Positions 1 to 64,000 of a stretch of 64,000 bases of DNA are shown here, piece after piece; position 1 is the first letter of the stretch; the number at the start of each line of letters is the position of its first letter. Position numbers and translations under genes: made by a program. The stretch spans positions 1 to 64,000 of the forward strand of contig NZ_BNCH01000006.1 in assembly GCF_014656375.1 (NCBI RefSeq), given 5' to 3'. This stretch comes from Aliiroseovarius zhejiangensis. Its GTDB lineage: Bacteria > Pseudomonadota > Alphaproteobacteria > Rhodobacterales > Rhodobacteraceae. The notes below the pieces were generated by a model, which saw nothing but the letters and a program-made list of their open reading frames with translations, was not told the DNA's origin and did not search any database.

Positions 1-13
1 CGTTGCGCTCAGA

Positions 14-49
14 GTGACATTTCTGCTTTGCGAACCAGGTGACATTTCT
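14..49. repeat. Tandem 25-bp-spaced repeats resembling an insertion-sequence end
   Basis: The 11-mer GTGACATTTCT occurs at 14-24 and again at 39-49, a spacing of 25 bases, followed each time by a similar CTxxT stretch. Tandem subterminal repeats of this kind are known at the ends of IS21-family elements. No transposase of that type is visible, because the window starts here. The assignment to an IS end is inference; only the repeat itself is seen. Confidence 0.35.
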
Positions 50-157
50 ACTTGGTTGCAACATGTATATAACCGGAAATTAATCCAAATTGGTGGACCA
101 CTTTCGGGGGGCTACTCCACAACTTGGTCTACCCCCACGGGTGGTCCAGTTTGGTTG

Positions 158-346
158 TTAGTGTATCGTGGTCCTCTGGTCCATGCGAACGATGCTTTCG
201 GATGCGGGCGGACGGTAACTCAAGGCGCTATGCGGCCTGAAGGTACTGCAGTGGATACGCCATTGCTCGATCAGGGTTTGCGCTTCCTGCAGGCTGTAAA
301 AGGCTTCTTCGTTGAGCCGGTCGTCTCGAAACCGCGCGCTGATGCT
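158..346 (-). pseudogene. C-terminal remnant of an IS3-family transposase (OrfB)
   Basis: Read on the minus strand between two in-frame stops, this stretch encodes about 62 residues with the typical end of an IS3 OrfB integrase: an ARFRDDRLNEEAFYSL segment, then EAQTLIEQW and RPHSALSYRPP. The catalytic D and first D/E regions and everything upstream are missing, so it cannot be active. Just beyond the stop (about 91-155) lies TGGACCACTTTCGGGGGG-type sequence that resembles an IS3 terminal repeat. It marks an old insertion next to the SDR gene. Confidence 0.7.
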
Positions 347-435
347 TTACCACTGTCTTGAGAAACGGGGTGATCAGTGCTGGTAAACCAGAACCTCGCG
401 CGAAATGCACGCCGTGATCATTCCAAGGCATGTCC

Positions 436-1107
436 TCACCACACCACCTCTTTCCCTGCCCAGTCAAAGAAGCAGCCGGTGTCTTCCGGGCTCAGCCCCT
501 CCATGACATTCAGCAGGTTGTTGGCTGCGTCGCCGGGCGGGACGGATTTGTGTTGGGGATAGTCTTGGGTGAAGGGTGTGGCGACCGTGCCGGGATGCAG
601 GGCGACGCAGATCAGTTGCTTGTGCGTCCGGCGCAATTCGATCGAGGCGGTTTTGATTAACTGATTCAGCGCCGCTTTTGAGCTGCGATAGGAATACCAG
701 CCGCCCAGCCGGTTGTCGCCAATCGACCCCACTCGCGCTGACAGGGCGGCAAAGACTGCCCGCCGGTCGCGGGGCAAAAGGTGTTTGGCATGTTTCAGGA
801 TAAGCGCCGGGCCAATGGCGTTCACGGCAAACAGCACGGCAAGTTCATCTGCTGTTACGGCTTCGATGGATTTCTCGGGACCGGTCTGTTCGGCCAGAAT
901 GCCCGTGGCGACGATGATCTTGTCAAAGGGACCGTCGAGCTGACCGAACGCGTCGGACACGCTGTCCTCATCGGTGATGTCCAGCCCGTCGTCGGTGCGC
1001 GACAGGCCGGTGACGGCATATCCCCGTTCGGACAGGGCGGTCACAAGGGCCGTCCCCACCCCGCCCGAGGCCCCGATCACCAGCGCGCGTTTGTTTGATT
1101 CTGTCAT
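436..1107 (-). CDS. Short-chain dehydrogenase/reductase (SDR family)
   Basis: A 223-residue SDR, short for the family but complete. The NAD(P)-binding motif GASGGVG is at residues 12-18. A serine in the ALSARVGS strand (S123) and Y140-x3-K144 form the catalytic triad. The C-terminal HPGTVATPF loop is the usual substrate and cofactor lid. It resembles the C-factor/CsgA-like subgroup of small SDRs. The substrate cannot be told from sequence. It is separated from puuD by about 86 bases on the same strand, so it may be read through from puuD, but nothing ties it to purine breakdown. Confidence 0.85.
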   Translation of the reverse strand: MTESNKRALVIGASGGVGTALVTALSERGYAVTGLSRTDDGLDITDEDSVSDAFGQLDGPFDKIIVATGILAEQTGPEKSIEAVTADELAVLFAVNAIGPALILKHAKHLLPRDRRAVFAALSARVGSIGDNRLGGWYSYRSSKAALNQLIKTASIELRRTHKQLICVALHPGTVATPFTQDYPQHKSVPPGDAANNLLNVMEGLSPEDTGCFFDWAGKEVVW

Positions 1108-1193
1108 GACGGGATCTTACGGGGCGCCGCCCGTGCGCGCAAAGGCCCTTGCCGGGACAAGAGCCTTTAGCTGATTGGCATGAGGGGGGTCGG

Positions 1194-2453
1194 TCAGTTC
1201 GACGCGATATAGAAGGGCAAATCCTTGGCCGCGTTCTTGTACCAAGCGATGATTTTTTTGCGTTCTTCTTCTTCCATAAAGGACACGTTGGCCGGTGGCA
1301 TGGCGACCGAGACGCCAGCTTGCAGATAGATCTGGCGTGCGGCGTTGGCGATGTCGCCCGTGGTTTCCAGATGGATGCCCTTGGGCGCGCGGCGGATACC
1401 GTCATAGTAAACCTCGCGCGCATGACACATGGAGCAGCGGCCCAGGACAATGTCCTGGACCTCTTCAAACCCTTCGGCATTTGCGAAGATCTGCTCGGTC
1501 TTGCTCAGCGGGCGGGCTTCGGCCTCTTCCAACGTGTCATTCTCCAACGGTGCGGTGGACAGCCACATGATCATGATGAACAGAACCGCCGTCACCAGCC
1601 ACGTCCACTTGGGGTCACTTGTGCCCGCATGGTTCGAGTTGAAATAGTGCCGAATCGACACGCCCATCAGGAACACCAGCGCTGCGATGATCCAGTTATA
1701 CTCCGACGCAAAGGCCAGCGGATAATGGTTGGACAGCATCAGGAAGATGACCGGCAGCGTCAGATAGTTGTTGTGGGTCGAGCGCAGCTTGGCGATCTTG
1801 CCATACTTGGCGTCCGGCGTGCGGCCTTCCTGCAGGTCTTTCACAACGATGCGCTGGTTGGGCATGATGATGAAGAACACGTTGGCGGTCATGATCGTCG
1901 CGGTGAAGGCACCAAGGTGCAGCATGGTCGCGCGACCGGTGAAGATCTGGTTGTATCCCCAACCCATCGCCACCAGCAGGACGAACAGAAGCACCATCAG
2001 GACGGTCGGATTTTCCGCCAGCGGTGATTTGCACAGACGGTCATAGACCAGCCAGCCGATCGACAGCGACACCGCCGAGATCAGGATGCCCTGCCACAGC
2101 GCCAGGTCAGCTTTCTGCGCGTCGATCAGGTAAAGCTCGCCCCCCACCCAATAAACGATCATCAGAAGCGCCGCGCCTGACAGCCAGGTGGTGTAGCTTT
2201 CCCACTTGAACCAGATCAGGTGCTCGGGCATGTTTTCCGGCGCCACAAGGAACTTGCGGATGTGGTAGAACCCGCCTCCGTGAACCTGCCATTCTTCGCC
2301 GTGCGCGCCCTTGGGCAGATCCGGTGCTTTGCGCAGGCCAAGGTCCAACGCGACAAAGTAAAAGGACGAGCCAATCCAGGCCATGGCGGTGATGACGTGC
2401 AACCAACGGACCGCAAAGGCCAGCCAGTCCCACATGATTGCAAGATCTTGCAT
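1194..2453 (-). CDS. puuD: Urate hydroxylase PuuD (membrane-bound, cytochrome c-linked)
   Basis: A 419-residue protein with an N-terminal multi-pass membrane domain (hydrophobic segments between about residues 8 and 300) and a C-terminal cytochrome c domain. The heme site is C340-S-M-C-H344, with a likely axial Met in AMPPANV near residue 384. PuuD-type enzymes oxidise urate to 5-hydroxyisourate and pass electrons to the respiratory chain rather than to O2 as uricase does. The ATG at 2453 has GGAGG eight bases upstream. It is divergent from the LysR gene and next to HIU hydrolase and PuuE, which carry out the following steps. Confidence 0.92.
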   Translation of the reverse strand: MQDLAIMWDWLAFAVRWLHVITAMAWIGSSFYFVALDLGLRKAPDLPKGAHGEEWQVHGGGFYHIRKFLVAPENMPEHLIWFKWESYTTWLSGAALLMIVYWVGGELYLIDAQKADLALWQGILISAVSLSIGWLVYDRLCKSPLAENPTVLMVLLFVLLVAMGWGYNQIFTGRATMLHLGAFTATIMTANVFFIIMPNQRIVVKDLQEGRTPDAKYGKIAKLRSTHNNYLTLPVIFLMLSNHYPLAFASEYNWIIAALVFLMGVSIRHYFNSNHAGTSDPKWTWLVTAVLFIMIMWLSTAPLENDTLEEAEARPLSKTEQIFANAEGFEEVQDIVLGRCSMCHAREVYYDGIRRAPKGIHLETTGDIANAARQIYLQAGVSVAMPPANVSFMEEEERKKIIAWYKNAAKDLPFYIASN

Positions 2454-2556
2454 AGGGTTTTCCTCCGAGCTTTTGTAAAAAGGTAGCTCAATGAGGGATT
2501 ATCGTATATTGGGAAAAAGTATCTAGCTGCTTCAAAAAAAGCGAAAGAATAGGGCC

Positions 2557-3462
2557 ATGGCCTATCTGGACAACATCAGAACCTTCGTACGCGTCTATGA
2601 ACTGGGCAGCATGTCAGCTGCCGCGCGCGATCTGCGCATCTCGGCGGCGGTCGCGTCTTCGCGAATTTCGCAGCTTGAAGGCCATCTGGGCATTCGCCTG
2701 TTCCAGCGCACCACCCGGCTTCTGAACCCGACCGAACAGGGCAATACGTTCTATAAAGGTGCCAGCAAGATCCTGGAAGCGGTCGAGGCCGCCGAGGCCG
2801 ATATCAGCGACATCACACGGTCGCCACGCGGCACCTTGCATGTCGCCGCCCCGATCGGCATTGCGCAGCGGTTCATCGCGCCTGCGGTGCCGAAATTCAG
2901 GGAAACCTATCCGCTGATCAACATTCGCCTGCGGTCATCGGACCGCAAGCTGGACCTGGCTGCCGAAGGGCTGGACGCCGCCTTTTTCCTGGGTGTGCCC
3001 GAAGACAGCAACCTGCGCATTCGCAAGATCACCGATTGCCCGCGCGTTTTGTGTGCGTCGCCGGAATATATCCGCAACCACGGCATGCCGAAAACCAGTG
3101 ACGAGCTGCGCACCGACATGCATGATTGCCTGAACCTGCGCTATCCGGGCGCGCCCGAGTTTCAATGGCCCTTGCAGTCCGCGGATGGTGTAAAACGTGT
3201 CACTGTGTCGGGGCCGTTCGAGTCGGACCACGGCGAAATCCTGACCAACTGGGCGTTGGGTGGGCATGGGATTGTCTTGAAAACGGTGTTCGAGATCTCG
3301 GACCATCTGGCCAAGGGGCGTTTGGTGCCGGTTCTGACCAACGAACCCCCCCTGCCCATCCAATTGGCCTGCCTTTACATGCACCGCCGCAGGCAGGACC
3401 CGAAGGCCCGCCTGTTCATCGACTTCATGGTGGATCACATTCAGGCGGCAATGCCCAAATAG
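2557..3462 (+). CDS. LysR-family transcriptional regulator, probably of the purine/ureide genes
   Basis: A 301-residue LysR regulator. The winged helix-turn-helix fills residues 1-60 (MSAAARDLRISAAVASSRIS region), and a periplasmic-binding-protein-like effector domain follows from about residue 90. It lies between puuD (divergent) and uraH (convergent), so control of urate and ureide genes is the natural inference. The ligand is unknown. Candidate T-N11-A operators upstream of puuE and the ureidoglycine aminohydrolase gene are described separately. The ATG at 2557 has only a weak AGGG ribosome site. Confidence 0.88.
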   Translation: MAYLDNIRTFVRVYELGSMSAAARDLRISAAVASSRISQLEGHLGIRLFQRTTRLLNPTEQGNTFYKGASKILEAVEAAEADISDITRSPRGTLHVAAPIGIAQRFIAPAVPKFRETYPLINIRLRSSDRKLDLAAEGLDAAFFLGVPEDSNLRIRKITDCPRVLCASPEYIRNHGMPKTSDELRTDMHDCLNLRYPGAPEFQWPLQSADGVKRVTVSGPFESDHGEILTNWALGGHGIVLKTVFEISDHLAKGRLVPVLTNEPPLPIQLACLYMHRRRQDPKARLFIDFMVDHIQAAMPK

Positions 3463-3471
3463 ACCTGACCC

Positions 3472-3825
3472 TTAGCTGCCGCGATAGGTTGAATAGCCGA
3501 AGGGCGACAGCAGCAGGGGCACGTGGTAATGGGCTTCCTCCGACATGCCAAAGCGCAACGGCACCTCGTCAAGGAAGCGCGGGCTTTCCGGCGGCGTGCC
3601 GATGGCATCCAGATACGCACCCGTATGGAACACCAGTTCATAGGTGCCAAGCGCAAACTCGCTGGCGGGCAGGATCTGTTCATCCGTGCGTCCGTCATCG
3701 TTGGTTTTCAGGCTGCGCAAATGGGTGCGTTTGTCGCCCTCGATCCGATACAGGTCGATCTCAAGCCCTTCGGCCGGGCAGCCTCGGGCCGTGTCCAGAA
3801 CATGTGTCGTCAGATATCCGGTCAT
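3472..3825 (-). CDS. uraH: 5-hydroxyisourate hydrolase (transthyretin-like)
   Basis: A 117-residue protein, the normal length for the family. It hydrolyses 5-hydroxyisourate, the PuuD product, to OHCU. The N-terminal TTHVLD motif supplies the catalytic His, the middle has the HTGAYL segment, and the protein ends in the diagnostic YRGS tetrapeptide. There is no signal peptide, so it acts in the cytoplasm. It is convergent with the LysR gene (nine bases apart) and divergent from puuE across a 145-base intergenic region that contains a candidate operator. Confidence 0.95.
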
Positions 3826-3900
3826 GTGGCATCTCCTTCTGAGTTGTCACATTAATGTCCATTCCGTGCCGATCAATACATAGGGAAGCGGCAAAAAGCT

Positions 3901-3932
3901 CTTTCAAAAATTATGCGAAAGTCGCCATAATT
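3901..3932. promoter_or_regulatory. Candidate operator in the uraH-puuE divergent promoter
   Basis: Two overlapping symmetries are seen. CTTTC (3901-3905) and GAAAG (3917-3921) are separated by 11 bases, the classical LysR T-N11-A geometry. AATTATGCGA (3909-3918) and TCGCCATAATT (3922-3932) form a near-perfect palindrome with one extra C. The site lies 40-70 bases before the puuE start. That the neighbouring LysR protein binds here is inference. Confidence 0.45.
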
Positions 3933-3970
3933 ATTTTGCGGTATAAGAAAGAGAAAGAAGGAGATCCGAG

Positions 3971-5386
3971 TTGACACGCTACACCCGTGATATGCGCGGC
4001 TATGGCCCGAACCCGCCCGATCCGCAATGGCCGGGCAATGCCAAGGTCGCGGTGCAGTTTGTGCTGAACTACGAAGAAGGTGCGGAAAACTGCATCCTAC
4101 ACGGCGATGACGCGTCCGAGGCGTTTCTGTCCGACATTCCCGGTGCCGCGCCCTGGCCTGGTAAACGTCACTGGAACATGGAATCGATGTATGAATACGG
4201 TGCGCGCGCCGGGTTCTGGCGTCTGCATCGGCTGTTCACCGGCGCAGGTATTCCGCTGACCATCTATGGCGTCGCCCGCGCGCTGTCGCGCAGCCCCGAA
4301 CAGGTTCAGGCGATGAAGGACGCGGATTGGGAAATTGCCAGCCACGGCCTGAAATGGATCGAACACAAGGACATGCCCGAAGACGCGGAACGCGCCGCGA
4401 TTGCCGAAGCCGTGCGCCTGCATACCGAGGTCGTGGGCGAGCGTCCGCGCGGCTGGTACACGGGCCGCTGCTCGGAAAACACCGTGCGTCTGGCCGCCGA
4501 AGAAGGCGGGTTTGCCTATGTGTCCGATACTTACGACGACGATCTGCCCTATTGGATGGAGGTCGGCGACCGTGATCAACTGATCATCCCCTACACGCTG
4601 GAAGCCAACGACATGCGTTTCGCCACTGCGCCGGGATGGGTCACAGGGCAGGATTTCGGCGACTATCTGATTGATGCGTTCGACACGCTCTATGCCGAAG
4701 GTCAGGCCGGGCGCCCCGCGATGATGAGCGTCGGCCTGCATTGTCGTCTGGTCGGTCGCCCCGGCAAAATCGCTGGTCTGAAACGGTTTATCGACCATAT
4801 TCAGGCCCATGACGGCGTCTGGACCCCGCGTCGCATCGACATTGCCGATCACTGGGCAAAGACCCATCCGCCCCAGCGGTTTGAGCGCCCCAGCCAGATG
4901 GACAAGGCACGGTTTGTGTCGCTTTACGGCTCGATATTCGAACACTCCCCGTGGATAGCCGAACGCGCCTTCGATCTGGAGCTTGGCCCCGCCCATGATA
5001 GCGCCGCAGGTGTGCACAACGCTCTGTCCCGCGCTTTCCGCACCGCGACCGAGGACGAGCGCCTTGGCGTGCTGACCGCGCACCCCGATCTGGCGGGCAA
5101 GCTGGCCGCCGCAGGCCAGCTGACCGCCGAAAGCACCTCGGAACAGGCGGGCGCAGGGCTGGACTTTCTGACCGATGAGGAACGCGAGACCTTCACCAAG
5201 CTCAACACCGCCTATGTGGAAAAGCACGGCTTTCCCTTCATCATCGCGGTGCGCGATCACGACAAGGCGTCGATCCTGGCGAATTTCCACACCCGGATCG
5301 ACAATGATCGTGACACCGAGTTTGCCGAAGCCTGCCGTCAGGTCGAACGCATCGCGCAATTCCGCCTGAAGGATCTGCTTCCGTGA
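3971..5386 (+). CDS. puuE: Allantoinase PuuE fused to OHCU decarboxylase
   Basis: A 471-residue two-domain protein. Residues 1 to about 300 are the NodB/polysaccharide-deacetylase-like PuuE allantoinase (LNYEEGAEN near 33, EIASHGLKW at 121-129, RPRGWYTGR near 158), which opens allantoin to allantoate. Residues about 308-471 are an OHCU decarboxylase with catalytic His in HPDLAGK (H371), SEQAGAGLD at 390-398 and FPFIIAVR, which makes S-allantoin from OHCU. One chain thus does two consecutive steps. The start is TTG at 3971, chosen because AAGGAG lies seven bases upstream. It overlaps the next gene by GTGA. Confidence 0.93.
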   Translation: MTRYTRDMRGYGPNPPDPQWPGNAKVAVQFVLNYEEGAENCILHGDDASEAFLSDIPGAAPWPGKRHWNMESMYEYGARAGFWRLHRLFTGAGIPLTIYGVARALSRSPEQVQAMKDADWEIASHGLKWIEHKDMPEDAERAAIAEAVRLHTEVVGERPRGWYTGRCSENTVRLAAEEGGFAYVSDTYDDDLPYWMEVGDRDQLIIPYTLEANDMRFATAPGWVTGQDFGDYLIDAFDTLYAEGQAGRPAMMSVGLHCRLVGRPGKIAGLKRFIDHIQAHDGVWTPRRIDIADHWAKTHPPQRFERPSQMDKARFVSLYGSIFEHSPWIAERAFDLELGPAHDSAAGVHNALSRAFRTATEDERLGVLTAHPDLAGKLAAAGQLTAESTSEQAGAGLDFLTDEERETFTKLNTAYVEKHGFPFIIAVRDHDKASILANFHTRIDNDRDTEFAEACRQVERIAQFRLKDLLP

Positions 5387-5871
5387 CGCACACGCTATCG
5401 ACACAGCCCCTGACCGCAGCCGCCTTTGCCCCCTTCGGCGAGGTGATCGAGGTATCGGGCACACCTGACAAGATCATAAACCAAGGCATGTGCGGGCGTC
5501 ATCACGACCTCGCCACCCTTGATTTTGCGGATGGTCGCGTCGGGATCAGCCTGTTTGACGCCAAGGCGCGCACCTTTCCCTATTCGGTCGATATGGTCGA
5601 ACGTCATCCCGACGGCAGTCAGGCGTTCATTCCGGTGTCCGGCACGCCGATGCTGGTCGTCGTGGCCGAAGACCGGGACGGTGTGCCGGTAAATCTGCGG
5701 GCCTTCGTTTCGCAGCCCGGCCAATCCATCAACCTGCATCGCGGGGTCTGGCACGGCGTGCTCGCCCCCATCGAAAAACCGGGACAGTTCATCGTCATCG
5801 ACCGCATCGGTGACGGGCCGAACTTGCAAGAACACTGGTTCGACGACCCCTATATCGTCCAGTCAGTCTAA
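5383..5871 (+). CDS. allA: Ureidoglycolate lyase
   Basis: A 162-residue AllA-family protein, the usual length, with a cupin-like fold. Recognisable segments are FAPFGEVIE near the N-terminus, the GVWHGVL metal and substrate region near residue 125, and IVIDRIGDGPNLQEHW near the end. It splits ureidoglycolate into glyoxylate and urea. The GTG start overlaps the puuE stop as GTGA, so the two are translationally coupled. Its glyoxylate is the substrate of the BHC cycle encoded about 14 kb downstream. Confidence 0.93.
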   Translation: MTHTLSTQPLTAAAFAPFGEVIEVSGTPDKIINQGMCGRHHDLATLDFADGRVGISLFDAKARTFPYSVDMVERHPDGSQAFIPVSGTPMLVVVAEDRDGVPVNLRAFVSQPGQSINLHRGVWHGVLAPIEKPGQFIVIDRIGDGPNLQEHWFDDPYIVQSV

Positions 5872-5874
5872 CAG

Positions 5875-5900
5875 GGCACCCCGCCGCAGAAGCGGGGGCC
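5875..5900 (+). terminator. GC-rich intergenic hairpin between allA and the permease gene
   Basis: GGC-a-CCCCGC pairs with GCGGGG-GCC across a seven-base loop, giving nine base pairs with one bulged A. No T-run follows, so it is more likely an attenuating or mRNA-stabilising stem inside the operon than a full terminator. Confidence 0.35.
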
Positions 5901-5932
5901 TAGCGCGAACAGTCTAAATGGGAGGAAACCAC

Positions 5933-7369
5933 ATGGCTGACAACTCGATAGGGACTGCAGAACAACTGCGGGATCCAGATTATACGCCCCCGTTGCACAA
6001 GGCGATTCCGCTGGGCATCCAGCACGTCCTTGCGATGTTCGTGTCGAACGTCACCCCCGCGATCATCGTTGCGGGCGCGGCGGGTTTCGGGTTCGGGTCA
6101 AACTCGCCCGATTTCCCTGAACTGCTCTATCTGATCCAGATGTCGATGCTGTTTGCCGGTGTGGCGACGCTGTTGCAAACCTTCACGCTCGGACCCATCG
6201 GAGCAGCCCTGCCCATCGTGCAGGGCACGTCCTTTGCATTCCTGCCGATCATGATCCCGCTGGTGGCGGGCAAAGGTGTTGACGCGCTGGCGGCGCTGTT
6301 CACCGGGGTCATCATCGGCGGTATCTTCCACGCCTTCCTTGGCACGTTCATCGGCAAGCTGCGCTTTGCCCTGCCCCCGCTTGTCACCGGGCTTGTCGTC
6401 ACAATGATCGGTCTGGCGCTGGTGCAGGTGGGCATCCAGTATGCCGCCGGTGGTGTGCCCGCGATCGGCACCCCGGAATACGGGTCGCTTCTGAACTGGT
6501 CCGCCGCGCTGGTGGTGATCATCGTCACGCTGGGGCTGAAATTCTTCACCCGGGGGATGCTGTCGATCTCGGCGGTGCTGATCGGGCTGATCGTCGGCTA
6601 TGTTTATGCGATCATGATCGGCATGTTGTCGCTGGACGCCATCGCCGGATCATGGAGCAATGCCAGCGCCTTCGCCCTGCCGATGCCCTTCAAATACGGG
6701 TTCGAAATGTCCGCCGCCGCCATCATCGGCTTCTGCCTGATGGCGTTCATCTCGGCGATTGAAACCGTCGGCGATGTGTCCGGGATCACCAAAGGTGGTG
6801 CTGGCCGCGAAGCCACCGACAAGGAAATCCAGGGCGCGACCTATGCGGACGGGGTCGGCACGGCCGTTGCCGGCATGTTCGGCGCGTTCCCCAACACTTC
6901 GTTCAGCCAGAACGTGGGTCTGATCGCCATGACCGGCGTGATGAGCCGCCACGTCGTCACCTGTGGAGCGATCTTCCTGATCATCTGCGGTCTGGTCCCG
7001 AAAGTCGGTGGTGTCATACGCACCGTCCCGATCGAGGTTCTGGGCGGCGGCGTGATCGTGATGTTCGGAATGGTTGTGGCCGCCGGTATCTCGATGCTGT
7101 CGGATGTGGACTGGAACCGCCGCAACATGGTGATCTTCGCGATTGCCCTGTCCATCGGTCTGGGTCTGCAACTTGAGCCGGGCGCCCTTCAGCACCTGTC
7201 GGACACGCCGCGGATCCTGCTGACCTCGGGCCTTCTGCCTGCGGCCCTGATTGCCATCATCCTGAACCTGATTCTGCCGCACGAGCTGGCGGATGAAGCA
7301 ACCGAAGAGGTTTCGGGCGGCCATGCAGGTCACGGGCTTGGCTCGATCCCGCGTGACGATCACGTTTGA
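5933..7369 (+). CDS. NCS2-family purine (urate/xanthine) permease
   Basis: A 478-residue integral membrane protein of the nucleobase:cation symporter-2 family with about 12-14 hydrophobic segments. Family signatures visible are GIQHVLAMFVSNVTPAI near the start, LPIVQGTSFAFLPI, FISAIETVGDVSGI and FPNTSFSQNVGLIAMTGV near residue 310. The ATG at 5933 was preferred over the one at 5918 because GGAGG lies eight bases before it. It follows puuE-allA on the same strand, so urate, xanthine or allantoin-like uptake for this pathway is likely; the exact substrate is not readable from sequence. Confidence 0.9.
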   Translation: MADNSIGTAEQLRDPDYTPPLHKAIPLGIQHVLAMFVSNVTPAIIVAGAAGFGFGSNSPDFPELLYLIQMSMLFAGVATLLQTFTLGPIGAALPIVQGTSFAFLPIMIPLVAGKGVDALAALFTGVIIGGIFHAFLGTFIGKLRFALPPLVTGLVVTMIGLALVQVGIQYAAGGVPAIGTPEYGSLLNWSAALVVIIVTLGLKFFTRGMLSISAVLIGLIVGYVYAIMIGMLSLDAIAGSWSNASAFALPMPFKYGFEMSAAAIIGFCLMAFISAIETVGDVSGITKGGAGREATDKEIQGATYADGVGTAVAGMFGAFPNTSFSQNVGLIAMTGVMSRHVVTCGAIFLIICGLVPKVGGVIRTVPIEVLGGGVIVMFGMVVAAGISMLSDVDWNRRNMVIFAIALSIGLGLQLEPGALQHLSDTPRILLTSGLLPAALIAIILNLILPHELADEATEEVSGGHAGHGLGSIPRDDHV

Positions 7370-7380
7370 TATAAACATAT

Positions 7381-7406
7381 TGGGCGCCCCCGGGCGGGGG
7401 CGTCCA
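7381..7406 (+). terminator. Eleven-base-pair hairpin after the permease gene
   Basis: TGGGCGCCCCC pairs with GGGGGCGTCCA across a four-base loop, with a single G-T wobble. It starts 12 bases after the permease stop and probably ends the puuE-allA-permease transcript. A clear T-run is absent, so it may act partly as an RNA 3'-end stabiliser. Confidence 0.5.
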
Positions 7407-7581
7407 ACACTGCGAAAGATGCTGAACCTGTACTGTTTTTCCTTTTTGCGCGCCTTGCCCCTGACCAGGTGGCCTCAGGTGCGGATGAATTTTCGAACAC
7501 CCCAAAACAGAAACCCGGTGGGAAAATACCGCCTGATGGACCAGTATTGCCCAATGAACCGAACAAAACGGAGACCGCGAC

Positions 7582-10239
7582 ATGGCTGATTTACCCAACG
7601 ATATTGATCCCATTGAATCGCGCGAATGGCAGGAAGCCATCGAGGATGTCATCGCACGTGACGGACCGGACCGGGCGCATTTCCTGCTGGACAAATCGGT
7701 GCAGCAGGCGCGCGCCGCCGGGGCGAACCTGCCGTTTTCCGCGACCACGCCGTATCAGAACACCATTCCCGCGGATGACGAGCTTGAGATCCCTGGCAAC
7801 ATGGACATGGAATGGCGCATCCGCACGATCAACCGCTGGAACGCAATGGCCACCGTTGTGCGCCGCAACAAGGTGTCTTCGGAATATGGCGGGCATATCG
7901 CGTCCTTCGCGTCCTCGGCGGTGATGTATGACATCGGGCTGAACCACTTCTGGCGCTCGAAATCCGCGATCCACGGTGGCGATCTGGTGTTTTTCCAGGG
8001 CCACGTGATCCCCGGCATCTATGCGCGGTCTTTCATGGAAGGCCGCATCTCCGAAGAAACGCTGGAAAATTTCCGGTCCGAGGTCGACGGCAAGGGCCTG
8101 TCCTCGTATCCCCACCCGTGGCTGATGCCGGATTACTGGCAGTTCCCCACCGTCTCGATGGGGCTTGGCCCGCTGATGGCGATCTATCAGGCGCGGTTCA
8201 TGAAATACATGCACAATCGCGGCCTGATTGACATGGCCGACCGCAAGGTCTGGGTCTTCCTGGGCGATGGCGAGATGGATGAACCCGAAAGCCGCGGCGC
8301 CATCGACCTGGCCGCCCGCGAAGGGCTGGACAACCTGATTTTTGTCGTCAACTGCAACCTGCAACGGTTGGACGGCCCGGTGCGCGGCAACTCGAAGATC
8401 GTGCAAGAGCTGGAGGGCGACTTCCGCGGTGCAGGCTGGAACGTCATCAAGCTGCTCTGGGGCAAGGGCTGGGACGAGCTCTTGGAAAAAGACACCTCTG
8501 GCCGCCTGCGTCAGTTGATGGATGAGACCGTCGATGGCGACTACCAGACCTTCAAATCCAAGGACGGGGCCTATATCCGCAAGCATTTCTTCGGCAAATA
8601 CCCGGAAACCGCCACTCTGGTCGAAGACTGGACTGACGATCAGATCTGGGCCTTGCGCCGGGGCGGGCATGACCCGCAAAAGGTCTATACCGCGTTCAAA
8701 CGTGCGACGGAAACGAAGGGTCAGCCCACCTGCCTACTGGTTAAAACCGTCAAGGGTTACGGCATGGGCAAGGCCGGTGAAGGTCAGAACATCACTCACC
8801 AGCAAAAGAAAATGGCCGAGGATCAGCTGCGTGCCTTCCGTGACCGGTTCGACATCCCGGTCAGCGACGAAGATCTGCCAAACGCGCCCTTCGTGAAGCT
8901 GAACAACGCGCAGAAATCCTATCTTCTGGACCAGCGCAAGAAACTGGGCGGCGCGTTCCCCAAGCGCGACTGGCGCGATACGCCCAAACTGGACATCCCC
9001 AGCCTGGACAAGTTCGAGGCTCAGCTCAAGGGGACGGGCGAACGTGAAATCTCGACCACAATGGCGTTTGTCCGCATTCTGACCACGCTTCTCAGGGACA
9101 AGAATATCGGCAAGAACGTCGTGCCCATCGTGCCGGACGAAAGCCGCACTTTCGGGATGGAAGGTCTGTTCCGATCCGTCGGGATTTATAACCCCGAAGG
9201 GCAGAACTATACCCCCGAAGATGCCGACCAGATGATGTATTACAAGGAAAGCACCTCGGGTCAGGTGCTTCAGGAGGGCATCAACGAAGCCGGTGCCATG
9301 GCCGACTGGATCGCGGCGGCAACCGCCTATTCCAATCACGGCGTGCCGATGATCCCGTTCTTCATCTATTACTCGATGTTCGGGTTCCAGCGGATCGGCG
9401 ATCTGGCCTGGGCCGCAGGCGACAGCCGCGCGCGCGGCTTCATGCTGGGGGGCACCGCAGGGCGCACGACGCTGAACGGCGAAGGCTTGCAGCACGAGGA
9501 TGGCCACAGCCACATTCTGGCAGGCACCATCCCCAACTGCATCAGCTACGACCCGACCTTCCAATACGAGGTTGCGGTGATCGTGCATAACGGCCTCAAA
9601 CGCATGTATGCCGATCAGGAGGACGTGTATTTCTATCTGACCCTGATGAACGAAAACTACTCGCACCCCGATATGCCGATGGGCGTCGAGGACGAGATCA
9701 TCAAAGGTCTGTATCGTCTTGAAGAGGTCAAGAAACCCGGCAAGAAACACGTGACCCTGATGGGGTCAGGCACCATTCTGGTGCAGGCGATGAAAGCCGC
9801 AGAGATGCTGAAAGAAGACTTTGGCGTCACAGCGGAAATCTGGTCGGCCACATCGTTCAACGAACTGGCCCGCGACTGTCAGGACGTGGCGCGCTGGAAC
9901 CGCCTGAACCCGCTGGCCGAGCCGCGCACGTCTTTCGTGCATCAGCAATTGTCCAAGGCGAATGGCCCGATCATCGCCGCGACCGACTACATGAAAAACT
10001 ATGCCGAACAGATCCGGGCCTGTGTGCCGGGGCGCTACACGGTGCTGGGCACCGATGGCTTCGGCCGGTCGGACAGCCGCGTGAACCTGCGCCGCTTCTT
10101 CGAGGTGGACGCAAACCACATCGCCGCTGCCGCCATGGTCGATCTTTATCGCGACGGCAACATTACCAAGAAGGTGCTGCAAGAGGCGCTTTCCAAATAT
10201 GACATCGACGGCGAAAAGCCGAACCCGCGTCTGGTCTGA
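7582..10239 (+). CDS. aceE: Pyruvate dehydrogenase E1 component (homodimeric type)
   Basis: An 885-residue E1 of the large homodimeric AceE type, which decarboxylates pyruvate with thiamine diphosphate and acetylates E2. The ThDP motif VFLGDGEMDEPES starts near residue 223 and continues to the NCNLQRLDGPVRGN segment. The YGMGKAGEGQNITHQQKK stretch near 395 and the EDGHSHILAGTIPNC region near 640 are AceE hallmarks. Length matches the family. GGAGA lies before the ATG. It is first in an operon with aceF and lpd. Many alphaproteobacteria use a heterotetrameric E1, so the homodimeric type is worth noting. Confidence 0.96.
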   Translation: MADLPNDIDPIESREWQEAIEDVIARDGPDRAHFLLDKSVQQARAAGANLPFSATTPYQNTIPADDELEIPGNMDMEWRIRTINRWNAMATVVRRNKVSSEYGGHIASFASSAVMYDIGLNHFWRSKSAIHGGDLVFFQGHVIPGIYARSFMEGRISEETLENFRSEVDGKGLSSYPHPWLMPDYWQFPTVSMGLGPLMAIYQARFMKYMHNRGLIDMADRKVWVFLGDGEMDEPESRGAIDLAAREGLDNLIFVVNCNLQRLDGPVRGNSKIVQELEGDFRGAGWNVIKLLWGKGWDELLEKDTSGRLRQLMDETVDGDYQTFKSKDGAYIRKHFFGKYPETATLVEDWTDDQIWALRRGGHDPQKVYTAFKRATETKGQPTCLLVKTVKGYGMGKAGEGQNITHQQKKMAEDQLRAFRDRFDIPVSDEDLPNAPFVKLNNAQKSYLLDQRKKLGGAFPKRDWRDTPKLDIPSLDKFEAQLKGTGEREISTTMAFVRILTTLLRDKNIGKNVVPIVPDESRTFGMEGLFRSVGIYNPEGQNYTPEDADQMMYYKESTSGQVLQEGINEAGAMADWIAAATAYSNHGVPMIPFFIYYSMFGFQRIGDLAWAAGDSRARGFMLGGTAGRTTLNGEGLQHEDGHSHILAGTIPNCISYDPTFQYEVAVIVHNGLKRMYADQEDVYFYLTLMNENYSHPDMPMGVEDEIIKGLYRLEEVKKPGKKHVTLMGSGTILVQAMKAAEMLKEDFGVTAEIWSATSFNELARDCQDVARWNRLNPLAEPRTSFVHQQLSKANGPIIAATDYMKNYAEQIRACVPGRYTVLGTDGFGRSDSRVNLRRFFEVDANHIAAAAMVDLYRDGNITKKVLQEALSKYDIDGEKPNPRLV

Positions 10240-10263
10240 GCGCGTAAGAAGAGGAGACAGAGA

Positions 10264-11535
10264 ATGACTGTTGAAGTGAAAGTCCCCGATATTGGCGATT
10301 TCTCGGACGTGCCGGTGATCGGCATTCTGGTCAGCGTGGGCGATGTGATCGCCGAAGAAGACCCGATTGTTGAACTGGAAAGCGACAAGGCGACGCTGGA
10401 AGTCCCCTCGCCCGCCGCGGGCAAGGTGGTCGAGATCAAGGTATCCGAAGGCGATACCGTGTCCGAAGGGTCGTTGATCCTGATGCTGGAAGGCGACGGT
10501 GCCGCGGCAGATGCGCCATCCCCCGCCCCTGCTGCCGACGCAGCCCCTGCCCCGGCCGCAACACCCGCAGCCGCACCGGCCCCTGCCCCGGCGGCAGCAC
10601 CAGCAGCGGTGACGGATGCGGGCTTTGGCAAGGCTCATGCCAGCCCGTCTGTCCGCGCCTTTGCACGCCAGTTGGACATTGATCTGGCACAGGTCAACGG
10701 GTCAGGCCGCAAGGGCCGCATCCTGCGCGAGGACGTGACCGCCTTCCTGAAATCGAAATCTGCCCCTGCGGGCGGTGGAGCAGCGGTTAGCGGTGGCATG
10801 GGCATTCCGCCGATCCCCGCCGTCGACTTCTCGAAATTCGGCCCCACCGAAGATGTCGAGATGCCGCGCATCAAGAAGATCTCTGGCCCTGCATTGCACC
10901 GGTCATGGCTGAACATCCCGCATGTCACCCATAACGAAGAAGCCGACATTACCGATCTGGACGGCTATCGCCGTGAATTGGATGCGCAGGCCAAACAAGA
11001 CGGCTATCGCGTGACGCTTCTGTCTTTCATGATCAAGGCCAGCGTATCCGCCCTGAAAACCCATTGGGAGGTCAATTCCTCGATCCATCCCGATGGCGAC
11101 AAGCTGATCCGCAAGGATTTCTATAACATTGGCTTCGCTGCCGACACGCCCAACGGGCTGATGGTGCCGGTGATAAAGGACGCCGACCGCAAGGGGATCA
11201 TCGAGATTTCCAAGGAGCTGGGCGAGCTGTCCGCCAAGGCACGCGACGGCAAGCTGAAAGGCGACGACATGTCGGGCGCGACCTTCACCATCTCGTCGCT
11301 GGGCGGGATCGGCGGCACGTCGTTCACCCCCATCGTCAACGCGCCCGAGGTCGCCATTCTGGGCCTGACCCGATCGAAAATGGCCCCGGTCTGGAACGGC
11401 GAGGAATTCGTGCCGCGCAACATGCAGCCGCTCAGCCTGTCTTATGACCACCGCGCCATTGACGGCGCGCTGGCCGCCCGCTTCTGCGCTACGTTGAAAC
11501 ACCTGCTCGGCGATGTGCGCCGGCTGATGCTGTAA
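10264..11535 (+). CDS. aceF: Dihydrolipoamide acetyltransferase (PDH E2)
   Basis: A 423-residue E2 with a single lipoyl domain (lipoylation Lys K42 in ESDKATLEV), an Ala/Pro-rich linker at about 80-118, a peripheral-subunit-binding domain at about 120-160 (SPSVRAFARQL to RILREDV), and a catalytic domain ending with SYDHRAIDGA (catalytic H396 and D400). One lipoyl domain is fewer than the three in E. coli AceF. GAGGAG precedes the ATG. It sits 24 bases after aceE and 13 bases before lpd. Confidence 0.96.
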   Translation: MTVEVKVPDIGDFSDVPVIGILVSVGDVIAEEDPIVELESDKATLEVPSPAAGKVVEIKVSEGDTVSEGSLILMLEGDGAAADAPSPAPAADAAPAPAATPAAAPAPAPAAAPAAVTDAGFGKAHASPSVRAFARQLDIDLAQVNGSGRKGRILREDVTAFLKSKSAPAGGGAAVSGGMGIPPIPAVDFSKFGPTEDVEMPRIKKISGPALHRSWLNIPHVTHNEEADITDLDGYRRELDAQAKQDGYRVTLLSFMIKASVSALKTHWEVNSSIHPDGDKLIRKDFYNIGFAADTPNGLMVPVIKDADRKGIIEISKELGELSAKARDGKLKGDDMSGATFTISSLGGIGGTSFTPIVNAPEVAILGLTRSKMAPVWNGEEFVPRNMQPLSLSYDHRAIDGALAARFCATLKHLLGDVRRLML

Positions 11536-11548
11536 GGGGGACGATCTG

Positions 11549-13291
11549 ATGGATGTGAAAGTTCCTGATATTGGCGATTTCTCGGATGTTCCGGTCATCG
11601 GCATCCTCGTCTCGGTTGGCGATACGGTCGCCGCCGAAGACCCTTTGATCGAGCTGGAAAGCGACAAGGCGACGATGGAAGTCCCCTCGCCCGCCGCTGG
11701 CGTGGTGAAGGAAATCAAGGTGGCCGAAGGCGACACGGTGTCCGAAGGCTCGGTGATCATGGTTCTGGAAGGCGCGGATGCGGGCGACACACCAGCCGAC
11801 GCTCCGAAAGAAGACACCGCCCCGGCCCAAGCCCCGGCCGCGGTTGCCGCCACAGGCACCGCCACCGGCCAGGGCGACATTCACGGCGAAGTCGTTGTGC
11901 TTGGCTCTGGCCCCGGCGGCTATACCGCTGCCTTCCGCGCCGCTGACCTTGGCAAAAAGGTCGTGCTGATCGAGAAAGACAGCAATCTTGGCGGGGTTTG
12001 CCTGAATGTGGGCTGTATCCCCTCCAAGGCGCTTCTGCACGCCGCCAAGGTGATCTCCGAAGCCGACGAGATGGGCGAGCACGGCATCAAATTCGCCAAG
12101 CCCAAGGTCGATCTGAAAAAGCTGCGCAGCTGGAAAGAAAGCGTCGTGAACCAGTTGACCGGTGGTCTGTCCGGTCTGGCCAAGGTGCGCAAGGTGCAGG
12201 TGGTGAACGGCTATGGTCGTTTCTCCGGCCCCAACATGATCGAGGTGCAGACCGATGACGGCCTGACCAAGGTCAGCTTTGATCAGTGCATCATCGCCGC
12301 CGGGTCTGAACCCGTCACCCTGCCCTTCATCCCGCATGACGATCCCCGCGTGATCGATTCAACCGGCGCGTTGGAGTTGGAAGACGTGCCCAAGCGCCTG
12401 TTGGTGCTGGGGGGCGGCATCATCGGCTTGGAAATGGCCACTGTCTATGACGCGCTCGGGTCGAAAGTCACGATTGTCGAGTTCATGGACCAGATCATTC
12501 CCGGTGCCGACAAGGACATCGTGAAACCTTTGCACAAGCGGATCGAGGGCCGTTACGAAGCCATCCTGACCAAGACGAAAGTCACCGCGGTCGAGGCGCA
12601 GAAAAAGGGCCTGAAGGTCACGATGGAAGGCCCGGACGGCGAGAAAACCGACACGTTCGACAAGGTTTTGGTCGCGGTGGGCCGTAAACCCAACGGGCAC
12701 ATGGTGGATGCTGAAAAAGCTGGCGTTGCCGTGGACGAACGCGGCTTCATCAACGTCGACAACCAGCAGCGCACCGGGGTGCCGCACATCTTCGCCATCG
12801 GCGACGTGGTCGGCCAACCGATGCTAGCCCACAAGGCGGTACACGAAGGCAAGGTGGCCGCAGAAGTTGCCGCCGGTGAAAAGCGGTTCTTTGACGCGCG
12901 CGTGATCCCGTCTGTCGCCTATACCGACCCCGAGGTCGCTTGGGTCGGCGTGACGGAAACCGAGGCCAAGGCGCAAGGCATCAAGGTCGGCAAAGGCAGC
13001 TTCCCGTGGGCAGCCTCGGGTCGGTCGCTGTCGCTGGGACGCTCCGAAGGCATCACCAAGCTGATCTTCGATGAGGAAGACGACCGCGTGATCGGCGCAG
13101 GCATCGTCGGCCCCAACGCAGGCGACCTGATTGCCGAGGTGGCGCTGGCGATCGAAATGGGCGCGGACGCCGTCGATCTGGGCCACACCATCCACCCGCA
13201 CCCGACCCTGTCGGAAACGGTGAACTTCGCTGCCGAGATGTTCGAAGGCACGATCACCGACCTGATCCCGCCCAAGAAACGCAAGAAGTGA
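11549..13291 (+). CDS. lpdA: Dihydrolipoamide dehydrogenase with N-terminal lipoyl domain (PDH E3)
   Basis: A 580-residue E3 that is about 110 residues longer than plain E3 because it carries its own lipoyl domain (residues 1-75, lipoyl Lys K40). An Ala/Pro linker follows, then the flavoprotein: FAD motif GSGPGG at 119-124, redox-active C151-LNVG-C156, a second GGGIIGLE nucleotide motif and the HTIHPHPTLSE active-site His. It reoxidises dihydrolipoyl groups with NAD+. Its lipoyl domain is nearly identical to that of the E2 upstream. A strong terminator follows. Confidence 0.96.
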   Translation: MDVKVPDIGDFSDVPVIGILVSVGDTVAAEDPLIELESDKATMEVPSPAAGVVKEIKVAEGDTVSEGSVIMVLEGADAGDTPADAPKEDTAPAQAPAAVAATGTATGQGDIHGEVVVLGSGPGGYTAAFRAADLGKKVVLIEKDSNLGGVCLNVGCIPSKALLHAAKVISEADEMGEHGIKFAKPKVDLKKLRSWKESVVNQLTGGLSGLAKVRKVQVVNGYGRFSGPNMIEVQTDDGLTKVSFDQCIIAAGSEPVTLPFIPHDDPRVIDSTGALELEDVPKRLLVLGGGIIGLEMATVYDALGSKVTIVEFMDQIIPGADKDIVKPLHKRIEGRYEAILTKTKVTAVEAQKKGLKVTMEGPDGEKTDTFDKVLVAVGRKPNGHMVDAEKAGVAVDERGFINVDNQQRTGVPHIFAIGDVVGQPMLAHKAVHEGKVAAEVAAGEKRFFDARVIPSVAYTDPEVAWVGVTETEAKAQGIKVGKGSFPWAASGRSLSLGRSEGITKLIFDEEDDRVIGAGIVGPNAGDLIAEVALAIEMGADAVDLGHTIHPHPTLSETVNFAAEMFEGTITDLIPPKKRKK

Positions 13292-13322
13292 CGCACCGCC
13301 CGAACCGGGCCAATCACCAGAC

Positions 13323-13352
13323 AAGGCGCGCCCCGTCCGGCGCGCCTTTTTC
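13323..13352 (+). terminator. Rho-independent terminator of the PDH operon
   Basis: AAGGCGCGCC pairs perfectly with GGCGCGCCTT over a six-base loop (ten base pairs) and is followed by a T-rich tail. It lies 31 bases after the lpd stop. Confidence 0.9.
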
Positions 13353-13413
13353 CTTTGTTGCAGTCCTTACCCGAGCCTCCTAAGAATGGGGCACCCCAAA
13401 GACGAGCAGTTCC

Positions 13414-14166
13414 ATGCAAGACTTCATCATCCTTGCCATCGCGGCTTACGCGGCGGGCGTTCTGAACACCATTGCCGGGGGCGGCACCTTCCTGACCCTG
13501 CCCGCTTTGGTCTTTACCGGTGTGCCGGTGGTCGCGGCGAATGCCACCAGCGCCGTGGCGGTCTTCCCCGGCTATCTGGGCGGGGCGCTGGGGTTCTTAC
13601 CTGAACTGAAAAGCTTCGATCGCAAACGGATGATCAAGCTGACACTTGTCACGCTGGCGGGCGGCGTTGTCGGGGCCGGATTGCTTCTGATTTCGTCCGA
13701 CAAAGCCTTTTCGGCGGTGGTGCCGTTTCTACTGCTCGCCGCGACATTGGTCTTCCTGTTTGGCGATCAGTTACGGAACTGGAGTGCCAAACACAGCCGA
13801 TCCGTCACCCCTTATGGCGTGATGGGGTTGTTTCTGGTCAGCATCTATGGCGGTTATTTCAACGGCGGGTTGGGGATCGTCCTTCTGGCGCTGTTCGCAC
13901 TCTGGGGCATGTCCAACATCCACCAGATGAACGGGCTGAAGAACGGGTTGTCCTTCGCGCTCTCCGCCATCTCGGTCGCGATTTTCGCATTGGCCGGGCT
14001 GGTGGCATGGCCGCAGGCGCTGGTGATGATGGTCGCATCCACGATTGGTGGATACACCGGTGCCCCCGTCGCCCGCGCAATCCCGGTTCCGGTCCTGCGT
14101 TTGATCATCGCCATCATCGGCTTTTCGATGAGCGCGGTGTTTTTCTACCGCTTCCTCGCTGGATGA
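13414..14166 (+). CDS. TauE/SafE-family sulfite/anion exporter-like permease
   Basis: A 250-residue membrane protein with about eight hydrophobic segments in two repeats, the TauE/SafE architecture. The N-terminal GVLNTIAGGGTFLTLP and the central YGGYFNGGLGIVLLALF motifs are characteristic. Members move small organic or sulfur-containing anions; the substrate here is not predictable. It is a monocistronic gene between the PDH terminator and a convergent VOC gene. Confidence 0.88.
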   Translation: MQDFIILAIAAYAAGVLNTIAGGGTFLTLPALVFTGVPVVAANATSAVAVFPGYLGGALGFLPELKSFDRKRMIKLTLVTLAGGVVGAGLLLISSDKAFSAVVPFLLLAATLVFLFGDQLRNWSAKHSRSVTPYGVMGLFLVSIYGGYFNGGLGIVLLALFALWGMSNIHQMNGLKNGLSFALSAISVAIFALAGLVAWPQALVMMVASTIGGYTGAPVARAIPVPVLRLIIAIIGFSMSAVFFYRFLAG

Positions 14167-14209
14167 CGACAGAAACCTCAACCAACCAGAAAGATAGGGC
14201 TGATCCGGT

Positions 14210-14581
14210 TCACCCGTGGAACACCGCTTCGATGCGGTTGCCCTCGGGGTCGATGATGAACGCCACATAATAGGTCGCGTTATACTCGGGCCGCAAACCG
14301 GGGGGACCATTATCGCGCCCGCCTGCCTTCAAGGCTTCGGCATGGAACCGGTGCACACTGTCCCGATCCGGCGCGCGGAAGGCCACATGCGTGCCCCGGC
14401 GCGCGCGGCCTTCATCCGCCATCAGTCCGAAATCGTCCTCTCGTCCGATACCATAGGCAACCATGGACGGCTTTTCCCAAACGATATGGAACCCCAGCGC
14501 GGGCATGACACGATCATAGAACTTTCGTGTTTCTTCAAAATCAGAAACGCCAAGGGTCACGTGATCAAGGACAGTGGACAT
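14210..14581 (-). CDS. VOC-superfamily (glyoxalase/bleomycin-resistance-like) protein
   Basis: A 123-residue vicinal-oxygen-chelate protein. It opens with LDHVTLGVSDFEETRKFYD, has the HVAFRAPDRDSVHRFHAEAL middle and ends with YYVAFIIDPEGNRIEAVFH, giving the His and Glu ligands of a single-domain metal site. Small VOC proteins of this type are isomerases, lyases or resistance proteins; which one cannot be said. It stands 37 bases from the urea-channel gene on the same strand. Confidence 0.85.
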   Translation of the reverse strand: MSTVLDHVTLGVSDFEETRKFYDRVMPALGFHIVWEKPSMVAYGIGREDDFGLMADEGRARRGTHVAFRAPDRDSVHRFHAEALKAGGRDNGPPGLRPEYNATYYVAFIIDPEGNRIEAVFHG

Positions 14582-14618
14582 GCGATATGCCTTTCATGGA
14601 AGCCGGGGGGCCAGCCTA

Positions 14619-15125
14619 TCACGGCGTTGCCCCGTGCAGATATAACAACCCCGGTAGCCAGCCTGTCAAAACGCCGGTGGCGAAGGTCGCGGCCACCGTC
14701 AGCTTGCGGATGTTCCAGCCCAGACCAAGTTCCAGAAAATAGATGAACCACAGCACAGACCACGCGGCCCAGCTTGCCGCCATCCACAGACCCCACAAAG
14801 ACGGTGAGGCGACGATAAATACCATGGGCAACACGGTGATTGCGACAAACAGGCTGAACCATCCAAGCCCCCGCCCGTTGCACCCCGCCGCGCGGTTATA
14901 GGCAACCCAGCCATAGGTGATCGCAAACAACAGCGTCATCGCCGCGTCGCGCATTCCGGTCTGGTCAATCGCACCCAACGCCAGACCCAAGGCAACAGAT
15001 ATAGAAATCGCGGCAACCGCCACGTTGATCACGATGATCTCGCGATCTTCGATCCGGCCTGCCAGCCAGATGCTGTTCAACACCAGAACCGCACCGACAT
15101 ACAGTAACGTAATCCCCAGCAACAT
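14619..15125 (-). CDS. AmiS/UreI-family urea/amide channel
   Basis: A 168-residue membrane protein with six hydrophobic segments. The N-terminus (MLLGITLLYVGAVLVLNSIW, followed by GRIEDREI) and the C-terminal pair of helices with ELGLGWNIRKLT match the AmiS/UreI family of passive urea and short-amide channels. It lies downstream of the second NCS2 permease on the same strand, 78 bases away. Since ureidoglycolate lyase releases urea, movement of urea is a sensible role, but the direction is unknown. Confidence 0.8.
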   Translation of the reverse strand: MLLGITLLYVGAVLVLNSIWLAGRIEDREIIVINVAVAAISISVALGLALGAIDQTGMRDAAMTLLFAITYGWVAYNRAAGCNGRGLGWFSLFVAITVLPMVFIVASPSLWGLWMAASWAAWSVLWFIYFLELGLGWNIRKLTVAATFATGVLTGWLPGLLYLHGATP

Positions 15126-15203
15126 ATGCGCGCCCTTCTTGAACGAGAAAGGGAAGGGACAAACGCCCCTTCCCCGGTTTTTACAAGCTGTCAGATCGTC
15201 AGA

Positions 15204-16670
15204 TCAGTGACCGCCATCGGATTGTTTCGCGGCCTCGACCAGCTCCTCTTCCGAGATTTCCTTGGTGCCGTTGAAGGCCATGTTCAACACGACCGCAGCA
15301 ATCGCTGCCAGCAGAATGCCCGAGTGGATCAGCGGCTCGATCGAATGCGGCAGCCACATGGTGAATTTCGGTGCGATCAGGGGGATCATCCCCATACCCA
15401 GCGAAATGGCGACGATCAGACCGTTATAGCGGTTGTGCTTGAAATCAACGCCACCCAGGATGCGCACACCCGTCGCCGCCACCATGCCGAACATCACCAG
15501 ACCAGCACCGCCAAGAACGGCCACCGGCAGAGCTTCGACCAAGGCGCCCATTTTCGGCACCAGACCCAGCACGATCATGATGACACCACCGGCCACGCAG
15601 ACATAGCGGCTCCGGATGCCGGTCACGCCCACCAGTCCCACGTTCTGGCTGAACGAGGTATAGGGGAAGGTGTTGAACACCCCACCGATCAGCGTGCCCA
15701 GACCATCGGTGCGCAGACCGGCCGACAGCGACGGACGCTCGATCTTCTTGTTGCACATCTCGCCCAGGGCCAGGAACATGCCGGTCGATTCAATCATCAC
15801 CACGATCATGACAAGCGTCATGGTTAGGATCATGATGGGGTCGAAAATCGGCAGACCGAAGCGGAACGGCGTGATCAGGGCGAACCAGCCGGCATGACCG
15901 ACGCTGTCAAAATGCATCATGCCGATCGAAGCGGCAAATACCGCGCCGACGATGATCCCCAGCAGGACCGAGATGTTGGCCAGGAAGCCCTTGGCGTATT
16001 TCATCACTACGATGATGGTCAGCAGAACGACGCCCGAGATCATCATGTTCTGCGGCGTTGCGTAACGCGGGTTGTCCACGGTCGGTGCGACTGTCAGCCC
16101 TTCCGGGATGGCCGGAATTGCGCCGCTTGCAAGCATGCCCCGCACTTCCTCAAGCCATGCCGTGTGGGCAGGATCGACAATTTCAGGTGCGGTGGGGCCG
16201 ACGGGCAGGCCGAAGATCCAGTTGATCCCGACGCGCATCAACGTGACACCGATCACCAGGATGATCGTGCCCGTGACAACAGGTGGGAAGAACCGCAACA
16301 TGCGGCTGACCAGTGGCGCGATCAGCATCGCAATGATCCCGGCACCAATGATGGCTCCGAAAATCATCCGTGCCCCGTCGACGCCTGGATTGGCCACCGC
16401 AATCGACACCATCGGCCCGACCGAGGCAAAGGTCACACCCATCATGACCGGCATCTTGATGCCGAACCATTTGGACGCACCCAGTGACTGGATGATGGTG
16501 ACCACGCCGCAGACAAACAGGTCTGCGGAAATCAGGAATGCCACCTGTTCAGGGTTCAGCTTCAGAACACGTCCGACGATCAGCGGCACCGCGATGGCAC
16601 CGGCATACATCACCAGAACGTGTTGAAGCCCAAGGGTAAAAAAGTCGCGCGGGCGGTAGCTTTTCGTCAA
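15204..16670 (-). CDS. NCS2-family nucleobase/urate:cation symporter with apparent N-terminal frameshift
   Basis: The uninterrupted frame gives 488 residues of a UapA/UacT/XanQ-like symporter with LGLQHVLVMYAGAIAVPLIV at the start, MPVMMGVTFASVGPM, and FNTFPYTSFSQNVGLVGVTG in the carrier domain. The expected beginning is in another frame: a GGAGGAGG ribosome site leads to ATG at 16701 and reads MSAVTTDVDPVDEKLPPAR, the usual NCS2 N-terminus, then runs out of frame at a six-T run (16638-16643 on the plus strand). Removing one T restores continuity. Either an indel error or a real frameshift is present. The TTG at 16670 is only a nominal start. Confidence 0.85.
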   Translation of the reverse strand: MTKSYRPRDFFTLGLQHVLVMYAGAIAVPLIVGRVLKLNPEQVAFLISADLFVCGVVTIIQSLGASKWFGIKMPVMMGVTFASVGPMVSIAVANPGVDGARMIFGAIIGAGIIAMLIAPLVSRMLRFFPPVVTGTIILVIGVTLMRVGINWIFGLPVGPTAPEIVDPAHTAWLEEVRGMLASGAIPAIPEGLTVAPTVDNPRYATPQNMMISGVVLLTIIVVMKYAKGFLANISVLLGIIVGAVFAASIGMMHFDSVGHAGWFALITPFRFGLPIFDPIMILTMTLVMIVVMIESTGMFLALGEMCNKKIERPSLSAGLRTDGLGTLIGGVFNTFPYTSFSQNVGLVGVTGIRSRYVCVAGGVIMIVLGLVPKMGALVEALPVAVLGGAGLVMFGMVAATGVRILGGVDFKHNRYNGLIVAISLGMGMIPLIAPKFTMWLPHSIEPLIHSGILLAAIAAVVLNMAFNGTKEISEEELVEAAKQSDGGH

Positions 16671-16787
16671 CCGGATCCACGTCTGTGGTTACTGCAGACA
16701 TTTGGGTTTTCCTCCTCCAAACTTAATTGTTGTGGCCGGGGGGAAGAGGACGCTCTTGCGACGTTTGCCGACCCCACGACCCGATGC

Positions 16788-19064
16788 TCAGCCATAGCTG
16801 GACACCGCAGATCCGGCCAAAGCAGCCGTATTCAAAAGCCCCCTTACGGTGATCGAGGGCGTCACGATATGCACGCGGTTGCCCATCCCCATCAGGATCG
16901 GACCGACCTCCAGCCCGCCGGCGACCGTTTTAAGGATGTTGCGCGTGGCACCTGCCGCATCCGTGTTGGCATAGACCAGCACGTTGGCCTTGCCGGTCAG
17001 ACGCCCACCGGGAAACAGCCGCTCGCGCAGGTCAGGGTCAAGGGCTGCATCGGTGTGCATCTCGCCTTCGTATTCAAAATCCAGCGGTTGCTGATCAAGA
17101 ATGTCCAATGCCCCGCGCATGGCCCGCCCGGACGCGCTGTCCAGATTGCCGAATTGCGAACCCGAACACAGCGCGATCCGCGGTTCGATCCCGAACCGTC
17201 GCACGTGGCGGGCGGCAGCCACGACGATCTCGGACAGTTGTTGAGCATCGGGTGTGATGTTCACATGGGTATCCGCCACAAACAGCGGCCCCTGATCCAG
17301 GATCATCAAGGACAGGGCACCGACCGGGTGCAGTTCGCCTTCCGCCAGCAGGCTGGTGGCATAGTTCAGGTGCCAGCGAAATTCGCCGAACGTGCCGCAG
17401 ACCATGCTGTCGGCTTCCTCGCGCCGGACCATCACGGCGGCAATCGCCGTGGTGTTGGTGCGCAGGATGGCCTTGGCCAGATCGGGTGTGACCCCCTGAC
17501 GGGCCATGACATCGTGATAGGTTTCCCAGTATTCGCGATACCGCTGGTCGCTTTCCGGGTTCACCAGTTCGAAATCCTGCCCCGGCTTGATCTTCAGCCC
17601 TTCGCGTTCAAGGCGTGCCTCGACCACTTCGGGACGACCGATCAGGATGGGGGTGTCCACGCCTTCTTCGACCATCGTCTGGGCGGCGCGCAACACGCGC
17701 TCGTCCTCGCCCTCGGCGAAAACGATCCGGCGCTTGGCAGCACGGGCGGCGTCGAACACGCGGCGCATGATGGAGTATGACCGGAACACCTCGCCCTGAA
17801 GGGTGGTCTTGTATTCGTCCAGATCAAGCTCGCGGGTCGCAACCCCCGACTCGATGGCCGCACGCGCCACCGCAGTGGCAATCGTCGGCAACAGGCGCGG
17901 GTCAAACGGTTTGGGGATCAGGTATTCCGACCCGAAGGTCAGACGCTCGCCGCGATAGGCCACCCCGACCTCGGCCGAGGTCGTTTCCCGCGCCAGCCCG
18001 GCAATCGCCTCGACACAGGCCAGCTTCATCGCGTCATTGATCTCGGTCGCGCCGCTGTCCAGCGCGCCGCGGAAGATGAACGGGAAACACAGGACGTTGT
18101 TGACCTGATTGGGATAATCCGACCGGCCGGTGGCGATCAGGGCGCCGGGCGCGACCTCGCGCGCCTCTTCGGGCATGATCTCGGGCGTGGGGTTGGCGAG
18201 CGCGAAGATGATCGGATCATCCGCCATCTTCTTCACCATGTCCTGGGTCAACAGGCCCGGGCCCGAGACACCCAGGAACAGATCCGCCCCGACCATCGCA
18301 TCATCGGTGGTGCGCATGTCGGTGTCGCGGGCGAATTCCTGCTTTTGCGGGTTCAGATCGGTGCGGCCCGTGTGGACCACGCCCTTGCTGTCCAGCATGG
18401 TGATATGCTCTTTCTTGACGCCCATCACCATCAGCATTTTCAGGCAGGCAATGCCCGCCGCGCCTGCGCCCAAGGCGACAACCTTGATATCCTCGACCTT
18501 CTTTTTGGCCACGATCAACGCGTTGAACGCGGCAGCCGAGGCCACAATGGCCGTACCGTGCTGATCGTCATGGAACACCGGGATGTTCATCTTCTTCCGG
18601 CACAGTTCCTCGACCAAAAAGCAGTCGGGTGCCTTGATATCCTCAAGGTTCACCGCGCCGAAGGTGGGTTCCAGCTTGGCAACGATCTCGGCCAGTTTTT
18701 CGGGATCGGTTTCATTGACTTCGATGTCGAAGCAATCAATGCCAGCGAATTTCTTGAACAGAACCGCCTTGCCTTCCATCACCGGCTTCGACGCCTGCGC
18801 GCCGATATTGCCCAGCCCCAGAACCGCCGTCCCGTTCGAGATCACGGCAACAAGGTTGCCCTTGGATGTGTAGCGCGCCGCGTCCGCCGGGTTCTTCTCG
18901 ATCTCAAGACAGGCTTCAGCCACACCGGGGCTATAGGCGTTCGACAGATCGCGCCCGGTGGCCATCGGCTTGGTCGCGCGGATTTCCAGTTTTCCGGGCT
19001 TCGGAAACTCGTGATAATCCAGTGCTTCTTGTCGTTTGTCGGCGCTTTTATTGTCCAGAGCCAT
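16788..19064 (-). CDS. maeB: NADP-dependent malic enzyme with phosphotransacetylase-like C-terminal domain
   Basis: A 758-residue MaeB. The N-terminal half is the malic enzyme: [20 protein letters not shown], the FHDDQHGTA motif and a [21 protein letters not shown]-binding fold. The C-terminal part (from about residue 430) resembles phosphate acetyltransferase but in this family is regulatory, sensing acetyl-CoA. It oxidatively decarboxylates malate to pyruvate. The ATG at 19064 was chosen over an upstream one because GGAGGAGG lies eight bases before it. It lies downstream of bhcD and can draw off C4 acids made by the BHC cycle. Confidence 0.94.
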
Positions 19065-19149
19065 GTTCTGTTCCTCCTCCAGAGCGGGCCGGAAAGGCGC
19101 CGCAATCAGCATGCTGTGGGTTTGCCCCACCTGTTGTCATGCTGATACT

Positions 19150-19164
19150 AACCATAAATCGGTT
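19150..19164. promoter_or_regulatory. Small inverted repeat in the maeB upstream region
   Basis: AACC and GGTT flank seven bases, and the overlapping ACCA and TGGT pair makes a second symmetric element. It lies about 90 bases upstream of the maeB start. It may be an operator, but short palindromes arise by chance. Confidence 0.2.
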
Positions 19165-19191
19165 GGTCATGTTGCACTGTAATTTCGTGCT

Positions 19192-19213
19192 GGTCGCCCG
19201 CCACGGGGCGACC
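19192..19213 (-). terminator. Hairpin after bhcD
   Basis: GGTCGCCC pairs with GGGCGACC over a six-base loop, starting nine bases past the bhcD stop in the direction of transcription. No T-run follows, so termination strength is uncertain, and read-through into maeB is possible. Confidence 0.45.
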
Positions 19214-19222
19214 TTTGCAACA

Positions 19223-20188
19223 TCAGAAATCGACCTCGATCGCGATGCCCTTTTCGATCGCCAGATCGACAACCTTCGAAGCCACCGCCAGGTCTTGCAA
19301 CCCAACACCCGTGCCGTCGAACAAGGTCACTTCGTCATCGGACCGACGCCCCGGATGGTCGCCATTGATGACCGCCCCGATCTCGGCAATGTCAGCCTGT
19401 TTCAGTGACCCGTCGGCAATCGCGTGCTGCGCCTCTCCGATGCTGATCGACTGGGCGATTTCATCGGTAAACACCGTCGCGCGGGCGACCAATGCGGCCT
19501 CGACCTCTTGTTTGCCCTTGGTGTCTGTCCCCATGCAGGCGATGTGTGTGCCCGGCTTGACCTGCCCATCCTTCAGGATTGCTGCCTGGCTGGAGACAAT
19601 CGTCACGATCACATCTGCCTGCGCGCCCAGCTCGTCCAGGCTCACGCTTTCAAACGGCAGGCCCAATTCCTTTGCGACCTTCTCAAGCGAAGCCAGTTTC
19701 TCGGGCGTCCGGTTCCACGCCACAACCTTCTCGAAATCGCGCTGCTCGGCCACCGCCTGCAACTGGAACGTCGCCTGATGGCCTGCCCCGATCATCCCCA
19801 GAACCTTGCTGTCCTTACGCGCCAGATGCGCGACGGACACGGCGGCGGCGGCAGCGGTGCGCAGCGCGGTCAAAAGATTGCCCCCGACGACAGCGCGGCA
19901 TTTGCCGGTGTCTGCGTCAAACAGAAACACCGTCGACTGGTGGTTGGTCAGGCCCTTTGCCGCATTGCCGGGCCAGTATCCGCCCGATTTCAGCCCAAGG
20001 TTCAGCGCCGCGCGGTCAAAGCCGGATTTGAACCCATAAAGCGCATCGGCATGGCCGATGGCTTCGCGGATCACAGGGAAGTTATAGGCCGACTTGCTGG
20101 CCATCGACGCGAACACCTGTTCAACCGCGTCGAAATTGTCTTTGCGTGTCACAAGGGCGGCGATTTCTTTTTCGGGGACGATATACAT
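19223..20188 (-). CDS. bhcD: Iminosuccinate reductase of the beta-hydroxyaspartate cycle
   Basis: A 321-residue member of the ornithine cyclodeaminase/mu-crystallin family, with the NAD(P) fold motif GMIGAGHQATFQ near residue 133 and a conserved substrate Lys region (GLKSGGYWPGN). In the BHC cycle BhcD reduces iminosuccinate to aspartate. Family alone would also allow ectoine-catabolic EutC or ornithine cyclodeaminase; the order A-B-C-D on one strand and divergent bhcR decide the call. AAGGA precedes the ATG. Confidence 0.9.
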   Translation of the reverse strand: MYIVPEKEIAALVTRKDNFDAVEQVFASMASKSAYNFPVIREAIGHADALYGFKSGFDRAALNLGLKSGGYWPGNAAKGLTNHQSTVFLFDADTGKCRAVVGGNLLTALRTAAAAAVSVAHLARKDSKVLGMIGAGHQATFQLQAVAEQRDFEKVVAWNRTPEKLASLEKVAKELGLPFESVSLDELGAQADVIVTIVSSQAAILKDGQVKPGTHIACMGTDTKGKQEVEAALVARATVFTDEIAQSISIGEAQHAIADGSLKQADIAEIGAVINGDHPGRRSDDEVTLFDGTGVGLQDLAVASKVVDLAIEKGIAIEVDF

Positions 20189-20202
20189 CTGGTTCTATCC
20201 TT

Positions 20203-20229
20203 AAAAAGCGGCGGGGCCGAAGCCCCGCC
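20203..20229 (-). terminator. Terminator-like hairpin between bhcC and bhcD
   Basis: On the transcribed strand GGCGGGGC-TTCG-GCCCCGCC forms eight perfect base pairs closed by a TTCG tetraloop, followed by GCTTTTT. It has the full form of an intrinsic terminator but sits inside the bhcABCD operon, only about 15 bases before the bhcD start. It would lower bhcD expression relative to bhcABC or protect the upstream mRNA. Confidence 0.7.
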
Positions 20230-20246
20230 AGTTCAGGGAAGTCAGC

Positions 20247-21413
20247 TTAGTAAGCCTTGCCGCGTGCCGACACCGGCCACACGGTTTCGACTTTGCCGTT
20301 CCGCACGCCCACATACCAGTCATGGACATTGGCGGTCGGGTCACAGTGGCCCGGCACCAGCTTCAGCTTTTCGTTCACCTTCAGAACGCCGTTGGGGTCC
20401 GCCACAACGCCGTGTTCGTCGGAACATTTGATGTATTCCACATCGTCACGGCCATAGATGAACGGCAGGCCGCTATCCACCGATTGCGCTTTCAGGCCCG
20501 CATCGACGATGGCCTTGTCGGGTTTCGCGTGGCTCATCACCGAGGTCAGGATGAAGAACGCGTTTTCCCATTCGCCCGCGTCGATCCGGTTGCCGTCCTT
20601 GTCCAGAATGCGCCCGTAATCTGCGTCCATGAACGCATAGGAACCGCACTGCAGTTCATTATAAACGCCGGAATTCGCTTCGAAATAATACGAACCGGTG
20701 CCGCCGCCCGAAACCAGATCGGTTTCGATCCCTTCGGCCTTCAACGCCTCGATCGCGTCCGAGACCTGCGCCACGGCGGCGTCGATCTTGGCTTTGCGGT
20801 CATCGAAGCTGTCCATGTGCTGCATCGCGCCCTGATAGGCCTGAATGCCGCGATAGGTCAGGTTCTTCGCGTCGCGCACGGTCTTGGCAATCTCGACGAC
20901 CGCTTCGGTGGTGGTTACGCCGCAACGGCCCGCGCCGCAGTCGATTTCGATGAACACGCCCAGATCCGTGCCGTGCTTCTGCGCGGCTTCGGACAGGTCG
21001 GCAATGTTGGCCACGTCGTCGACGCAGACGATGATCTCGCCGCCGCTGACCTTGGGAAGTTGCGCCAGACGGTCGATCTTGGCCGGGTCGCGCACCTGGT
21101 TCGACACCAGAATTTCCTTGATGCCAGCGCGGGCGAACACCTCGGCTTCCGAGACCTTCTGACAGCAGACGCCAACCGCGCCGCCCAGCTCCATCTGAAG
21201 CTTCAGCACGTCCACGGATTTGTGCATCTTGCCATGCGCGCGGTGGCGCATCCCGTGGGCCTTGGCATAGTCGCCCATTTTCTTGATGTTCCGCTCAAGC
21301 GCATCAAGATCCAGAACTAGACAGGGCGTCTGGATGTCAGCTTCGTCCATGCCGGGCACGGCGGGAACGTCAAAACCCACTTCCAGCTTCGAAAAATCAG
21401 TCGGTGCATTCAT
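20247..21413 (-). CDS. bhcC: Beta-hydroxyaspartate aldolase
   Basis: A 388-residue PLP enzyme of the D-threonine aldolase/alanine racemase-like fold III group: the N-terminal TPCLVLDLDALERNI and RAHGKMHKS (PLP Lys region near residue 62) and a C-terminal domain with the HCDPT metal-site segment. In the BHC cycle it condenses glycine and glyoxylate into (2R,3S)-beta-hydroxyaspartate. The genome context separates it from plain D-threonine aldolase. It lies 15 bases after bhcB. Confidence 0.92.
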   Translation of the reverse strand: MNAPTDFSKLEVGFDVPAVPGMDEADIQTPCLVLDLDALERNIKKMGDYAKAHGMRHRAHGKMHKSVDVLKLQMELGGAVGVCCQKVSEAEVFARAGIKEILVSNQVRDPAKIDRLAQLPKVSGGEIIVCVDDVANIADLSEAAQKHGTDLGVFIEIDCGAGRCGVTTTEAVVEIAKTVRDAKNLTYRGIQAYQGAMQHMDSFDDRKAKIDAAVAQVSDAIEALKAEGIETDLVSGGGTGSYYFEANSGVYNELQCGSYAFMDADYGRILDKDGNRIDAGEWENAFFILTSVMSHAKPDKAIVDAGLKAQSVDSGLPFIYGRDDVEYIKCSDEHGVVADPNGVLKVNEKLKLVPGHCDPTANVHDWYVGVRNGKVETVWPVSARGKAY

Positions 21414-21428
21414 TGTTCAGTCTCCCAA

Positions 21429-22382
21429 TCAGGTGTTCAGCCACGGCAGTTTGTCCAGATCGACATTGCCGCCAGTGATGATGATGCCAACACGCTTGCC
21501 TTTGAACGTGTCGGGGTTTTTCAGGATCGTCGCCAGAGGCACGGCGCTGGAGGGTTCCATCACGATACGCAGATGTTTCCAGATGATTTTCATTGCCTCG
21601 ATGATCTCGGGGTCGGACGCGGTATAGATGTCGGACACGTGGTTCGATACGAAATGCCAGGTCAGATCCTTCAAGGGCACCAGCAGACCATCGGCGATGG
21701 TCTTGGGTGCGTCATCGGCAATGATGTGGCCGGCCTTGAAGCTGCGATAGGCGTCATCCGCCTGTTCCGGCTCTGCCGCGATGATCTTGGTTTCCGGCGC
21801 CAGGTTGGACAGGGTCAGGCAGGTGCCCGAAATCATGCCGCCGCCCCCGATGGGCGCAACCGCAAAATCCAGTCCGTCCACCTGCTCGATCATCTCTTTC
21901 GAGCACGTCCCCTGCCCCGCGATCACCCGCGGGTCGTTGTAAGGGTGAACGAAATCGCCGCCAGTTTCGGCCTGCACCTTGGCGAAGGTCTCTTCGCGCG
22001 AGGATGTCGACGGTTCGCATTCGGTGATCTTGCCACCATAGCGGCGCACCGTGTCTTTCTTGGCCTGCGGTGCAGTGCGTGGCATGACCACGTTGCACGG
22101 GATCCCACGCAGCATGGCGGCATAGCTCAGACAGGACGCATGGTTTCCGCTGGAATGGGTCGCCACGCCCTTCTTTGCCTGTTCCTCGTCCAGCCCAAAC
22201 ACCGCGTTCGAGGCACCGCGCACCTTGAACGCGCCCGGCTCCTGAAAGTTCTCGCATTTGAAGAACAGCTCGGCACCGGTCAATTCGTTCAGGTAATCCG
22301 ACGTGCGGATCGGGGTGCGGCGGATATGCGGCTTGATGCGCTCGTGCGCGGCCAGCATGTCGTCAAGCGTAGGGATATACAT
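21429..22382 (-). CDS. bhcB: Beta-hydroxyaspartate dehydratase
   Basis: A 317-residue PLP fold II enzyme related to serine racemase and threonine dehydratase. The PLP Lys lies in EPGAFKVRGA near residue 56, followed by the substrate loop SSGNHA and the glycine-rich phosphate site PIGGGGMISG. It dehydrates beta-hydroxyaspartate to iminosuccinate. The ATG at 22382 was preferred to an upstream TTG because AAGGA is suitably placed. It follows bhcA with a short gap. Confidence 0.92.
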   Translation of the reverse strand: MYIPTLDDMLAAHERIKPHIRRTPIRTSDYLNELTGAELFFKCENFQEPGAFKVRGASNAVFGLDEEQAKKGVATHSSGNHASCLSYAAMLRGIPCNVVMPRTAPQAKKDTVRRYGGKITECEPSTSSREETFAKVQAETGGDFVHPYNDPRVIAGQGTCSKEMIEQVDGLDFAVAPIGGGGMISGTCLTLSNLAPETKIIAAEPEQADDAYRSFKAGHIIADDAPKTIADGLLVPLKDLTWHFVSNHVSDIYTASDPEIIEAMKIIWKHLRIVMEPSSAVPLATILKNPDTFKGKRVGIIITGGNVDLDKLPWLNT

Positions 22383-22402
22383 CGTCGTGGTATCCTTTCC
22401 GA

Positions 22403-23572
22403 TCAAACGGCGTTGTTGCGATAGTATTCCTGCGCCGCAGCAACACCCGAGCCCAGTTTGATATCCAGCCCCAGATCGACCATCACCATTTCGGCGGTGG
22501 CAAGTCCCGACAGGGTCATTACGTCGGTCAGGCTGCCCAAATGGCCGATGCGGAACACCTTACCCGCGACCTCGCCCAGACCAACACCAAACGCGACGCC
22601 GTATTTGTTGGCGGCATGGGTCACGATATCGGTGGCGTTGAAGCCCTCGGGCGTGCGGATGGCGCTGACCGTGTCCGACTGCACATCGGGCGACACCGCG
22701 CACAGCTCCAGCCCCCAGGCACTGACCGCCTGACGCACGCCTTCGGCAATCCGGTGGTGGCGGGCAAAGACATTCTCAAGCCCCTCGTCCAGCAACATCC
22801 TGCACGCTTCGTTCAACCCGTTCAGCAGCCCCACGGCGGGCGTATAGGGATAGGCGTTGTTGGCATAGCCTTTGCCCATGTCACGCACGTCAAAGAAGGT
22901 GCGCGGCAAGGTGGCGGTTTCCAGCGCGTCCATCGCCTTGGGCGAAAAGCCGACAATCGCCAGACCGGCCGGCAGCATGAAGCCCTTCTGCGACCCGGTC
23001 ACGGCAACATCCACACCCCATTCGTCCATGCGGAAATCCATCGACGCGATCGAGCTGACGCCGTCCACAAACAGCATCGCCGGGTGGCCTGCGGAATCCA
23101 GAGCCTTGCGCACAGCCCCGATATCCGACCGAACGCCGGTGGCGGTTTCGTTATGCGTGGCCAGAACGACCTTGATCTCGTGGTTCGTGTCGGCCTTCAG
23201 GATCTCTTCGTATTTGTCGGCAGGCAGACCTGCGCCCCAAGGGGTTTCGACAACTTGCACGTCCAGCCCGTGACGCTGACACATATCAATCCAGCGGTGG
23301 CTGAACATGCCGTTGCGGGCGGCCAGAATCTTGTCGCCGGACGACAGCGTGTTGGTCAGCGCGGTTTCCCAGCCACCAGTGCCGGTTGACGGGAAGATGA
23401 AGATCTTGGCGGTTTCGCTTTTCAAAACCTTCTTCACACCGTCCAGAGCCGGGTGCAGGATTTGCCCGAACAGCGGCGAACGGTGGTCCAGTGTCGGCAT
23501 GTCGACAGCCTTGCGCAGGCTTTCAGGCATGTTGGTCGGACCAGGAATGAAAACGGGGTTCTGGAAGCTCAT
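22403..23572 (-). CDS. bhcA: Aspartate-glyoxylate aminotransferase
   Basis: A 389-residue class V aminotransferase related to serine-glyoxylate and alanine-glyoxylate transaminases. It begins with NPVFIPGPTNMPE; the PLP Lys is in VTGSQKGFMLP near residue 198, preceded by the FVDGVSSIASMDFRMD strand. In the BHC cycle it moves the amino group of aspartate to glyoxylate, giving glycine and oxaloacetate. It is the first gene of the operon and faces bhcR. Confidence 0.93.
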   Translation of the reverse strand: MSFQNPVFIPGPTNMPESLRKAVDMPTLDHRSPLFGQILHPALDGVKKVLKSETAKIFIFPSTGTGGWETALTNTLSSGDKILAARNGMFSHRWIDMCQRHGLDVQVVETPWGAGLPADKYEEILKADTNHEIKVVLATHNETATGVRSDIGAVRKALDSAGHPAMLFVDGVSSIASMDFRMDEWGVDVAVTGSQKGFMLPAGLAIVGFSPKAMDALETATLPRTFFDVRDMGKGYANNAYPYTPAVGLLNGLNEACRMLLDEGLENVFARHHRIAEGVRQAVSAWGLELCAVSPDVQSDTVSAIRTPEGFNATDIVTHAANKYGVAFGVGLGEVAGKVFRIGHLGSLTDVMTLSGLATAEMVMVDLGLDIKLGSGVAAAQEYYRNNAV

Positions 23573-23635
23573 CTATCTGCCCTCCTAATGGCGATCAGCT
23601 TTCAGAGTAGCGGCTTGTGGCCTCGGGCGATATTT

Positions 23636-23656
23636 TTTTGAAAAAGTATTTCAAAA
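23636..23656. promoter_or_regulatory. Palindrome in the bhcA-bhcR divergent promoter, candidate BhcR operator
   Basis: TTTTGAAA and TTTCAAAA are perfect reverse complements around a five-base centre (AAGTA). The site is AT-rich against GC-rich surroundings, lies about 65 bases upstream of bhcA and 117 bases upstream of bhcR, and has the size expected for an IclR dimer site. Binding by BhcR is inference from position. Confidence 0.55.
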
Positions 23657-23772
23657 CTCGATTACACGGGCTAATATCAATGTAAATCAAGGCTTTGCCT
23701 TTTTTCACTCTGACCCGTGCATTATCAAGAATTTCCGAAAGGTCTTGCTTGTTACAGCCAAAGGAGACGAAA

Positions 23773-24582
23773 ATGCAACCCACGCAACGGCGGATGGGAC
23801 GCCCGAAAAGTTTCAATGCCAGCGAAAAGCAGACGACGATTCTGGCGCTCGATCGGGCGCTGGACGTGCTTGATGCGCTGGCGGGCGCAAGCGGGATGAC
23901 CTTGTCGGATCTGTCGACGCATCTGGACCAGTCGCCCGCCACCATGCACCGGGTGCTGGCAACGCTGCATGCCCGAGACGTGGTCGAGATCGACCCAAGA
24001 ACACAGGCCTGGCACATCGGTTCGGCCGCATTCCGCATGGGGTCGGCCTTCCTGCGGCGCAGCAGCATCGTGGAGCGTAGCCGCCCTGTCATGCGCGAGT
24101 TGATGGAGGCAACCGGCGAGACCTCGAACCTTGGTATTGAACGCAATGGCGAGGTGATGTTCATCAGTCAGGTGGAAACCCACGAGAACATCCGCGCGTT
24201 CTTTCCGCCCGGCACGTTGTCGCCCATGCATGCCTCGGGTATCGGGAAAGCCCTGCTTTCCTGCTATTCGGATCAGCGGATCGAGAGGTATTTCCAGTCA
24301 GCCCGGCTGAACGGCTTTACCGACAAAACCATCACCCGGCCTGACGTGCTGCGCGACGAGCTGGCCCGCATCCGGAACCGGGGCTGGTCTTTTGACGACG
24401 AGGAAAAAGCGGACGGGATGCGCTGCATCGCCGCCCCGATCCGGGACATTCATGGCGAAGCGGTGGCGGGCATTTCGATTTCGGGCCCGACCCACCGTAT
24501 GCCCGAAAGCGCGATCGACCGGATCGGCGCGCTTGTGGCGGATGCGGCCGCGCAGGTGTCGCGCGGCCTTGGGTCGTCCTAG
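23773..24582 (+). CDS. bhcR: IclR-family regulator of the beta-hydroxyaspartate cycle
   Basis: A 269-residue IclR regulator: N-terminal winged helix-turn-helix (residues about 22-80, with TLSDLSTHLDQSPATMHRVL) and a C-terminal ligand domain with LSPMHASGIGKALLS and RGWSFDDEEKADGMRCIAAP. BhcR proteins bind glyoxylate and control bhcABCD. AAGGAG five to ten bases before the ATG at 23773 fixes the start; an upstream ATG at 23695 lacks a site and would add unrelated residues. It is divergent from bhcA. Confidence 0.92.
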   Translation: MQPTQRRMGRPKSFNASEKQTTILALDRALDVLDALAGASGMTLSDLSTHLDQSPATMHRVLATLHARDVVEIDPRTQAWHIGSAAFRMGSAFLRRSSIVERSRPVMRELMEATGETSNLGIERNGEVMFISQVETHENIRAFFPPGTLSPMHASGIGKALLSCYSDQRIERYFQSARLNGFTDKTITRPDVLRDELARIRNRGWSFDDEEKADGMRCIAAPIRDIHGEAVAGISISGPTHRMPESAIDRIGALVADAAAQVSRGLGSS

Positions 24583-24592
24583 GTGCTTGCCC

Positions 24593-25426
24593 CTAGACCC
24601 CCGCGTTGCCCAGCGTCATGTGCCGGTTCACATCCTTGTAAAGCAGATAGCGGAACGGCCCCGGCCCGCCTGCATAGCACGCCTGCGGGCAGAACGCGCG
24701 CAGCCACATGTAATCCCCGGCCTCGACCTCGACCCAATCCTGGTTCAGACGGTAAACCGCTTTGCCTTCAAGCACATAAAGCCCGTGTTCCATCACATGG
24801 GTTTCTGCAAACGGAATGACGCCGCCGGGCTGGAAGGTCACGATGGTCACATGCATGTCGTGGCGCAGGTCGTTCGGATCAACGAACCGGCTGGTCGCCC
24901 AGGCTCCATCGGTGTCGGGCATCGGCGTCGGGGTCACGTCGTTTTCGTTGGTGACAAAGGCGTCGGGGGCGTCCAGTCCTTCAACGGCTTGATACTGCTT
25001 GCGAATCCAGTGGAACCGCACAGGCGCGGACCCGGTGTTGCGCAGGCTCCACTTGGCTTGCGGGGGCAGGAATGCATATCCGCCCTCGTCCATCTCGTGC
25101 GCCGTGCCGTCAATGGTCAGGGTCATCGCACCCTCGACGACAAACAAGACCGCCTCGACCCCCGCTTCGGTTTCGGGCCGGTCACTGCCACCGCCCGGCT
25201 GAACCTCGGCGATATATTGCGAGAAGGTCTCGGCAAACCCCGACAACGGCCGCGACAACACCCAGAACCGCGCATCGTCCCAGAACGGCAGAAGGCTGGC
25301 GACGATATCGCTGTATGTGCCCTTGGGGATGACGGCATAGGCTTCGGTGAACATGGCCCGGTCGGTCAAAAGCTGGGTTTGCGGGGGCAATCCGCCATGC
25401 GGGGCGTAGTAGCTCGATTTTGTCAT
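24593..25426 (-). CDS. (S)-ureidoglycine aminohydrolase (bicupin)
   Basis: A 277-residue protein of two cupin barrels. It starts with YYAPHGGLPPQTQLLTDRA, typical of AllE/UGHY proteins, and the second cupin holds the metal ligands in FAETHVMEHGLYVLEGKAVY. It removes ammonia from ureidoglycine to give ureidoglycolate, the substrate of the lyase encoded at 5383-5871. An upstream ATG at 25453 would add nine residues. It is convergent with bhcR (10 bases) and has its own promoter region with a LysR-type site. Confidence 0.9.
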   Translation of the reverse strand: MTKSSYYAPHGGLPPQTQLLTDRAMFTEAYAVIPKGTYSDIVASLLPFWDDARFWVLSRPLSGFAETFSQYIAEVQPGGGSDRPETEAGVEAVLFVVEGAMTLTIDGTAHEMDEGGYAFLPPQAKWSLRNTGSAPVRFHWIRKQYQAVEGLDAPDAFVTNENDVTPTPMPDTDGAWATSRFVDPNDLRHDMHVTIVTFQPGGVIPFAETHVMEHGLYVLEGKAVYRLNQDWVEVEAGDYMWLRAFCPQACYAGGPGPFRYLLYKDVNRHMTLGNAGV

Positions 25427-25488
25427 ACCGGGACATCCTGCTGAGTGGTTCATTTCGCACCCATAATGCCGCGCGGTGAAGAATAAAT

Positions 25489-25509
25489 CTTTCCCATAGT
25501 CTATGAAGG
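25489..25509. promoter_or_regulatory. Candidate LysR-type operator upstream of the ureidoglycine aminohydrolase gene
   Basis: CTTTC and GAAGG are separated by 11 bases, and the spacer contains the perfect palindrome CATAG-T-CTATG. The outer arms and spacing match the element upstream of puuE (3901-3921), which suggests a shared regulator. It lies about 65-85 bases before the start codon. Confidence 0.4.
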
Positions 25510-25543
25510 ATTATCAGGAAAAATTTGAAAATGACCTGGGTGC

Positions 25544-27859
25544 TTATGGTTGGCGCGCGGAAGCATCCCCTTGTGTGATCTGGCTTTCCAACCGGTGTTG
25601 GTCAGCGCCGTTCTGAATTCTGATGAACGAAACCCCCAGCTGGATCAAAGCCGAGCCATCTTCGTTCATGCGCATCTCTGGCGCTGTTGGCCAGTCGCTC
25701 AGGTCAAGCGAATAGCTGTCCTGCCATGTCGCAAATTCGGTCACACCGCCATAGGCGACGTGAAACACCGCCTTGCCCGGTCCCGGCTCAACCCGGTTGC
25801 GACCCGTGCCGATGAAGATGCGATCATCCCCACCCGCCGAACGCACCGTGTTGCGCCCCGGCCCGGTATGGATTTCCGACCCGCCTTCGCCGTCCGAGAT
25901 GTCGTCATTGCCCGGACCGCCATAGATGGTGCTGTGCCCGTCGCCGCCCTTGATCACGTCATGGCCGGACCCGCCGTCCAGAATATCCCGCCCGTTGCCG
26001 CCGATCAGCGTGTCATTGCCAGCGCCGCCATAGAACTTATGCACATCCTTGCGCCGTCCCGATACGGCGATCAGAGTGTCATCTCCACCGCCGCCGTGAA
26101 ACTCTGCACCGCCGTATTTTGGCCCGATCATCACATCATCGCCCCGGCTGCCGCGCACGTTCACCGTCACCCGTTCAGAGGTTTCGAAATTGATCGGCGT
26201 GTCGGGGTGGGCGACGATGTCCAGACGCTTGGACTCGGATGGGTTGTCCTCGTTACGAGACACCACCGTCGCAATGCGGATGTTCTCGACATAGGCGGGC
26301 GCGTGCAGCACGTAGTCATCCGGCCCGCCCATATACCACAAAGTATCCTCGCCGCCGTCCAGATCTTCGCGGATGTTTTCAGCATGTGCGCCATAGGCCC
26401 AGTAGCTGTTGTCGGCATTGCCGCCCGCCATGACCACACTGCCATCCAGTGACATCATCGCGTTGACACCACGTTCGGGGTTCTCAAAACCCCGCAGGTC
26501 AAGGCCCAGTTCCAGCGCGTTGTCGACAAGCGCCTGACGCAGCTCCTGCAGCGGGCCTGTCTCGGCTATATTCGTGGTTTCGCCGGGGTCGTCGATCAGG
26601 TCATAGACATGCTCTTCCCCGTTGGGATAGCGGAAGTAACGATAACGGCTCAGGTCTGCGGTCGCCGGGCGGATTGAGAGGGTGCCGAATACGCTGGTGA
26701 CGGGGGATTTGGTCCGGTCGTAGTCTCCGAAACTCGTGTCGATCAACGGCAACAGGCTTTGTCCCGACACCCAATCCGGGCGATAGGGCAGGCCTGCCAG
26801 ATCAAGGATGGTTTTCGGCACGTTGTGCAGCGAAACGGGCATGTCCACGACCTGCGGGTCCAGCCGCGCGCTCCAGATTCCCAAAGGCACATGGGCGGCG
26901 CTGTCCCACTGGCTCATCTTATGGAAGCTGTCATGGGTGCCAAGGTTGAAGCCGTTATCCGATAGCAGAATTACGGTCGTACTGTCGGCCAGATCAGACA
27001 CCCGCAACGCATCCATGAAACGGCCAATTTCATGATCCACGTGCGAGATCGCCGCGAAATAGGCGCGCACCACCTCGCGCCATGCATGATCGCCGGCCTT
27101 CTCGGGCGTCCACGGCCCGTTGGTGATATAGGCGGCTTCATAGACCGCCATCCCCTCCTGCGGGCCGAAGTAATCCTCGGGCGCAGCGGTCGAGGGCCAG
27201 ACAATATCCGCCGGGTCATAGGTCTGATAAAACCGATCCGGGCATTGCAGTTTGTAATGCGGGTGCTTGAAGCCAAGCTGGATCAGGTGGCGGCGCGCGG
27301 GGTCGGCGCGGTCGAGATACTCGATCGCGTTTTGCGCGACGGTGTAGTCATAGAATTTGCTGTCCTGCGATCCGTCATCGTCGGGGTGATTCACGCCCGA
27401 AATGCCCGGCCCCTTGTCCAGATAATCCTTGACCTTCGACCGCCGCCCCGCATCGCGCGCCTCTGGCTCTTCGTGGAACAGGATGCGCTTGTAGTCCTCG
27501 GGCATCGGTTTGTAGTTGCTGTCCACCTTGCCGGTCGTGAAGGTGCGAAAGCCCGCGCGGCGCAGGTCGAACTGCCAGCCAGCGGTGGGCGGCAGTACGT
27601 CGCGCCAGAAGCGGTTCAGGTCCACCAACCCGGTGCGGAAGGGCGACAGGCCGGTGGCCAACTCTGCCCGGCAGGGCGCGCACAGCGGGATGGTGGCATA
27701 AGCATTGGCGAACCGCACGCCTTCGCCCATGAACCGATCGATATTGGGGGTCGAGATCGTCAACCCGAACGCCGTGCGCCATGTGAAGATGTCGATCATG
27801 TCATCGATCCAGATGACACAGATATTGTCGTCCCGGATACTGGCGCGGTTGAAACTCAT
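25544..27859 (-). CDS. Sulfatase with C-terminal RTX calcium-binding repeats
   Basis: A 771-residue protein. Residues 1-450 are an alkaline-phosphatase-fold sulfatase: D19-D20 metal ligands, C60-A-P-C-R64 matching the C-x-P-x-R motif whose Cys becomes formylglycine, and a D301-N-G-F-N-L-G metal-site strand. Residues about 565-690 carry glycine/aspartate nonapeptides of RTX type (GGGGDDTLI, GGAGNDTLIGG, GRDILDGGSGHD). It lacks an N-terminal signal peptide, which fits secretion by a type I system through its C-terminus. AAGGAG and an ATGA overlap with the upstream gene fix the start. The substrate sulfate ester is unknown. Confidence 0.88.
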   Translation of the reverse strand: MSFNRASIRDDNICVIWIDDMIDIFTWRTAFGLTISTPNIDRFMGEGVRFANAYATIPLCAPCRAELATGLSPFRTGLVDLNRFWRDVLPPTAGWQFDLRRAGFRTFTTGKVDSNYKPMPEDYKRILFHEEPEARDAGRRSKVKDYLDKGPGISGVNHPDDDGSQDSKFYDYTVAQNAIEYLDRADPARRHLIQLGFKHPHYKLQCPDRFYQTYDPADIVWPSTAAPEDYFGPQEGMAVYEAAYITNGPWTPEKAGDHAWREVVRAYFAAISHVDHEIGRFMDALRVSDLADSTTVILLSDNGFNLGTHDSFHKMSQWDSAAHVPLGIWSARLDPQVVDMPVSLHNVPKTILDLAGLPYRPDWVSGQSLLPLIDTSFGDYDRTKSPVTSVFGTLSIRPATADLSRYRYFRYPNGEEHVYDLIDDPGETTNIAETGPLQELRQALVDNALELGLDLRGFENPERGVNAMMSLDGSVVMAGGNADNSYWAYGAHAENIREDLDGGEDTLWYMGGPDDYVLHAPAYVENIRIATVVSRNEDNPSESKRLDIVAHPDTPINFETSERVTVNVRGSRGDDVMIGPKYGGAEFHGGGGDDTLIAVSGRRKDVHKFYGGAGNDTLIGGNGRDILDGGSGHDVIKGGDGHSTIYGGPGNDDISDGEGGSEIHTGPGRNTVRSAGGDDRIFIGTGRNRVEPGPGKAVFHVAYGGVTEFATWQDSYSLDLSDWPTAPEMRMNEDGSALIQLGVSFIRIQNGADQHRLESQITQGDASARQP

Positions 27860-28632
27860 TCCGGCGCTCCTTCGGTTTCGGCATGGCGGCAAACGGCGTT
27901 CAATTCAGCAGCCGCGCCCGGAGTCAGAACAAAGCTGTCGGACCACAACAGCACATCCATGATCCGCGATGTGCCCAGCGTTTTCAGGATGCCCTTGCGG
28001 TGCGACCGACACCCGATGAACAGATCGCTTGACCCGGAAAGGTCAGTGTCCAGCCGCGGGTTGTTCCCGGTGCTGGCAACAGGGGCGCCAAGCGGGCGGT
28101 CTTCGCTGGCTGCCGCGATGCTCAGGCGACCCGCCTCATAGCCGACGACCACCCATGCGGGCGTGGGCGGCGATGGAATGGCAACTGCGACCGATCCCTT
28201 TTGATCTTGCCACGTCAACTCGCCTTCCTTCTCGTTCAGGAACAGATAGTTGTCGGCGTCGGACGGATTAATGGTCACCAGCGTGCGTGCCTCGCCCTTC
28301 GGGCTGTCAAAGCGCACCGCACAGGTGAACTGCCGGGTTTCCGACAACGCCCCTTCGGCCACCAGCCCGGTATTCGTTGCCGCCGTGAACGCGATGCTCC
28401 CCTCGGGATGGCGTTTGGCGCCTGTTGCGTTTGGCTTGACAGGATAGGCAACGACGCCCAAGCCCTCCTCGGGTGTCCATTCGGTGATCACGGATGTGGT
28501 GTGCCCACCCCGATACCATACGGCGCCGCATTGAACCGGGGATCGCGACCGGGGTGGCGCCGGGGTGGTGTCGAGCAGCACCGCCTCGGGCACCTCGACA
28601 TCCACGAAATATGCGTCGCCCTGCCCCATCAA
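27856..28632 (-). CDS. LamG/concanavalin-like domain protein of unknown function
   Basis: A 258-residue protein. Its second half (residues about 115-250) alternates short beta-strands with FTCAVRFDSPKG, WVVVGYEAGRLSIAAAS, SSDLFIGCRSHRKG and SRIMDVLLWSDSFVLT, a pattern like LamG or concanavalin A-like jelly rolls that bind carbohydrate. This is a fold guess from pattern only. It overlaps the genes on both sides by ATGA, so it is translationally coupled to the RTX sulfatase and to the 479-residue protein upstream. No signal peptide is seen. Confidence 0.7.
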   Translation of the reverse strand: MMGQGDAYFVDVEVPEAVLLDTTPAPPRSRSPVQCGAVWYRGGHTTSVITEWTPEEGLGVVAYPVKPNATGAKRHPEGSIAFTAATNTGLVAEGALSETRQFTCAVRFDSPKGEARTLVTINPSDADNYLFLNEKEGELTWQDQKGSVAVAIPSPPTPAWVVVGYEAGRLSIAAASEDRPLGAPVASTGNNPRLDTDLSGSSDLFIGCRSHRKGILKTLGTSRIMDVLLWSDSFVLTPGAAAELNAVCRHAETEGAPE

Positions 28633-30068
28633 TGCACCGGCAGGGCTGCGGGCAAGGCCCAGCGATGCAGGATGCGTCCGGTGCGGCTGGTCGCGTGCCA
28701 GTCATCGCGCAGGGCGCCGCGATTTGCGGGCATTTGATCGGAAGATGCCGGATGCCCCAGCGCATAGCACAGGGTCAGGTTGTCGCCCTTGGGGGCCTTG
28801 TCGAAGCGGATCAGCAAGTCGTTCGGGTCGTCTGCATCAACCGAAACTGCGGTGATCTTCGCCCCGTTTTCGCAGCCCTCAAGCCGGAAGCCACATGAAG
28901 GCCCAGCATTCAGCAAATCATCCGGGTCCAGCACAAACGCGCCAAGCGCCTGCCCCCGGCAGCGGATCAGTTTCGGATCGACTTCGCGTTCGGCCAACAG
29001 AAGGACGGGGCACGACCAGTCCTGATCGGTATTTGCCGCCTCGATCGCGAAAGCATCCATCTCGGCAATCTGTTGGCGGGCTTCGGGGGTCGGACGACCA
29101 AACTCATCCTGGGCAAACATATATCCGGGGGCCGAAAAAACGTGATCATGTCCAGCCTTGTTCCAGGCCAGTTCCCACTGCGCGCGCAGGATCGGGTTGT
29201 CTGAAAGGCTGTGCGTCCCCGCATCGAAGGTCGAAACGAACAGCGGCTTGCGCAGCCCGTTGTCGGCAAAAATGTCAGTGACCCGCGCCATGATGTCATA
29301 AATCCCATTGCGCCAGGCCGTGCCGTCTTGATCCAGCGCCTCCAACGTGAAGTCCAGCCCAACGGCCAGCACCTTCGGCGGCACACCAAGGCTGGCGGCA
29401 GCGGCACACAGGTTTGAGACCGTCCGGGCGAAATTCGCGAGCGCAGGTCCGGTCGCAAACGCGGTGATCGAAGCGGAATTGTCCGTCTCGCTGCGGGCAT
29501 AGATCACCGGCAAGGCGCGAAACTCGGCATGCCGGCGCGCAATGATTTCATCCGCAATCAGGCTGTCGCGGCTTTGTTCGCTCAGCCGCTGCAGGTCGGG
29601 CGTGGCGGTCACGGTTTCGGTCCCCGATGCCCCGGCCGGACCCAGATCATCACCCGTCGTCAGCACGTGATAGGGATAGCGCAGAACCTCGTCCGAGGTC
29701 GTGGCCCGCCGCGTGCCGCCAACGGACAGGATCGCGAACAGGCCGCCGGACGGGTTGGCCAGAATGTCAGCGGCCGTGTCGCCCAATGGCTCGACCCGTC
29801 TGCGGAAGTTGCAAATCCCCTGTTCGCCCGGCAAGCGGGCGGTGAACAGATACCAGTCACCAGACCGGCGCACATCCCATGCCTGAACGTCCCCCAGAAC
29901 GGACGGGTCCACCGGCGTGGGCGCGTGGGTCATGTTCAACCGGCCGCCAATATCGGCGATCACCTCGTCCGACAGGCGCATCCGCAAACCGGTTTTGTCG
30001 AAGCCGATCACGTTACCGTTGCGGGCTTTCAACAAAACCCCGCGCGCTGGTTTGTCTGAGTCAGTCAT
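28629..30068 (-). CDS. Protein of unknown function, 479 residues, coupled to the RTX sulfatase operon
   Basis: I do not recognise a family with confidence. The protein is 479 residues, without a signal peptide or membrane segments. The middle (residues about 180-370) alternates strands and helices around PVIYARSETDNSASITAFATG, LGVPPKVLAVGLDFTLEALD, KPLFVSTFDAG and HDHVFSAPGYMFAQDEFG, which recalls a phage-tail or SGNH-like hydrolase middle. The C-terminal part (RFDKAPKGDNLTLCYALGHP) looks like a beta-sandwich. It is the first gene of an overlapping three-gene set ending with the sulfatase, so a shared secreted or surface-glycan role is plausible. Confidence 0.7.
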   Translation of the reverse strand: MTDSDKPARGVLLKARNGNVIGFDKTGLRMRLSDEVIADIGGRLNMTHAPTPVDPSVLGDVQAWDVRRSGDWYLFTARLPGEQGICNFRRRVEPLGDTAADILANPSGGLFAILSVGGTRRATTSDEVLRYPYHVLTTGDDLGPAGASGTETVTATPDLQRLSEQSRDSLIADEIIARRHAEFRALPVIYARSETDNSASITAFATGPALANFARTVSNLCAAAASLGVPPKVLAVGLDFTLEALDQDGTAWRNGIYDIMARVTDIFADNGLRKPLFVSTFDAGTHSLSDNPILRAQWELAWNKAGHDHVFSAPGYMFAQDEFGRPTPEARQQIAEMDAFAIEAANTDQDWSCPVLLLAEREVDPKLIRCRGQALGAFVLDPDDLLNAGPSCGFRLEGCENGAKITAVSVDADDPNDLLIRFDKAPKGDNLTLCYALGHPASSDQMPANRGALRDDWHATSRTGRILHRWALPAALPVH

Positions 30069-30150
30069 ACAAGCTCATCCCCATTTCGGCTGTGATTGTG
30101 TCGGGGAGCGTGGCGCATCGCAAGAGCGGTTTGTAACATCGGCGGCGCAC

Positions 30151-31026
30151 CTAGTCATAATAGGGTCGCCATTTCTTGGTCAGCCGCCGAAAGCGGCGAG
30201 CCCTGGCCCAATCCATAAACTGCGGCGCCATGGGATGTGCGCGCTTGTGCAGGCGCGTCCCCACCTTGCGCAGATAGCGAAACCCTTGCCGCCGGTTCTG
30301 CCGATAGGCCCATCGCAGATCACGCGCCGAAGCATCGCCACGCAGCAGATCAAACAGGACCTCGATAATCCCCATCTCGCCCAGCGTCTGTATGCCCGCA
30401 TGCCCCGCCCCATGGATCAGGCACCGGGTATGGACCGCAGGTTTTGGAAACAGGGCTTCCTGTTTGCGGTCCAGCCGATGCAGCGGATCCAACAGCACGA
30501 TCACCTCGCGCCCCGCATCGCGGCGGTGTTCACGCAGATCGTGTCGCCACGGCCCCATCGCGGCCCATTCCGTCTTGTATCGCCGCTCGAACGGCACAAC
30601 GACCGGGTCGATGGAAAACTGCGGTGACACAGCAACCGCCCGTCGCGCGTTCAGGGCGTCTGCGGCAAGGATCGCGCCATAGCCATCCATGCTGAACCCA
30701 TAGGTGGTCAGGTCCATATCGTCGCCCAGCACTGCCCGGCACCGCGCCATCGCCGCAAAAAATGCGTCGTCCTGATACCAGTCAGGCGCGCTGTGAAAGA
30801 CGCAGACATGCGCGATCCCGCGCTTGCGAAACGATCGCGACCCCCAACCGTCGCCACCCGCGTCGAAGGGGAAATCCACCGGGGCAAAGGCCACTACAAC
30901 ATGGGCCGGACGGCTGGCCGGGTCGGTCAGGTCCGGACCGACATATTCCAGCCTGAGTGTCGCGTCGACATGGATGACGACCGGGTCAGGCCAGCGTGTC
31001 GTCTCAGCCTCCGTCATCTGGCTCAT
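30151..31026 (-). CDS. Alpha/beta-hydrolase-like protein in the glycosyltransferase island
   Basis: About 291 residues. The segment TTYGFSMDGYGAILAADALN has the G-x-S-x-x-G nucleophile elbow of alpha/beta hydrolases, and HVVVAFAPVDFPFDAGG, HVCVFHSAPDWYQ upstream and CLIHGAGHAG downstream fit the acid and His strands. A basic Arg-rich C-terminus follows. Proteins of this type occur beside surface-polysaccharide genes in marine alphaproteobacteria, where the function is unknown. The ATG at 31026 overlaps the end of the upstream glycosyltransferase gene. Confidence 0.68.
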   Translation of the reverse strand: MSQMTEAETTRWPDPVVIHVDATLRLEYVGPDLTDPASRPAHVVVAFAPVDFPFDAGGDGWGSRSFRKRGIAHVCVFHSAPDWYQDDAFFAAMARCRAVLGDDMDLTTYGFSMDGYGAILAADALNARRAVAVSPQFSIDPVVVPFERRYKTEWAAMGPWRHDLREHRRDAGREVIVLLDPLHRLDRKQEALFPKPAVHTRCLIHGAGHAGIQTLGEMGIIEVLFDLLRGDASARDLRWAYRQNRRQGFRYLRKVGTRLHKRAHPMAPQFMDWARARRFRRLTKKWRPYYD

Positions 31027-31891
31027 CCACCGGGAAGCTGGACAGGCGGCGCACGCCGGTCGCCTGCTCAAGCATGTCCTTGGCCATCCCGCGGCATTTC
31101 ACCTCGCGCAGGATATCGAAGTTGCGGTAGTGGATCATCTTGATGTCCATATCGGCAGGCAGCGGCTCGCCCCTCAGCGAGCCCCCCAGGATATAGTGCT
31201 GCTCTTCCGGCAGAATGTTCCAGTTCAACCCGGCGGCGCGGATGGCCAACGGCAGGCTCATCTGATCCAGATAGGGGCGTTTCTTCACGATATCGATTTG
31301 ATCGATCCGCTGCGCCAGCCGCATCCAGACCTGCGCGAAACTTTCGCCGTCGTCTGTCAGCGGTCCTTCCGGAAACACGATCAGACCGGCATTGAAATAG
31401 GGCATCAGCTTGCGCCGGCGCTGCCGCGACAGCCAGATCCGATCTTCGGGCATCGGCATGTCGCAGGCGGCATAGATATCTTTCCAGATCGTCTGCCCCG
31501 ACCAATACATTGACGTCGCCGCCGCGACGGAAACATGGCCGGGCCGCACCATCGCATCGACCGTGTTCTTGCCGATGAACAACATGTCGGAATCCATGAA
31601 GGCGGAATACGGCGTGTCGCGCGGCTCCAACGCTGACAGCATCTTGTTGCCATGCGGATAGGGTGGATCGAACCGCCCGGCGGTGTCGATGGGGCGAACG
31701 TCGACGCCCAGTTTGTTCAGGATACCCACAGCCCTCGGGTCCATGTCGCCGATGGTATCGGCCGGGCAATACCCCACCAGGTCAATCGGTTCATCAAACT
31801 GACACCGGATCGAGGCCGCGAGGAAACACGCCATATCCTGATATTTCGGCGGCTCGACCACGAAGAAAATCGTCAGTTTGGCGTCACTCAT
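31004..31891 (-). CDS. Glycosyltransferase-like protein (GT-A fold, DxD)
   Basis: About 295 residues. The strand-end motif SAFMDSDMLFIG gives a DSD metal and nucleotide-sugar site, followed by FNAGLIVFPEG and, near the C-terminus, IKMIHYRNFD, a layout like GT8-type and related transferases. No signal peptide or membrane segment, so it acts in the cytoplasm. AGGGA before the ATG at 31891 supports that start. It overlaps the downstream hydrolase gene. Donor and acceptor unknown. Confidence 0.72.
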   Translation of the reverse strand: MSDAKLTIFFVVEPPKYQDMACFLAASIRCQFDEPIDLVGYCPADTIGDMDPRAVGILNKLGVDVRPIDTAGRFDPPYPHGNKMLSALEPRDTPYSAFMDSDMLFIGKNTVDAMVRPGHVSVAAATSMYWSGQTIWKDIYAACDMPMPEDRIWLSRQRRRKLMPYFNAGLIVFPEGPLTDDGESFAQVWMRLAQRIDQIDIVKKRPYLDQMSLPLAIRAAGLNWNILPEEQHYILGGSLRGEPLPADMDIKMIHYRNFDILREVKCRGMAKDMLEQATGVRRLSSFPVDEPDDGG

Positions 31892-31922
31892 ACCGGGTGT
31901 CCCTGTTTCTTGCGTCAATGCG

Positions 31923-32651
31923 TCAGTTCGCCGGATCGCTGATCCCGCGTTTCTTGTCCCAGTTGCGATAGATCTGGTGAAACTCGTTTTCGACCAGACC
32001 CAGCTCCGGCTCGACCGGGCGGATCATCCGCAACTGCGTCTCGTGCCGGATCGCCTTTTTCACCGAGGTGATACCCGTGTCGTCATGGATCACAAACGCA
32101 TCCGGCGTCAGCACCGGGCGAATGCCGCACAGCTCGCGAAAATGCGTGACCTTCGCCCCGTCCAAATGCACCGCGTCAATATGGCGCTTGGGATTCTCGA
32201 TCGCATAGCGCGGGGTTTCGATCAGCGAATGGCCCTTGATGAACCTGACGCGGCCGGGGAAGTTGATCTCAAGCCACTTGCCCGCCACATCCACATAGAC
32301 TTCGACCGGTGCCCATTGTTTCTGCACCCGTTCACACAGATCGACCCCCACGACCTTTAGATCAGGGTTCGCCATCAGCATCAGAAGCAGGCTGTGCCCG
32401 CCATTCACCCCGATCTCGAAAATGTGCGAGCTGTTCTGCGCCACGATGAACAGGTTGCGGCGTTTCACCTCCATTTCGGGGTCGGGTGAGGCGGTCCAGA
32501 AGTTTTCCTGAAAGCTGTGATAGAACACATTGCCCTGCAAAACCGGCTGCTCACCCGCCGCCAGCAGGCAATCGCGCAAGGTGTGGTTCAGATCATTCAA
32601 CTTGTCCTGCCATGCCGTGCTGGCCATCAAGTCGTCGTAGGATTCAATCAC
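31923..32651 (-). CDS. Class I SAM-dependent methyltransferase
   Basis: A 242-residue Rossmann methyltransferase. The SAM-binding motif I is IFEIGVNGGHSLLLML near residue 85, the acidic ribose-binding strand end is VVGVDLCE, and IDAVHLDGAKV with FVIHDDTG forms the later motifs of the Methyltransf_24 type. It is probably a glycan or small-molecule O-methyltransferase given the glycosyltransferases around it. It lies four bases upstream of the neighbouring open frame on the same strand. Confidence 0.82.
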   Translation of the reverse strand: MIESYDDLMASTAWQDKLNDLNHTLRDCLLAAGEQPVLQGNVFYHSFQENFWTASPDPEMEVKRRNLFIVAQNSSHIFEIGVNGGHSLLLMLMANPDLKVVGVDLCERVQKQWAPVEVYVDVAGKWLEINFPGRVRFIKGHSLIETPRYAIENPKRHIDAVHLDGAKVTHFRELCGIRPVLTPDAFVIHDDTGITSVKKAIRHETQLRMIRPVEPELGLVENEFHQIYRNWDKKRGISDPAN

Positions 32652-32744
32652 GCTTCGCTCCTGTCATCGACGTGTTCATTTGGCGGACCATAGGCTGCAA
32701 CGGCCGGGATGCACAACGGATGACGCGCGTACATGAGGATGCAT

Positions 32745-33956
32745 CTAGATCGCAAGTTGCGCCCCCACCTGTCGGACGACCCGGCCCATGATATGATCGC
32801 GCAGCTCGGGATCCGCCAGAAGGGCACAAACTGCGTTGGCGCGCTGCACCATGTTCTGACATTCCGCGGGATGATCCTCGCACCAGGCCAGGTTCTGTTC
32901 CAGATCACGCAGATCGCGGCGGAAGGGCACGTAATGCTCCCACGGTTTGAAATGGGCCGAGGCGAAGCTGTCAAATTCGGGCGTCATCACCAGGCCCAGC
33001 GAGTTGCTGTTCATCACCCAATAGAAATTCGACCCCACATCGGCCCCCGGCAGAACTGCGAGGTATTTGAACTGGCCAAACTCCGGGCGCGCAATGCGGT
33101 CCCGCCGGAAGCTGCCGATCAGCGGCATGTGATCCAGATCAAAGGGTCCGAAATGTGTGTAGCCAAGATCGAACCGAGGGTCGTCCTGACAGGCCGCCAG
33201 CAATTTGTGCCGATCCACGGTCAGCAACGCGCGTGCTGTGTCGGTCTCGGAAATCTCGCCCCGATGGTGCTTTTTCAACAGGGCGTGCATCCGGATCATC
33301 CGCCCGTGCCCATGCTTGCCCAGACGCGCCCACCCCCCGGCAGAGCCGCGCCAGGCCACGACGGATCTCTTTTCGGACCACGGAATATCGCGCAGGTTGG
33401 CGCCGCCCAGAAATTCGTCGGATCCATGATCCTGATACCCCGCCAAAGGCCACAGGATACGGCCTTGACCATTCACTTTCTTGCGGTTGAAGCAGAACAC
33501 CGGGGCGGCTTGTCCGTCTGCGGTCACCAAAGACCGCGCCCGGTGATCCGCCATGTCGATCATGAACGAAAAATCCGGCTGGTGCGCGAGGATCGAGGAC
33601 AAGGCCCCCGCGACTTTGACGCGATTGACCTTGGTGCCGGACTTGCGCAGTTCACCGCCGTTGATATGCCATCCGTTGAACGGATCCGGCGCAGCGATGT
33701 TGTGATCCCATTGCAGCAGCATACCCGACGACACCGCACGGGCATGCGCAATCGTGGCATCGTTCATGGCAAGCTGCACATCACCGAAATCGCCCAGCTG
33801 ATGGCGCACCGAGGCTTCGATGAACTCGTCCCGTGTCACCATGTACTGCGCGCCCTCGTCCTGAATGGGTGGCTCTTGTGATTTTTCATCCGGCCGTTCC
33901 GGCGCAAGGATACAATGCGGGCGCCGCTGCAACAACCACCAAGCCGGGGCTGACAT
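32745..33956 (-). CDS. Glycosyltransferase family 90 (CAP10-like)
   Basis: A 403-residue protein with the GT90/CAP10 features: SVVAWRGSAGGW near residue 195, the QFKYLAVLPGADVGSN segment near 290, SNSLGLVMTPEFDS and WEHYVPFRRDLRDLE in the C-terminal nucleotide-binding half. GT90 enzymes include cryptococcal xylosyltransferase and eukaryotic POGLUT; bacterial members serve LPS and capsule. Donor unknown. GGAAGA precedes the ATG. It is divergent from the glycosyltransferase gene starting at 34026 (69 bases). Confidence 0.82.
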   Translation of the reverse strand: MSAPAWWLLQRRPHCILAPERPDEKSQEPPIQDEGAQYMVTRDEFIEASVRHQLGDFGDVQLAMNDATIAHARAVSSGMLLQWDHNIAAPDPFNGWHINGGELRKSGTKVNRVKVAGALSSILAHQPDFSFMIDMADHRARSLVTADGQAAPVFCFNRKKVNGQGRILWPLAGYQDHGSDEFLGGANLRDIPWSEKRSVVAWRGSAGGWARLGKHGHGRMIRMHALLKKHHRGEISETDTARALLTVDRHKLLAACQDDPRFDLGYTHFGPFDLDHMPLIGSFRRDRIARPEFGQFKYLAVLPGADVGSNFYWVMNSNSLGLVMTPEFDSFASAHFKPWEHYVPFRRDLRDLEQNLAWCEDHPAECQNMVQRANAVCALLADPELRDHIMGRVVRQVGAQLAI

Positions 33957-34025
33957 CCCATTGATCTTCCAATGCGATCATGAAACATTCCGCCGCAGCA
34001 CAATCCGGGATACAGGGGCCGCGCG

Positions 34026-35033
34026 ATGACCATCGGCAAGGAAAAAGTACTTCTGCTCAGCGTCATGCGCAATGAAGGGCCGTATATCCTGGAATGGCTG
34101 GCGCATCATTTCACGCTGGGTGTCGATGACCTGCTGATTTTCACCAATGGCTGCACAGACAACACCGACAAGATATTGGACCGTCTTGAGGTCATGATGC
34201 CCCACCGCGTCAAGCATCAGCCGAATCCGAAGGTGATGTTTCCCGACCGCGGCAAATGGCACATCATGGCATTGCGTTATGCGGGTCATTTCGGACGCTG
34301 CAAGGCGGCAGACTGGCTGTATGTCACGGATGCGGACGAGATGCTGAACCTCAAAAGGGACGTGAACACGCTCGACCAGTTCTTTCAGGCGACCGGCCCG
34401 GCGGATGCGGTGTCTTTCACCTCGGTTCCATTCAACAGCAACGGGCACAAGGCGGCGGGGCGGGAAAACGTCGTGGAACGCTTCACCCAGACCGCATCGC
34501 AGTTTCAGGCGGCCGAAGACGCAGGCACGCCCGTGATCACCGCCGTCAAAACCCTGTTCCGCAACAAGGTGGAAGGCCCCCGCCGTCCGCATCGACCGGT
34601 GACCAAGGACTTCTCGAAACATGGGTTCAAATGGATCAACGGATCGGGGGATGCGATGCCGCCCGAATTTACCGATGAGCACAACAAGGCAATCGACGCG
34701 ATTGGCAGCCGCAAATACGCGCAGTTGAACCACTACTCGATCAAAAGCGTGGCCGAGTTTCTGTTGAAGGTGGATCGCGGCGCCGCAGTCTCTTCCGCAC
34801 GTCTTGGGGCATCGGAACAGTATTGGAACCACGCCAACCGGCCTGGCGACACGGACACGTCGGGGGCCACGCTGTCATCTGACGCGCAGGAGATGTATGA
34901 ATTTCTGATGTCTGATCCCGAACTGCGCGAACTGCACGAAGAATCCTACGTCTTGCGCGAGGCGCGGCTGGCTGAGATTCTGAAAACGGAGTCCGGTGAA
35001 AGCCTTGCCCGCGCGATCGGGTATTTCGACTAG
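34026..35033 (+). CDS. Glycosyltransferase, GT2/GT92-like (Glyco_tranf_2_4 type)
   Basis: A 335-residue transferase. It begins with LLLSVMRNEGPYILEWLAHH, followed by LLIFTNGCTDNTDKILDRLE and the metal motif WLYVTDADEML (DAD near residue 107), and then HYSIKSVAEFLLK. This is the signature order of Glyco_tranf_2_4 proteins. Its C-terminus overlaps the end of the convergent fusion gene by four bases (CTAG). It is a relative of the N-terminal half of that fusion protein. Confidence 0.82.
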   Translation: MTIGKEKVLLLSVMRNEGPYILEWLAHHFTLGVDDLLIFTNGCTDNTDKILDRLEVMMPHRVKHQPNPKVMFPDRGKWHIMALRYAGHFGRCKAADWLYVTDADEMLNLKRDVNTLDQFFQATGPADAVSFTSVPFNSNGHKAAGRENVVERFTQTASQFQAAEDAGTPVITAVKTLFRNKVEGPRRPHRPVTKDFSKHGFKWINGSGDAMPPEFTDEHNKAIDAIGSRKYAQLNHYSIKSVAEFLLKVDRGAAVSSARLGASEQYWNHANRPGDTDTSGATLSSDAQEMYEFLMSDPELRELHEESYVLREARLAEILKTESGESLARAIGYFD

Positions 35034-36787
35034 GCTTTCTGTTCCAGAACCACGATTTCCGGCACGGATACATCCTCATTGGGGTGCAGGCCGGCGGTTT
35101 TGACCTTCTGTGACGCCAGGTGAAACCCGCGCGCCGCGCCGCCGATCAGCACCACCTGTTTGACACCGGCAAGGTTCAGATTGCCCAGCACCCCTGCCCC
35201 GATTTCGGCATAGCTGATCCGCAGAACGTCGGGTTTATACCGTGAAATCAAATCGTTGATCGCGTCCGCCGTTTTATTGGGATCATCAGGCCAGATCACC
35301 TGCGTGACGTCGAACGACAGCCGTGTGCCGAACGCAAACCCGTTGTGATCCAAAATGTTGCGCGCGATCACAAGGCGCGAGGCGTTGTCCTCCTGCGCAA
35401 TCACCGTCGCGCGGTCGAAAATGGTGCAGGTATAGATCGACAGGAACCCGACCCCTGCCCCAAGGTCCAGTACCGTGTCCCCGTTTTCGACCATCCGGCC
35501 CGACAGCCGCGCCAGCTTGCGCTGGTATTTGCCGCGCAGCACCATATCCAACTGACTGGGGGAAAAGATGCGCACATCTGCCGGCATGTCGATCCCGTGA
35601 TTGGTGACCCAGTCCACCGCCGCTTCGGCGGACACGTCGATATCGCCCACAACGAACCCGTCGCCCCCTTCGTGCGTGTCGATGAACTCGGCAGACGGCT
35701 TGGTGCGCCGTTCCTCGATGGGGCGCGCGGCGTTCTGCTTTTCCACCTTCGACATCAAGGCGGCAATCTCGGCAGGGTCGCGCGCCTTTGGTGGTTTGGC
35801 CGACACTTGCGTGATTGGCACTTGCGACGCCTCGATCAGTGATTGCTTCAGCTCTTGATAGGCGTCGGTCTTGCGATACTCTTCCAACCGCGCTTCGATC
35901 CGGTCCAGCGCGTCGAAATGCAGCTTGTTCAATACCGGATCGGTCAGCAGCTCATCCATGATCGCCTGCCGTTTTTCGCGATAGCGCAGGATGTTTTCGT
36001 CCCGCACCTCGTTACGGTCCTGAAGCGCCCAGTAATCGGCGTTATACTTGTCTTTCTTGTTGTTCACGTTGCCGCGGAACTTGCGCACCGCATAGCTGTC
36101 GACCGACTTCACCGCATAGTGGTTCATCTGCGCCCACTGATACCCCACCGTGCGCCGGATCGACCGCCAGCCGCGAAACTTGAAATAATCCTCCATCGGC
36201 AGGCCAGAGCCATTCAGCCATTTCACACTGTCGGGAAAATCGGTTTCAAGATGCTTGTTCTTGATCGACGGGCGGTGGATGCCAAGTTTCCATTTGTCGT
36301 GATCGAACTTGAACAGGGTCTTGACCCCCCAGCCCTTGTTCCACGTGGGCGGCGCGGCATAAAGGTACTGGTCGGTCACCGGCGCGCGGCTCCAATCGAC
36401 GATGTTCCCGGACCCGAAAATACGCCAGGTGATGACGATGCCGTTCGCATCCCCCGCCGCGTCCAGCATCTGGTCCAGCGTGCCGTCGCCATAGTTGATG
36501 CACAAAAACTCGTCCGCATCGAACAACAGCACCCAATCGGCGCCCTGCACGATCGGTTCGGCTTGCGCATAGTTTATGGCAGACGGTTGCGGCTTCGCCC
36601 CTTCGGGGATGTCGTTGCGGCGGTGATAGCCCAGCCCCAACTCCTCCAACCGGATCAGCATATCGTCGGTGCCATCCGAGCAATCGTTGGTATAGACAAG
36701 GATCTTGGTGAAGCCGACCGCCAGATGATGGGCGTACCATTCCAGAAGGAACGGCGCTTCATCCTTCATCATCGACACCGCAAGCAA
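35030..36787 (-). CDS. Glycosyltransferase-methyltransferase fusion
   Basis: About 585 residues. The N-terminal half (1 to about 300) is a Glyco_tranf_2_4 transferase: LAVSMMKDEAPFLLEWYAHH, ILVYTNDCSDGTDDML, and the DAD motif in WVLLFDADEFLCI. A linker rich in charged residues follows. The last 200 residues form an FkbM-like methyltransferase fold with GDTVLDLGAGVGFLSIY as SAM motif I. The start is unsure: TTG at 36787 is the first usual start codon, without a clear ribosome site, while the frame stays open to about 36823. Confidence 0.75.
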   Translation of the reverse strand: MLAVSMMKDEAPFLLEWYAHHLAVGFTKILVYTNDCSDGTDDMLIRLEELGLGYHRRNDIPEGAKPQPSAINYAQAEPIVQGADWVLLFDADEFLCINYGDGTLDQMLDAAGDANGIVITWRIFGSGNIVDWSRAPVTDQYLYAAPPTWNKGWGVKTLFKFDHDKWKLGIHRPSIKNKHLETDFPDSVKWLNGSGLPMEDYFKFRGWRSIRRTVGYQWAQMNHYAVKSVDSYAVRKFRGNVNNKKDKYNADYWALQDRNEVRDENILRYREKRQAIMDELLTDPVLNKLHFDALDRIEARLEEYRKTDAYQELKQSLIEASQVPITQVSAKPPKARDPAEIAALMSKVEKQNAARPIEERRTKPSAEFIDTHEGGDGFVVGDIDVSAEAAVDWVTNHGIDMPADVRIFSPSQLDMVLRGKYQRKLARLSGRMVENGDTVLDLGAGVGFLSIYTCTIFDRATVIAQEDNASRLVIARNILDHNGFAFGTRLSFDVTQVIWPDDPNKTADAINDLISRYKPDVLRISYAEIGAGVLGNLNLAGVKQVVLIGGAARGFHLASQKVKTAGLHPNEDVSVPEIVVLEQKA

Positions 36788-36830
36788 TTCGCCGTGGGGG
36801 CTTTTATGTGGCTTCAGTCTGATGCGTCAC

Positions 36831-37637
36831 CTAGCGCAAAGCCTTGGTCGGATCCACGCCGACCTGCTCGCACATCCGGGCAGCATATGACCCCGGCAGC
36901 GGCGCATGTTTCTGCCACCACGGCTTGGTGCCGTTTGTGTAAAGATGCACCGACAAGGTGTTTTCCGTGAAATGCCCTTCGACGCGGCCGTAAGGATCAT
37001 AGAAAATGTCGTTCAGTTGGAACGGCACCGGATACAGAACGTCGCGGTCGCTGGCCTGATCATACTGCCCGGTCTGCTTGGCGAAATAGGTGAAGGCCTG
37101 CGGGCCGAACGCTGTCCGCTCGGCGTTATAAATCCGCGCGGCGTGCGACAGGTTCGGGTCTTGCCGGTCGTATTTCCTGCGTTGGTTCTTGTTCCACCAC
37201 GCGGGATAGTCGGGCAGGTTGTCATAGTAATCCAGAAGCTGGTCCATCAGCTCGCATTGCTGTGGCAACCCGACCACGCCGCAGTTCAGCGCACCCGACA
37301 TGCCGTGGCGACCAAAGATATACTCCTGATCCTCGGGGAACGGACGATGGCAGAAGGCGTCGCAATCAATCCAGATCGCCCCGATCTTGCGGATCATCTT
37401 GTAACGAAACACATTGGACAGAAACGAGGCGCTGGTCGCTTCGATCAGGGCGCGGTCAAGATCCATGATCTCGGAGGCCGGGCGCACCTCGATCCCGTCG
37501 GGCACGTTGTCGACCTTGTCGGCGCAATATAGGATCGTCCGATGCCCTGCGCGGACATGCGACAGCAGGCATAACTGGTTCAGGTAATGAAGCTTTTCGC
37601 CTATCCAGAGAGAGGCCACCGCCCGCCGTTCACTCAT
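36831..37637 (-). CDS. Glycosyltransferase-like protein (capsular type, DxD)
   Basis: About 268 residues. The strand-end motif IGAIWIDCDAFCHRP carries a DCD metal site; SASFLSNVFRYKMIRKIG before it and GALNCGVVGLPQ after it match DxD sugar transferases of the Gly_transf_sug/capsular-synthesis type. The C-terminal SVHLYTNGTKPWW segment is typical as well. Soluble, no signal peptide. The ATG at 37637 is preceded by AAAGGG. It is upstream of the fusion gene on the same strand, 43 bases apart. Confidence 0.75.
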   Translation of the reverse strand: MSERRAVASLWIGEKLHYLNQLCLLSHVRAGHRTILYCADKVDNVPDGIEVRPASEIMDLDRALIEATSASFLSNVFRYKMIRKIGAIWIDCDAFCHRPFPEDQEYIFGRHGMSGALNCGVVGLPQQCELMDQLLDYYDNLPDYPAWWNKNQRRKYDRQDPNLSHAARIYNAERTAFGPQAFTYFAKQTGQYDQASDRDVLYPVPFQLNDIFYDPYGRVEGHFTENTLSVHLYTNGTKPWWQKHAPLPGSYAARMCEQVGVDPTKALR

Positions 37638-37876
37638 CCATCTGCCCTTTCCATCGTCCGCCATTGGTGACGTGTTCCCCCGGTTGTTAGCTTAGACGCC
37701 AAGGCCTTGTAAACAAGCGAAGCCGGGGTGGGCGCGGCGGCTGATCGGCAAAGTCACGCCCAACCTCGCGTCCAGCAATTTCCCGCCGATGTCGCAAAAC
37801 CGGTGGAGGCTTCTTTCGGTTCACGTTAGGCTGAAAGGGAACGACAACGCGATTTGCACAGGAAGGGAGTTGGGGG

Positions 37877-39676
37877 TTGCGGTTCACCTTTGGTAAGGCC
37901 CTGTTATTCCTGACTTTTACGTATTGTGGGCCGTTGCAGCCCGCCATGGCGCTGGACGTTGTCAATTTCTCTGTCGCGGGTGCTGACGACGAGCTGGAAG
38001 ATGAGCTGAAATCAGCCTCGTTGGTGCTTTCGTCCGAAGGCGATGCCGAGAAAGACAGCCGCGATGTCTTTGCCGCTGCGCTGGCCGAATATGGGCAGTT
38101 GGTGCAGACGCTCTATGCGAACGGGTATTATGGTGGCGTGGTGCGCGTGCGCGTAGACGGGCGCGAAGCCGCGCAGATACCGCCCTTCGATGTGCCCGGA
38201 TCCATTCGCCGGATCGACATATCGGTCAACCCGGGCCCGCAGTTCCGGTTCGGCACCGCAAAGGCCGCGCCGCTGGCGCCCAACACCGAGATGCCCGACG
38301 AATTTCGCACAGGCGAAATTGCCAGAAGTGTCACCGTGCAACAGGCGGTGGATGTCGCCGTGCTGGGCTGGCGCGAGGCGGGATATGCCAAGGTTGATCT
38401 GGCCGGGCAAACGATCACCGCCAATCACGCCAACGCGCAACTGTCGGCATCACTGGCCTTTGCGCCGGGGCCGAAGGTTCGCTTTGGCAAGTTGCGGCAA
38501 AACACCGAAAGCGCCGTGCGCACAGACCGGATTGCGCGCATCGCGGGCTTCCCCGAGGGCCGCGTGTTTTCCCCCGATGATCTTGAAACCGTGGCCAAAC
38601 GCCTGCGCCGCACCGGTGCGTTTTCGTCCGTTACACTGACCGAGGCGGACACGCTGGGGCCGGGCAACACGATGGATATCGGGCTGGCATTGGTCGATGA
38701 AGCCCCGCGCCGCTTCGGCTTCGGGGCCGAACTTGGGTCGATCGAAGGGCTGCAACTGACCGCCTTCTGGTTGCACCGCAACATGTTTGGCGGGGCTGAA
38801 CGGTTCCGCGTCGATGGCGAGGTTGCGGGCATTGGCAGCCAACATGGCGGCATCGACTACTATCTGGACGCGCGGCTAGATCAGCCCGCCACATTCGGGC
38901 CCGACACACACGCCTTTGTGTTTGGTAGCCTCGCCTATGAGGACGAGCCGGGCTATATCTCGCGCAGCGCCGGTTTGGGCGGCGGGGTGAAGCGCATCTT
39001 TTCGGACACGCTTGAGGGCGAACTGGGCGCGGCGCTGCTGTATTCCGAAACCACCGATGTGCTGGGCGACCGCCGGTTCTTCCTGTTCGCCCTGCCTGCC
39101 TCGCTGACATGGGACCGGCGCAATGACAAGCTGGATACCACCCGCGGCACCTATCTGAAAGCCGAAGCGATCCCCTTTGTCTCGGTCGATACGGGCGGCA
39201 CGGGGGCGTGGCTTTATGGTGATGGGCGGGCCTATCGCGGGTTCGGAGCCGAGGATCGGTTTGTGCTTGCCGGACGGGTGCAGGTCGGATCGGTCTTTGC
39301 TGGCAACAGCAATGATATTCCCCCCGACTATCTGTTCTATTCCGGCGGCGGCGGCACCGTGCGCGGCCAACCCTACAAATCGCTGGGCCTTGACGCGGGG
39401 GGCGGAGAGATCACGGGCGGCCAGTCCTTTGCTGTTCTGTCCGCCGAACTGCGTGCCCAGATCACCGACAAGATCGGGGTCGTCGGTTTTGTCGATGCCG
39501 GTCACGTGGCCGGGGGCAGCCTGTTTGACGGGGACGGCAACTGGCACACGGGCGGTGGCATCGGTGTGCGGTACAAAACCCCCATCGGCCCGTTGCGGCT
39601 GGATGTTGCTGGCCCCATTTCGGGCGACACCGGCGACGGCGTGCAGGTTTACATCGGGATCGGGCAAGCGTTTTGA
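37877..39676 (+). CDS. tamA: Translocation and assembly module outer-membrane protein TamA
   Basis: A 599-residue BamA/Omp85-superfamily protein with an N-terminal signal peptide (cleavage near residue 26, PAMALD), three POTRA-like repeats (about 27-250) and a C-terminal 16-strand barrel (about 270-599) with the FRVRGQPY-like motif here as GGGGTVRGQPYKSLG. The barrel ends in Phe, the usual outer-membrane signal. The start is TTG at 37877 with AAGGGAG upstream. It overlaps tamB, its inner-membrane partner, by TTGA. Confidence 0.9.
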   Translation: MRFTFGKALLFLTFTYCGPLQPAMALDVVNFSVAGADDELEDELKSASLVLSSEGDAEKDSRDVFAAALAEYGQLVQTLYANGYYGGVVRVRVDGREAAQIPPFDVPGSIRRIDISVNPGPQFRFGTAKAAPLAPNTEMPDEFRTGEIARSVTVQQAVDVAVLGWREAGYAKVDLAGQTITANHANAQLSASLAFAPGPKVRFGKLRQNTESAVRTDRIARIAGFPEGRVFSPDDLETVAKRLRRTGAFSSVTLTEADTLGPGNTMDIGLALVDEAPRRFGFGAELGSIEGLQLTAFWLHRNMFGGAERFRVDGEVAGIGSQHGGIDYYLDARLDQPATFGPDTHAFVFGSLAYEDEPGYISRSAGLGGGVKRIFSDTLEGELGAALLYSETTDVLGDRRFFLFALPASLTWDRRNDKLDTTRGTYLKAEAIPFVSVDTGGTGAWLYGDGRAYRGFGAEDRFVLAGRVQVGSVFAGNSNDIPPDYLFYSGGGGTVRGQPYKSLGLDAGGGEITGGQSFAVLSAELRAQITDKIGVVGFVDAGHVAGGSLFDGDGNWHTGGGIGVRYKTPIGPLRLDVAGPISGDTGDGVQVYIGIGQAF

Positions 39677-42600
39677 GCCTTCTGTTCAGGATACTTGCTG
39701 CCATAGCGGCGTTTTGCTGGATCGGTCCTGCGCTGGCGCAAACCGAACTGGAGGAGCAGGACGACCGCGGCTATCTTCAGGCTATTCTGGAAGACAACCT
39801 GTCAGATGTGGGCCGCGATATCCGCATCATTGGATTCCGGGGTGCGCTCAGCTCTCAAGCGACCGTCGATCAGATCACCATCGCGGACGAAGACGGGGTC
39901 TGGCTGACCCTGAACGAACTTGTGCTGTCCTGGACGCGCGCCAGCCTGCTGCGCGGGGCGATCAATATCAACGAGATCTCGGCCAGGGAAATCATCATCG
40001 CGCGCCGGCCCGTGCCCGTCGACAGCGGCGTTCCCGCCGCCGAAGCCTCCGGGTTCTCGCTGCCCGAACTGCCGGTCTCGGTCGAGATCGGCGTGATCAA
40101 GGCGGATCGGGTCGAGTTTGCCGAACCCGTCATCGGCGAAGCCGCGGTGGTAAGGTTGGAAGGATCGGCCAGCCTGTCAGAGGGGGAAGGCACCGCAAAG
40201 CTGGACATTGTCCGCACCGATGGCCCCAATGGGGCGTTGCGGTTTGACGGCAGTTTCAGCAACCTGACCCGTGTGCTGGACCTGGCCCTGGCGGTCGAGG
40301 AAGGCGCAGATGGCATCACGGCCAACATGCTGGACCTGCCAGGGCGGCCCTCTGTCGGGCTGACCATCGCGGGCACCGGCCCGTTGTCCGATTTCGTGGC
40401 CGAGATTGACCTGTCCACCGATGGGGCGCAGCGACTGGCCGGGCAGGTCGAGGTCCGCGACGCCCCGGACGAAGAAAACTCGACCCGCGAAAACCCGGTG
40501 ACCTTGACGCATTTCACCGCCCGGGTGTCTGGCGACATTGCGCCGGTTTTCCTGCCCGAGTATCGCGACTTCTTCGGCCAGAACGTCGCGCTGACCGCGC
40601 AGGGGCGCCGCTTCGCCGACGGGGCGCTGGCGATTGAAGAGCTGGCCCTGACCACCGAAGCCCTGACACTTGAAGGCGATCTGACGCTGACGTCGGGCGG
40701 GTGGCCGGATCGGTTCCGGCTGGAGGGCAAGATGGCCCATCAGGACGGAACACCGGTTCTGCTGCCCATGGGCGGCCCCAAAACGCAGGTGCGCAGTGCC
40801 GATATCGCCATCGGGTATGACGCGGCCAACGGGTCCGGATGGCAGGCCGATTTCAAGCTGAACACCCTGACCCGCGACGATCTGGCGCTGGACTCCGTGA
40901 TCGTCACCGCCACGGGGACGCTGCTGCGCGGTGAAAGCGCGGCTGTTGGTCGTGTTGAAGGCGACGTCTTGCTGGACGTGTTGGGGATAGCACCCGCATC
41001 CGATGACCTGGCCCGTGCCATCGGCCCGGCCCTGAGCGGCAACCTGTCCTTTGACTGGCGCGAGGACGCGCCGCTGCAAATCACCAGAATTGATGTCGCC
41101 GGGACGGATTATCAACTGACCGGCAGTCTGTCCGCAGGCAGCCTGGAAAGCGGCATCACCGTCACCACCCGCGAGGATTTCGTCCTCGTCGCGCGCGACC
41201 TGTCGCAATTCGCCGGTATCGCGGGCACGCCGCTGACCGGATCGGCCACCGTCGGGATCGACGGAAATGTGAACCTGCTGGGCGGGTCGTTTGACCTGAC
41301 CATCACCGGCGACGGCGCCGACCTTGGCGTTGGCCAGCCCCGGTTCGACCCGCTGATCGCCGGGGTTAGCCGTCTGGATATGAAAGCGGTCCGGGATGAA
41401 ACCGGCACAAGGTTGGAGCGGTTGACCATCACAACCGATCAGACCACGGCCACGGTCTCGGCCGATCTGAAAACCGATGCCTCGTCCGTGCAGTTCGATC
41501 TGCGGATCAAGGACAGTTCGGTTGTCGACCCGGGCCTCTCAGGCCCCGCGACGGCGAAAGGCACGGCCACCCAGACCAAAGACGTCTGGGCCGTTGTGAC
41601 CGATGTGACGGCACCGGGCGGGGTCGAGGCGTCGATGGATGGCACGGTGCAGATCACCAAGGACGGCCCGGGGCGGATCAGCGGCACGGTCTCGGCCAGG
41701 GCGACATCGCTCGCGCCCTATGCGCAACTGGCCGGGCGGCCGATTTCGGGTGGTGTCAACGCAACGGCCAAGGGCAGCTATGACCTTGCCAGTGGCGATT
41801 TCGACGGCGAGGTGGACGGATCGGCCAGCAATCTTGGGCTGGGTGTGGCCGCGCTGGATGACCTGATCCGCGGGGCCAGCACCTTCAGCGCCAAGGCACA
41901 TGGCAATTTCGACAAGGTGGTGTTTCTGGACGCGCTGTCGATCACGACGCCAGAGGTCACAGCCTCCGCGACAGGGCAAGAGGTGGATGGCCGCAACACC
42001 GTGACCTTCCAGCTTAATCTGCGCGATGTGGGTGTCGTTGCGGTCGGGATCAACGGACCCGGCTCCGCCACCGGCACAGCGACGCTTGTGGATGAGAACT
42101 GGCAGCTTGCGATCACCGCAACGGGGCCGGGCGGCGCGACCGGATCCATAAATGGCACCCTGCGGTCAGACGCCAGCAGCGCCGATCTGGCGATCAACGG
42201 CGCCGCCCCGCTTGAACTGGCAAACCGGTTCATCCAGCCACGCCTTCTGACCGGGCAAGCCACCTATGACCTAGTGCTGAACGGCCCGCTGGCGCTGTCA
42301 TCGCTGTCAGGCCGGGTGCAAAGTGCGGATGCGCGGCTGACCCTGCCAACCTTGCGGCAGGCGCTGGACATTCCCACGGCAACCGCCACCCTGTCGGGAG
42401 GTCGCGCTGACCTGAACATCCTGGCCTCGGTCGTGAATGGCGGACAGATCACTGCCCGTGGCGCCGTCGCATTGGAACGCCCGTATCAAGCCGATCTTGA
42501 GATTGACGTGAACCAGGTGACACTGACCGACGGAAATCTGTTCGAGACCTCGGTCAACGGGGCGGCCAGCTTGCGCGGGCCGCTGATTGGCGGGGCCACA

Positions 42601-43473
42601 CTCAGGGCGGACATGACGCTGGGGCGCACCGAAATCCGCATCTCGGACGTGCCGGCCAGCACGGTGCCGATCCTGGAAGACCTTCGGCATATCAACGAAC
42701 CGGCTGCCGCGCGTCAGACCCGCGCCTTTGCCGGTCTGATCGTGGAACCCGACCCCGCCAATGCCGAAACCGTGCGCCCCTATCCCATCGACATCACGCT
42801 GCGTGCCCCCAGCCAGATCTTTGTGCGGGGTCGCGGGCTGGACGCAGAGTTGGGCGGTGAGTTGCGCCTGACCGGGACCAGCGCCGATGTGCGCCCTGTT
42901 GGCGAATTTGATCTGATCCGCGGACGGCTCGACATTCTGGGCAAACGCCTGACCCTTACCGAAGGCCGGATTGGCCTGCGCGGCGCCTTTGACCCGTTTC
43001 TGCGCTTTGCCGCCGTGTCCCAGTCCGATGACATCACCGTCACCATCAATGTGGTCGGCCCGGTTTCAGCGCCAGAAGTGACGTTCACATCGTCGCCCCA
43101 GTTGCCCGAGGACGAGGTGCTGGCGCGGCTTCTGTTCGGGCGCAGCATCTCGGACATTTCGGCGTTGCAGGCCTTGCGGCTGGCTGCGGCAGTCAGGACG
43201 CTGGCAGGCAAGGGCGGTGACGGGATCGTGGGCAACCTGCGCCGGAACTTCGGTCTGGATGATCTGGACCTGACCACCGATGCAAGCGGCGAGACCACGT
43301 TGAAAATCGGCAAGTATATTTCCGAAAATATCTATACTGACGTGAATATCGGTGCCGATGGCGATACCAAGATCAATCTGAACCTGACCATCAGCCCCTC
43401 GGTCACGGCGCGGGGCACGGTCGGGTCCGATGGCGAAAGCACCATCGGGATCTATTACGAACGCGATTACTGA
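39673..43473 (+). CDS. tamB: Translocation and assembly module inner-membrane protein TamB
   Basis: A 1266-residue protein with one N-terminal membrane anchor (residues about 5-22) and long beta-helical repeats spanning the periplasm, ending in the DUF490 domain (from about residue 930, LGRTEIRISDVPAS, then RGRGLDAELGGELRLTG and ARLLFGRSISDISALQ). With TamA it helps insert autotransporters and moves phospholipids towards the outer membrane. TTG start inside the end of tamA. Its stop is six bases from the stop of nosX on the other strand. Confidence 0.9.
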   Translation: MSLLFRILAAIAAFCWIGPALAQTELEEQDDRGYLQAILEDNLSDVGRDIRIIGFRGALSSQATVDQITIADEDGVWLTLNELVLSWTRASLLRGAININEISAREIIIARRPVPVDSGVPAAEASGFSLPELPVSVEIGVIKADRVEFAEPVIGEAAVVRLEGSASLSEGEGTAKLDIVRTDGPNGALRFDGSFSNLTRVLDLALAVEEGADGITANMLDLPGRPSVGLTIAGTGPLSDFVAEIDLSTDGAQRLAGQVEVRDAPDEENSTRENPVTLTHFTARVSGDIAPVFLPEYRDFFGQNVALTAQGRRFADGALAIEELALTTEALTLEGDLTLTSGGWPDRFRLEGKMAHQDGTPVLLPMGGPKTQVRSADIAIGYDAANGSGWQADFKLNTLTRDDLALDSVIVTATGTLLRGESAAVGRVEGDVLLDVLGIAPASDDLARAIGPALSGNLSFDWREDAPLQITRIDVAGTDYQLTGSLSAGSLESGITVTTREDFVLVARDLSQFAGIAGTPLTGSATVGIDGNVNLLGGSFDLTITGDGADLGVGQPRFDPLIAGVSRLDMKAVRDETGTRLERLTITTDQTTATVSADLKTDASSVQFDLRIKDSSVVDPGLSGPATAKGTATQTKDVWAVVTDVTAPGGVEASMDGTVQITKDGPGRISGTVSARATSLAPYAQLAGRPISGGVNATAKGSYDLASGDFDGEVDGSASNLGLGVAALDDLIRGASTFSAKAHGNFDKVVFLDALSITTPEVTASATGQEVDGRNTVTFQLNLRDVGVVAVGINGPGSATGTATLVDENWQLAITATGPGGATGSINGTLRSDASSADLAINGAAPLELANRFIQPRLLTGQATYDLVLNGPLALSSLSGRVQSADARLTLPTLRQALDIPTATATLSGGRADLNILASVVNGGQITARGAVALERPYQADLEIDVNQVTLTDGNLFETSVNGAASLRGPLIGGATLRADMTLGRTEIRISDVPASTVPILEDLRHINEPAAARQTRAFAGLIVEPDPANAETVRPYPIDITLRAPSQIFVRGRGLDAELGGELRLTGTSADVRPVGEFDLIRGRLDILGKRLTLTEGRIGLRGAFDPFLRFAAVSQSDDITVTINVVGPVSAPEVTFTSSPQLPEDEVLARLLFGRSISDISALQALRLAAAVRTLAGKGGDGIVGNLRRNFGLDDLDLTTDASGETTLKIGKYISENIYTDVNIGADGDTKINLNLTISPSVTARGTVGSDGESTIGIYYERDY

Positions 43474-43479
43474 CCGGCG

Positions 43480-44376
43480 TCAGGCGCGGGTCATAACCTC
43501 GACCTTCGCATCGGGGAAGGCGGCGACGATCTCTGCGCCGGTGGCGTCGTCGACCAGGCAAAGGGCCGTGGACAAGCCGTCGGCAATCATCGCGGTCGGG
43601 GCCGACACGGCCACCAGGGTCTGCACCGGCTGATCGCCCGTCGGCGACAGGATATGACCCCTCGCGTCACCGATTTCCATCGCAGCCGGGACCGAGGTGG
43701 CAACCGCGCGATCTGTGGCCGTCAGGCGATGCACCAAGGTGCCATCGGTCTGGGCAACCCCGATCGACCACGGCCCGTTCGGCCCCTGCCCTTGCGCGGA
43801 AATCTCGCCCATATCAACCAGCACGTCGCGCAGGCCCTGCCCGCGCAGAAGCGCCGCGATCCGGTCGGTCACCGCCCCTTGGGCGATCCCGTTCAGGGTC
43901 AGCGCGCCGCCTTTCGGCAGCTCGACCCGATGGGCGTCAAAAGCGACGTTCGACCAGCCCACAACCGCTTGCGCCGCTGCGATGGCATCATCACCCGCTT
44001 CGTTTGCAATCGCCAGCCACAGCGGCTGCACGGTCGGATCGAACTGTCCGTTGCTGGCCGCATTCAGACTGGCGCAGGCGCTGAGCACATGCAGAAGCTC
44101 GGCCGAGGGATCGTCCAGCGAGCCGAAACGGTTCAGGCGCGACAGCTCGGAATTGTCGCGATACAGGCTGAAGATATCCTCAAGCCGGTTCAACTCGGCC
44201 TCGACCATGGTGAAGGTGGTGTCGGCCTGGGGTTGAGACACGCCCACAAGCTGCATCGAAACCGGCCCGCCCAAAGCATACCCGGTCCAGCGGGCTACCG
44301 ATGCCGCAGCGCCGGTCGGAACCGCCAACGCGGCGGCAGAAATGGCCATGAAACGACGGCGGTTCAGGATGCTCAT
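43480..44376 (-). CDS. nosX: ApbE-type FAD:protein FMN transferase NosX
   Basis: A 298-residue ApbE-family protein with a twin-arginine signal (NRRRFMAISAAALAV at residues 5-19). The family motifs GGALTLNGIAQGAVTDRIA and DMGEISAQG are present, followed by ATSVPAAMEIG. NosX covalently attaches FMN to a Thr in NosR. It is the last gene of the nos operon and overlaps nosL by ATGA. Confidence 0.92.
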   Translation of the reverse strand: MSILNRRRFMAISAAALAVPTGAAASVARWTGYALGGPVSMQLVGVSQPQADTTFTMVEAELNRLEDIFSLYRDNSELSRLNRFGSLDDPSAELLHVLSACASLNAASNGQFDPTVQPLWLAIANEAGDDAIAAAQAVVGWSNVAFDAHRVELPKGGALTLNGIAQGAVTDRIAALLRGQGLRDVLVDMGEISAQGQGPNGPWSIGVAQTDGTLVHRLTATDRAVATSVPAAMEIGDARGHILSPTGDQPVQTLVAVSAPTAMIADGLSTALCLVDDATGAEIVAAFPDAKVEVMTRA

Positions 44377-44891
44377 GATGGGGTCTCCAACGTCATGTTC
44401 AGGTCGACGGCGCCAAGGGCTGCGTCATCGGGAATAGTGTCCAGTTTGTGTACCTCGCCGCCGTAGTTGGCGATGAAGGCGGCGGCGCCGGCGTCTTCGG
44501 CAAATGGCACGATCTCAGGGGCACCCATGCCCCCGGCCACACCCGCGCCCACAACATATATCGCATCCTCGGCCGCGATCCAGTTGCCTTTGCCCGGATC
44601 GGCCCAACTTTGCGCAGCACCCATGTCGCTGACATAGATTGCAGTGATATCAGCCTCGCGTTCGGGGCTTTTCAGGTAGGCGACGAGGTCACGCACCTGC
44701 GCGAAAAACAACGGTGCTGCGTGGCCGTCCAGGTGGATTTGGCCCTTCGGTCCGCCGTGTTCAAGCACGTTCATCTGGCAGAAATAGCTCAACGCCTGTT
44801 CGGTCAGGTCAACAGGCGCGGGGGGGGCTTTCGCCTCTTCCTCGTTGCAGGCGACCAGCGCCAGCAGGCAAAGTGCGATCAGACGTTTCAT
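44373..44891 (-). CDS. nosL: NosL copper-binding lipoprotein
   Basis: A 172-residue lipoprotein with a signal sequence ending in a LVAC lipobox (Cys near residue 15). The copper-binding motif F-C-Q-M appears in LSYFCQMNVLEHGG, as in NosL proteins that deliver Cu(I) to NosZ. The ATG at 44891 overlaps the nosY stop as ATGA, so the longer upstream open frame is not the start. The C-terminal domain (ITAIYVSDMGAAQSW) fits the NosL fold. Confidence 0.9.
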   Translation of the reverse strand: MKRLIALCLLALVACNEEEAKAPPAPVDLTEQALSYFCQMNVLEHGGPKGQIHLDGHAAPLFFAQVRDLVAYLKSPEREADITAIYVSDMGAAQSWADPGKGNWIAAEDAIYVVGAGVAGGMGAPEIVPFAEDAGAAAFIANYGGEVHKLDTIPDDAALGAVDLNMTLETPS

Positions 44892-45709
44892 GGCTCGACC
44901 CGTTTGAAGGCGGCGCGCGCCAGTGCGAAGGCCAAAAGCGGCCAGAGGATCAGCGACAAGGGCGCGGCCCATACGGGCAAGGCTTGCGCCGCCCCCACCA
45001 TGCCAGATGCCATCGCCACGCCGTCAGAGGCCGAGATGTTCCAGACCCGGAACGCATCCGCCGGGTTCGCCACCATCAGCCATGGAAAGATGGAGCGTGT
45101 GAAATCTCCGCTTGCGTCCATCACAACCGCGCCCAACAGGCCAAGGTCGTAAAGCACCACAAAAACCAGCCACAGCCCCGCTGAAAGACCCGCCGCCGCA
45201 GTCGCGCTGCGCGACAGGGCCGAGACCAGATAGCCAAGCGCCAAAAACACCGCGCCCAGCAGGATCGAGGTGCCGATCAGGCGCGCCAGCGCCATCAGGC
45301 TTTCGGGCCCTGCCCCACCGAACCAAGCGGCAATCGCGCCGGCCGAGCCGAACCCGATGGTCATGGCAAAGGCAAGGGCTGCCAGATGGGCGGCGAACTT
45401 GCCCAAGAGGATTTCGCCCCGCCCGGCAGGATAGGACAGAAGCAGCGACAGGCTGCCGCGCTCCGCCTCGCCCGCGATGGCGTCAAAGCTGATCATCAAG
45501 GCTAGCAGTGGTGCCAAATAGACCGACAGGGTGGTCATCGACGTGACCGAGACCGTCAGCATATCAACCCCCACCGACCCGGTGGGCGCACTGCCCGCGA
45601 AGGTCAGCGCAAGGGCGAACAGAAGCATGATGATCGTCGCCATCAACAGCCAGCGGTTGCGGCGCAGGATCAGCATTTCGGTCGCGGCGATGGACAGGAA
45701 ACGGGTCAT
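44888..45709 (-). CDS. nosY: NosY ABC transporter permease
   Basis: A 273-residue membrane protein with six hydrophobic segments, the permease partner of NosF. The segment EAERGSLSLLLSYPAGRGEILLGKF is the conserved cytoplasmic region of ABC-2 permeases. With NosF and NosD it supplies sulfur for the CuZ centre of N2O reductase. It overlaps nosF and nosL by ATGA at both ends. Confidence 0.93.
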   Translation of the reverse strand: MTRFLSIAATEMLILRRNRWLLMATIIMLLFALALTFAGSAPTGSVGVDMLTVSVTSMTTLSVYLAPLLALMISFDAIAGEAERGSLSLLLSYPAGRGEILLGKFAAHLAALAFAMTIGFGSAGAIAAWFGGAGPESLMALARLIGTSILLGAVFLALGYLVSALSRSATAAAGLSAGLWLVFVVLYDLGLLGAVVMDASGDFTRSIFPWLMVANPADAFRVWNISASDGVAMASGMVGAAQALPVWAAPLSLILWPLLAFALARAAFKRVEP

Positions 45710-46602
45710 TGCGCGCCCTCCTTCGCATAATGTCGATACAGGTCTTCCAGCCGTGGCGGGGTCATCTCGATGTCAGCGACAACATCGCCCATCGCGGCAA
45801 CGCGGCGCAGCTCTTCCATCTTGCGATCGGGCGGGCACAGGATTTCGACCGCCGCACCGTTGATCCGTGTGCCACCCGTAGCCTGCGCAATCTGTTCGGC
45901 ATGTTCCCCGGTCGCGCGAATGCGCAAACGCGTGGGCAGGCCCGCCCGCGCCGACAGGTTTGCCAGCGTATCATCGGCCACCTTGATGCCCTTTCGCAAA
46001 ATGGCGATGCGGTCGGTCTGGGCCTCGACCTCGGTCAGGGCGTGGCTGGCGATCAGGACGGCGGTGCCGCCCGCGGCCAGTTCATCAATGATGGTGTAAA
46101 GGTCCTGGCGCGAGATCGGATCAAGTCCGCTGGTCGGTTCGTCCAACAGCGCCACCTTGGGATTGCCCAGAAGCACCTGCGCCAGGCCCAAACGCTGCCG
46201 CATCCCCTTGGAATAGGCGCCAATCCGGCGGTCCATCGCATCGCCCAGACCCACACGGTCCAAAAGTCCAGCCACATCGGCCTTCTGCCCATCAAGGCGG
46301 GCAAACAGGCGCAACTGTTCGCGCCCCGTCAGTGCTGGATGAAAGCTGACAGCTTCCGGCAAATATGCGGTCGTGCGGCGGGCAACCGCACTTCCGGGCT
46401 TCGCGTCTGCGACGCGAATTTGGCCATCCGTGAGTGGTGTGAGGCCGAGTATGAGCTTGATCAGGGTCGATTTTCCGGCCCCGTTGTGACCCAGCAGCGC
46501 GACCCGCTCACCGGGCGCAACCCGCAGCGACACGTCGTCCAGAACCGTGGTCTTGCCCCGGTCCTTGCGCACGCTGTCGATGGTCAAAACACTATCCGTC
46601 AT
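45706..46602 (-). CDS. nosF: NosF ABC transporter ATPase
   Basis: A 298-residue ATPase. Walker A is LLGHNGAGKSTLIKL near residue 37, the signature is YSKGMRQRLGLAQ, and Walker B is KVALLDEPTSGLD. A C-terminal regulatory tail follows. It works with NosY and NosD in CuZ maturation. The gene starts 11 bases inside the end of nosD. Confidence 0.93.
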   Translation of the reverse strand: MTDSVLTIDSVRKDRGKTTVLDDVSLRVAPGERVALLGHNGAGKSTLIKLILGLTPLTDGQIRVADAKPGSAVARRTTAYLPEAVSFHPALTGREQLRLFARLDGQKADVAGLLDRVGLGDAMDRRIGAYSKGMRQRLGLAQVLLGNPKVALLDEPTSGLDPISRQDLYTIIDELAAGGTAVLIASHALTEVEAQTDRIAILRKGIKVADDTLANLSARAGLPTRLRIRATGEHAEQIAQATGGTRINGAAVEILCPPDRKMEELRRVAAMGDVVADIEMTPPRLEDLYRHYAKEGAQ

Positions 46603-47863
46603 AAGGCACCTTTTCGCTGGCGGCCGGTTTCACAGGGCGCATTAAGGGGTTCGAGTCAATCACGCCACCGGGCAGAAGTGCTGGGAAAGCCGATTGCGAC
46701 CACCGCACTAGCTGCACGGCCGGCGACCCAAGAAGCAATTTTGCGGCAGGCTGGGTCCAAAGCACATGGTCCATACTGTCATTGGGACGATATGGCGCAT
46801 CCGCGATCCCGTCACCGTCTACGTCAAAGGCGGCAAAGTCGCTCCAATAATTGCCGCGCCCGTCTTCGGACCATTCAACCCACTTGGTCGAGACATATTT
46901 CACCTGCGTGCGGTTGCCGATAAAGCTGTTGCCGACGATGCGGTTCCGTTCGGACCCGGCGGTGAAGTGAATGCCGATATCGCAGCCCTCAAACCAGTTG
47001 TCGGTGAAGGTGTTCTTGTTGGCATTATAAAGGAACGTACAGCGGTCGGCGGCATTCTTGACATAGTTGCCCACGAACTCGCTTTCATTGGCATAATTCA
47101 GCATCACGCCATGATCGCGGTCGTTGATCGACACGTTGTTCAGCACCTTCACATGGGTGGTGAACATTACCGCATAGCCAAGGTGGTTCCCGATCGAGAC
47201 ATTTTCCGACACCTCGCTGCGGTCTGCATACATGTAATGCACCGCAAAACGCAGGTCGCGAAACAGGTTCCCCTTGAACAGGTTCTTTTTCGAGGTGTTG
47301 ACGAAAATTCCATCGCGCCCAAAGCGGATGTCATTGTTCAAGACCTGCGCGCCGGGGGCGTTCCAGACGTAAACCCCATTCCCGCGCGAGTTCATGTGGC
47401 GATCCTGCCGGCCTTCAATCGTGTTGCCGCGCACGATGCTGTCCTTCGCACCGTGGATGTCCACGCCGTAAAGATTGCCCAGAATTCTGTTGTTTTCGAC
47501 AATCGCGCGCCGGGCTGTTTTGGTCAGCTGCACGCCGCTGTCGATGGTTTCGTGGCTGCTGCCAGAGCCCACAAGCTCAAGCCCGCGCACGATGATATCT
47601 TCGCCGGTCACAGTAATGACCGATCCGGTGCCACCCGCGTCGATCACGGCCTTGCCGCGTCCGTCCAGCGTGATGGGCCTGTCCAGCACCACGGGGCCGG
47701 CATGGCGTCCCGGTGCCAGGATCAGCACATCGCCGGGGGCAGCCCCGGCGATGGCGTTTGCAAGCGCGCCGTCCTCGGCGGGCACGATCCGTTCGGCTGC
47801 CGACGCCAAAGGCGCGGCGAGAGCCGTGAAAAGAACCGTCAGAAGAAGGCGCGCGATCTGCAT
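46592..47863 (-). CDS. nosD: NosD periplasmic copper-centre maturation protein
   Basis: A 423-residue protein with an N-terminal signal peptide (cleavage near residue 22, ASAAERI) and a right-handed beta-helix of CASH/parallel repeats (VRGNTIEGR, VLNNDIRFGRDGIFV, VSENVSIGNHLGYAVMF, FVGNYVKNA). NosD binds the ABC transporter NosFY and helps build the CuZ cluster in NosZ. It starts three bases after the nosZ stop. Confidence 0.93.
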   Translation of the reverse strand: MQIARLLLTVLFTALAAPLASAAERIVPAEDGALANAIAGAAPGDVLILAPGRHAGPVVLDRPITLDGRGKAVIDAGGTGSVITVTGEDIIVRGLELVGSGSSHETIDSGVQLTKTARRAIVENNRILGNLYGVDIHGAKDSIVRGNTIEGRQDRHMNSRGNGVYVWNAPGAQVLNNDIRFGRDGIFVNTSKKNLFKGNLFRDLRFAVHYMYADRSEVSENVSIGNHLGYAVMFTTHVKVLNNVSINDRDHGVMLNYANESEFVGNYVKNAADRCTFLYNANKNTFTDNWFEGCDIGIHFTAGSERNRIVGNSFIGNRTQVKYVSTKWVEWSEDGRGNYWSDFAAFDVDGDGIADAPYRPNDSMDHVLWTQPAAKLLLGSPAVQLVRWSQSAFPALLPGGVIDSNPLMRPVKPAASEKVPYDG

Positions 47864-47866
47864 GGT

Positions 47867-49774
47867 TTAGGCTTTCGGTTTCACCAACATCCGGCCGCGC
47901 ATCTCCATGTGAAGTGCGTGGCAGAACCACTGGCAGTAATACCAGTAAACGCCCGGCTTCGCAGCGGTGAACGTCACCGACGCCGTACCCTGCGGGGGCA
48001 GTTCCATCGCGACGCCGTGGTTGTTCAGCGTAAAGCCGTGGGTCAGGTCGTCGATGTCATCCAGGTTCGTGATGATCACCGTCACCTCGTCGCCCTCGTT
48101 CACTTCGAACGATTCAAGCGAGAAGGTCGGCGCCTGGCTGGTCATATAGACCCGCACCTTGTTGCCGTCGCGAATGACCGTGTCCATGTATTCGTCGATA
48201 TTGACGCCATCGGCTTCGGCCTGTTTGCGGGTCTCGGCCCACATCGGGTCGTTCCGATCCCAGACGTCCACAGGGTTCACGATGTCACGACGCACCAGGA
48301 TGACGTCATGCGGTTCGGCAAAGGTCGGGCCGTCATGCACAACTTCCATATCATCGGTCGAAATGTCGATGATCTGCTCGTTCTCGGGCTTCAGCGGACC
48401 CACGTTCAGGAACCGGTCTTTCGAGAACTTGTTAAGCGAGATCAGCCATTTACCATCCGCATCCTTGGTTTCACCCATCGTGGTGTGGTTGTGGCCCGGC
48501 TGATAATGCACATCGACCTTCGAGATGATCGGATCGACATCTTCACCGGCATACGCCTGAACCGCTTTTTCCAGGTCCCATTTCACCATCTGGCTGTCCA
48601 GGAACAGGGTGGTATAAGCCATGCCCTTGCCGTCAAACGCGGTGTGTAGCGGCCCAAGACCCAATTCAGGTTCTGCAACCACGCACGAACGCGGATCGGT
48701 GCCATCTTCGAAGATCGCATCGACCTTGCGCACGTCAATGACCGAGCATGTCGGCGACAGCTTGCCGTTGATGACGACATAGTTGCCATCGGGCGCGGTG
48801 TTACAGCCGTGCGGGCTGTTCGGGATCGGAATATAGCGCGTATATTTCTTGTTCTGACCCTTGCGGCCGTCGATGACCTTGACGCCGTTCATTTCCTCGA
48901 AATCACCGTTTTCGATACCTTTTTCGATTTCAGCGATGTTGAAGACAACAACGTGGTCCATCTCATTTTCTGTCATCTCGGCAAGGTTCATACCCATTTC
49001 CGAGTTGTACGAGGTCGAGAACGCGAATTTACCTTGATAGTCACAGTCGGTGTTATCAAGGTTGCCCGACACCATGACCTGCCACGCGATTTCCATCGTG
49101 TCGCCGTCAAGCGCGGTGAAGAAGTTCACGTATTTTTCCGGCTCGTCCAGGATTGACCCGTCGTTCACGATCGGTGTTTCGTCTTCGCCATTGGCAAACA
49201 CGTAACCGGTGCGCGGGAATTTCTGCGGACGCAGGCCGTGGATGGCTTTTGCGTTCGGAATTTCCACGATCTTGTCGGTCTTCATCACGTCACAACGAAT
49301 ACGGGCCACACGGGTATTCGCCTTGTCGTTCATGAACAGGTAACGACCGTCATAGGTGCCGTCGGTAAACGACATATGGGGGTGGTGAAGGTCGCCATTG
49401 TCGTGGATGCGCTTGCCGTTTGCCTCAAGGAAGGCTTTGGTTTCGGGCAGCATCCCGTCTTCGAAAATCTTCAGGCTTTCGTTGGTCTGACCCCAACCGG
49501 TGGCCGAGCAGCGGTTGAACACCGGCACGCGCATCAGTTCGCGCATCGACGGGAAACCAAGGATGCGAAGCTCGCCGGTTTGGCCTGACGACCAGAAGCC
49601 GTAGTATTCGTCCAACTCGCCGGGGGCGAGGTTCAGCGCAGACGCAGCCGCGCGTGCAGGCGCAGGCGCCATCGACGAGCCGCCGATGCCAGCGCCGGCG
49701 GCAACCGCACCAGTTGCGGCAGCCCCCAACACGCCCCGGCGTGTCATGGAAAGTTTGTTGGTTTCGTCAGTCAT
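47867..49774 (-). CDS. nosZ: Nitrous-oxide reductase (clade I, Tat-exported)
   Basis: A 635-residue NosZ that reduces N2O to N2 in the periplasm. The twin-arginine leader is [12 protein letters not shown] near residues 11-22. The CuZ site begins with [10 protein letters not shown] (first His pair) and includes further His ligands through the beta-propeller. The CuA site at the C-terminus is C614-QWF-C618-HAL-H622-ME-M625. The Tat leader and NosR/X context place it in clade I. It lies 24 bases after nosR. Confidence 0.96.
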
Positions 49775-49798
49775 GGTCTTTTACCTCCTTCAAGGAAC

Positions 49799-51979
49799 TT
49801 ATGACGTCTTGGCGTTCGGATGGTTCGCCGGTGGGTTTTTGGGCGGAATGTTCAGATCCGCCGCCCCGATCTTCTCGCGTCGCTTCAGCTTGCGGATCAC
49901 GACCGGGCATTTGTCGGTCGACTGATACAGAACCTGGCAATGCAGGCAGTCGACACACTCGTTTGGATTGATCTCGCCTGTCGGGTGAATGGCCTGAACG
50001 GGGCATTCATTTGCACAGGTCTGACAGGGATTGCCGCATTCCTTGTAGCGTCTCAGCCAGTCGAACATGCGGATACGCGCCGGGATCGCCAGTGCACCGC
50101 CAAGCGGGCAGACGTATCGGCAATAGAACCGTTCAACGAACAGGTTCGCGACGATAATCGCGACGGCAAAGACCACGAAAGGCCAGTCGCGCACGAATTT
50201 CAGGATGATCGCGGTCTTGAACGGCTCGACCTCGGCGTAATGTTCGGCTGTCGACAGCGACACGATGCTGATGCCAAACAGGCCGAAGAAGATCATGTAT
50301 TTGATCGGCCACAGGCGTTCGTGCAGGCCCCATGGCAAGGTCCATTGCGGCACCTTGAACGCCCGCGCGATGCGGTTGGTCAGCTCTTGCAACGCGCCGA
50401 ACGGGCATAGCCAGCCGCAATAAGCCCCACGGCCCCAGAACACCAGAGCGGCGGCGACCGCGAACCACTGGATAAACACCAGCGGGTCCATCAGGAAGGC
50501 ATCCCAGGTGAAGCCGCTGCGCAGACTATTCACCAGCGCCAGCAGGTTCACCACCGACAGCTGCGCATTGGCATACCAGCCAAGGAAGAACAGCGTGAAG
50601 GTCAGGAAGCCCATGCGGAACCAGAAGAACACGCGGGCGTTCACCGTGGCCTGAAACTGGAAGAAGAACGTCGCCGTCAGCACCAGCAACATGGCCCCCA
50701 GAATGCCGATTTCGACCGTCTTGTCCTTCCAGATGCGTTTCCACAGTTGCGACTTGGCAGCGGCTTCGTCATCGACATCGTTCAGAACCGGGGCGGGTGC
50801 CGCCACGGGCAGCAGATAATCCTGCGGCAGTTTGTAATCCAGATCGAAGGTCAGGAAGGTCTTTTCAACCGCACCCACGGCCCGTTGCACCAGAAGCTGC
50901 ACGCGGAACGGCGCGGCCGGATCAAAATCCGCCTCCACCGGGATTTTGAACAGGTCGGTTTCGGTGAAACTGGGGCTGTCGGAGGTGGCAAGACCACCCA
51001 CACGGCGGTGTTGCTTGTCAAAGAACCGCGCCGAGGTATCCCCCTGTATCAGGTGGATACGGTCGAAGATCCCGCCCCGCACATAGCCCGAGCCCTTGAA
51101 GCTGTAAGTGCCCCGTCCCATGACCAGAATGGCCTGTTCGCCTTCGTCCAGCCAGTTCAGCATGTTCTGGTACTCAGCCTCGCCCAGCAGGGTCCTGCCA
51201 ATCGCGGGCACCGAGACCAGCGCCACATGCATGTCGATGAACGTGTCCTCAGGCGCGCCCTTCTCGGGTCGCTTGATGGCGCGCGGGTCGCCGGTTGCCT
51301 CGAACGCGGCGTTGATCTGGCCGATATCCAGTGTCATCCGCCGGATCGAGCCGTCACCCGACAAGGTGGTCCAGTCGCTCACCTCGTCCTTCGACATGTC
51401 CACTTCGCGCTTCGGCCCGTCTGCCTGCGCCGCCGACAGACCGCCCAGCCCCAGACCCCGCGCCACCTTGATGCCCGCACGCACAAGGCTATCGTCGATC
51501 ACCATGATCGTCACGGTCGCGCCCGAGATGATGTCCAGATCATGCGCCGTGCCGCCCGCGGCGACCTCGGCCTTCAGGTCAAGGCCGGTGTAGCCTTCGG
51601 TGACCTTCACCATCTTGCTTTCGGGAATACCAATCAACACGATCGGTTCCGAGTGCTTGACCAACTTGACGCCCGTCAGCACTGCATCCGTATCAATCGC
51701 GGCGACCACATGGATGGGTTTGCCCGAATAGCCCGTCGTGCCCACGAAATCCGAGGTCAGAAATGCGTAAGCTACCGTTTCGCTGCCCTTCAGAACGGGG
51801 GCGACCGGCACGTCTTCGCGGATCGGGCCGAACGCGTCGGCGCCTTCGGCAAGATCAGCAGGGGACAGATCGGGAAGGAAATTTGCGAGGCTTTCTGCGT
51901 TCGCCTCGCCTGCCACGATCCCGGCAAGGATCACGACCATGGCTCTGAGCCAATTATGAATTGCGCGCTTTACGATCAC
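49799..51979 (-). CDS. nosR: NosR membrane flavoprotein and electron donor for N2O reduction
   Basis: A 726-residue protein: signal sequence, periplasmic FMN domain with the attachment Thr in DIISGATVTIMV near residue 155, a membrane domain with several helices at about 410-620, cysteine motifs GWLCPFGA and RYVCPLGG, and two 4Fe-4S clusters in CGNPCQTCANECPV and NECVDCLHCQ near the C-terminus. It passes electrons towards NosZ and is needed for nos expression. The GTG start overlaps the stop of the gene upstream as GTGA. Confidence 0.94.
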   Translation of the reverse strand: MIVKRAIHNWLRAMVVILAGIVAGEANAESLANFLPDLSPADLAEGADAFGPIREDVPVAPVLKGSETVAYAFLTSDFVGTTGYSGKPIHVVAAIDTDAVLTGVKLVKHSEPIVLIGIPESKMVKVTEGYTGLDLKAEVAAGGTAHDLDIISGATVTIMVIDDSLVRAGIKVARGLGLGGLSAAQADGPKREVDMSKDEVSDWTTLSGDGSIRRMTLDIGQINAAFEATGDPRAIKRPEKGAPEDTFIDMHVALVSVPAIGRTLLGEAEYQNMLNWLDEGEQAILVMGRGTYSFKGSGYVRGGIFDRIHLIQGDTSARFFDKQHRRVGGLATSDSPSFTETDLFKIPVEADFDPAAPFRVQLLVQRAVGAVEKTFLTFDLDYKLPQDYLLPVAAPAPVLNDVDDEAAAKSQLWKRIWKDKTVEIGILGAMLLVLTATFFFQFQATVNARVFFWFRMGFLTFTLFFLGWYANAQLSVVNLLALVNSLRSGFTWDAFLMDPLVFIQWFAVAAALVFWGRGAYCGWLCPFGALQELTNRIARAFKVPQWTLPWGLHERLWPIKYMIFFGLFGISIVSLSTAEHYAEVEPFKTAIILKFVRDWPFVVFAVAIIVANLFVERFYCRYVCPLGGALAIPARIRMFDWLRRYKECGNPCQTCANECPVQAIHPTGEINPNECVDCLHCQVLYQSTDKCPVVIRKLKRREKIGAADLNIPPKNPPANHPNAKTS

Positions 51980-52449
51980 AGCGCACCTCCGTTTACTTGG
52001 ATTGACGCCATGATCGCGCTGAATGCGCGGTCAGCTTTATTCTTTGTCGCGGCTGGAGGGCCACGGGTTTCGGGCCAGGCCCGCCGAACCGGAACACCGA
52101 TGGTCTGAGGTTTCAGCCGCACGATGTCTTCGGCCATCAGAACCGGCATCGCGGGCGGTTCATATGTGCCAACAACCGCAACAAGGGTCGCTGCACACAG
52201 CACACAGTCAAAACAATCGTGGCGATCACCGGTCTGATCCGGGGCAGAGGCATCCGACAGATCGACCTGCACATACTCCGTGCCGAAATCCGAACAGATC
52301 TCGATCCAGGTGCCTTGGGAGGCATAGCCCATCGACGATGTCAGAAGTTGCAGAACCAGCGCCAGCACAGAAGCCGCCAACACACCATCGCCGGCAGGCC
52401 GGCAAACGGCTCCCGCAATGATCTTTGACATCTTCCACACGCGGCGCAT
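51976..52449 (-). CDS. Small cysteine-rich protein upstream of nosR (DUF2946-like)
   Basis: A 157-residue protein with a hydrophobic N-terminal segment (GVLAASVLALVLQLLTSSMG, about residues 22-41) and then WIEICSDFGTEY and DCFDCVLCAATLV, a spacing of four cysteines typical of DUF2946-like small proteins linked to copper handling. No other function is clear. AAGGGA precedes the ATG. It is the first gene after the FNR-like box and is coupled to nosR by a GTGA overlap, so it belongs to the nos transcript. Confidence 0.72.
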   Translation of the reverse strand: MRRVWKMSKIIAGAVCRPAGDGVLAASVLALVLQLLTSSMGYASQGTWIEICSDFGTEYVQVDLSDASAPDQTGDRHDCFDCVLCAATLVAVVGTYEPPAMPVLMAEDIVRLKPQTIGVPVRRAWPETRGPPAATKNKADRAFSAIMASIQVNGGAL

Positions 52450-52507
52450 CGCCGAATCCCTTCACGCGTTTCAGCCAGAGTTTTGCGGGAGAGAACACCC
52501 CGGCTCC

Positions 52508-52521
52508 TTGATCTAAGTCAT
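52508..52521. promoter_or_regulatory. FNR/NnrR-type box for the nos operon
   Basis: TTGATCTAAGTCAT matches the TTGAT-N4-GTCAA/ATCAA half-site layout at nine of ten conserved positions. It lies 59-72 bases upstream of the first nos gene, the right distance for an activator at about -41. Control by FnrL, NnrR or DnrE-type regulators under low oxygen and nitric oxide is inference. Confidence 0.6.
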
Positions 52522-52729
52522 GCGAAGACCGGAACCGGGAAACTTTTTACCTGTTGGTCAGACATTATAAAAACTTCCATCCAAAGCAACAGCTTGTTCG
52601 GGTTATCACCGAATTGAATGAAATGGGCATCGTAGACAACAAGAGTTGATGGACGGGCGAAACTGTCGCGCAGATGACCGTTTCTGTGGATGGTGCCTCG
52701 ACCAACGCCGGGGAAACCAAGTTTCTTGT

Positions 52730-53203
52730 TCAGGCTTCGTAGACAAAATTCCGCAGAAACTGCTGCAAGCGCGTCTTCTCGGGTGTGTCGCGAAAGCTGG
52801 CGGGGGTCAGGTCGTTCCGGTTCAACAGTTCAGAAAGCGTGGCGCGGTCATGGGCGATATAGACGCCTTCCTGCCCCTCAAGATGGCGGGCAGTGGCCAG
52901 TTGGTGTTCGTTGCGATGTTCGCCCAGTGACGCCTTGCGTGGCATCACGATCACCGGTTTCTCGACCTTCTTGGCCGTCAGGATGGTGCCGATCCCTGCA
53001 TGACCCACAAGGATGGTCGTGCGTGCGATGATATCGTCATATTCGTCGGGTGTCAGATACGGGGCATGATCGATATGCTTGTAAGACGCCCCCGGGTCAG
53101 CAGTCTGGGCAAAGACCTGCAGCGCGTGTTTCCCGGCCAGTTCGTCAATCATCGACACCAGGCGGTCAAACGGCAGTTGGGTGCCGACCGTCACGAAAAT
53201 CAT
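52730..53203 (-). CDS. Exopolysaccharide glycosyltransferase catalytic subunit (Alg13/PssE-like)
   Basis: A 157-residue protein of the GT28 C-terminal type: MIFVTVGTQLPFDRL at the start, VGHAGIGTILTAKKVEKPVIVMPR as the UDP-sugar-binding part, and HRNEHQLATARHLE. Such half-size proteins pair with an Alg14-like membrane partner to form one transferase. The ATG at 53203 overlaps the stop of that partner gene (ATGA); the longer upstream frame is a shadow. Confidence 0.85.
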   Translation of the reverse strand: MIFVTVGTQLPFDRLVSMIDELAGKHALQVFAQTADPGASYKHIDHAPYLTPDEYDDIIARTTILVGHAGIGTILTAKKVEKPVIVMPRKASLGEHRNEHQLATARHLEGQEGVYIAHDRATLSELLNRNDLTPASFRDTPEKTRLQQFLRNFVYEA

Positions 53204-53673
53204 AACAGCGACCCTTCGTATCGGCCGCCTTCGGCCTGCGCCACACTTTCCCATTGCGACAGCCAAAGGGTTGCGAAGCGTTTGGCCAGCTTGCCGGAGG
53301 ACGATGCTTCTTCGGCATTTGCGATACTGTCCACCCAGATGGTGCGGCGGCGCATGACCCAACCCAGCACCAGGGCGATCACACCGGGCAAGGCACCAGT
53401 GGTGATGATCACGTCCGGGCGCGTCCGCATCAGGACACCGGCCATCTGGATCGTGCAGCGCAGCGCCTTCACCGGCGCATTCTTGTTGCAATCCTGTACA
53501 AGCGCGAACCGCTCAAACCCCGACTTTTGCGGCAACCCGTCCAGCGTGGTCACATAGGTCACATCCGCCGGGTCGAACGCCGCGCAGATCTGTCCCAGCT
53601 GGTGCCAATGCCCCCCCGCCGATGCGACGGCCAGGATGCGCGGAGCGGAAGGCGATGAAGGTGATAAGGTCAT
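53200..53673 (-). CDS. Exopolysaccharide glycosyltransferase membrane subunit (Alg14/PssD-like)
   Basis: A 157-residue protein. The N-terminal AVASAGGHWHQLGQI and the PDVIITTGALPGVIALVLGW segment match Alg14/PssD proteins, which anchor the catalytic subunit and supply part of the active site. It ends in IANAEEASSSGKLAKR and the Trp-rich region typical of the family. The start at 53673 is preferred over a slightly longer frame. With the downstream gene it most likely transfers a hexose or uronic acid to a lipid-linked intermediate. Confidence 0.83.
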   Translation of the reverse strand: MTLSPSSPSAPRILAVASAGGHWHQLGQICAAFDPADVTYVTTLDGLPQKSGFERFALVQDCNKNAPVKALRCTIQMAGVLMRTRPDVIITTGALPGVIALVLGWVMRRRTIWVDSIANAEEASSSGKLAKRFATLWLSQWESVAQAEGGRYEGSLL

Positions 53674-53811
53674 GAAGCCGAAACCCACGCCAGTGGTGCA
53701 TTGAAAAAGACGATAACTATGCCGCGCTTATAGCAAGTTTTGATCTCTGCCACCAGTCGTCAGAGATATTTGAGCCTTGTGCATCGCCGGGCAAGAGGGC
53801 AATCCTGCCTC

Positions 53812-54477
53812 ATGATTGCCCGTCCGCACCTGACCCCACCTGCAAAGGCCCTGATCACGGGTCTGATTGCCGTGAATCTGGGCATCGAAATGGTGCTTCT
53901 TTCCGCTGATCTGGGACTGATCGGCACCTCGCAATGGCGGCCACTGGCCTATCAGAACGGCGCGTTCTGGGCTGGGCTTCTGCACAACTGGCGCCCAAAT
54001 TATCCTGTGCAACCGTGGACGATGTTCGTCACCTATGCGTTTCTGCATGGGGGCATCATGCACCTTCTGGGAAACATGCTGACGCTGTGGCTGATCGCGC
54101 GAATGGTGATCCTGCGCGCGGGCGTGAAGGGATTTGTGCTGATCTATCTGCTGTCAGCAATCGGGGGCGCCGCCTTGTTCGGCGCCCTGACCTTGTCGGC
54201 ACGGCCGATGGTGGGGGCGTCGGGGGCGCTGTTCGGGTTGGTGGGGGCGATCCTATACTGGCGATGGTCGGATCGGAGACGGCGGCGGCTTGATCAGTGG
54301 CCGGTCTTGAAAACCGTCCTGATCCTTGGCGTTCTGAACCTGCTTTTGTGGTTGGTAATGGGCGGTCTGCTGGCATGGGAAACCCATCTGGGCGGTTTCA
54401 TCGCCGGATGGTTGGCGGCGGCCATACTCGCCCGGATACGTCGAAAACGCCGCGCACATGGCAGGGCGGCCAGCTAG
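53812..54477 (+). CDS. Rhomboid-family intramembrane serine protease
   Basis: A 221-residue protein with six or seven membrane segments. The catalytic Ser lies in MVGASGALFGLVGA and the catalytic His in ETHLGGFIAGW; HGGIMHLLGNMLTLW is the conserved second-helix motif. It is the only plus-strand gene among minus-strand exopolysaccharide genes and overlaps the end of the GT2 gene by four bases, so the link to the polysaccharide may be only positional. Substrates unknown. Confidence 0.88.
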   Translation: MIARPHLTPPAKALITGLIAVNLGIEMVLLSADLGLIGTSQWRPLAYQNGAFWAGLLHNWRPNYPVQPWTMFVTYAFLHGGIMHLLGNMLTLWLIARMVILRAGVKGFVLIYLLSAIGGAALFGALTLSARPMVGASGALFGLVGAILYWRWSDRRRRRLDQWPVLKTVLILGVLNLLLWLVMGGLLAWETHLGGFIAGWLAAAILARIRRKRRAHGRAAS

Positions 54478-55340
54478 ATCTCGTACCCCATGGCCTGTTT
54501 GAGCATCCAGAACATGCGCTGAACGCGCAGCCGGAACAGGGTGCCCACAGCGCGCAATTTTTCACCCCAACCGCTCAGCTTGTCGCTATGTAGAACCTTT
54601 GGCGTGTGGACGATCGCGCTGACCGGCATCGCCAGCGCCCGCAAGGTCCACTTCAACCGGTCGCGCGGCGTGTTCCCGTTCACGCCAAACAGTTCCTGCG
54701 TCAGGCGACGCCATTTGTGCTGTAAGGCTGCCCAATCGGACCGAGAGGGATGGCTGACAACCAGATCCTCGCGATAGATCAGGTCATAGCCCTTCGATAC
54801 GGCCCGCGTGCTCCAATCCAGATCTTCCGAGACACCGCCACGGAACCCGCCGACATCTTCAAAAACCTCGCGGGTCGTGACCAGATTGCCAGACCCGGTA
54901 AAGCCCTGAACCTCAATATAATTCTGGAAGTTGAAGGCAAACACGGCCTCGAACGCCTCGGCGCCGCTGCGCGGCGGCGGGGTTTCGTCGAACACATCGA
55001 CCCGCCCGCCGATCAGGTCGGCCAAGGGCGCAACCTCGTGCGCCTTAGCAACCCAATCATCGGCGGCCACGCAGTCGGCGTCGATGAAGAACAAAAGGGG
55101 CGCATCGGTTTCCGCCACACCGCGGTTGCGCGCAGCGGCCGCGCCCTTCTCGGTCTCGGTCACGAAACGGACATCCCGAAACCGGGCCTGCACATCGGTC
55201 AGGGGTGCGGTCGAATTGTTGTCGACCACCAACACCTCGACCCGAGACAGATCGTTGCGCGTCAAGGCCGTCAGGCAACGTGCCAGCCGGTCCGGGTCGT
55301 TGTAGTGGGGGATGATGATGGCAGCGTCAGGCGTAGCCAT
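54474..55340 (-). CDS. Glycosyltransferase family 2
   Basis: A 288-residue GT2 enzyme: AAIIIPHYNDPDRLARCL, VLVVDNNSTAPL and FFIDADCVAADDW (DAD metal site) followed by GGVSEDLDWSTRA, the ED acceptor motif. It is soluble with a basic C-terminal amphipathic part. It starts 14 bases inside the end of the tyrosine kinase gene. It likely adds a residue to the exopolysaccharide unit. Confidence 0.88.
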   Translation of the reverse strand: MATPDAAIIIPHYNDPDRLARCLTALTRNDLSRVEVLVVDNNSTAPLTDVQARFRDVRFVTETEKGAAAARNRGVAETDAPLLFFIDADCVAADDWVAKAHEVAPLADLIGGRVDVFDETPPPRSGAEAFEAVFAFNFQNYIEVQGFTGSGNLVTTREVFEDVGGFRGGVSEDLDWSTRAVSKGYDLIYREDLVVSHPSRSDWAALQHKWRRLTQELFGVNGNTPRDRLKWTLRALAMPVSAIVHTPKVLHSDKLSGWGEKLRAVGTLFRLRVQRMFWMLKQAMGYEI

Positions 55341-56145
55341 ATCCGTATCCGTAAGCCCCATCAGTGTAATGGCTTTTGTTCAGAACAATGCCCATCACAT
55401 TGGTCAGCTCCGACAACTGGCGCTCGGCAATATCCACCTGTTCGACGGTCGAGCGTTCGGCTTCGGCCAGCAACAGGGCGCAATCAACATTGCCCAAAAA
55501 CCCGAAATTGTCATCGGTGCCAATCAGTGGCGGCATGTCCAGAATCATGATGCCCGGCTCATAGTCTTCCTGAAGCTCGTCCAGAACGACTCGTGTCTGA
55601 CTGCTTTGCAATATTTCCGAGGCATTCTCGACGACTCCGCTGTTCAATCCCACCGCAACGTTTTCACCATATCGGCGACCGTGTTCCGCAAAGCTCTTCT
55701 GACCCTTCAGCACGAGACCCATATTGCCGTCGCACTGCAGACCCAGCACTTTGGCCAGCCCCTGCCGTCGCAAATCGAGGTCAAGAAACAAAGTGCGCAG
55801 ATCCGATTGACGCCCAAAACTGAAGATCAGGTTGGCCGCGGTGGTTGTTTTTCCGCAGGCACTGTGCGGCGAAACCAGTGCAATCCGCTTCCAGCCATTG
55901 CTGGCAGCCTGCTGCAAGATCCGTGTGCGCAGCATGTCAAACGGACCAGCAGCCGCACCACCATTCAGCGACACCAACCGGTTTTTCTGAGCCAATGATG
56001 CAGACACCTCGAACGGCTCCAGTTCTGCCCAGGCTTCAGACATGGCAACCGTTGGTTTTGCCGATCTGTCCTGCGCGCGTGGTCTTGGGGACTTCCCATC
56101 TCGTTGTCTGCGTGCCTTTTCGATGGCGGCTTGTAATTTTTCCAT
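55327..56145 (-). CDS. Exopolysaccharide tyrosine autokinase (CpsD/BY-kinase)
   Basis: A 272-residue bacterial tyrosine kinase. Walker A is RIALVSPHSACGKTTTAANL (P-loop HSACGKTT), Walker A' is LRTLFLDLDLRRQG, Walker B is IMILDMPPLIG. The C-terminus DGAYGYGYGYA is a tyrosine cluster of the sort that is autophosphorylated. It works with the Wzz protein encoded just upstream to control chain length and export. Confidence 0.87.
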   Translation of the reverse strand: MEKLQAAIEKARRQRDGKSPRPRAQDRSAKPTVAMSEAWAELEPFEVSASLAQKNRLVSLNGGAAAGPFDMLRTRILQQAASNGWKRIALVSPHSACGKTTTAANLIFSFGRQSDLRTLFLDLDLRRQGLAKVLGLQCDGNMGLVLKGQKSFAEHGRRYGENVAVGLNSGVVENASEILQSSQTRVVLDELQEDYEPGIMILDMPPLIGTDDNFGFLGNVDCALLLAEAERSTVEQVDIAERQLSELTNVMGIVLNKSHYTDGAYGYGYGYA

Positions 56146-56184
56146 CGTATCAGATCCCCTTGGAACAGTTGTTCTTTCCCATCC

Positions 56185-57726
56185 TCACCAGCGCACACCA
56201 ATCTTGTCCATGATCCGTTCAGCCAACAAATCAAGCGGTTGATATAAAGTATGCACCGCATAAACGGCGAAAGGAACGCCCAACAATATGACAATCACAC
56301 CAAGAATGCGCAGCCTGCGACGACGTGCATTTTCACCGGTCGTGGTGATGTATGGAATGGTCGCCAACGGTGCGATACCAAGCTTGGACACAAGATCCTC
56401 GGGACGACGGATGGATTTGTTCAGAAACTCCAACAGAACGATCAAACCGATACCGGCCAGAACGCCGAAGATGCTGCCGCCACCCGCAATCAATGTCCGG
56501 TTTGGTTTGCTGGGGCCGCTTGGAACCGCAGGGGGGTCAATAACCGATATCCGCTGACCGCGAGACATGACCTCGATCCGCTCACCGGTACTGGCGCGCG
56601 ACAGGCGGTCAACGGCAGTGTTGTATTGCAACTGCAGGTTCTCATAATCCAACTGAAGCTCGTCCAGGCGGATCGCATTTGTCGGAGTACGCTCGATCGA
56701 TTTGGTTAACTGTTCCAACTGTTGCGTGGTGTTCTTTTTCTCTTCTTCCAGGATGTTCTGGCGCGCCGAGATCTCGGACAACTGAACATCCAGAAGCGAG
56801 TTTCCCGTCAAGGGTTGGGCATTTTCTTCCGGCGGCAAAGATTGAAGTGTCTTTTCCAAAGCGGCCACCCGAGCCCGAAGCATTTTCACGCGCGGGTTTT
56901 CTTCTGAATATACGGCAAGCGCGTTGTTCAGTGCAGCGCGCATTTCATCCAATTGCTGCTGCTCGGGGGACAAGGCGGGGCCGGCCAGACCGCCAACCTG
57001 TCCTGTGGTTTCAAAGATGCGTACAAGCCGACGGCGTTGCTCCTCCAGGCTGACGGTTTCACGCTCCAATTGCGCAAGACGCTCCTGCAAGAGTGACTGC
57101 TGACCCAGCCGATAGTCCAGGCTTTCAGGAAGCGCGCCGACATTTTCTGTTTTGAATTCTAATATCCGCGCGCTGCTTTCCGCAAGCTCTTGATTAAGCC
57201 GTGATACTTCCTGCTTGAAGAAATCAAGCGTCTGCGACGCACGCCCGGTGCGCGATTGCACATCTTCTTTCTGGATCAGAGTCAGGTATTCATTCAGGAC
57301 ACCCGCTGCTTTTTGCCCTGACGACGCCTCAAAACTGATCGACATAAGCGCCGCCTGATCGCGCCCGGCAGAGCTGCGGATCGACGTTCGCGACCGCATT
57401 GCCTGCGCGATGCGGTCAGGAGACAGCTCACTCTGGTTTTCGAGCACTTGGAACTTGTTGGCGATCTCAAGAAGGTTGGCGCGAGTCATTAGCTTTTGCT
57501 CAACCACCTGCAGTTGCTCCTGCGCTGGTGTACGGGCAGTAGAGGCGGCCAGTTCATCAGGGATTTGCGGCGATTCCACGATCAGCGTCATCTGCGAAAC
57601 GAAAGCCGGCGGCAAGGAAATCGCCATAATGACAGATGCGGCAGAAATAACGGTGGCAACTGCCAGGAAATAGGGAAGTCGTCGTATGAATATGGATCGG
57701 TAATATCTTAAGTTCGTTGCTGTCAT
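56185..57726 (-). CDS. Polysaccharide chain-length regulator (Wzz/GumC family)
   Basis: A 513-residue inner-membrane protein with one membrane segment near each end (about 15-37 and 445-470), a large periplasmic coiled-coil domain rich in Gln and Glu (residues about 150-360) and the PxxP-like motif IDPPAVPSGPSKPNRTLI before the second membrane segment. This is the co-polymerase of Wzy-type systems. It partners the separate tyrosine kinase gene 39 bases downstream. Confidence 0.9.
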   Translation of the reverse strand: MTATNLRYYRSIFIRRLPYFLAVATVISAASVIMAISLPPAFVSQMTLIVESPQIPDELAASTARTPAQEQLQVVEQKLMTRANLLEIANKFQVLENQSELSPDRIAQAMRSRTSIRSSAGRDQAALMSISFEASSGQKAAGVLNEYLTLIQKEDVQSRTGRASQTLDFFKQEVSRLNQELAESSARILEFKTENVGALPESLDYRLGQQSLLQERLAQLERETVSLEEQRRRLVRIFETTGQVGGLAGPALSPEQQQLDEMRAALNNALAVYSEENPRVKMLRARVAALEKTLQSLPPEENAQPLTGNSLLDVQLSEISARQNILEEEKKNTTQQLEQLTKSIERTPTNAIRLDELQLDYENLQLQYNTAVDRLSRASTGERIEVMSRGQRISVIDPPAVPSGPSKPNRTLIAGGGSIFGVLAGIGLIVLLEFLNKSIRRPEDLVSKLGIAPLATIPYITTTGENARRRRLRILGVIVILLGVPFAVYAVHTLYQPLDLLAERIMDKIGVRW

Positions 57727-57820
57727 TTATTTCGTTCCTTGCCTCAACACTATCACGTTTGGACATATGAACGCGTTATGTGATTGAGGTTCGTAGTATG
57801 TTTTTTTACTTCTATCGAAG

Positions 57821-58768
57821 CTAACCCGTTTTCTTGCTCTGAGTGTCGACCCGCCGCCCCGCGCGCAAGAACAACGGGCGGGTCAGGTCATCTTGTCGTT
57901 CGTTCACATCCCTCTCCCCGCCTGCTTCGTCGTCCATCACATTGCTGGCAAAGAACACGCCGTCCTCCAGCACGCTTCGTACGGATTTCACCGATACACG
58001 CTTGTGGTTGCTGCTCCAGGCATACAGCAAGGACAGTTCGCACAGCTGATTGACCAGACGCGGGATGCCCTTGGTGGCGGTAAAGACCTCGGCGCACGCC
58101 AGTGGCGTGATTTCGCGCCCTGACCCACCGGCCACCTTCAGACGGTGTTTGATATAGGCCCGCACGGTCGGCTCATCCATCCCCTCAAGGTGAAAACTGG
58201 CCGCCACCCGCTGTGCCAACTGGCGCATACCGGGGCTGAGCACGATGCCTTTGAGTTCTGGCTGACCGACCAGAATCAGCTGGATCAGTTCATCCTTGTT
58301 GGCGTTGATGTTGGTCAACATCCGCATCTCTTCCAGCCCTTCGCTGGACAGGTTCTGCGCCTCGTCGATGATCAGGACGACCCGGCGGCCTTCGGCATAT
58401 TCCTTGACGATGCTTTCCTGAAATCGCTGAAACAGCGTCACATAGCTTTCCGACGGTTCAAACGGAATGGACAGCGCGTTCATCACCCATTGCAACAACT
58501 CGCCCCGGTCGCCCTGCACATTCGACAACAAGCCAACGCGCACGCTGTCGTCCATCTGGCTCAGCAGTTTCTGCACAAGAGTCGTCTTGCCCGATCCGAT
58601 TTCGCCGGTAATCAGTGTGATCGGTGCACGCGACAGCACGCCAAACTCCAGCACGGCATACGCACGCTTGTGCTGCTTGGACCAGAACAGAAAGCTCGGG
58701 TCGGGCACCAGTGTAAAGGGCCGTTCGGTCAACCCGAAATGCCCAGTATAGAGTTCGTTGGAATCCAT
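57821..58768 (-). CDS. ExeA-like AAA ATPase of the exopolysaccharide locus
   Basis: A 315-residue ATPase. It opens with FGLTERPFTLVPDPSFLFWS, then Walker A TGEIGSGKTTLVQKL and Walker B VVLIIDEAQNLS, and RQLAQRVAASFHL as sensor region. This arrangement is like GspA/ExeA and like the ATPases of XrtA/PEP-CTERM exopolysaccharide loci. The C-terminal tail is disordered and charged. It is the first gene of the minus-strand set. Confidence 0.82.
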   Translation of the reverse strand: MDSNELYTGHFGLTERPFTLVPDPSFLFWSKQHKRAYAVLEFGVLSRAPITLITGEIGSGKTTLVQKLLSQMDDSVRVGLLSNVQGDRGELLQWVMNALSIPFEPSESYVTLFQRFQESIVKEYAEGRRVVLIIDEAQNLSSEGLEEMRMLTNINANKDELIQLILVGQPELKGIVLSPGMRQLAQRVAASFHLEGMDEPTVRAYIKHRLKVAGGSGREITPLACAEVFTATKGIPRLVNQLCELSLLYAWSSNHKRVSVKSVRSVLEDGVFFASNVMDDEAGGERDVNERQDDLTRPLFLRAGRRVDTQSKKTG

Positions 58769-59306
58769 ATTCCTATCTGACTTTCCGGTCCAATATCATA
58801 AAGGCTAATGCGAAGTTGTGGCTAAAAAATGTCAGTGCTTGATGGCTTTCTTGCATATCCTGGGTCGCACTACAAACTTCAAGCGGCACAATGTCTGCTT
58901 TTGGCGTGTTTCGACCTCAGATGCCCGCCAGGGTTCGGGAAAAAGAGAATCAAAGGCCCCGATCCAGCGCAGAGTCGGTGAAATGATGGAAGTGACAGAT
59001 CAATAAAAAAGAAAAGCATTCGTCATTGGGCGCTCAGACGAAACAATATTCCGCCCAGCGAAAGGAAGAGAATGCTTGTAAAATTGTAAGTTACCAAATA
59101 CTTAAAGGATGAATCCGCAAGGTAGGCGGAAATGTGCTACAAATTGGGCAACAATGTGTTAATGTTTCTGCGGGGTAAATTAAGCCGAAAGGCAATTTAA
59201 GCTAATCGGCGGATTCGCAAGCTGCTAGGCCTGCTAGACATAGAGAGTATTTCATCTCGTGGGTTTCCCGTGTCAGGCTGCTGCATTTTTTGAGGTGTAA
59301 GGAAAA
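58769..59306. other. Long AT-rich intergenic region between divergent exopolysaccharide transcripts
   Basis: 538 bases with no convincing gene. The only open frame (58818-59006, 62 codons) has no ribosome site and no family resemblance. The AT content is higher than around it. At 59177-59198, AAATT-AA-GCC-GAAA-GGC-AATTT folds into a hairpin with a GAAA loop, about 110 bases before the sugar-transferase start. It probably holds divergent promoters and a long untranslated leader. Confidence 0.5.
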
Positions 59307-59996
59307 ATGACGACTCATTTTAAGGACTTTTCAAGTGCCGACACCAAGTTGGTGAAGCGCCAAACCTTCCACGTAGCTGATTCTTCCGTTCGTCCGTATC
59401 GTGATCGGTTCAAGCGCCTGTTTGACATTGCCTTTGTCATTGCTGCGGCACCGATTGCCATTCCGCTTATCGGGATCATGCTGCTTCTGGCGGCGCTTGA
59501 TGGCGGCAAACCGTTTTATCGCCAGCGCCGCGTCGGCAAGAATGGTCGCATCTACAAGATGGTCAAGATCCGCACCATGGTCATGAATGCAGACCAGAGG
59601 CTTGAGGCTTATCTGGAAAGCAATCCCGAGGCCCGCGCCGAATGGGACAGCACCCAGAAACTGAAAAACGACCCGCGGATCACAAACATCGGTCGGTTCC
59701 TGCGCAAATCGTCGATGGACGAACTGCCGCAACTTTGGAATGTGCTGATGGGTGAAATGTCGATCGTCGGCCCGCGCCCGATGATGGAAGACCAGAAAAG
59801 CCTGTATCCGGGTGCTGCCTACTATGCGATGCGTCCCGGCATCACAGGACCCTGGCAGGTGTCGGATCGCAACGAGACAACCTTCGCCCAACGCGCAACC
59901 TTCGACACCAAGTATTACTATGATCTGACGTTTAAGAAAGACATCGAAATCCTGGGGAAGACCGTGGGTGTCGTACTGCGTTGCACGGGATACTGA
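59307..59996 (+). CDS. Undecaprenyl-phosphate sugar-1-phosphate transferase (ExoY/bacterial sugar transferase)
   Basis: A 229-residue initiating transferase of the polyprenyl phosphohexose-1-phosphate transferase type. One hydrophobic segment (residues about 35-63) is followed by the conserved FYRQRRVGKNGRIYKMVKIRTM, then RKSSMDELPQLWNVLMGEMS, VGPRP and MRPGITGPWQVSDRN. It starts each repeat unit on the lipid carrier. AAGGA precedes the ATG. A terminator follows directly. Confidence 0.92.
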   Translation: MTTHFKDFSSADTKLVKRQTFHVADSSVRPYRDRFKRLFDIAFVIAAAPIAIPLIGIMLLLAALDGGKPFYRQRRVGKNGRIYKMVKIRTMVMNADQRLEAYLESNPEARAEWDSTQKLKNDPRITNIGRFLRKSSMDELPQLWNVLMGEMSIVGPRPMMEDQKSLYPGAAYYAMRPGITGPWQVSDRNETTFAQRATFDTKYYYDLTFKKDIEILGKTVGVVLRCTGY

Positions 59997-60020
59997 AGCT
60001 CTCTGCTGATTCGCACAGAC

Positions 60021-60054
60021 AGCGCCGGACCTTTCGAGTCTGGCGCTTTTTCTT
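60021..60054 (+). terminator. Rho-independent terminator after the sugar transferase gene
   Basis: AGCGCCGGAC pairs with GTCTGGCGCT over a seven-base loop (ten pairs, one wobble), followed by TTTTTC. It separates the sugar transferase from the exporter gene, which must then have its own promoter. Confidence 0.88.
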
Positions 60055-60250
60055 TGTTTTCCTGATCCGTCCGGCTATCCGATGCAGCCCCGAAACGGCT
60101 CGATTTTGTTGCTTTGACCGCAAGTGCCACAATTGGGGTGCATATTCGCGACATATCCGTCTGAAGGCAGGACAATCGGTTTTTACCGTTTGATTACAAA
60201 CCGGACCGGGTTATTCTTTAATTCGCCTTTTCGTCGCTAGGGGATTTACG

Positions 60251-60835
60251 ATGCTAAAACAAATTTTGACGCTTCTTGCTGCTGTATGCGCGTTCGGCCT
60301 TGTCACGGCGAACGGTGCATTGGCTCAGAATGGGTATAAAATCCGCTCAGGCGATACTCTGAACATTGAGGTGGTCGAGGATGCAAATCTGAACCGCTCG
60401 GTCCTGGTGCTGCCTGATGGCTCGATCAGCTTTCCGTTCGCCGATGGAGTGCGCGCCGCTGGTCGGACAACCGGGCAAGTTGCCAGCGCTCTGGCCAATG
60501 CGATGGCATCCAACTTCGCCTCCACGCCTAATGTTTATGTTTCCGTCGGCCAATTGGCGGAACGCACGATCGCCGCTCCAGCCGCTATTGCAACATATGA
60601 TATCTATGTCGCGGGTGAAGTTAACAATCCGGGCAAGCTGGATGGCACCCGCGGCATGACGGTGCTGCAAGCCATTGCACAAGGGGGTGGTCTGACCCGC
60701 TTTGCCGCCGCGAAACGTATACAGGTGCGTCGTGGCAGCGCGATTTATGGCTATAACTATCACACCAACGCAGGCAACATCCGCCTGCAAGAAGGCGACG
60801 TGATCATCGTGCCGCAGCGCAAACTTTTCGAGTAA
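60251..60835 (+). CDS. Polysaccharide biosynthesis/export protein (Wza/GumB-like)
   Basis: A 194-residue protein with a signal peptide (cleavage after ANGALA, residue 25). A Poly_export domain (about 27-100: YKIRSGDTLNIEVVED, VLPDGSISFPFADGV) is followed by one SLBB domain (about 112-190: YVAGEVNNPGKLDG, TVLQAIAQGGGLTRFAA). Shorter than Wza, like GumB, and no lipobox Cys. It forms the outer-membrane exit channel together with other subunits. AGGGG precedes the ATG. Confidence 0.9.
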   Translation: MLKQILTLLAAVCAFGLVTANGALAQNGYKIRSGDTLNIEVVEDANLNRSVLVLPDGSISFPFADGVRAAGRTTGQVASALANAMASNFASTPNVYVSVGQLAERTIAAPAAIATYDIYVAGEVNNPGKLDGTRGMTVLQAIAQGGGLTRFAAAKRIQVRRGSAIYGYNYHTNAGNIRLQEGDVIIVPQRKLFE

Positions 60836-60868
60836 GCGCGCCGGCCTAAAACGAGCAGAGGAAAACAG

Positions 60869-62272
60869 GTGGGACACAAAAAAAAGATAGCCACCCTCCT
60901 GGCTGGAACCAGCCTTGTTGCAACCGGGTTGGTTCCCGCCACAGGTCAGGATGCTGGCGCCGACGCGGCGGCCCAAGGCTTTGCATTGACCCTTGGGATC
61001 GAATCCACTCTTCGGGTCAATGACAATCTCAGTTTCAGCGATCCATCCCCGGGCACGTCAACCCTATGGGACAACACCGTGAGGTTCGGGCTGCTGAGCG
61101 AGACGGGTGTTGCGCGGTTCAGTGCTGATCTGGCTGGAACCATCCGGACCGCTGCATTTCCCGGACAATCGACCGACACAACCTTTGACGATCCGTCCAT
61201 CGTACTTGGGTATCAGTTGGAAAGCGCCGACAGCCTGCTTGAAGCCGAACTGAGCTACCGACAGGTGTCGCTGCAATTCGAAGATCCGTTGGCAGGTATT
61301 GATGAACTGATTGAAGACGGGCTTGAGCCTGACGATCTCGTTCCCTCAGACGGTGTGCGCGGTAACTACGGCGCGTTGGTTTCTTTCGAAACGGGGCGCA
61401 CTGCTCCTTTCGGATTCGGTACAGTTCTGGAATACGACAAAACCGAATACTGGGATACGACGGATCCGGGCAACTATGACGATGAAACCACGGCGGCTGA
61501 AATCTTCGCCCGTTTGCAGTTTTCGCCCGTGATGGAGGGCCGCATTGCGCTGGACTGGGAACAGTATGACGCAATGAACGCGGTCCGCACCTCGCGCCGT
61601 ACTGTTGGGGCCACCGCCAGCTTGACTTACGAGATCGACCCGATCACTCGTGTGACCGCAAGTCTGGGCTATTCCGAGATCGAGGAAACGAACCTAATTG
61701 GAACGACACTGCAAGACGGCGTGACCGGCGGTCTTTCCGTGACACGCGATTTTCCTCGTGGAAACATCACCGCAGAATACACAACTGACATCAGCACCAC
61801 CGGTCGTCGTGACACAATCGAAGTGCAGGGTGAACTTGAAACACCAGGCGGATCAATCACCGCAGGTGTCGGAGCGACACGGTCGAATGCCGGCGATGTA
61901 AACTGGATCGGAAGTCTGGGTTATAACAACGAACTGGCTTTCGGTATAGTCAATGCCTCGCTCGAACGCAGCTATGACACCTCGGACGGCGGGGTCGAAA
62001 ACCGCTCGACCACCGCGTCGCTCGGTTTTGACACAGATGTCTCGCCCAATGCCTCTTTGGGGTTTGAATTGGACTATGCAGAAGTGACAAATGTCGCAAC
62101 CGGTGCCACCACATCCGTATCTGGTTTCCGCGCCACCTATAATCGTGACCTGACGGCAAATTGGGATATGATCGCAGGCTACGAGTATCGCAAGCGTCGG
62201 CAACCGGGTGACACTGACCGTGAAAGCAACGAGTTGTTCGTCACGTTGGAACGCGAATTTAGCATTCGCTGA
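60869..62272 (+). CDS. Outer-membrane beta-barrel protein of the exopolysaccharide locus
   Basis: A 467-residue protein with an N-terminal export signal (residues 1 to about 30, TGLVPATGQ) and a run of alternating short strands (GSITAGVGATRSN, NASLGFELDYAEV, WDMIAGYEYRKRR) ending in an aromatic-flanked terminal strand (LFVTLEREFSIR). This resembles the beta-barrel proteins in EPS and PEP-CTERM loci. GTG start with AGAGGA upstream. It lies 33 bases after the exporter gene and is followed by a terminator. The exact role is unknown. Confidence 0.75.
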   Translation: MGHKKKIATLLAGTSLVATGLVPATGQDAGADAAAQGFALTLGIESTLRVNDNLSFSDPSPGTSTLWDNTVRFGLLSETGVARFSADLAGTIRTAAFPGQSTDTTFDDPSIVLGYQLESADSLLEAELSYRQVSLQFEDPLAGIDELIEDGLEPDDLVPSDGVRGNYGALVSFETGRTAPFGFGTVLEYDKTEYWDTTDPGNYDDETTAAEIFARLQFSPVMEGRIALDWEQYDAMNAVRTSRRTVGATASLTYEIDPITRVTASLGYSEIEETNLIGTTLQDGVTGGLSVTRDFPRGNITAEYTTDISTTGRRDTIEVQGELETPGGSITAGVGATRSNAGDVNWIGSLGYNNELAFGIVNASLERSYDTSDGGVENRSTTASLGFDTDVSPNASLGFELDYAEVTNVATGATTSVSGFRATYNRDLTANWDMIAGYEYRKRRQPGDTDRESNELFVTLEREFSIR

Positions 62273-62320
62273 TCCGCCCCTGTCGCGCAATTCCCGCTTG
62301 GTGACATATTCACAAAGGAG

Positions 62321-62355
62321 AACCCACCCGGGCGCCATCGCCGGGTGGGTTTTTT
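62321..62355 (+). terminator. Rho-independent terminator after the beta-barrel gene
   Basis: AACCCACCCGG pairs perfectly with CCGGGTGGGTT (eleven pairs) across a nine-base loop and is followed by six Ts. It ends the plus-strand exporter transcript; the TolC-like gene converges from the other side. Confidence 0.92.
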
Positions 62356-62384
62356 GAACACGCGCCCGATGGGCGCGGACGCTG

Positions 62385-63818
62385 TCAGTTGGTCACTGAG
62401 CTGGCTGACTTCACCTCGACCACGGTCTCTTCCTCAACCTCACCGACCTGGCTTCCCGCCCCCAAAGCGATGTTCAGGCGCACATAGTTGCGGGCCAGAA
62501 GGCGCAGGTTGTCGGCAAGGGCGGTGTCGGCATCAGCGATCCGTTCCTCGGCGCTGATCAGGTCGCGGATGGTGGCGCCTTCGCGTGTCAGAAGCTCTTG
62601 CGTCAGGTCGCGGGCTTCGCGGTTCAGACGCACGCGGCGTTGTGATTCCACAACGGCGTTTCGGCTGCCCTGATAGGCGGCAAGGGCGCTCTCGACCTCG
62701 CTCACCGAGCGCAGGACGGCGGATTGCCAACCAGCATAGGCCTGACGGGCGACGGATTGTCGAGCAGCGACACGCGATTTGTCCGCTTTCATCGGCAAGG
62801 ACGGCAGATTCAAGGTAGGCCCGATGGAATATTCCAGCCCATCCGCCCCGCTGGTCGCGCCATAGCCAATCATGCCGCTCAGCGACAGCGACGGGTACAT
62901 ATCGGCCCGCGCAATGCCGACATTCGTGACGGCTTCGTAATAACTGCGTTCGGCGATTTTCATATCAGGCCGATTGCGCAGAATGTCCGCGGGAACGCCG
63001 GTTTTCAGGGTTTTCGACGGGCGGGGCTGACTGGCATTGCCATCCAGACTGACACCCAGCCGACCGGGGGCGACACCGGTCAGAACCGCGATCTCGGCCT
63101 TGCCCGCGCGGATGGCGGCAATCAGGGCCGGGATCTGCGTCTGGGTTTCGGCGACCAGGGCTTCGGTCTGGACCACATCAAGCTTGGTGGCTGCACGCTG
63201 GTCGAACAACTGCTTGGTCTGCGTGACAGCATTGCGGCGCGAGGCAAGCTGCTGGCGCCGCAAATTCAGCAATCGCTGATTATAGCGCAGGTCCACATAG
63301 GCATTGGCCAGGTTCAGCAACACGGTCAGACGGGCGGCGTCCTCTTCGGCATCCGCAATGTCAATCCGCGCACCGGCGGCCTGAACCTGCTGACGGCGCA
63401 ACCCATAGGGGTCAAGCAGCCAGTCCAGGTTCAGTCGTGCGTTGCTGCTGTGGCGCGCCGTGCCGCCGGGAGGTTGCGCATAACGATGCGTCGCCGTGGG
63501 TGTTGCGGTCAGCAAACCGGGGATCGTGTCGCGGTTTGCGCGTGCCTCGACCACTTTTTCGCGGGCGATCTCAAGGTCGTAATTCCCGGCCAGCGCCCGT
63601 TCGACCAATGTGTTCAGGACCGGATCCTTGAACCCCATCCACCAAGTGTCATCCGCCAAAGGCACCGGAACCGCCTGCGACGAAACACTGGAATAGGATT
63701 TGGCGAACTTGAAGAAGGGGAGTTTGTACGGTTCATCGGTCGCACACCCGGACAGCCCCATCGTGGCCACCAGAACGCACCCCAGGACCGGCGCTTTACG
63801 CCTGCTCATTTGTTTCAT
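62385..63818 (-). CDS. TolC/NodT-family outer-membrane efflux lipoprotein
   Basis: A 477-residue efflux channel. The lipobox LSGC puts the lipidated Cys at residue 25. Two repeats of the OEP family with long coiled-coil helices follow (ALAGNYDLEIAREKVVEARAN, RLLNLRRQQLASRRNAV, later the matching YQGSRNAVVESQRRV region), and the signature RNRPDMKIAERSYYEAV is present. It serves RND or HlyD-type efflux. A divergent gene starting at 63949 could encode the partner. Confidence 0.9.
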   Translation of the reverse strand: MKQMSRRKAPVLGCVLVATMGLSGCATDEPYKLPFFKFAKSYSSVSSQAVPVPLADDTWWMGFKDPVLNTLVERALAGNYDLEIAREKVVEARANRDTIPGLLTATPTATHRYAQPPGGTARHSSNARLNLDWLLDPYGLRRQQVQAAGARIDIADAEEDAARLTVLLNLANAYVDLRYNQRLLNLRRQQLASRRNAVTQTKQLFDQRAATKLDVVQTEALVAETQTQIPALIAAIRAGKAEIAVLTGVAPGRLGVSLDGNASQPRPSKTLKTGVPADILRNRPDMKIAERSYYEAVTNVGIARADMYPSLSLSGMIGYGATSGADGLEYSIGPTLNLPSLPMKADKSRVAARQSVARQAYAGWQSAVLRSVSEVESALAAYQGSRNAVVESQRRVRLNREARDLTQELLTREGATIRDLISAEERIADADTALADNLRLLARNYVRLNIALGAGSQVGEVEEETVVEVKSASSVTN

Positions 63819-63948
63819 TTTGCTACCCGTCTGCCTCGTCAGTCGTCTGTGCGACTGTTGTATTTACGGTTGTTATTGGAGGCAGACTGGCACAGAACCC
63901 TGTTTTCACCAAGAAATACTGCGTTTTTCGCCAAACTGCGAGTGAGAC

Positions 63949-64000
63949 ATGACCAAAAAACCACAACCAGCGAGGCGGCGCTTTCGCCTATCCTTCCCGG
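63949..64000 (+). CDS. Start of a divergent gene, cut by the window end
   Basis: An ATG at 63949 opens a frame that stays open to the window end and reads MTKKPQPARRRFRLSFP, a basic N-terminus like those of membrane-fusion or efflux proteins before their first membrane segment. GTGAG precedes it. Divergence from the TolC-like gene suggests an efflux partner, but seventeen residues are too few to say. Confidence 0.35.
   Translation, partial: MTKKPQPARRRFRLSFP

Follow-up and report, generated by a model that had tools for sequence, protein, structure and literature searches.

In Aliiroseovarius zhejiangensis and in many of its relatives, purine-breakdown genes adjoin the genes of the beta-hydroxyaspartate (BHC) cycle. 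In the window, which is the whole analysed stretch of 64,000 nucleotides (contig NZ_BNCH01000006.1), one cluster at positions 1194-25453 holds the genes leading from urate to glyoxylate, bhcR and bhcABCD, maeB, an aceE-type PDH, two NCS2 permeases and a urea-channel homologue. It is likely that this region is a cluster for the assimilation of purine carbon, leading from purine through glyoxylate to oxaloacetate. Our results suggest that the BHC cycle, known mainly for algal glycolate, also serves the use of purines. Gene identities were assigned with NCBIfam curated cut-offs and Pfam cut-offs, and the profile matches located every gene that the preliminary description had named between 1194 and 25426.

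1194..2453, minus strand: puuD, membrane urate hydroxylase (Urate_ox_N; Pfam PF06181, 447 bits, over cut-off)
2557..3462, plus strand: LysR-type gene divergent from puuD, a putative regulator (matches to LysR family models; the 25 listed do not reach a curated cut-off)
3472..3825, minus strand: uraH, HIU hydrolase (TIGR02962, 127.5 bits, cut-off 87.45)
3971..5386, plus strand: puuE allantoinase fused to OHCU decarboxylase in one ORF (TIGR03212, 518.8 bits, and TIGR03164, 216.3 bits, both over cut-off)
5383..5871, plus strand: allA, ureidoglycolate lyase, giving urea and glyoxylate (NF002952, 276 bits, cut-off 260)
5918..7369, plus strand: first NCS2 purine permease (general ncs2 model TIGR00801 over cut-off; pbuX model TIGR03173 just under cut-off)
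7582..10239, plus strand: aceE, PDH E1 of the homodimeric type (TIGR00759, 1444.6 bits, over cut-off)
10264..11535, plus strand: aceF, PDH E2 (TIGR01348, 562.5 bits, cut-off 552.1)
11549..13291, plus strand: lpd, PDH E3 with an N-terminal lipoyl-type domain (TIGR01350, 521 bits, cut-off 408.8; residues 2-105 match the E2 model TIGR01348)
13414..14166, plus strand: TauE/SafE family permease, after lpd (PF01925)
14619..15125, minus strand: AmiS/UreI family channel, probable urea channel (PF02293, 157.9 bits, over cut-off)
15204..16670, minus strand: second NCS2 purine permease (TIGR03173, 499.6 bits, cut-off 414.15)
16788..19130, minus strand: maeB, malic enzyme with a phosphotransacetylase-like domain (NF009501, 984.5 bits, under the model's cut-off of 1178; pta-type C-terminal match below cut-off)
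19223..20188, minus strand: bhcD, iminosuccinate reductase (NF045643, 585.3 bits, cut-off 500)
20247..21413, minus strand: bhcC, beta-hydroxyaspartate aldolase (NF045642, 750.2 bits, cut-off 690)
21429..22406, minus strand: bhcB, beta-hydroxyaspartate dehydratase (NF045641, 584.8 bits, cut-off 550)
22403..23572, minus strand: bhcA, aspartate-glyoxylate aminotransferase (NF045640, 761.6 bits, cut-off 650)
23634..23653, minus strand: conserved bhcA-side promoter motif (TGAAA...TTTCA), a probable BhcR box
23723..23746, minus strand: "ureide box" match immediately upstream of bhcR (score 27.0; motif trained on UGlyAH upstreams)
23773..24582, plus strand: bhcR, IclR-type regulator (NF045644, 417.4 bits for 23755-24582, cut-off 350)
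24593..25453, minus strand: UGlyAH, possibly bifunctional allantoicase/(S)-ureidoglycine aminohydrolase (TIGR03214, 315.6 bits, cut-off 200; NF040771, 511.5 bits, cut-off 350)
25507..25530, plus strand: ureide box in front of UGlyAH (score 26.6; it comes from the kind of sequences on which the motif was trained)

The genes bhcA, bhcB, bhcC and bhcD are contiguous and each passes its curated cut-off, and the IclR-type bhcR is divergent from them; its start was set at an ATG preceded by the Shine-Dalgarno-like AAAGGAG. The LysR gene stands between those for PuuD and HIU hydrolase; of the 43 non-redundant linked loci that have PuuE, 30 hold a counterpart with at least 45% identity. The TauE/SafE permease gene also occurs in other linked clusters (L003, L010 and L136). 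When the window was searched against Rfam for riboswitches, among them the xanthine/urate class, nothing reached the gathering threshold.

PuuD, HIU hydrolase, OHCU decarboxylase, allantoinase and ureidoglycolate lyase are all encoded in the cluster. The allantoate step may be carried out by UGlyAH, judging by the label of the family model that it passes (NF040771, "bifunctional allantoicase/(S)-ureidoglycine aminohydrolase"). A search for allantoicase gave no match, and the control genomes gave none either. The single hydantoinase/carbamoylase homologue found passes an "allantoate amidohydrolase" subfamily model; it adjoins a dihydropyrimidinase gene and is therefore more likely a pyrimidine enzyme. 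Xanthine dehydrogenase is encoded elsewhere in the genome, where XdhB passes its cut-off twice, on contigs C5 and C4. Its presence beside the window's cluster was considered and rejected, the neighbour of UGlyAH being a sulfatase-like gene.

The association extends well beyond this genome. In a sample of one genome per genus from 120 genera of the family, which includes the window's own genome, BhcC over the curated cut-off is present in 51 genera, and 22 of these have it no more than 10 kb from PuuE or UGlyAH (23 no more than 20 kb). Counted by copies, 23 of 53 lie within 10 kb, against 0.61 expected by random placement, a comparison whose P-value is not to be taken literally because the genomes are related. 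The comparison of neighbourhoods across relatives that had been proposed as a check on the purine link thus turned out in its favour. Of the weaker BhcC matches, none of 6 at 600-690 bits and 3 of 9 under 600 bits have PuuE or UGlyAH at 20 kb or less. The analysis of stretches covered the 68 BhcC matches except eight, namely the window itself and seven weak ones. A ureide gene is present in 22 of the 48 complete bhcABCD stretches, and two or more glcDEF genes in none of the 48, one stretch having a lone GlcF-like match of 31%. The remaining 26 complete stretches have no ureide neighbour, and eight of them are shortened by contig ends. In the nearest-80 named set, which is biased towards near relatives and contains many Leisingera, 50 of 68 complete loci have a ureide gene and one has two or more glcDEF genes.

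Linked clusters come in at least five gene orders, and by the BhcABCD tree linkage would have changed state about ten or more times. For this tree, 17 complete loci were dropped, as a protein was not cleanly extracted, and 60 of the 109 remaining rows were used; linkage requires 12 changes, 10 of them forced by starred branches, a count that is possibly too high since 7 of the 31 unlinked rows come from stretches under 20 kb and some of these may be linked. Three genomes that have no BhcC match (L143, L155 and L158) carry the same ureide cluster, with no bhc genes separating UGlyAH from the NCS2 gene. The linked cluster is plasmid-borne in several genera. A Leisingera plasmid carries modABC, UGlyAH, bhc, UreI, NCS2, AllA, PuuE, UraH, PuuD and xdhAB within about 21 kb, and a Pseudosulfitobacter plasmid carries PuuD, xdhABC, guaD, UGlyAH and bhc together; other plasmid copies of bhc adjoin quite different genes. 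Going by NCBI names, linkage is also present outside the order, in Fulvimarina and Stappia (Hyphomicrobiales) and in Roseibium (Stappiaceae), and a class sample adds two more family codes.

The cluster had been described as a route from purines to central metabolism, with MaeB and PDH closing the oxidation. The part leading from purine to glyoxylate and oxaloacetate is strongly supported by neighbourhoods that are conserved and repeatedly re-formed, and by the near absence of glcDEF from them (0/48 and 1/68). The part concerning MaeB and PDH is plausible, and both recur beside bhc in several genera, but it applies to a minority only, with MaeB near bhc in 7 and PDH in 5 of 116 complete loci. 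The PDH of the cluster is of the AceE type, and a PDH E1-alpha is encoded on another contig. A UreI-type channel is near bhc in 1 of 48 complete loci of the genus sample and in 18 of 68 of the nearest-80 set.

Two motifs bear on the regulation of the cluster. Of 99 non-redundant bhcA upstreams, the training set included, 91 have the bhcA motif above the 1% shuffle threshold, against 1 of 49 UGlyAH, 8 of 41 PuuE and 0 of 32 PuuD upstreams. Being nearly confined to bhcA, it gives no support to a common BhcR regulon or to a BhcR box controlling all ureide promoters. The ureide box, which was trained on UGlyAH upstreams, exceeds the same kind of threshold in 26 of 44 puuE and 17 of 30 puuD upstreams, and at the permeases in 0 of 52 NCS2a and 1 of 53 NCS2b upstreams. 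With a score of at least 12 it is present on the bhcR side of 13 of 54 linked vs 2 of 43 unlinked clusters (Fisher P 0.010), the threshold and the place having been picked after the scores were seen; over the whole bhcA upstream, at a score of at least 14, the contrast is smaller (21 of 73 linked, 9 of 44 unlinked). In the window the box is strong at UGlyAH and bhcR and below threshold at puuE (9.0) and puuD (5.8). It is less frequent where ureide clusters lack bhc (PuuE 7/24, UGlyAH 4/18, PuuD 4/18), so that it may mark a lineage. The LysR protein of the cluster was considered as the owner of the box, and the association was not significant (21/37 vs 10/29, P 0.087). Motifs trained on puuE or puuD upstreams did not transfer and probably represent coding stretches of the divergent gene.

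The BHC cycle was worked out in Paracoccus denitrificans. This locus resembles it in having the four enzymes and BhcR over their cut-offs, a divergent bhcR and a conserved bhcA promoter motif, but there the cycle has been described for glycolate, whereas here bhc stands inside a purine cluster. In P. denitrificans, deletion strains for bhcABCD and bhcR do not grow on glycolate or glyoxylate, BhcR is responsive to glyoxylate, and glcDEF (Pden_4397-99) is at another locus than bhc (Pden_3921/3922) (PMC11323563). The same 2024 paper names purines as a glyoxylate source; the words "urate", "xanthine" and "permease" do not occur in its main text. In P. denitrificans HAMBI_2443 the order is bhcR-bhcABCD-NCS2-HIUH-PuuD, with NCS2, HIUH and PuuD next to bhcD. 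In the E. coli allantoin regulon (allA, gcl, allR), glyoxylate passes through glyoxylate carboligase and the glycerate route with loss of CO2. Both systems couple ureide breakdown to glyoxylate assimilation under a glyoxylate-responsive IclR-family regulator, AllR in E. coli (PMC11323563), and they differ in that BHC stands here in place of the Gcl/glycerate route. Gcl had no match at E 1e-170 in the 120 genera, this genome included, and was found in the E. coli control. The purine operons of SAR11/SAR116 contain the same ureide enzymes and NCS2 as this cluster (PuuD, HIUH, OHCU decarboxylase, PuuE, ureidoglycolate lyase), with glyoxylate named as the carbon product; the main text of that paper does not contain the word "hydroxyaspartate" and does not appear to treat a BHC fate (PMC11698098). 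A literature search found no paper linking bhc and purine gene clusters.

The arrangement could be explained in other ways. That the genes are chance neighbours in one genome is refuted by the 23 of 53 copies against 0.61 expected, by the stretch counts and by the tree; the 26 of 48 complete loci without such neighbours are all that speaks for it, and its probability is negligible. It is more conceivable, though quite improbable, that the BHC cycle works on glycolate as described and that its nearness to purine genes reflects a transferred chromosomal or plasmid niche with no joint function. GlcDEF is indeed encoded in this genome (on contig C3, with bhc on C6), the cluster is on plasmids in several genera, and bhc modules adjoin other genes elsewhere. 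Against this, 22 of 48 complete loci have ureide genes and none has glcDEF, a crude stop-to-stop ORF comparison of 29 unlinked loci found no other neighbour in more than three, the adjacency survives several rearrangements, linkage shifts some ten times or more over the tree, and the product of the ureide pathway is the substrate of BHC. A GlcD-like match is found in 111 of 120 genera, none of them over the TIGR00387 cut-off; here the GlcD-like gene has GlcE and GlcF, both over their cut-offs, as neighbours, and is therefore taken as glycolate oxidase. Glycolate use is thus likely too, and purine use would add to it rather than replace it.

On the one hand, purines may serve for nitrogen only, the adjoining BHC genes clearing glyoxylate as a reactive, toxic by-product without feeding carbon into growth. 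Only two carbons of the purine ring end in glyoxylate, so the carbon gain per purine is small, which tells against the assimilation of purine carbon. In favour of use for nitrogen, the ring yields far more nitrogen than usable carbon, the urea-channel homologue suggests urea turnover, and the response of BhcR to glyoxylate would suit this explanation as well. On the other hand, malate synthase or a reductase alone would be enough for glyoxylate removal, a carbon-conserving cycle adjoined in a few genera by MaeB and PDH fits net assimilation, and the P. denitrificans deletion strains fail on glycolate and glyoxylate. We consider a role in nitrogen supply alone unlikely, if less so than the transferred niche.

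For the assimilation of purine carbon, we infer the following flow from the gene content. Purines would enter through the NCS2 permeases, and urate would come from the xanthine dehydrogenase encoded outside the cluster. PuuD, HIU hydrolase and the PuuE-OHCU decarboxylase fusion would convert urate to allantoate, from which UGlyAH, probably with allantoicase activity, and AllA would produce glyoxylate and ammonia and/or urea; the UreI-type channel may let urea out. BhcA-D would then join two glyoxylate molecules, one from each purine ring, into one oxaloacetate without loss of carbon. BhcR would answer to glyoxylate. A further layer of control, exerted by a purine signal, may come from the motif common to the UGlyAH, puuE and puuD promoters, which some of the linked clusters also have at bhcR. 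MaeB and the second, AceE-type PDH could carry the four-carbon product to pyruvate and acetyl-CoA.

A broader and more tentative proposal, which we regard as possible but somewhat short of an even chance, is that in Rhodobacterales BHC is as much, or primarily, a pathway for purine carbon. The portable bhcRABCD module would often have been joined to ureide clusters, lost and re-joined, up to the xanthine-to-oxaloacetate island of the Leisingera plasmid; the P. denitrificans locus would be of the same kind, and glycolate use would borrow a cycle kept near purine genes. The BHC cycle has been discussed as a sink for algal glycolate. If it also carries purine carbon, it would be clear for one large group of bacteria what becomes of the glyoxylate from purine breakdown, bhc gene counts would have to be used with care in estimating glycolate use, and a plasmid-borne module for the carbon-conserving use of purines would exist in nature.

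The genes at 1194-25453 run in the order PuuD, LysR, HIU hydrolase, a PuuE-OHCU decarboxylase fusion, AllA and an NCS2 permease, followed by AceE, AceF, Lpd, a TauE-type permease, an AmiS/UreI channel and a second NCS2 permease, and finally by MaeB, BhcD, BhcC, BhcB, BhcA, BhcR and UGlyAH; the gene list of the preliminary description is correct. BhcA, BhcB, BhcC and BhcD of the β-hydroxyaspartate cycle (BHC), together with BhcR, exceed the NCBI curated cut-offs, and the two xanthine dehydrogenase copies of the genome both lie outside the cluster. In the PDH E3 (11549-13291) a lipoyl-type domain is present at the N terminus, where residues 2-105 match the E2 model. Beyond UGlyAH the neighbour is a sulfatase-like gene (25544-27892), and several ORFs without NCBIfam match at 1e-20 and a Methyltransf_24 gene occupy 27856-32651; the region 25544-32651 is perhaps a cell-surface locus. 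Genes of nitrous-oxide-reductase type are found at 43480-51979, namely ApbE (NosX-like), NosL, NosD and a Fer4_5/FMN_bind protein (NosR-like).

The proposal that this cluster leads from purines to central metabolism through glyoxylate is favoured by the neighbourhoods in related genomes. In 120 genera of the family, sampled with one genome each, BhcC exceeds its cut-off in 51 (53 copies), PuuE in 110 and UGlyAH in 108. PuuE or UGlyAH lies no more than 10 kb from bhcC in 22 genera of these 51, one of them that of the window, and no more than 20 kb away in 23; counted as copies, 23 of 53 are linked within 10 kb, as against 0.61 expected under random placement. Because of contig breaks these counts are a lower bound, several unlinked copies being on contigs 3 to 13 kb long. 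Among the 48 BhcC genera with a GlcD match, none has a GlcD-like gene within 20 kb of bhcC: the closest is 21.9 kb away, and in 39 of the 48 the two are on separate contigs.

Gene maps give the same picture. When 60 of the 68 BhcC places of the genus sample were taken with at most 20 kb of sequence each and mapped with the window's proteins, bhcABCD was complete in 48; a ureide gene accompanied it in 22 of these and two or more glycolate oxidase genes (glcDEF) in none, a single 31% GlcF-like match being present in L030, and contig ends cut 8 of the 26 complete stretches that have no ureide gene. In a set of named genomes, which comprises the best 80 of more than 80 loci by nearness to the window's BhcC and is biased, with many Leisingera, bhcABCD is complete in 68, of which 50 have a ureide gene and one (Pseudaminobacter soli) has glcDEF. 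Judging by the named genomes closest to it, the window's organism probably belongs to Rhodobacterales. The most frequent order is UGlyAH-bhcR-bhcABCD-NCS2-AllA-PuuE-HIUH-LysR-PuuD, and the window departs from it in having aceEF-lpd, TauE, UreI, NCS2 and maeB between the NCS2 gene and bhcD. Other orders are bhcABCD-NCS2-HIUH-PuuD in Paracoccus, sometimes with PuuE-UGlyAH across bhcR, on its far side; bhcABCD followed by TauE-HIUH-PuuD in Shimia; an inverted ureide block in Cribrihabitans; and, in further linked loci, UGlyAH between PuuE and AllA. One complete genome (G055) carries two bhcRABCD clusters on contig C1 (L017 and L018), one with ureide genes; the second resembles the window in having MaeB, UreI, Lpd and AceF together with UGlyAH (partial match).

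Linked clusters also occur in Fulvimarina and Stappia (Hyphomicrobiales) and in Roseibium (Stappiaceae). In a class sample of 385 genomes BhcB exceeded its cut-off in 14; 9 of the 12 loci fetched are complete, one of them from the window's family, and two of the nine are linked, both outside that family. Genes for an NCS2 permease, HIU hydrolase, PuuD and TauE lie behind bhcR-bhcABCD in Paracoccus denitrificans HAMBI_2443, a map made by tblastn since the record lists no genes for this part, and P. pantotrophus DSM 11072 has xdhABC there as well. A 109 kb plasmid of Leisingera aquaemixtae holds, within about 21 kb, modABC, UGlyAH, bhcRABCD, UreI, NCS2, AllA, PuuE, UraH, LysR, PuuD, LysR and xdhAB, and a Pseudosulfitobacter pseudonitzschiae plasmid has PuuD, LysR, xdhABC, a permease, guaD, UGlyAH and bhcRABCD, UraH, PuuE and AllA being absent from the 33 kb viewed.

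The plasmid collection contains 119 records with BhcC at E 1e-100, and their neighbours vary. On plasmids of Paracoccus pantotrophus ACCC10489 (L179, 6.1-14.1 kb) and Aminobacter (L180, 2.0-12.2 kb) the partners of bhc are non-purine genes, for N-formylglutamate amidohydrolase, a glutamine-synthetase-like protein, aldehyde dehydrogenase and iron alcohol dehydrogenase; glyoxylate may come from a different source here. A conjugative Phaeobacter plasmid (L178, 11.0-13.2 kb) has bhcBC without bhcA or bhcR nearby, beside FAD oxidoreductase, RidA and TRAP genes. The bhc genes thus form a block that can stand with several different partners, and in the window's family the partner seen most often is purine breakdown. 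Six loci from Roseobacter, Ruegeria and others (L070-L072, L074, L128, L139) likewise have bhcBCD or bhcBC with bhcA and bhcR not nearby, and loci of this kind may be a hydroxyaspartate-degrading offshoot. In Sulfitobacter sp. OXR-159 (L183, 2.5-9.2 kb) Tn3 and IS1380-like elements split a short IclR-family gene, a bhcR remnant, from bhcA, the rest of the cluster being linked.

The history of the linkage was followed on a quick-method tree of concatenated BhcA-D with 60 rows, 29 of them linked; 7 of the 31 unlinked rows come from stretches under 20 kb, so that a few labels may be wrong. The linked state requires 12 changes, 10 of them forced by well-supported branches, whereas shuffled labels need about 20, and none of 500 shuffles was as low as 12. 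Linkage is therefore partly inherited and partly repeatedly gained or lost. In three genomes with no BhcC match at 1e-100 (L143, L155, L158) the ureide cluster is otherwise the same, UGlyAH standing directly behind the NCS2 gene (about 1.5 kb behind in L155), and this junction is the site occupied by bhcRABCD elsewhere. In three further ureide clusters, whose fetched stretches lack bhcA, bhcB and bhcD, a lone BhcC-like gene lies 18-36 bases from UGlyAH; it scores 707 bits to the BhcC model in L023 (7.1-9.1 kb), over the cut-off, 586 in L024 (9.8-11.8 kb) and 504 in L025 (9.5-11.4 kb).

Two promoter motifs were recognized. The conserved bhcA motif, probably the BhcR box (consensus TGAAAAA.ttTTTCAAAAAA), exceeds the 1% shuffle threshold in 91 of 99 non-redundant upstreams, the 97-sequence training set included, and at other promoters is found in 1/49 (UGlyAH), 0/32 (PuuD) and, weakly, 8/41 (PuuE). 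The ureide box, trained on UGlyAH upstreams, transfers over the 1% threshold to puuE (26/44) and puuD (17/30) and to 8/97 bhcA upstreams, but fails to do so at the NCS2 genes (0/52 and 1/53). In the bhcR-bhcA gap, counted on its bhcR side alone, scores of 12 or more occur in 13/54 linked and 2/43 unlinked loci (P 0.010, with threshold and place picked after the whole-upstream scores were known); linked and unlinked loci differ less when the entire upstream is scored, with 14 or more in 21/73 linked and 9/44 unlinked, redundant rows included. The highest-scoring bhcR-side site is the window's own (23723-23746), just before the bhcR start, and the window's puuE and puuD upstreams (9.0 and 5.8) are below threshold. 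The box is present in linked clusters at PuuE 24/41, UGlyAH 38/47 and PuuD 16/27, and in ureide clusters without bhc at 7/24, 4/18 and 4/18, a rarity that may reflect lineage. Presence of the LysR gene does not significantly predict the box.

Concerning the pathway itself, the window's UGlyAH passes the bifunctional allantoicase/UGlyAH model, and the putative assignment of the allantoate step is based on this family label. A search for a separate allantoicase gave no match, its control being likewise silent, and the one hydantoinase/carbamoylase homologue found adjoins dihydropyrimidinase. At E 1e-170 none of the 120 genera has a glyoxylate carboligase match; BHC, malate synthase and reductases are then the remaining candidate routes for glyoxylate. 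That MaeB and PDH close the oxidation, as had also been proposed, is plausible and recurs in several genera, but is not general: MaeB is near bhc in 7 and PDH in 5 of 116 complete loci (48 + 68), one PDH case (L067) being a stretch without a ureide gene. Among incomplete bhc loci, L029 has MaeB and L024 has PDH beside UGlyAH and the lone BhcC-like gene. A PDH E1-alpha on contig C1 means that the window's PDH is not the genome's only one. According to PMC11323563, gluconeogenic enzymes are lowered in a P. denitrificans cceR mutant on glyoxylate, MaeB being one of them.

The introduction of that paper already states that glyoxylate arises from purines and allantoin, and a 2025 paper on SAR11 (PMC11698098) takes glyoxylate to be the carbon product when purines are catabolized, the word hydroxyaspartate being absent from its main text. 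No report of joined bhc-purine clusters was found in the open-access literature searched. The novelty would therefore lie in the combination of two known pathways in a single cluster, for which the comparative support is wide.
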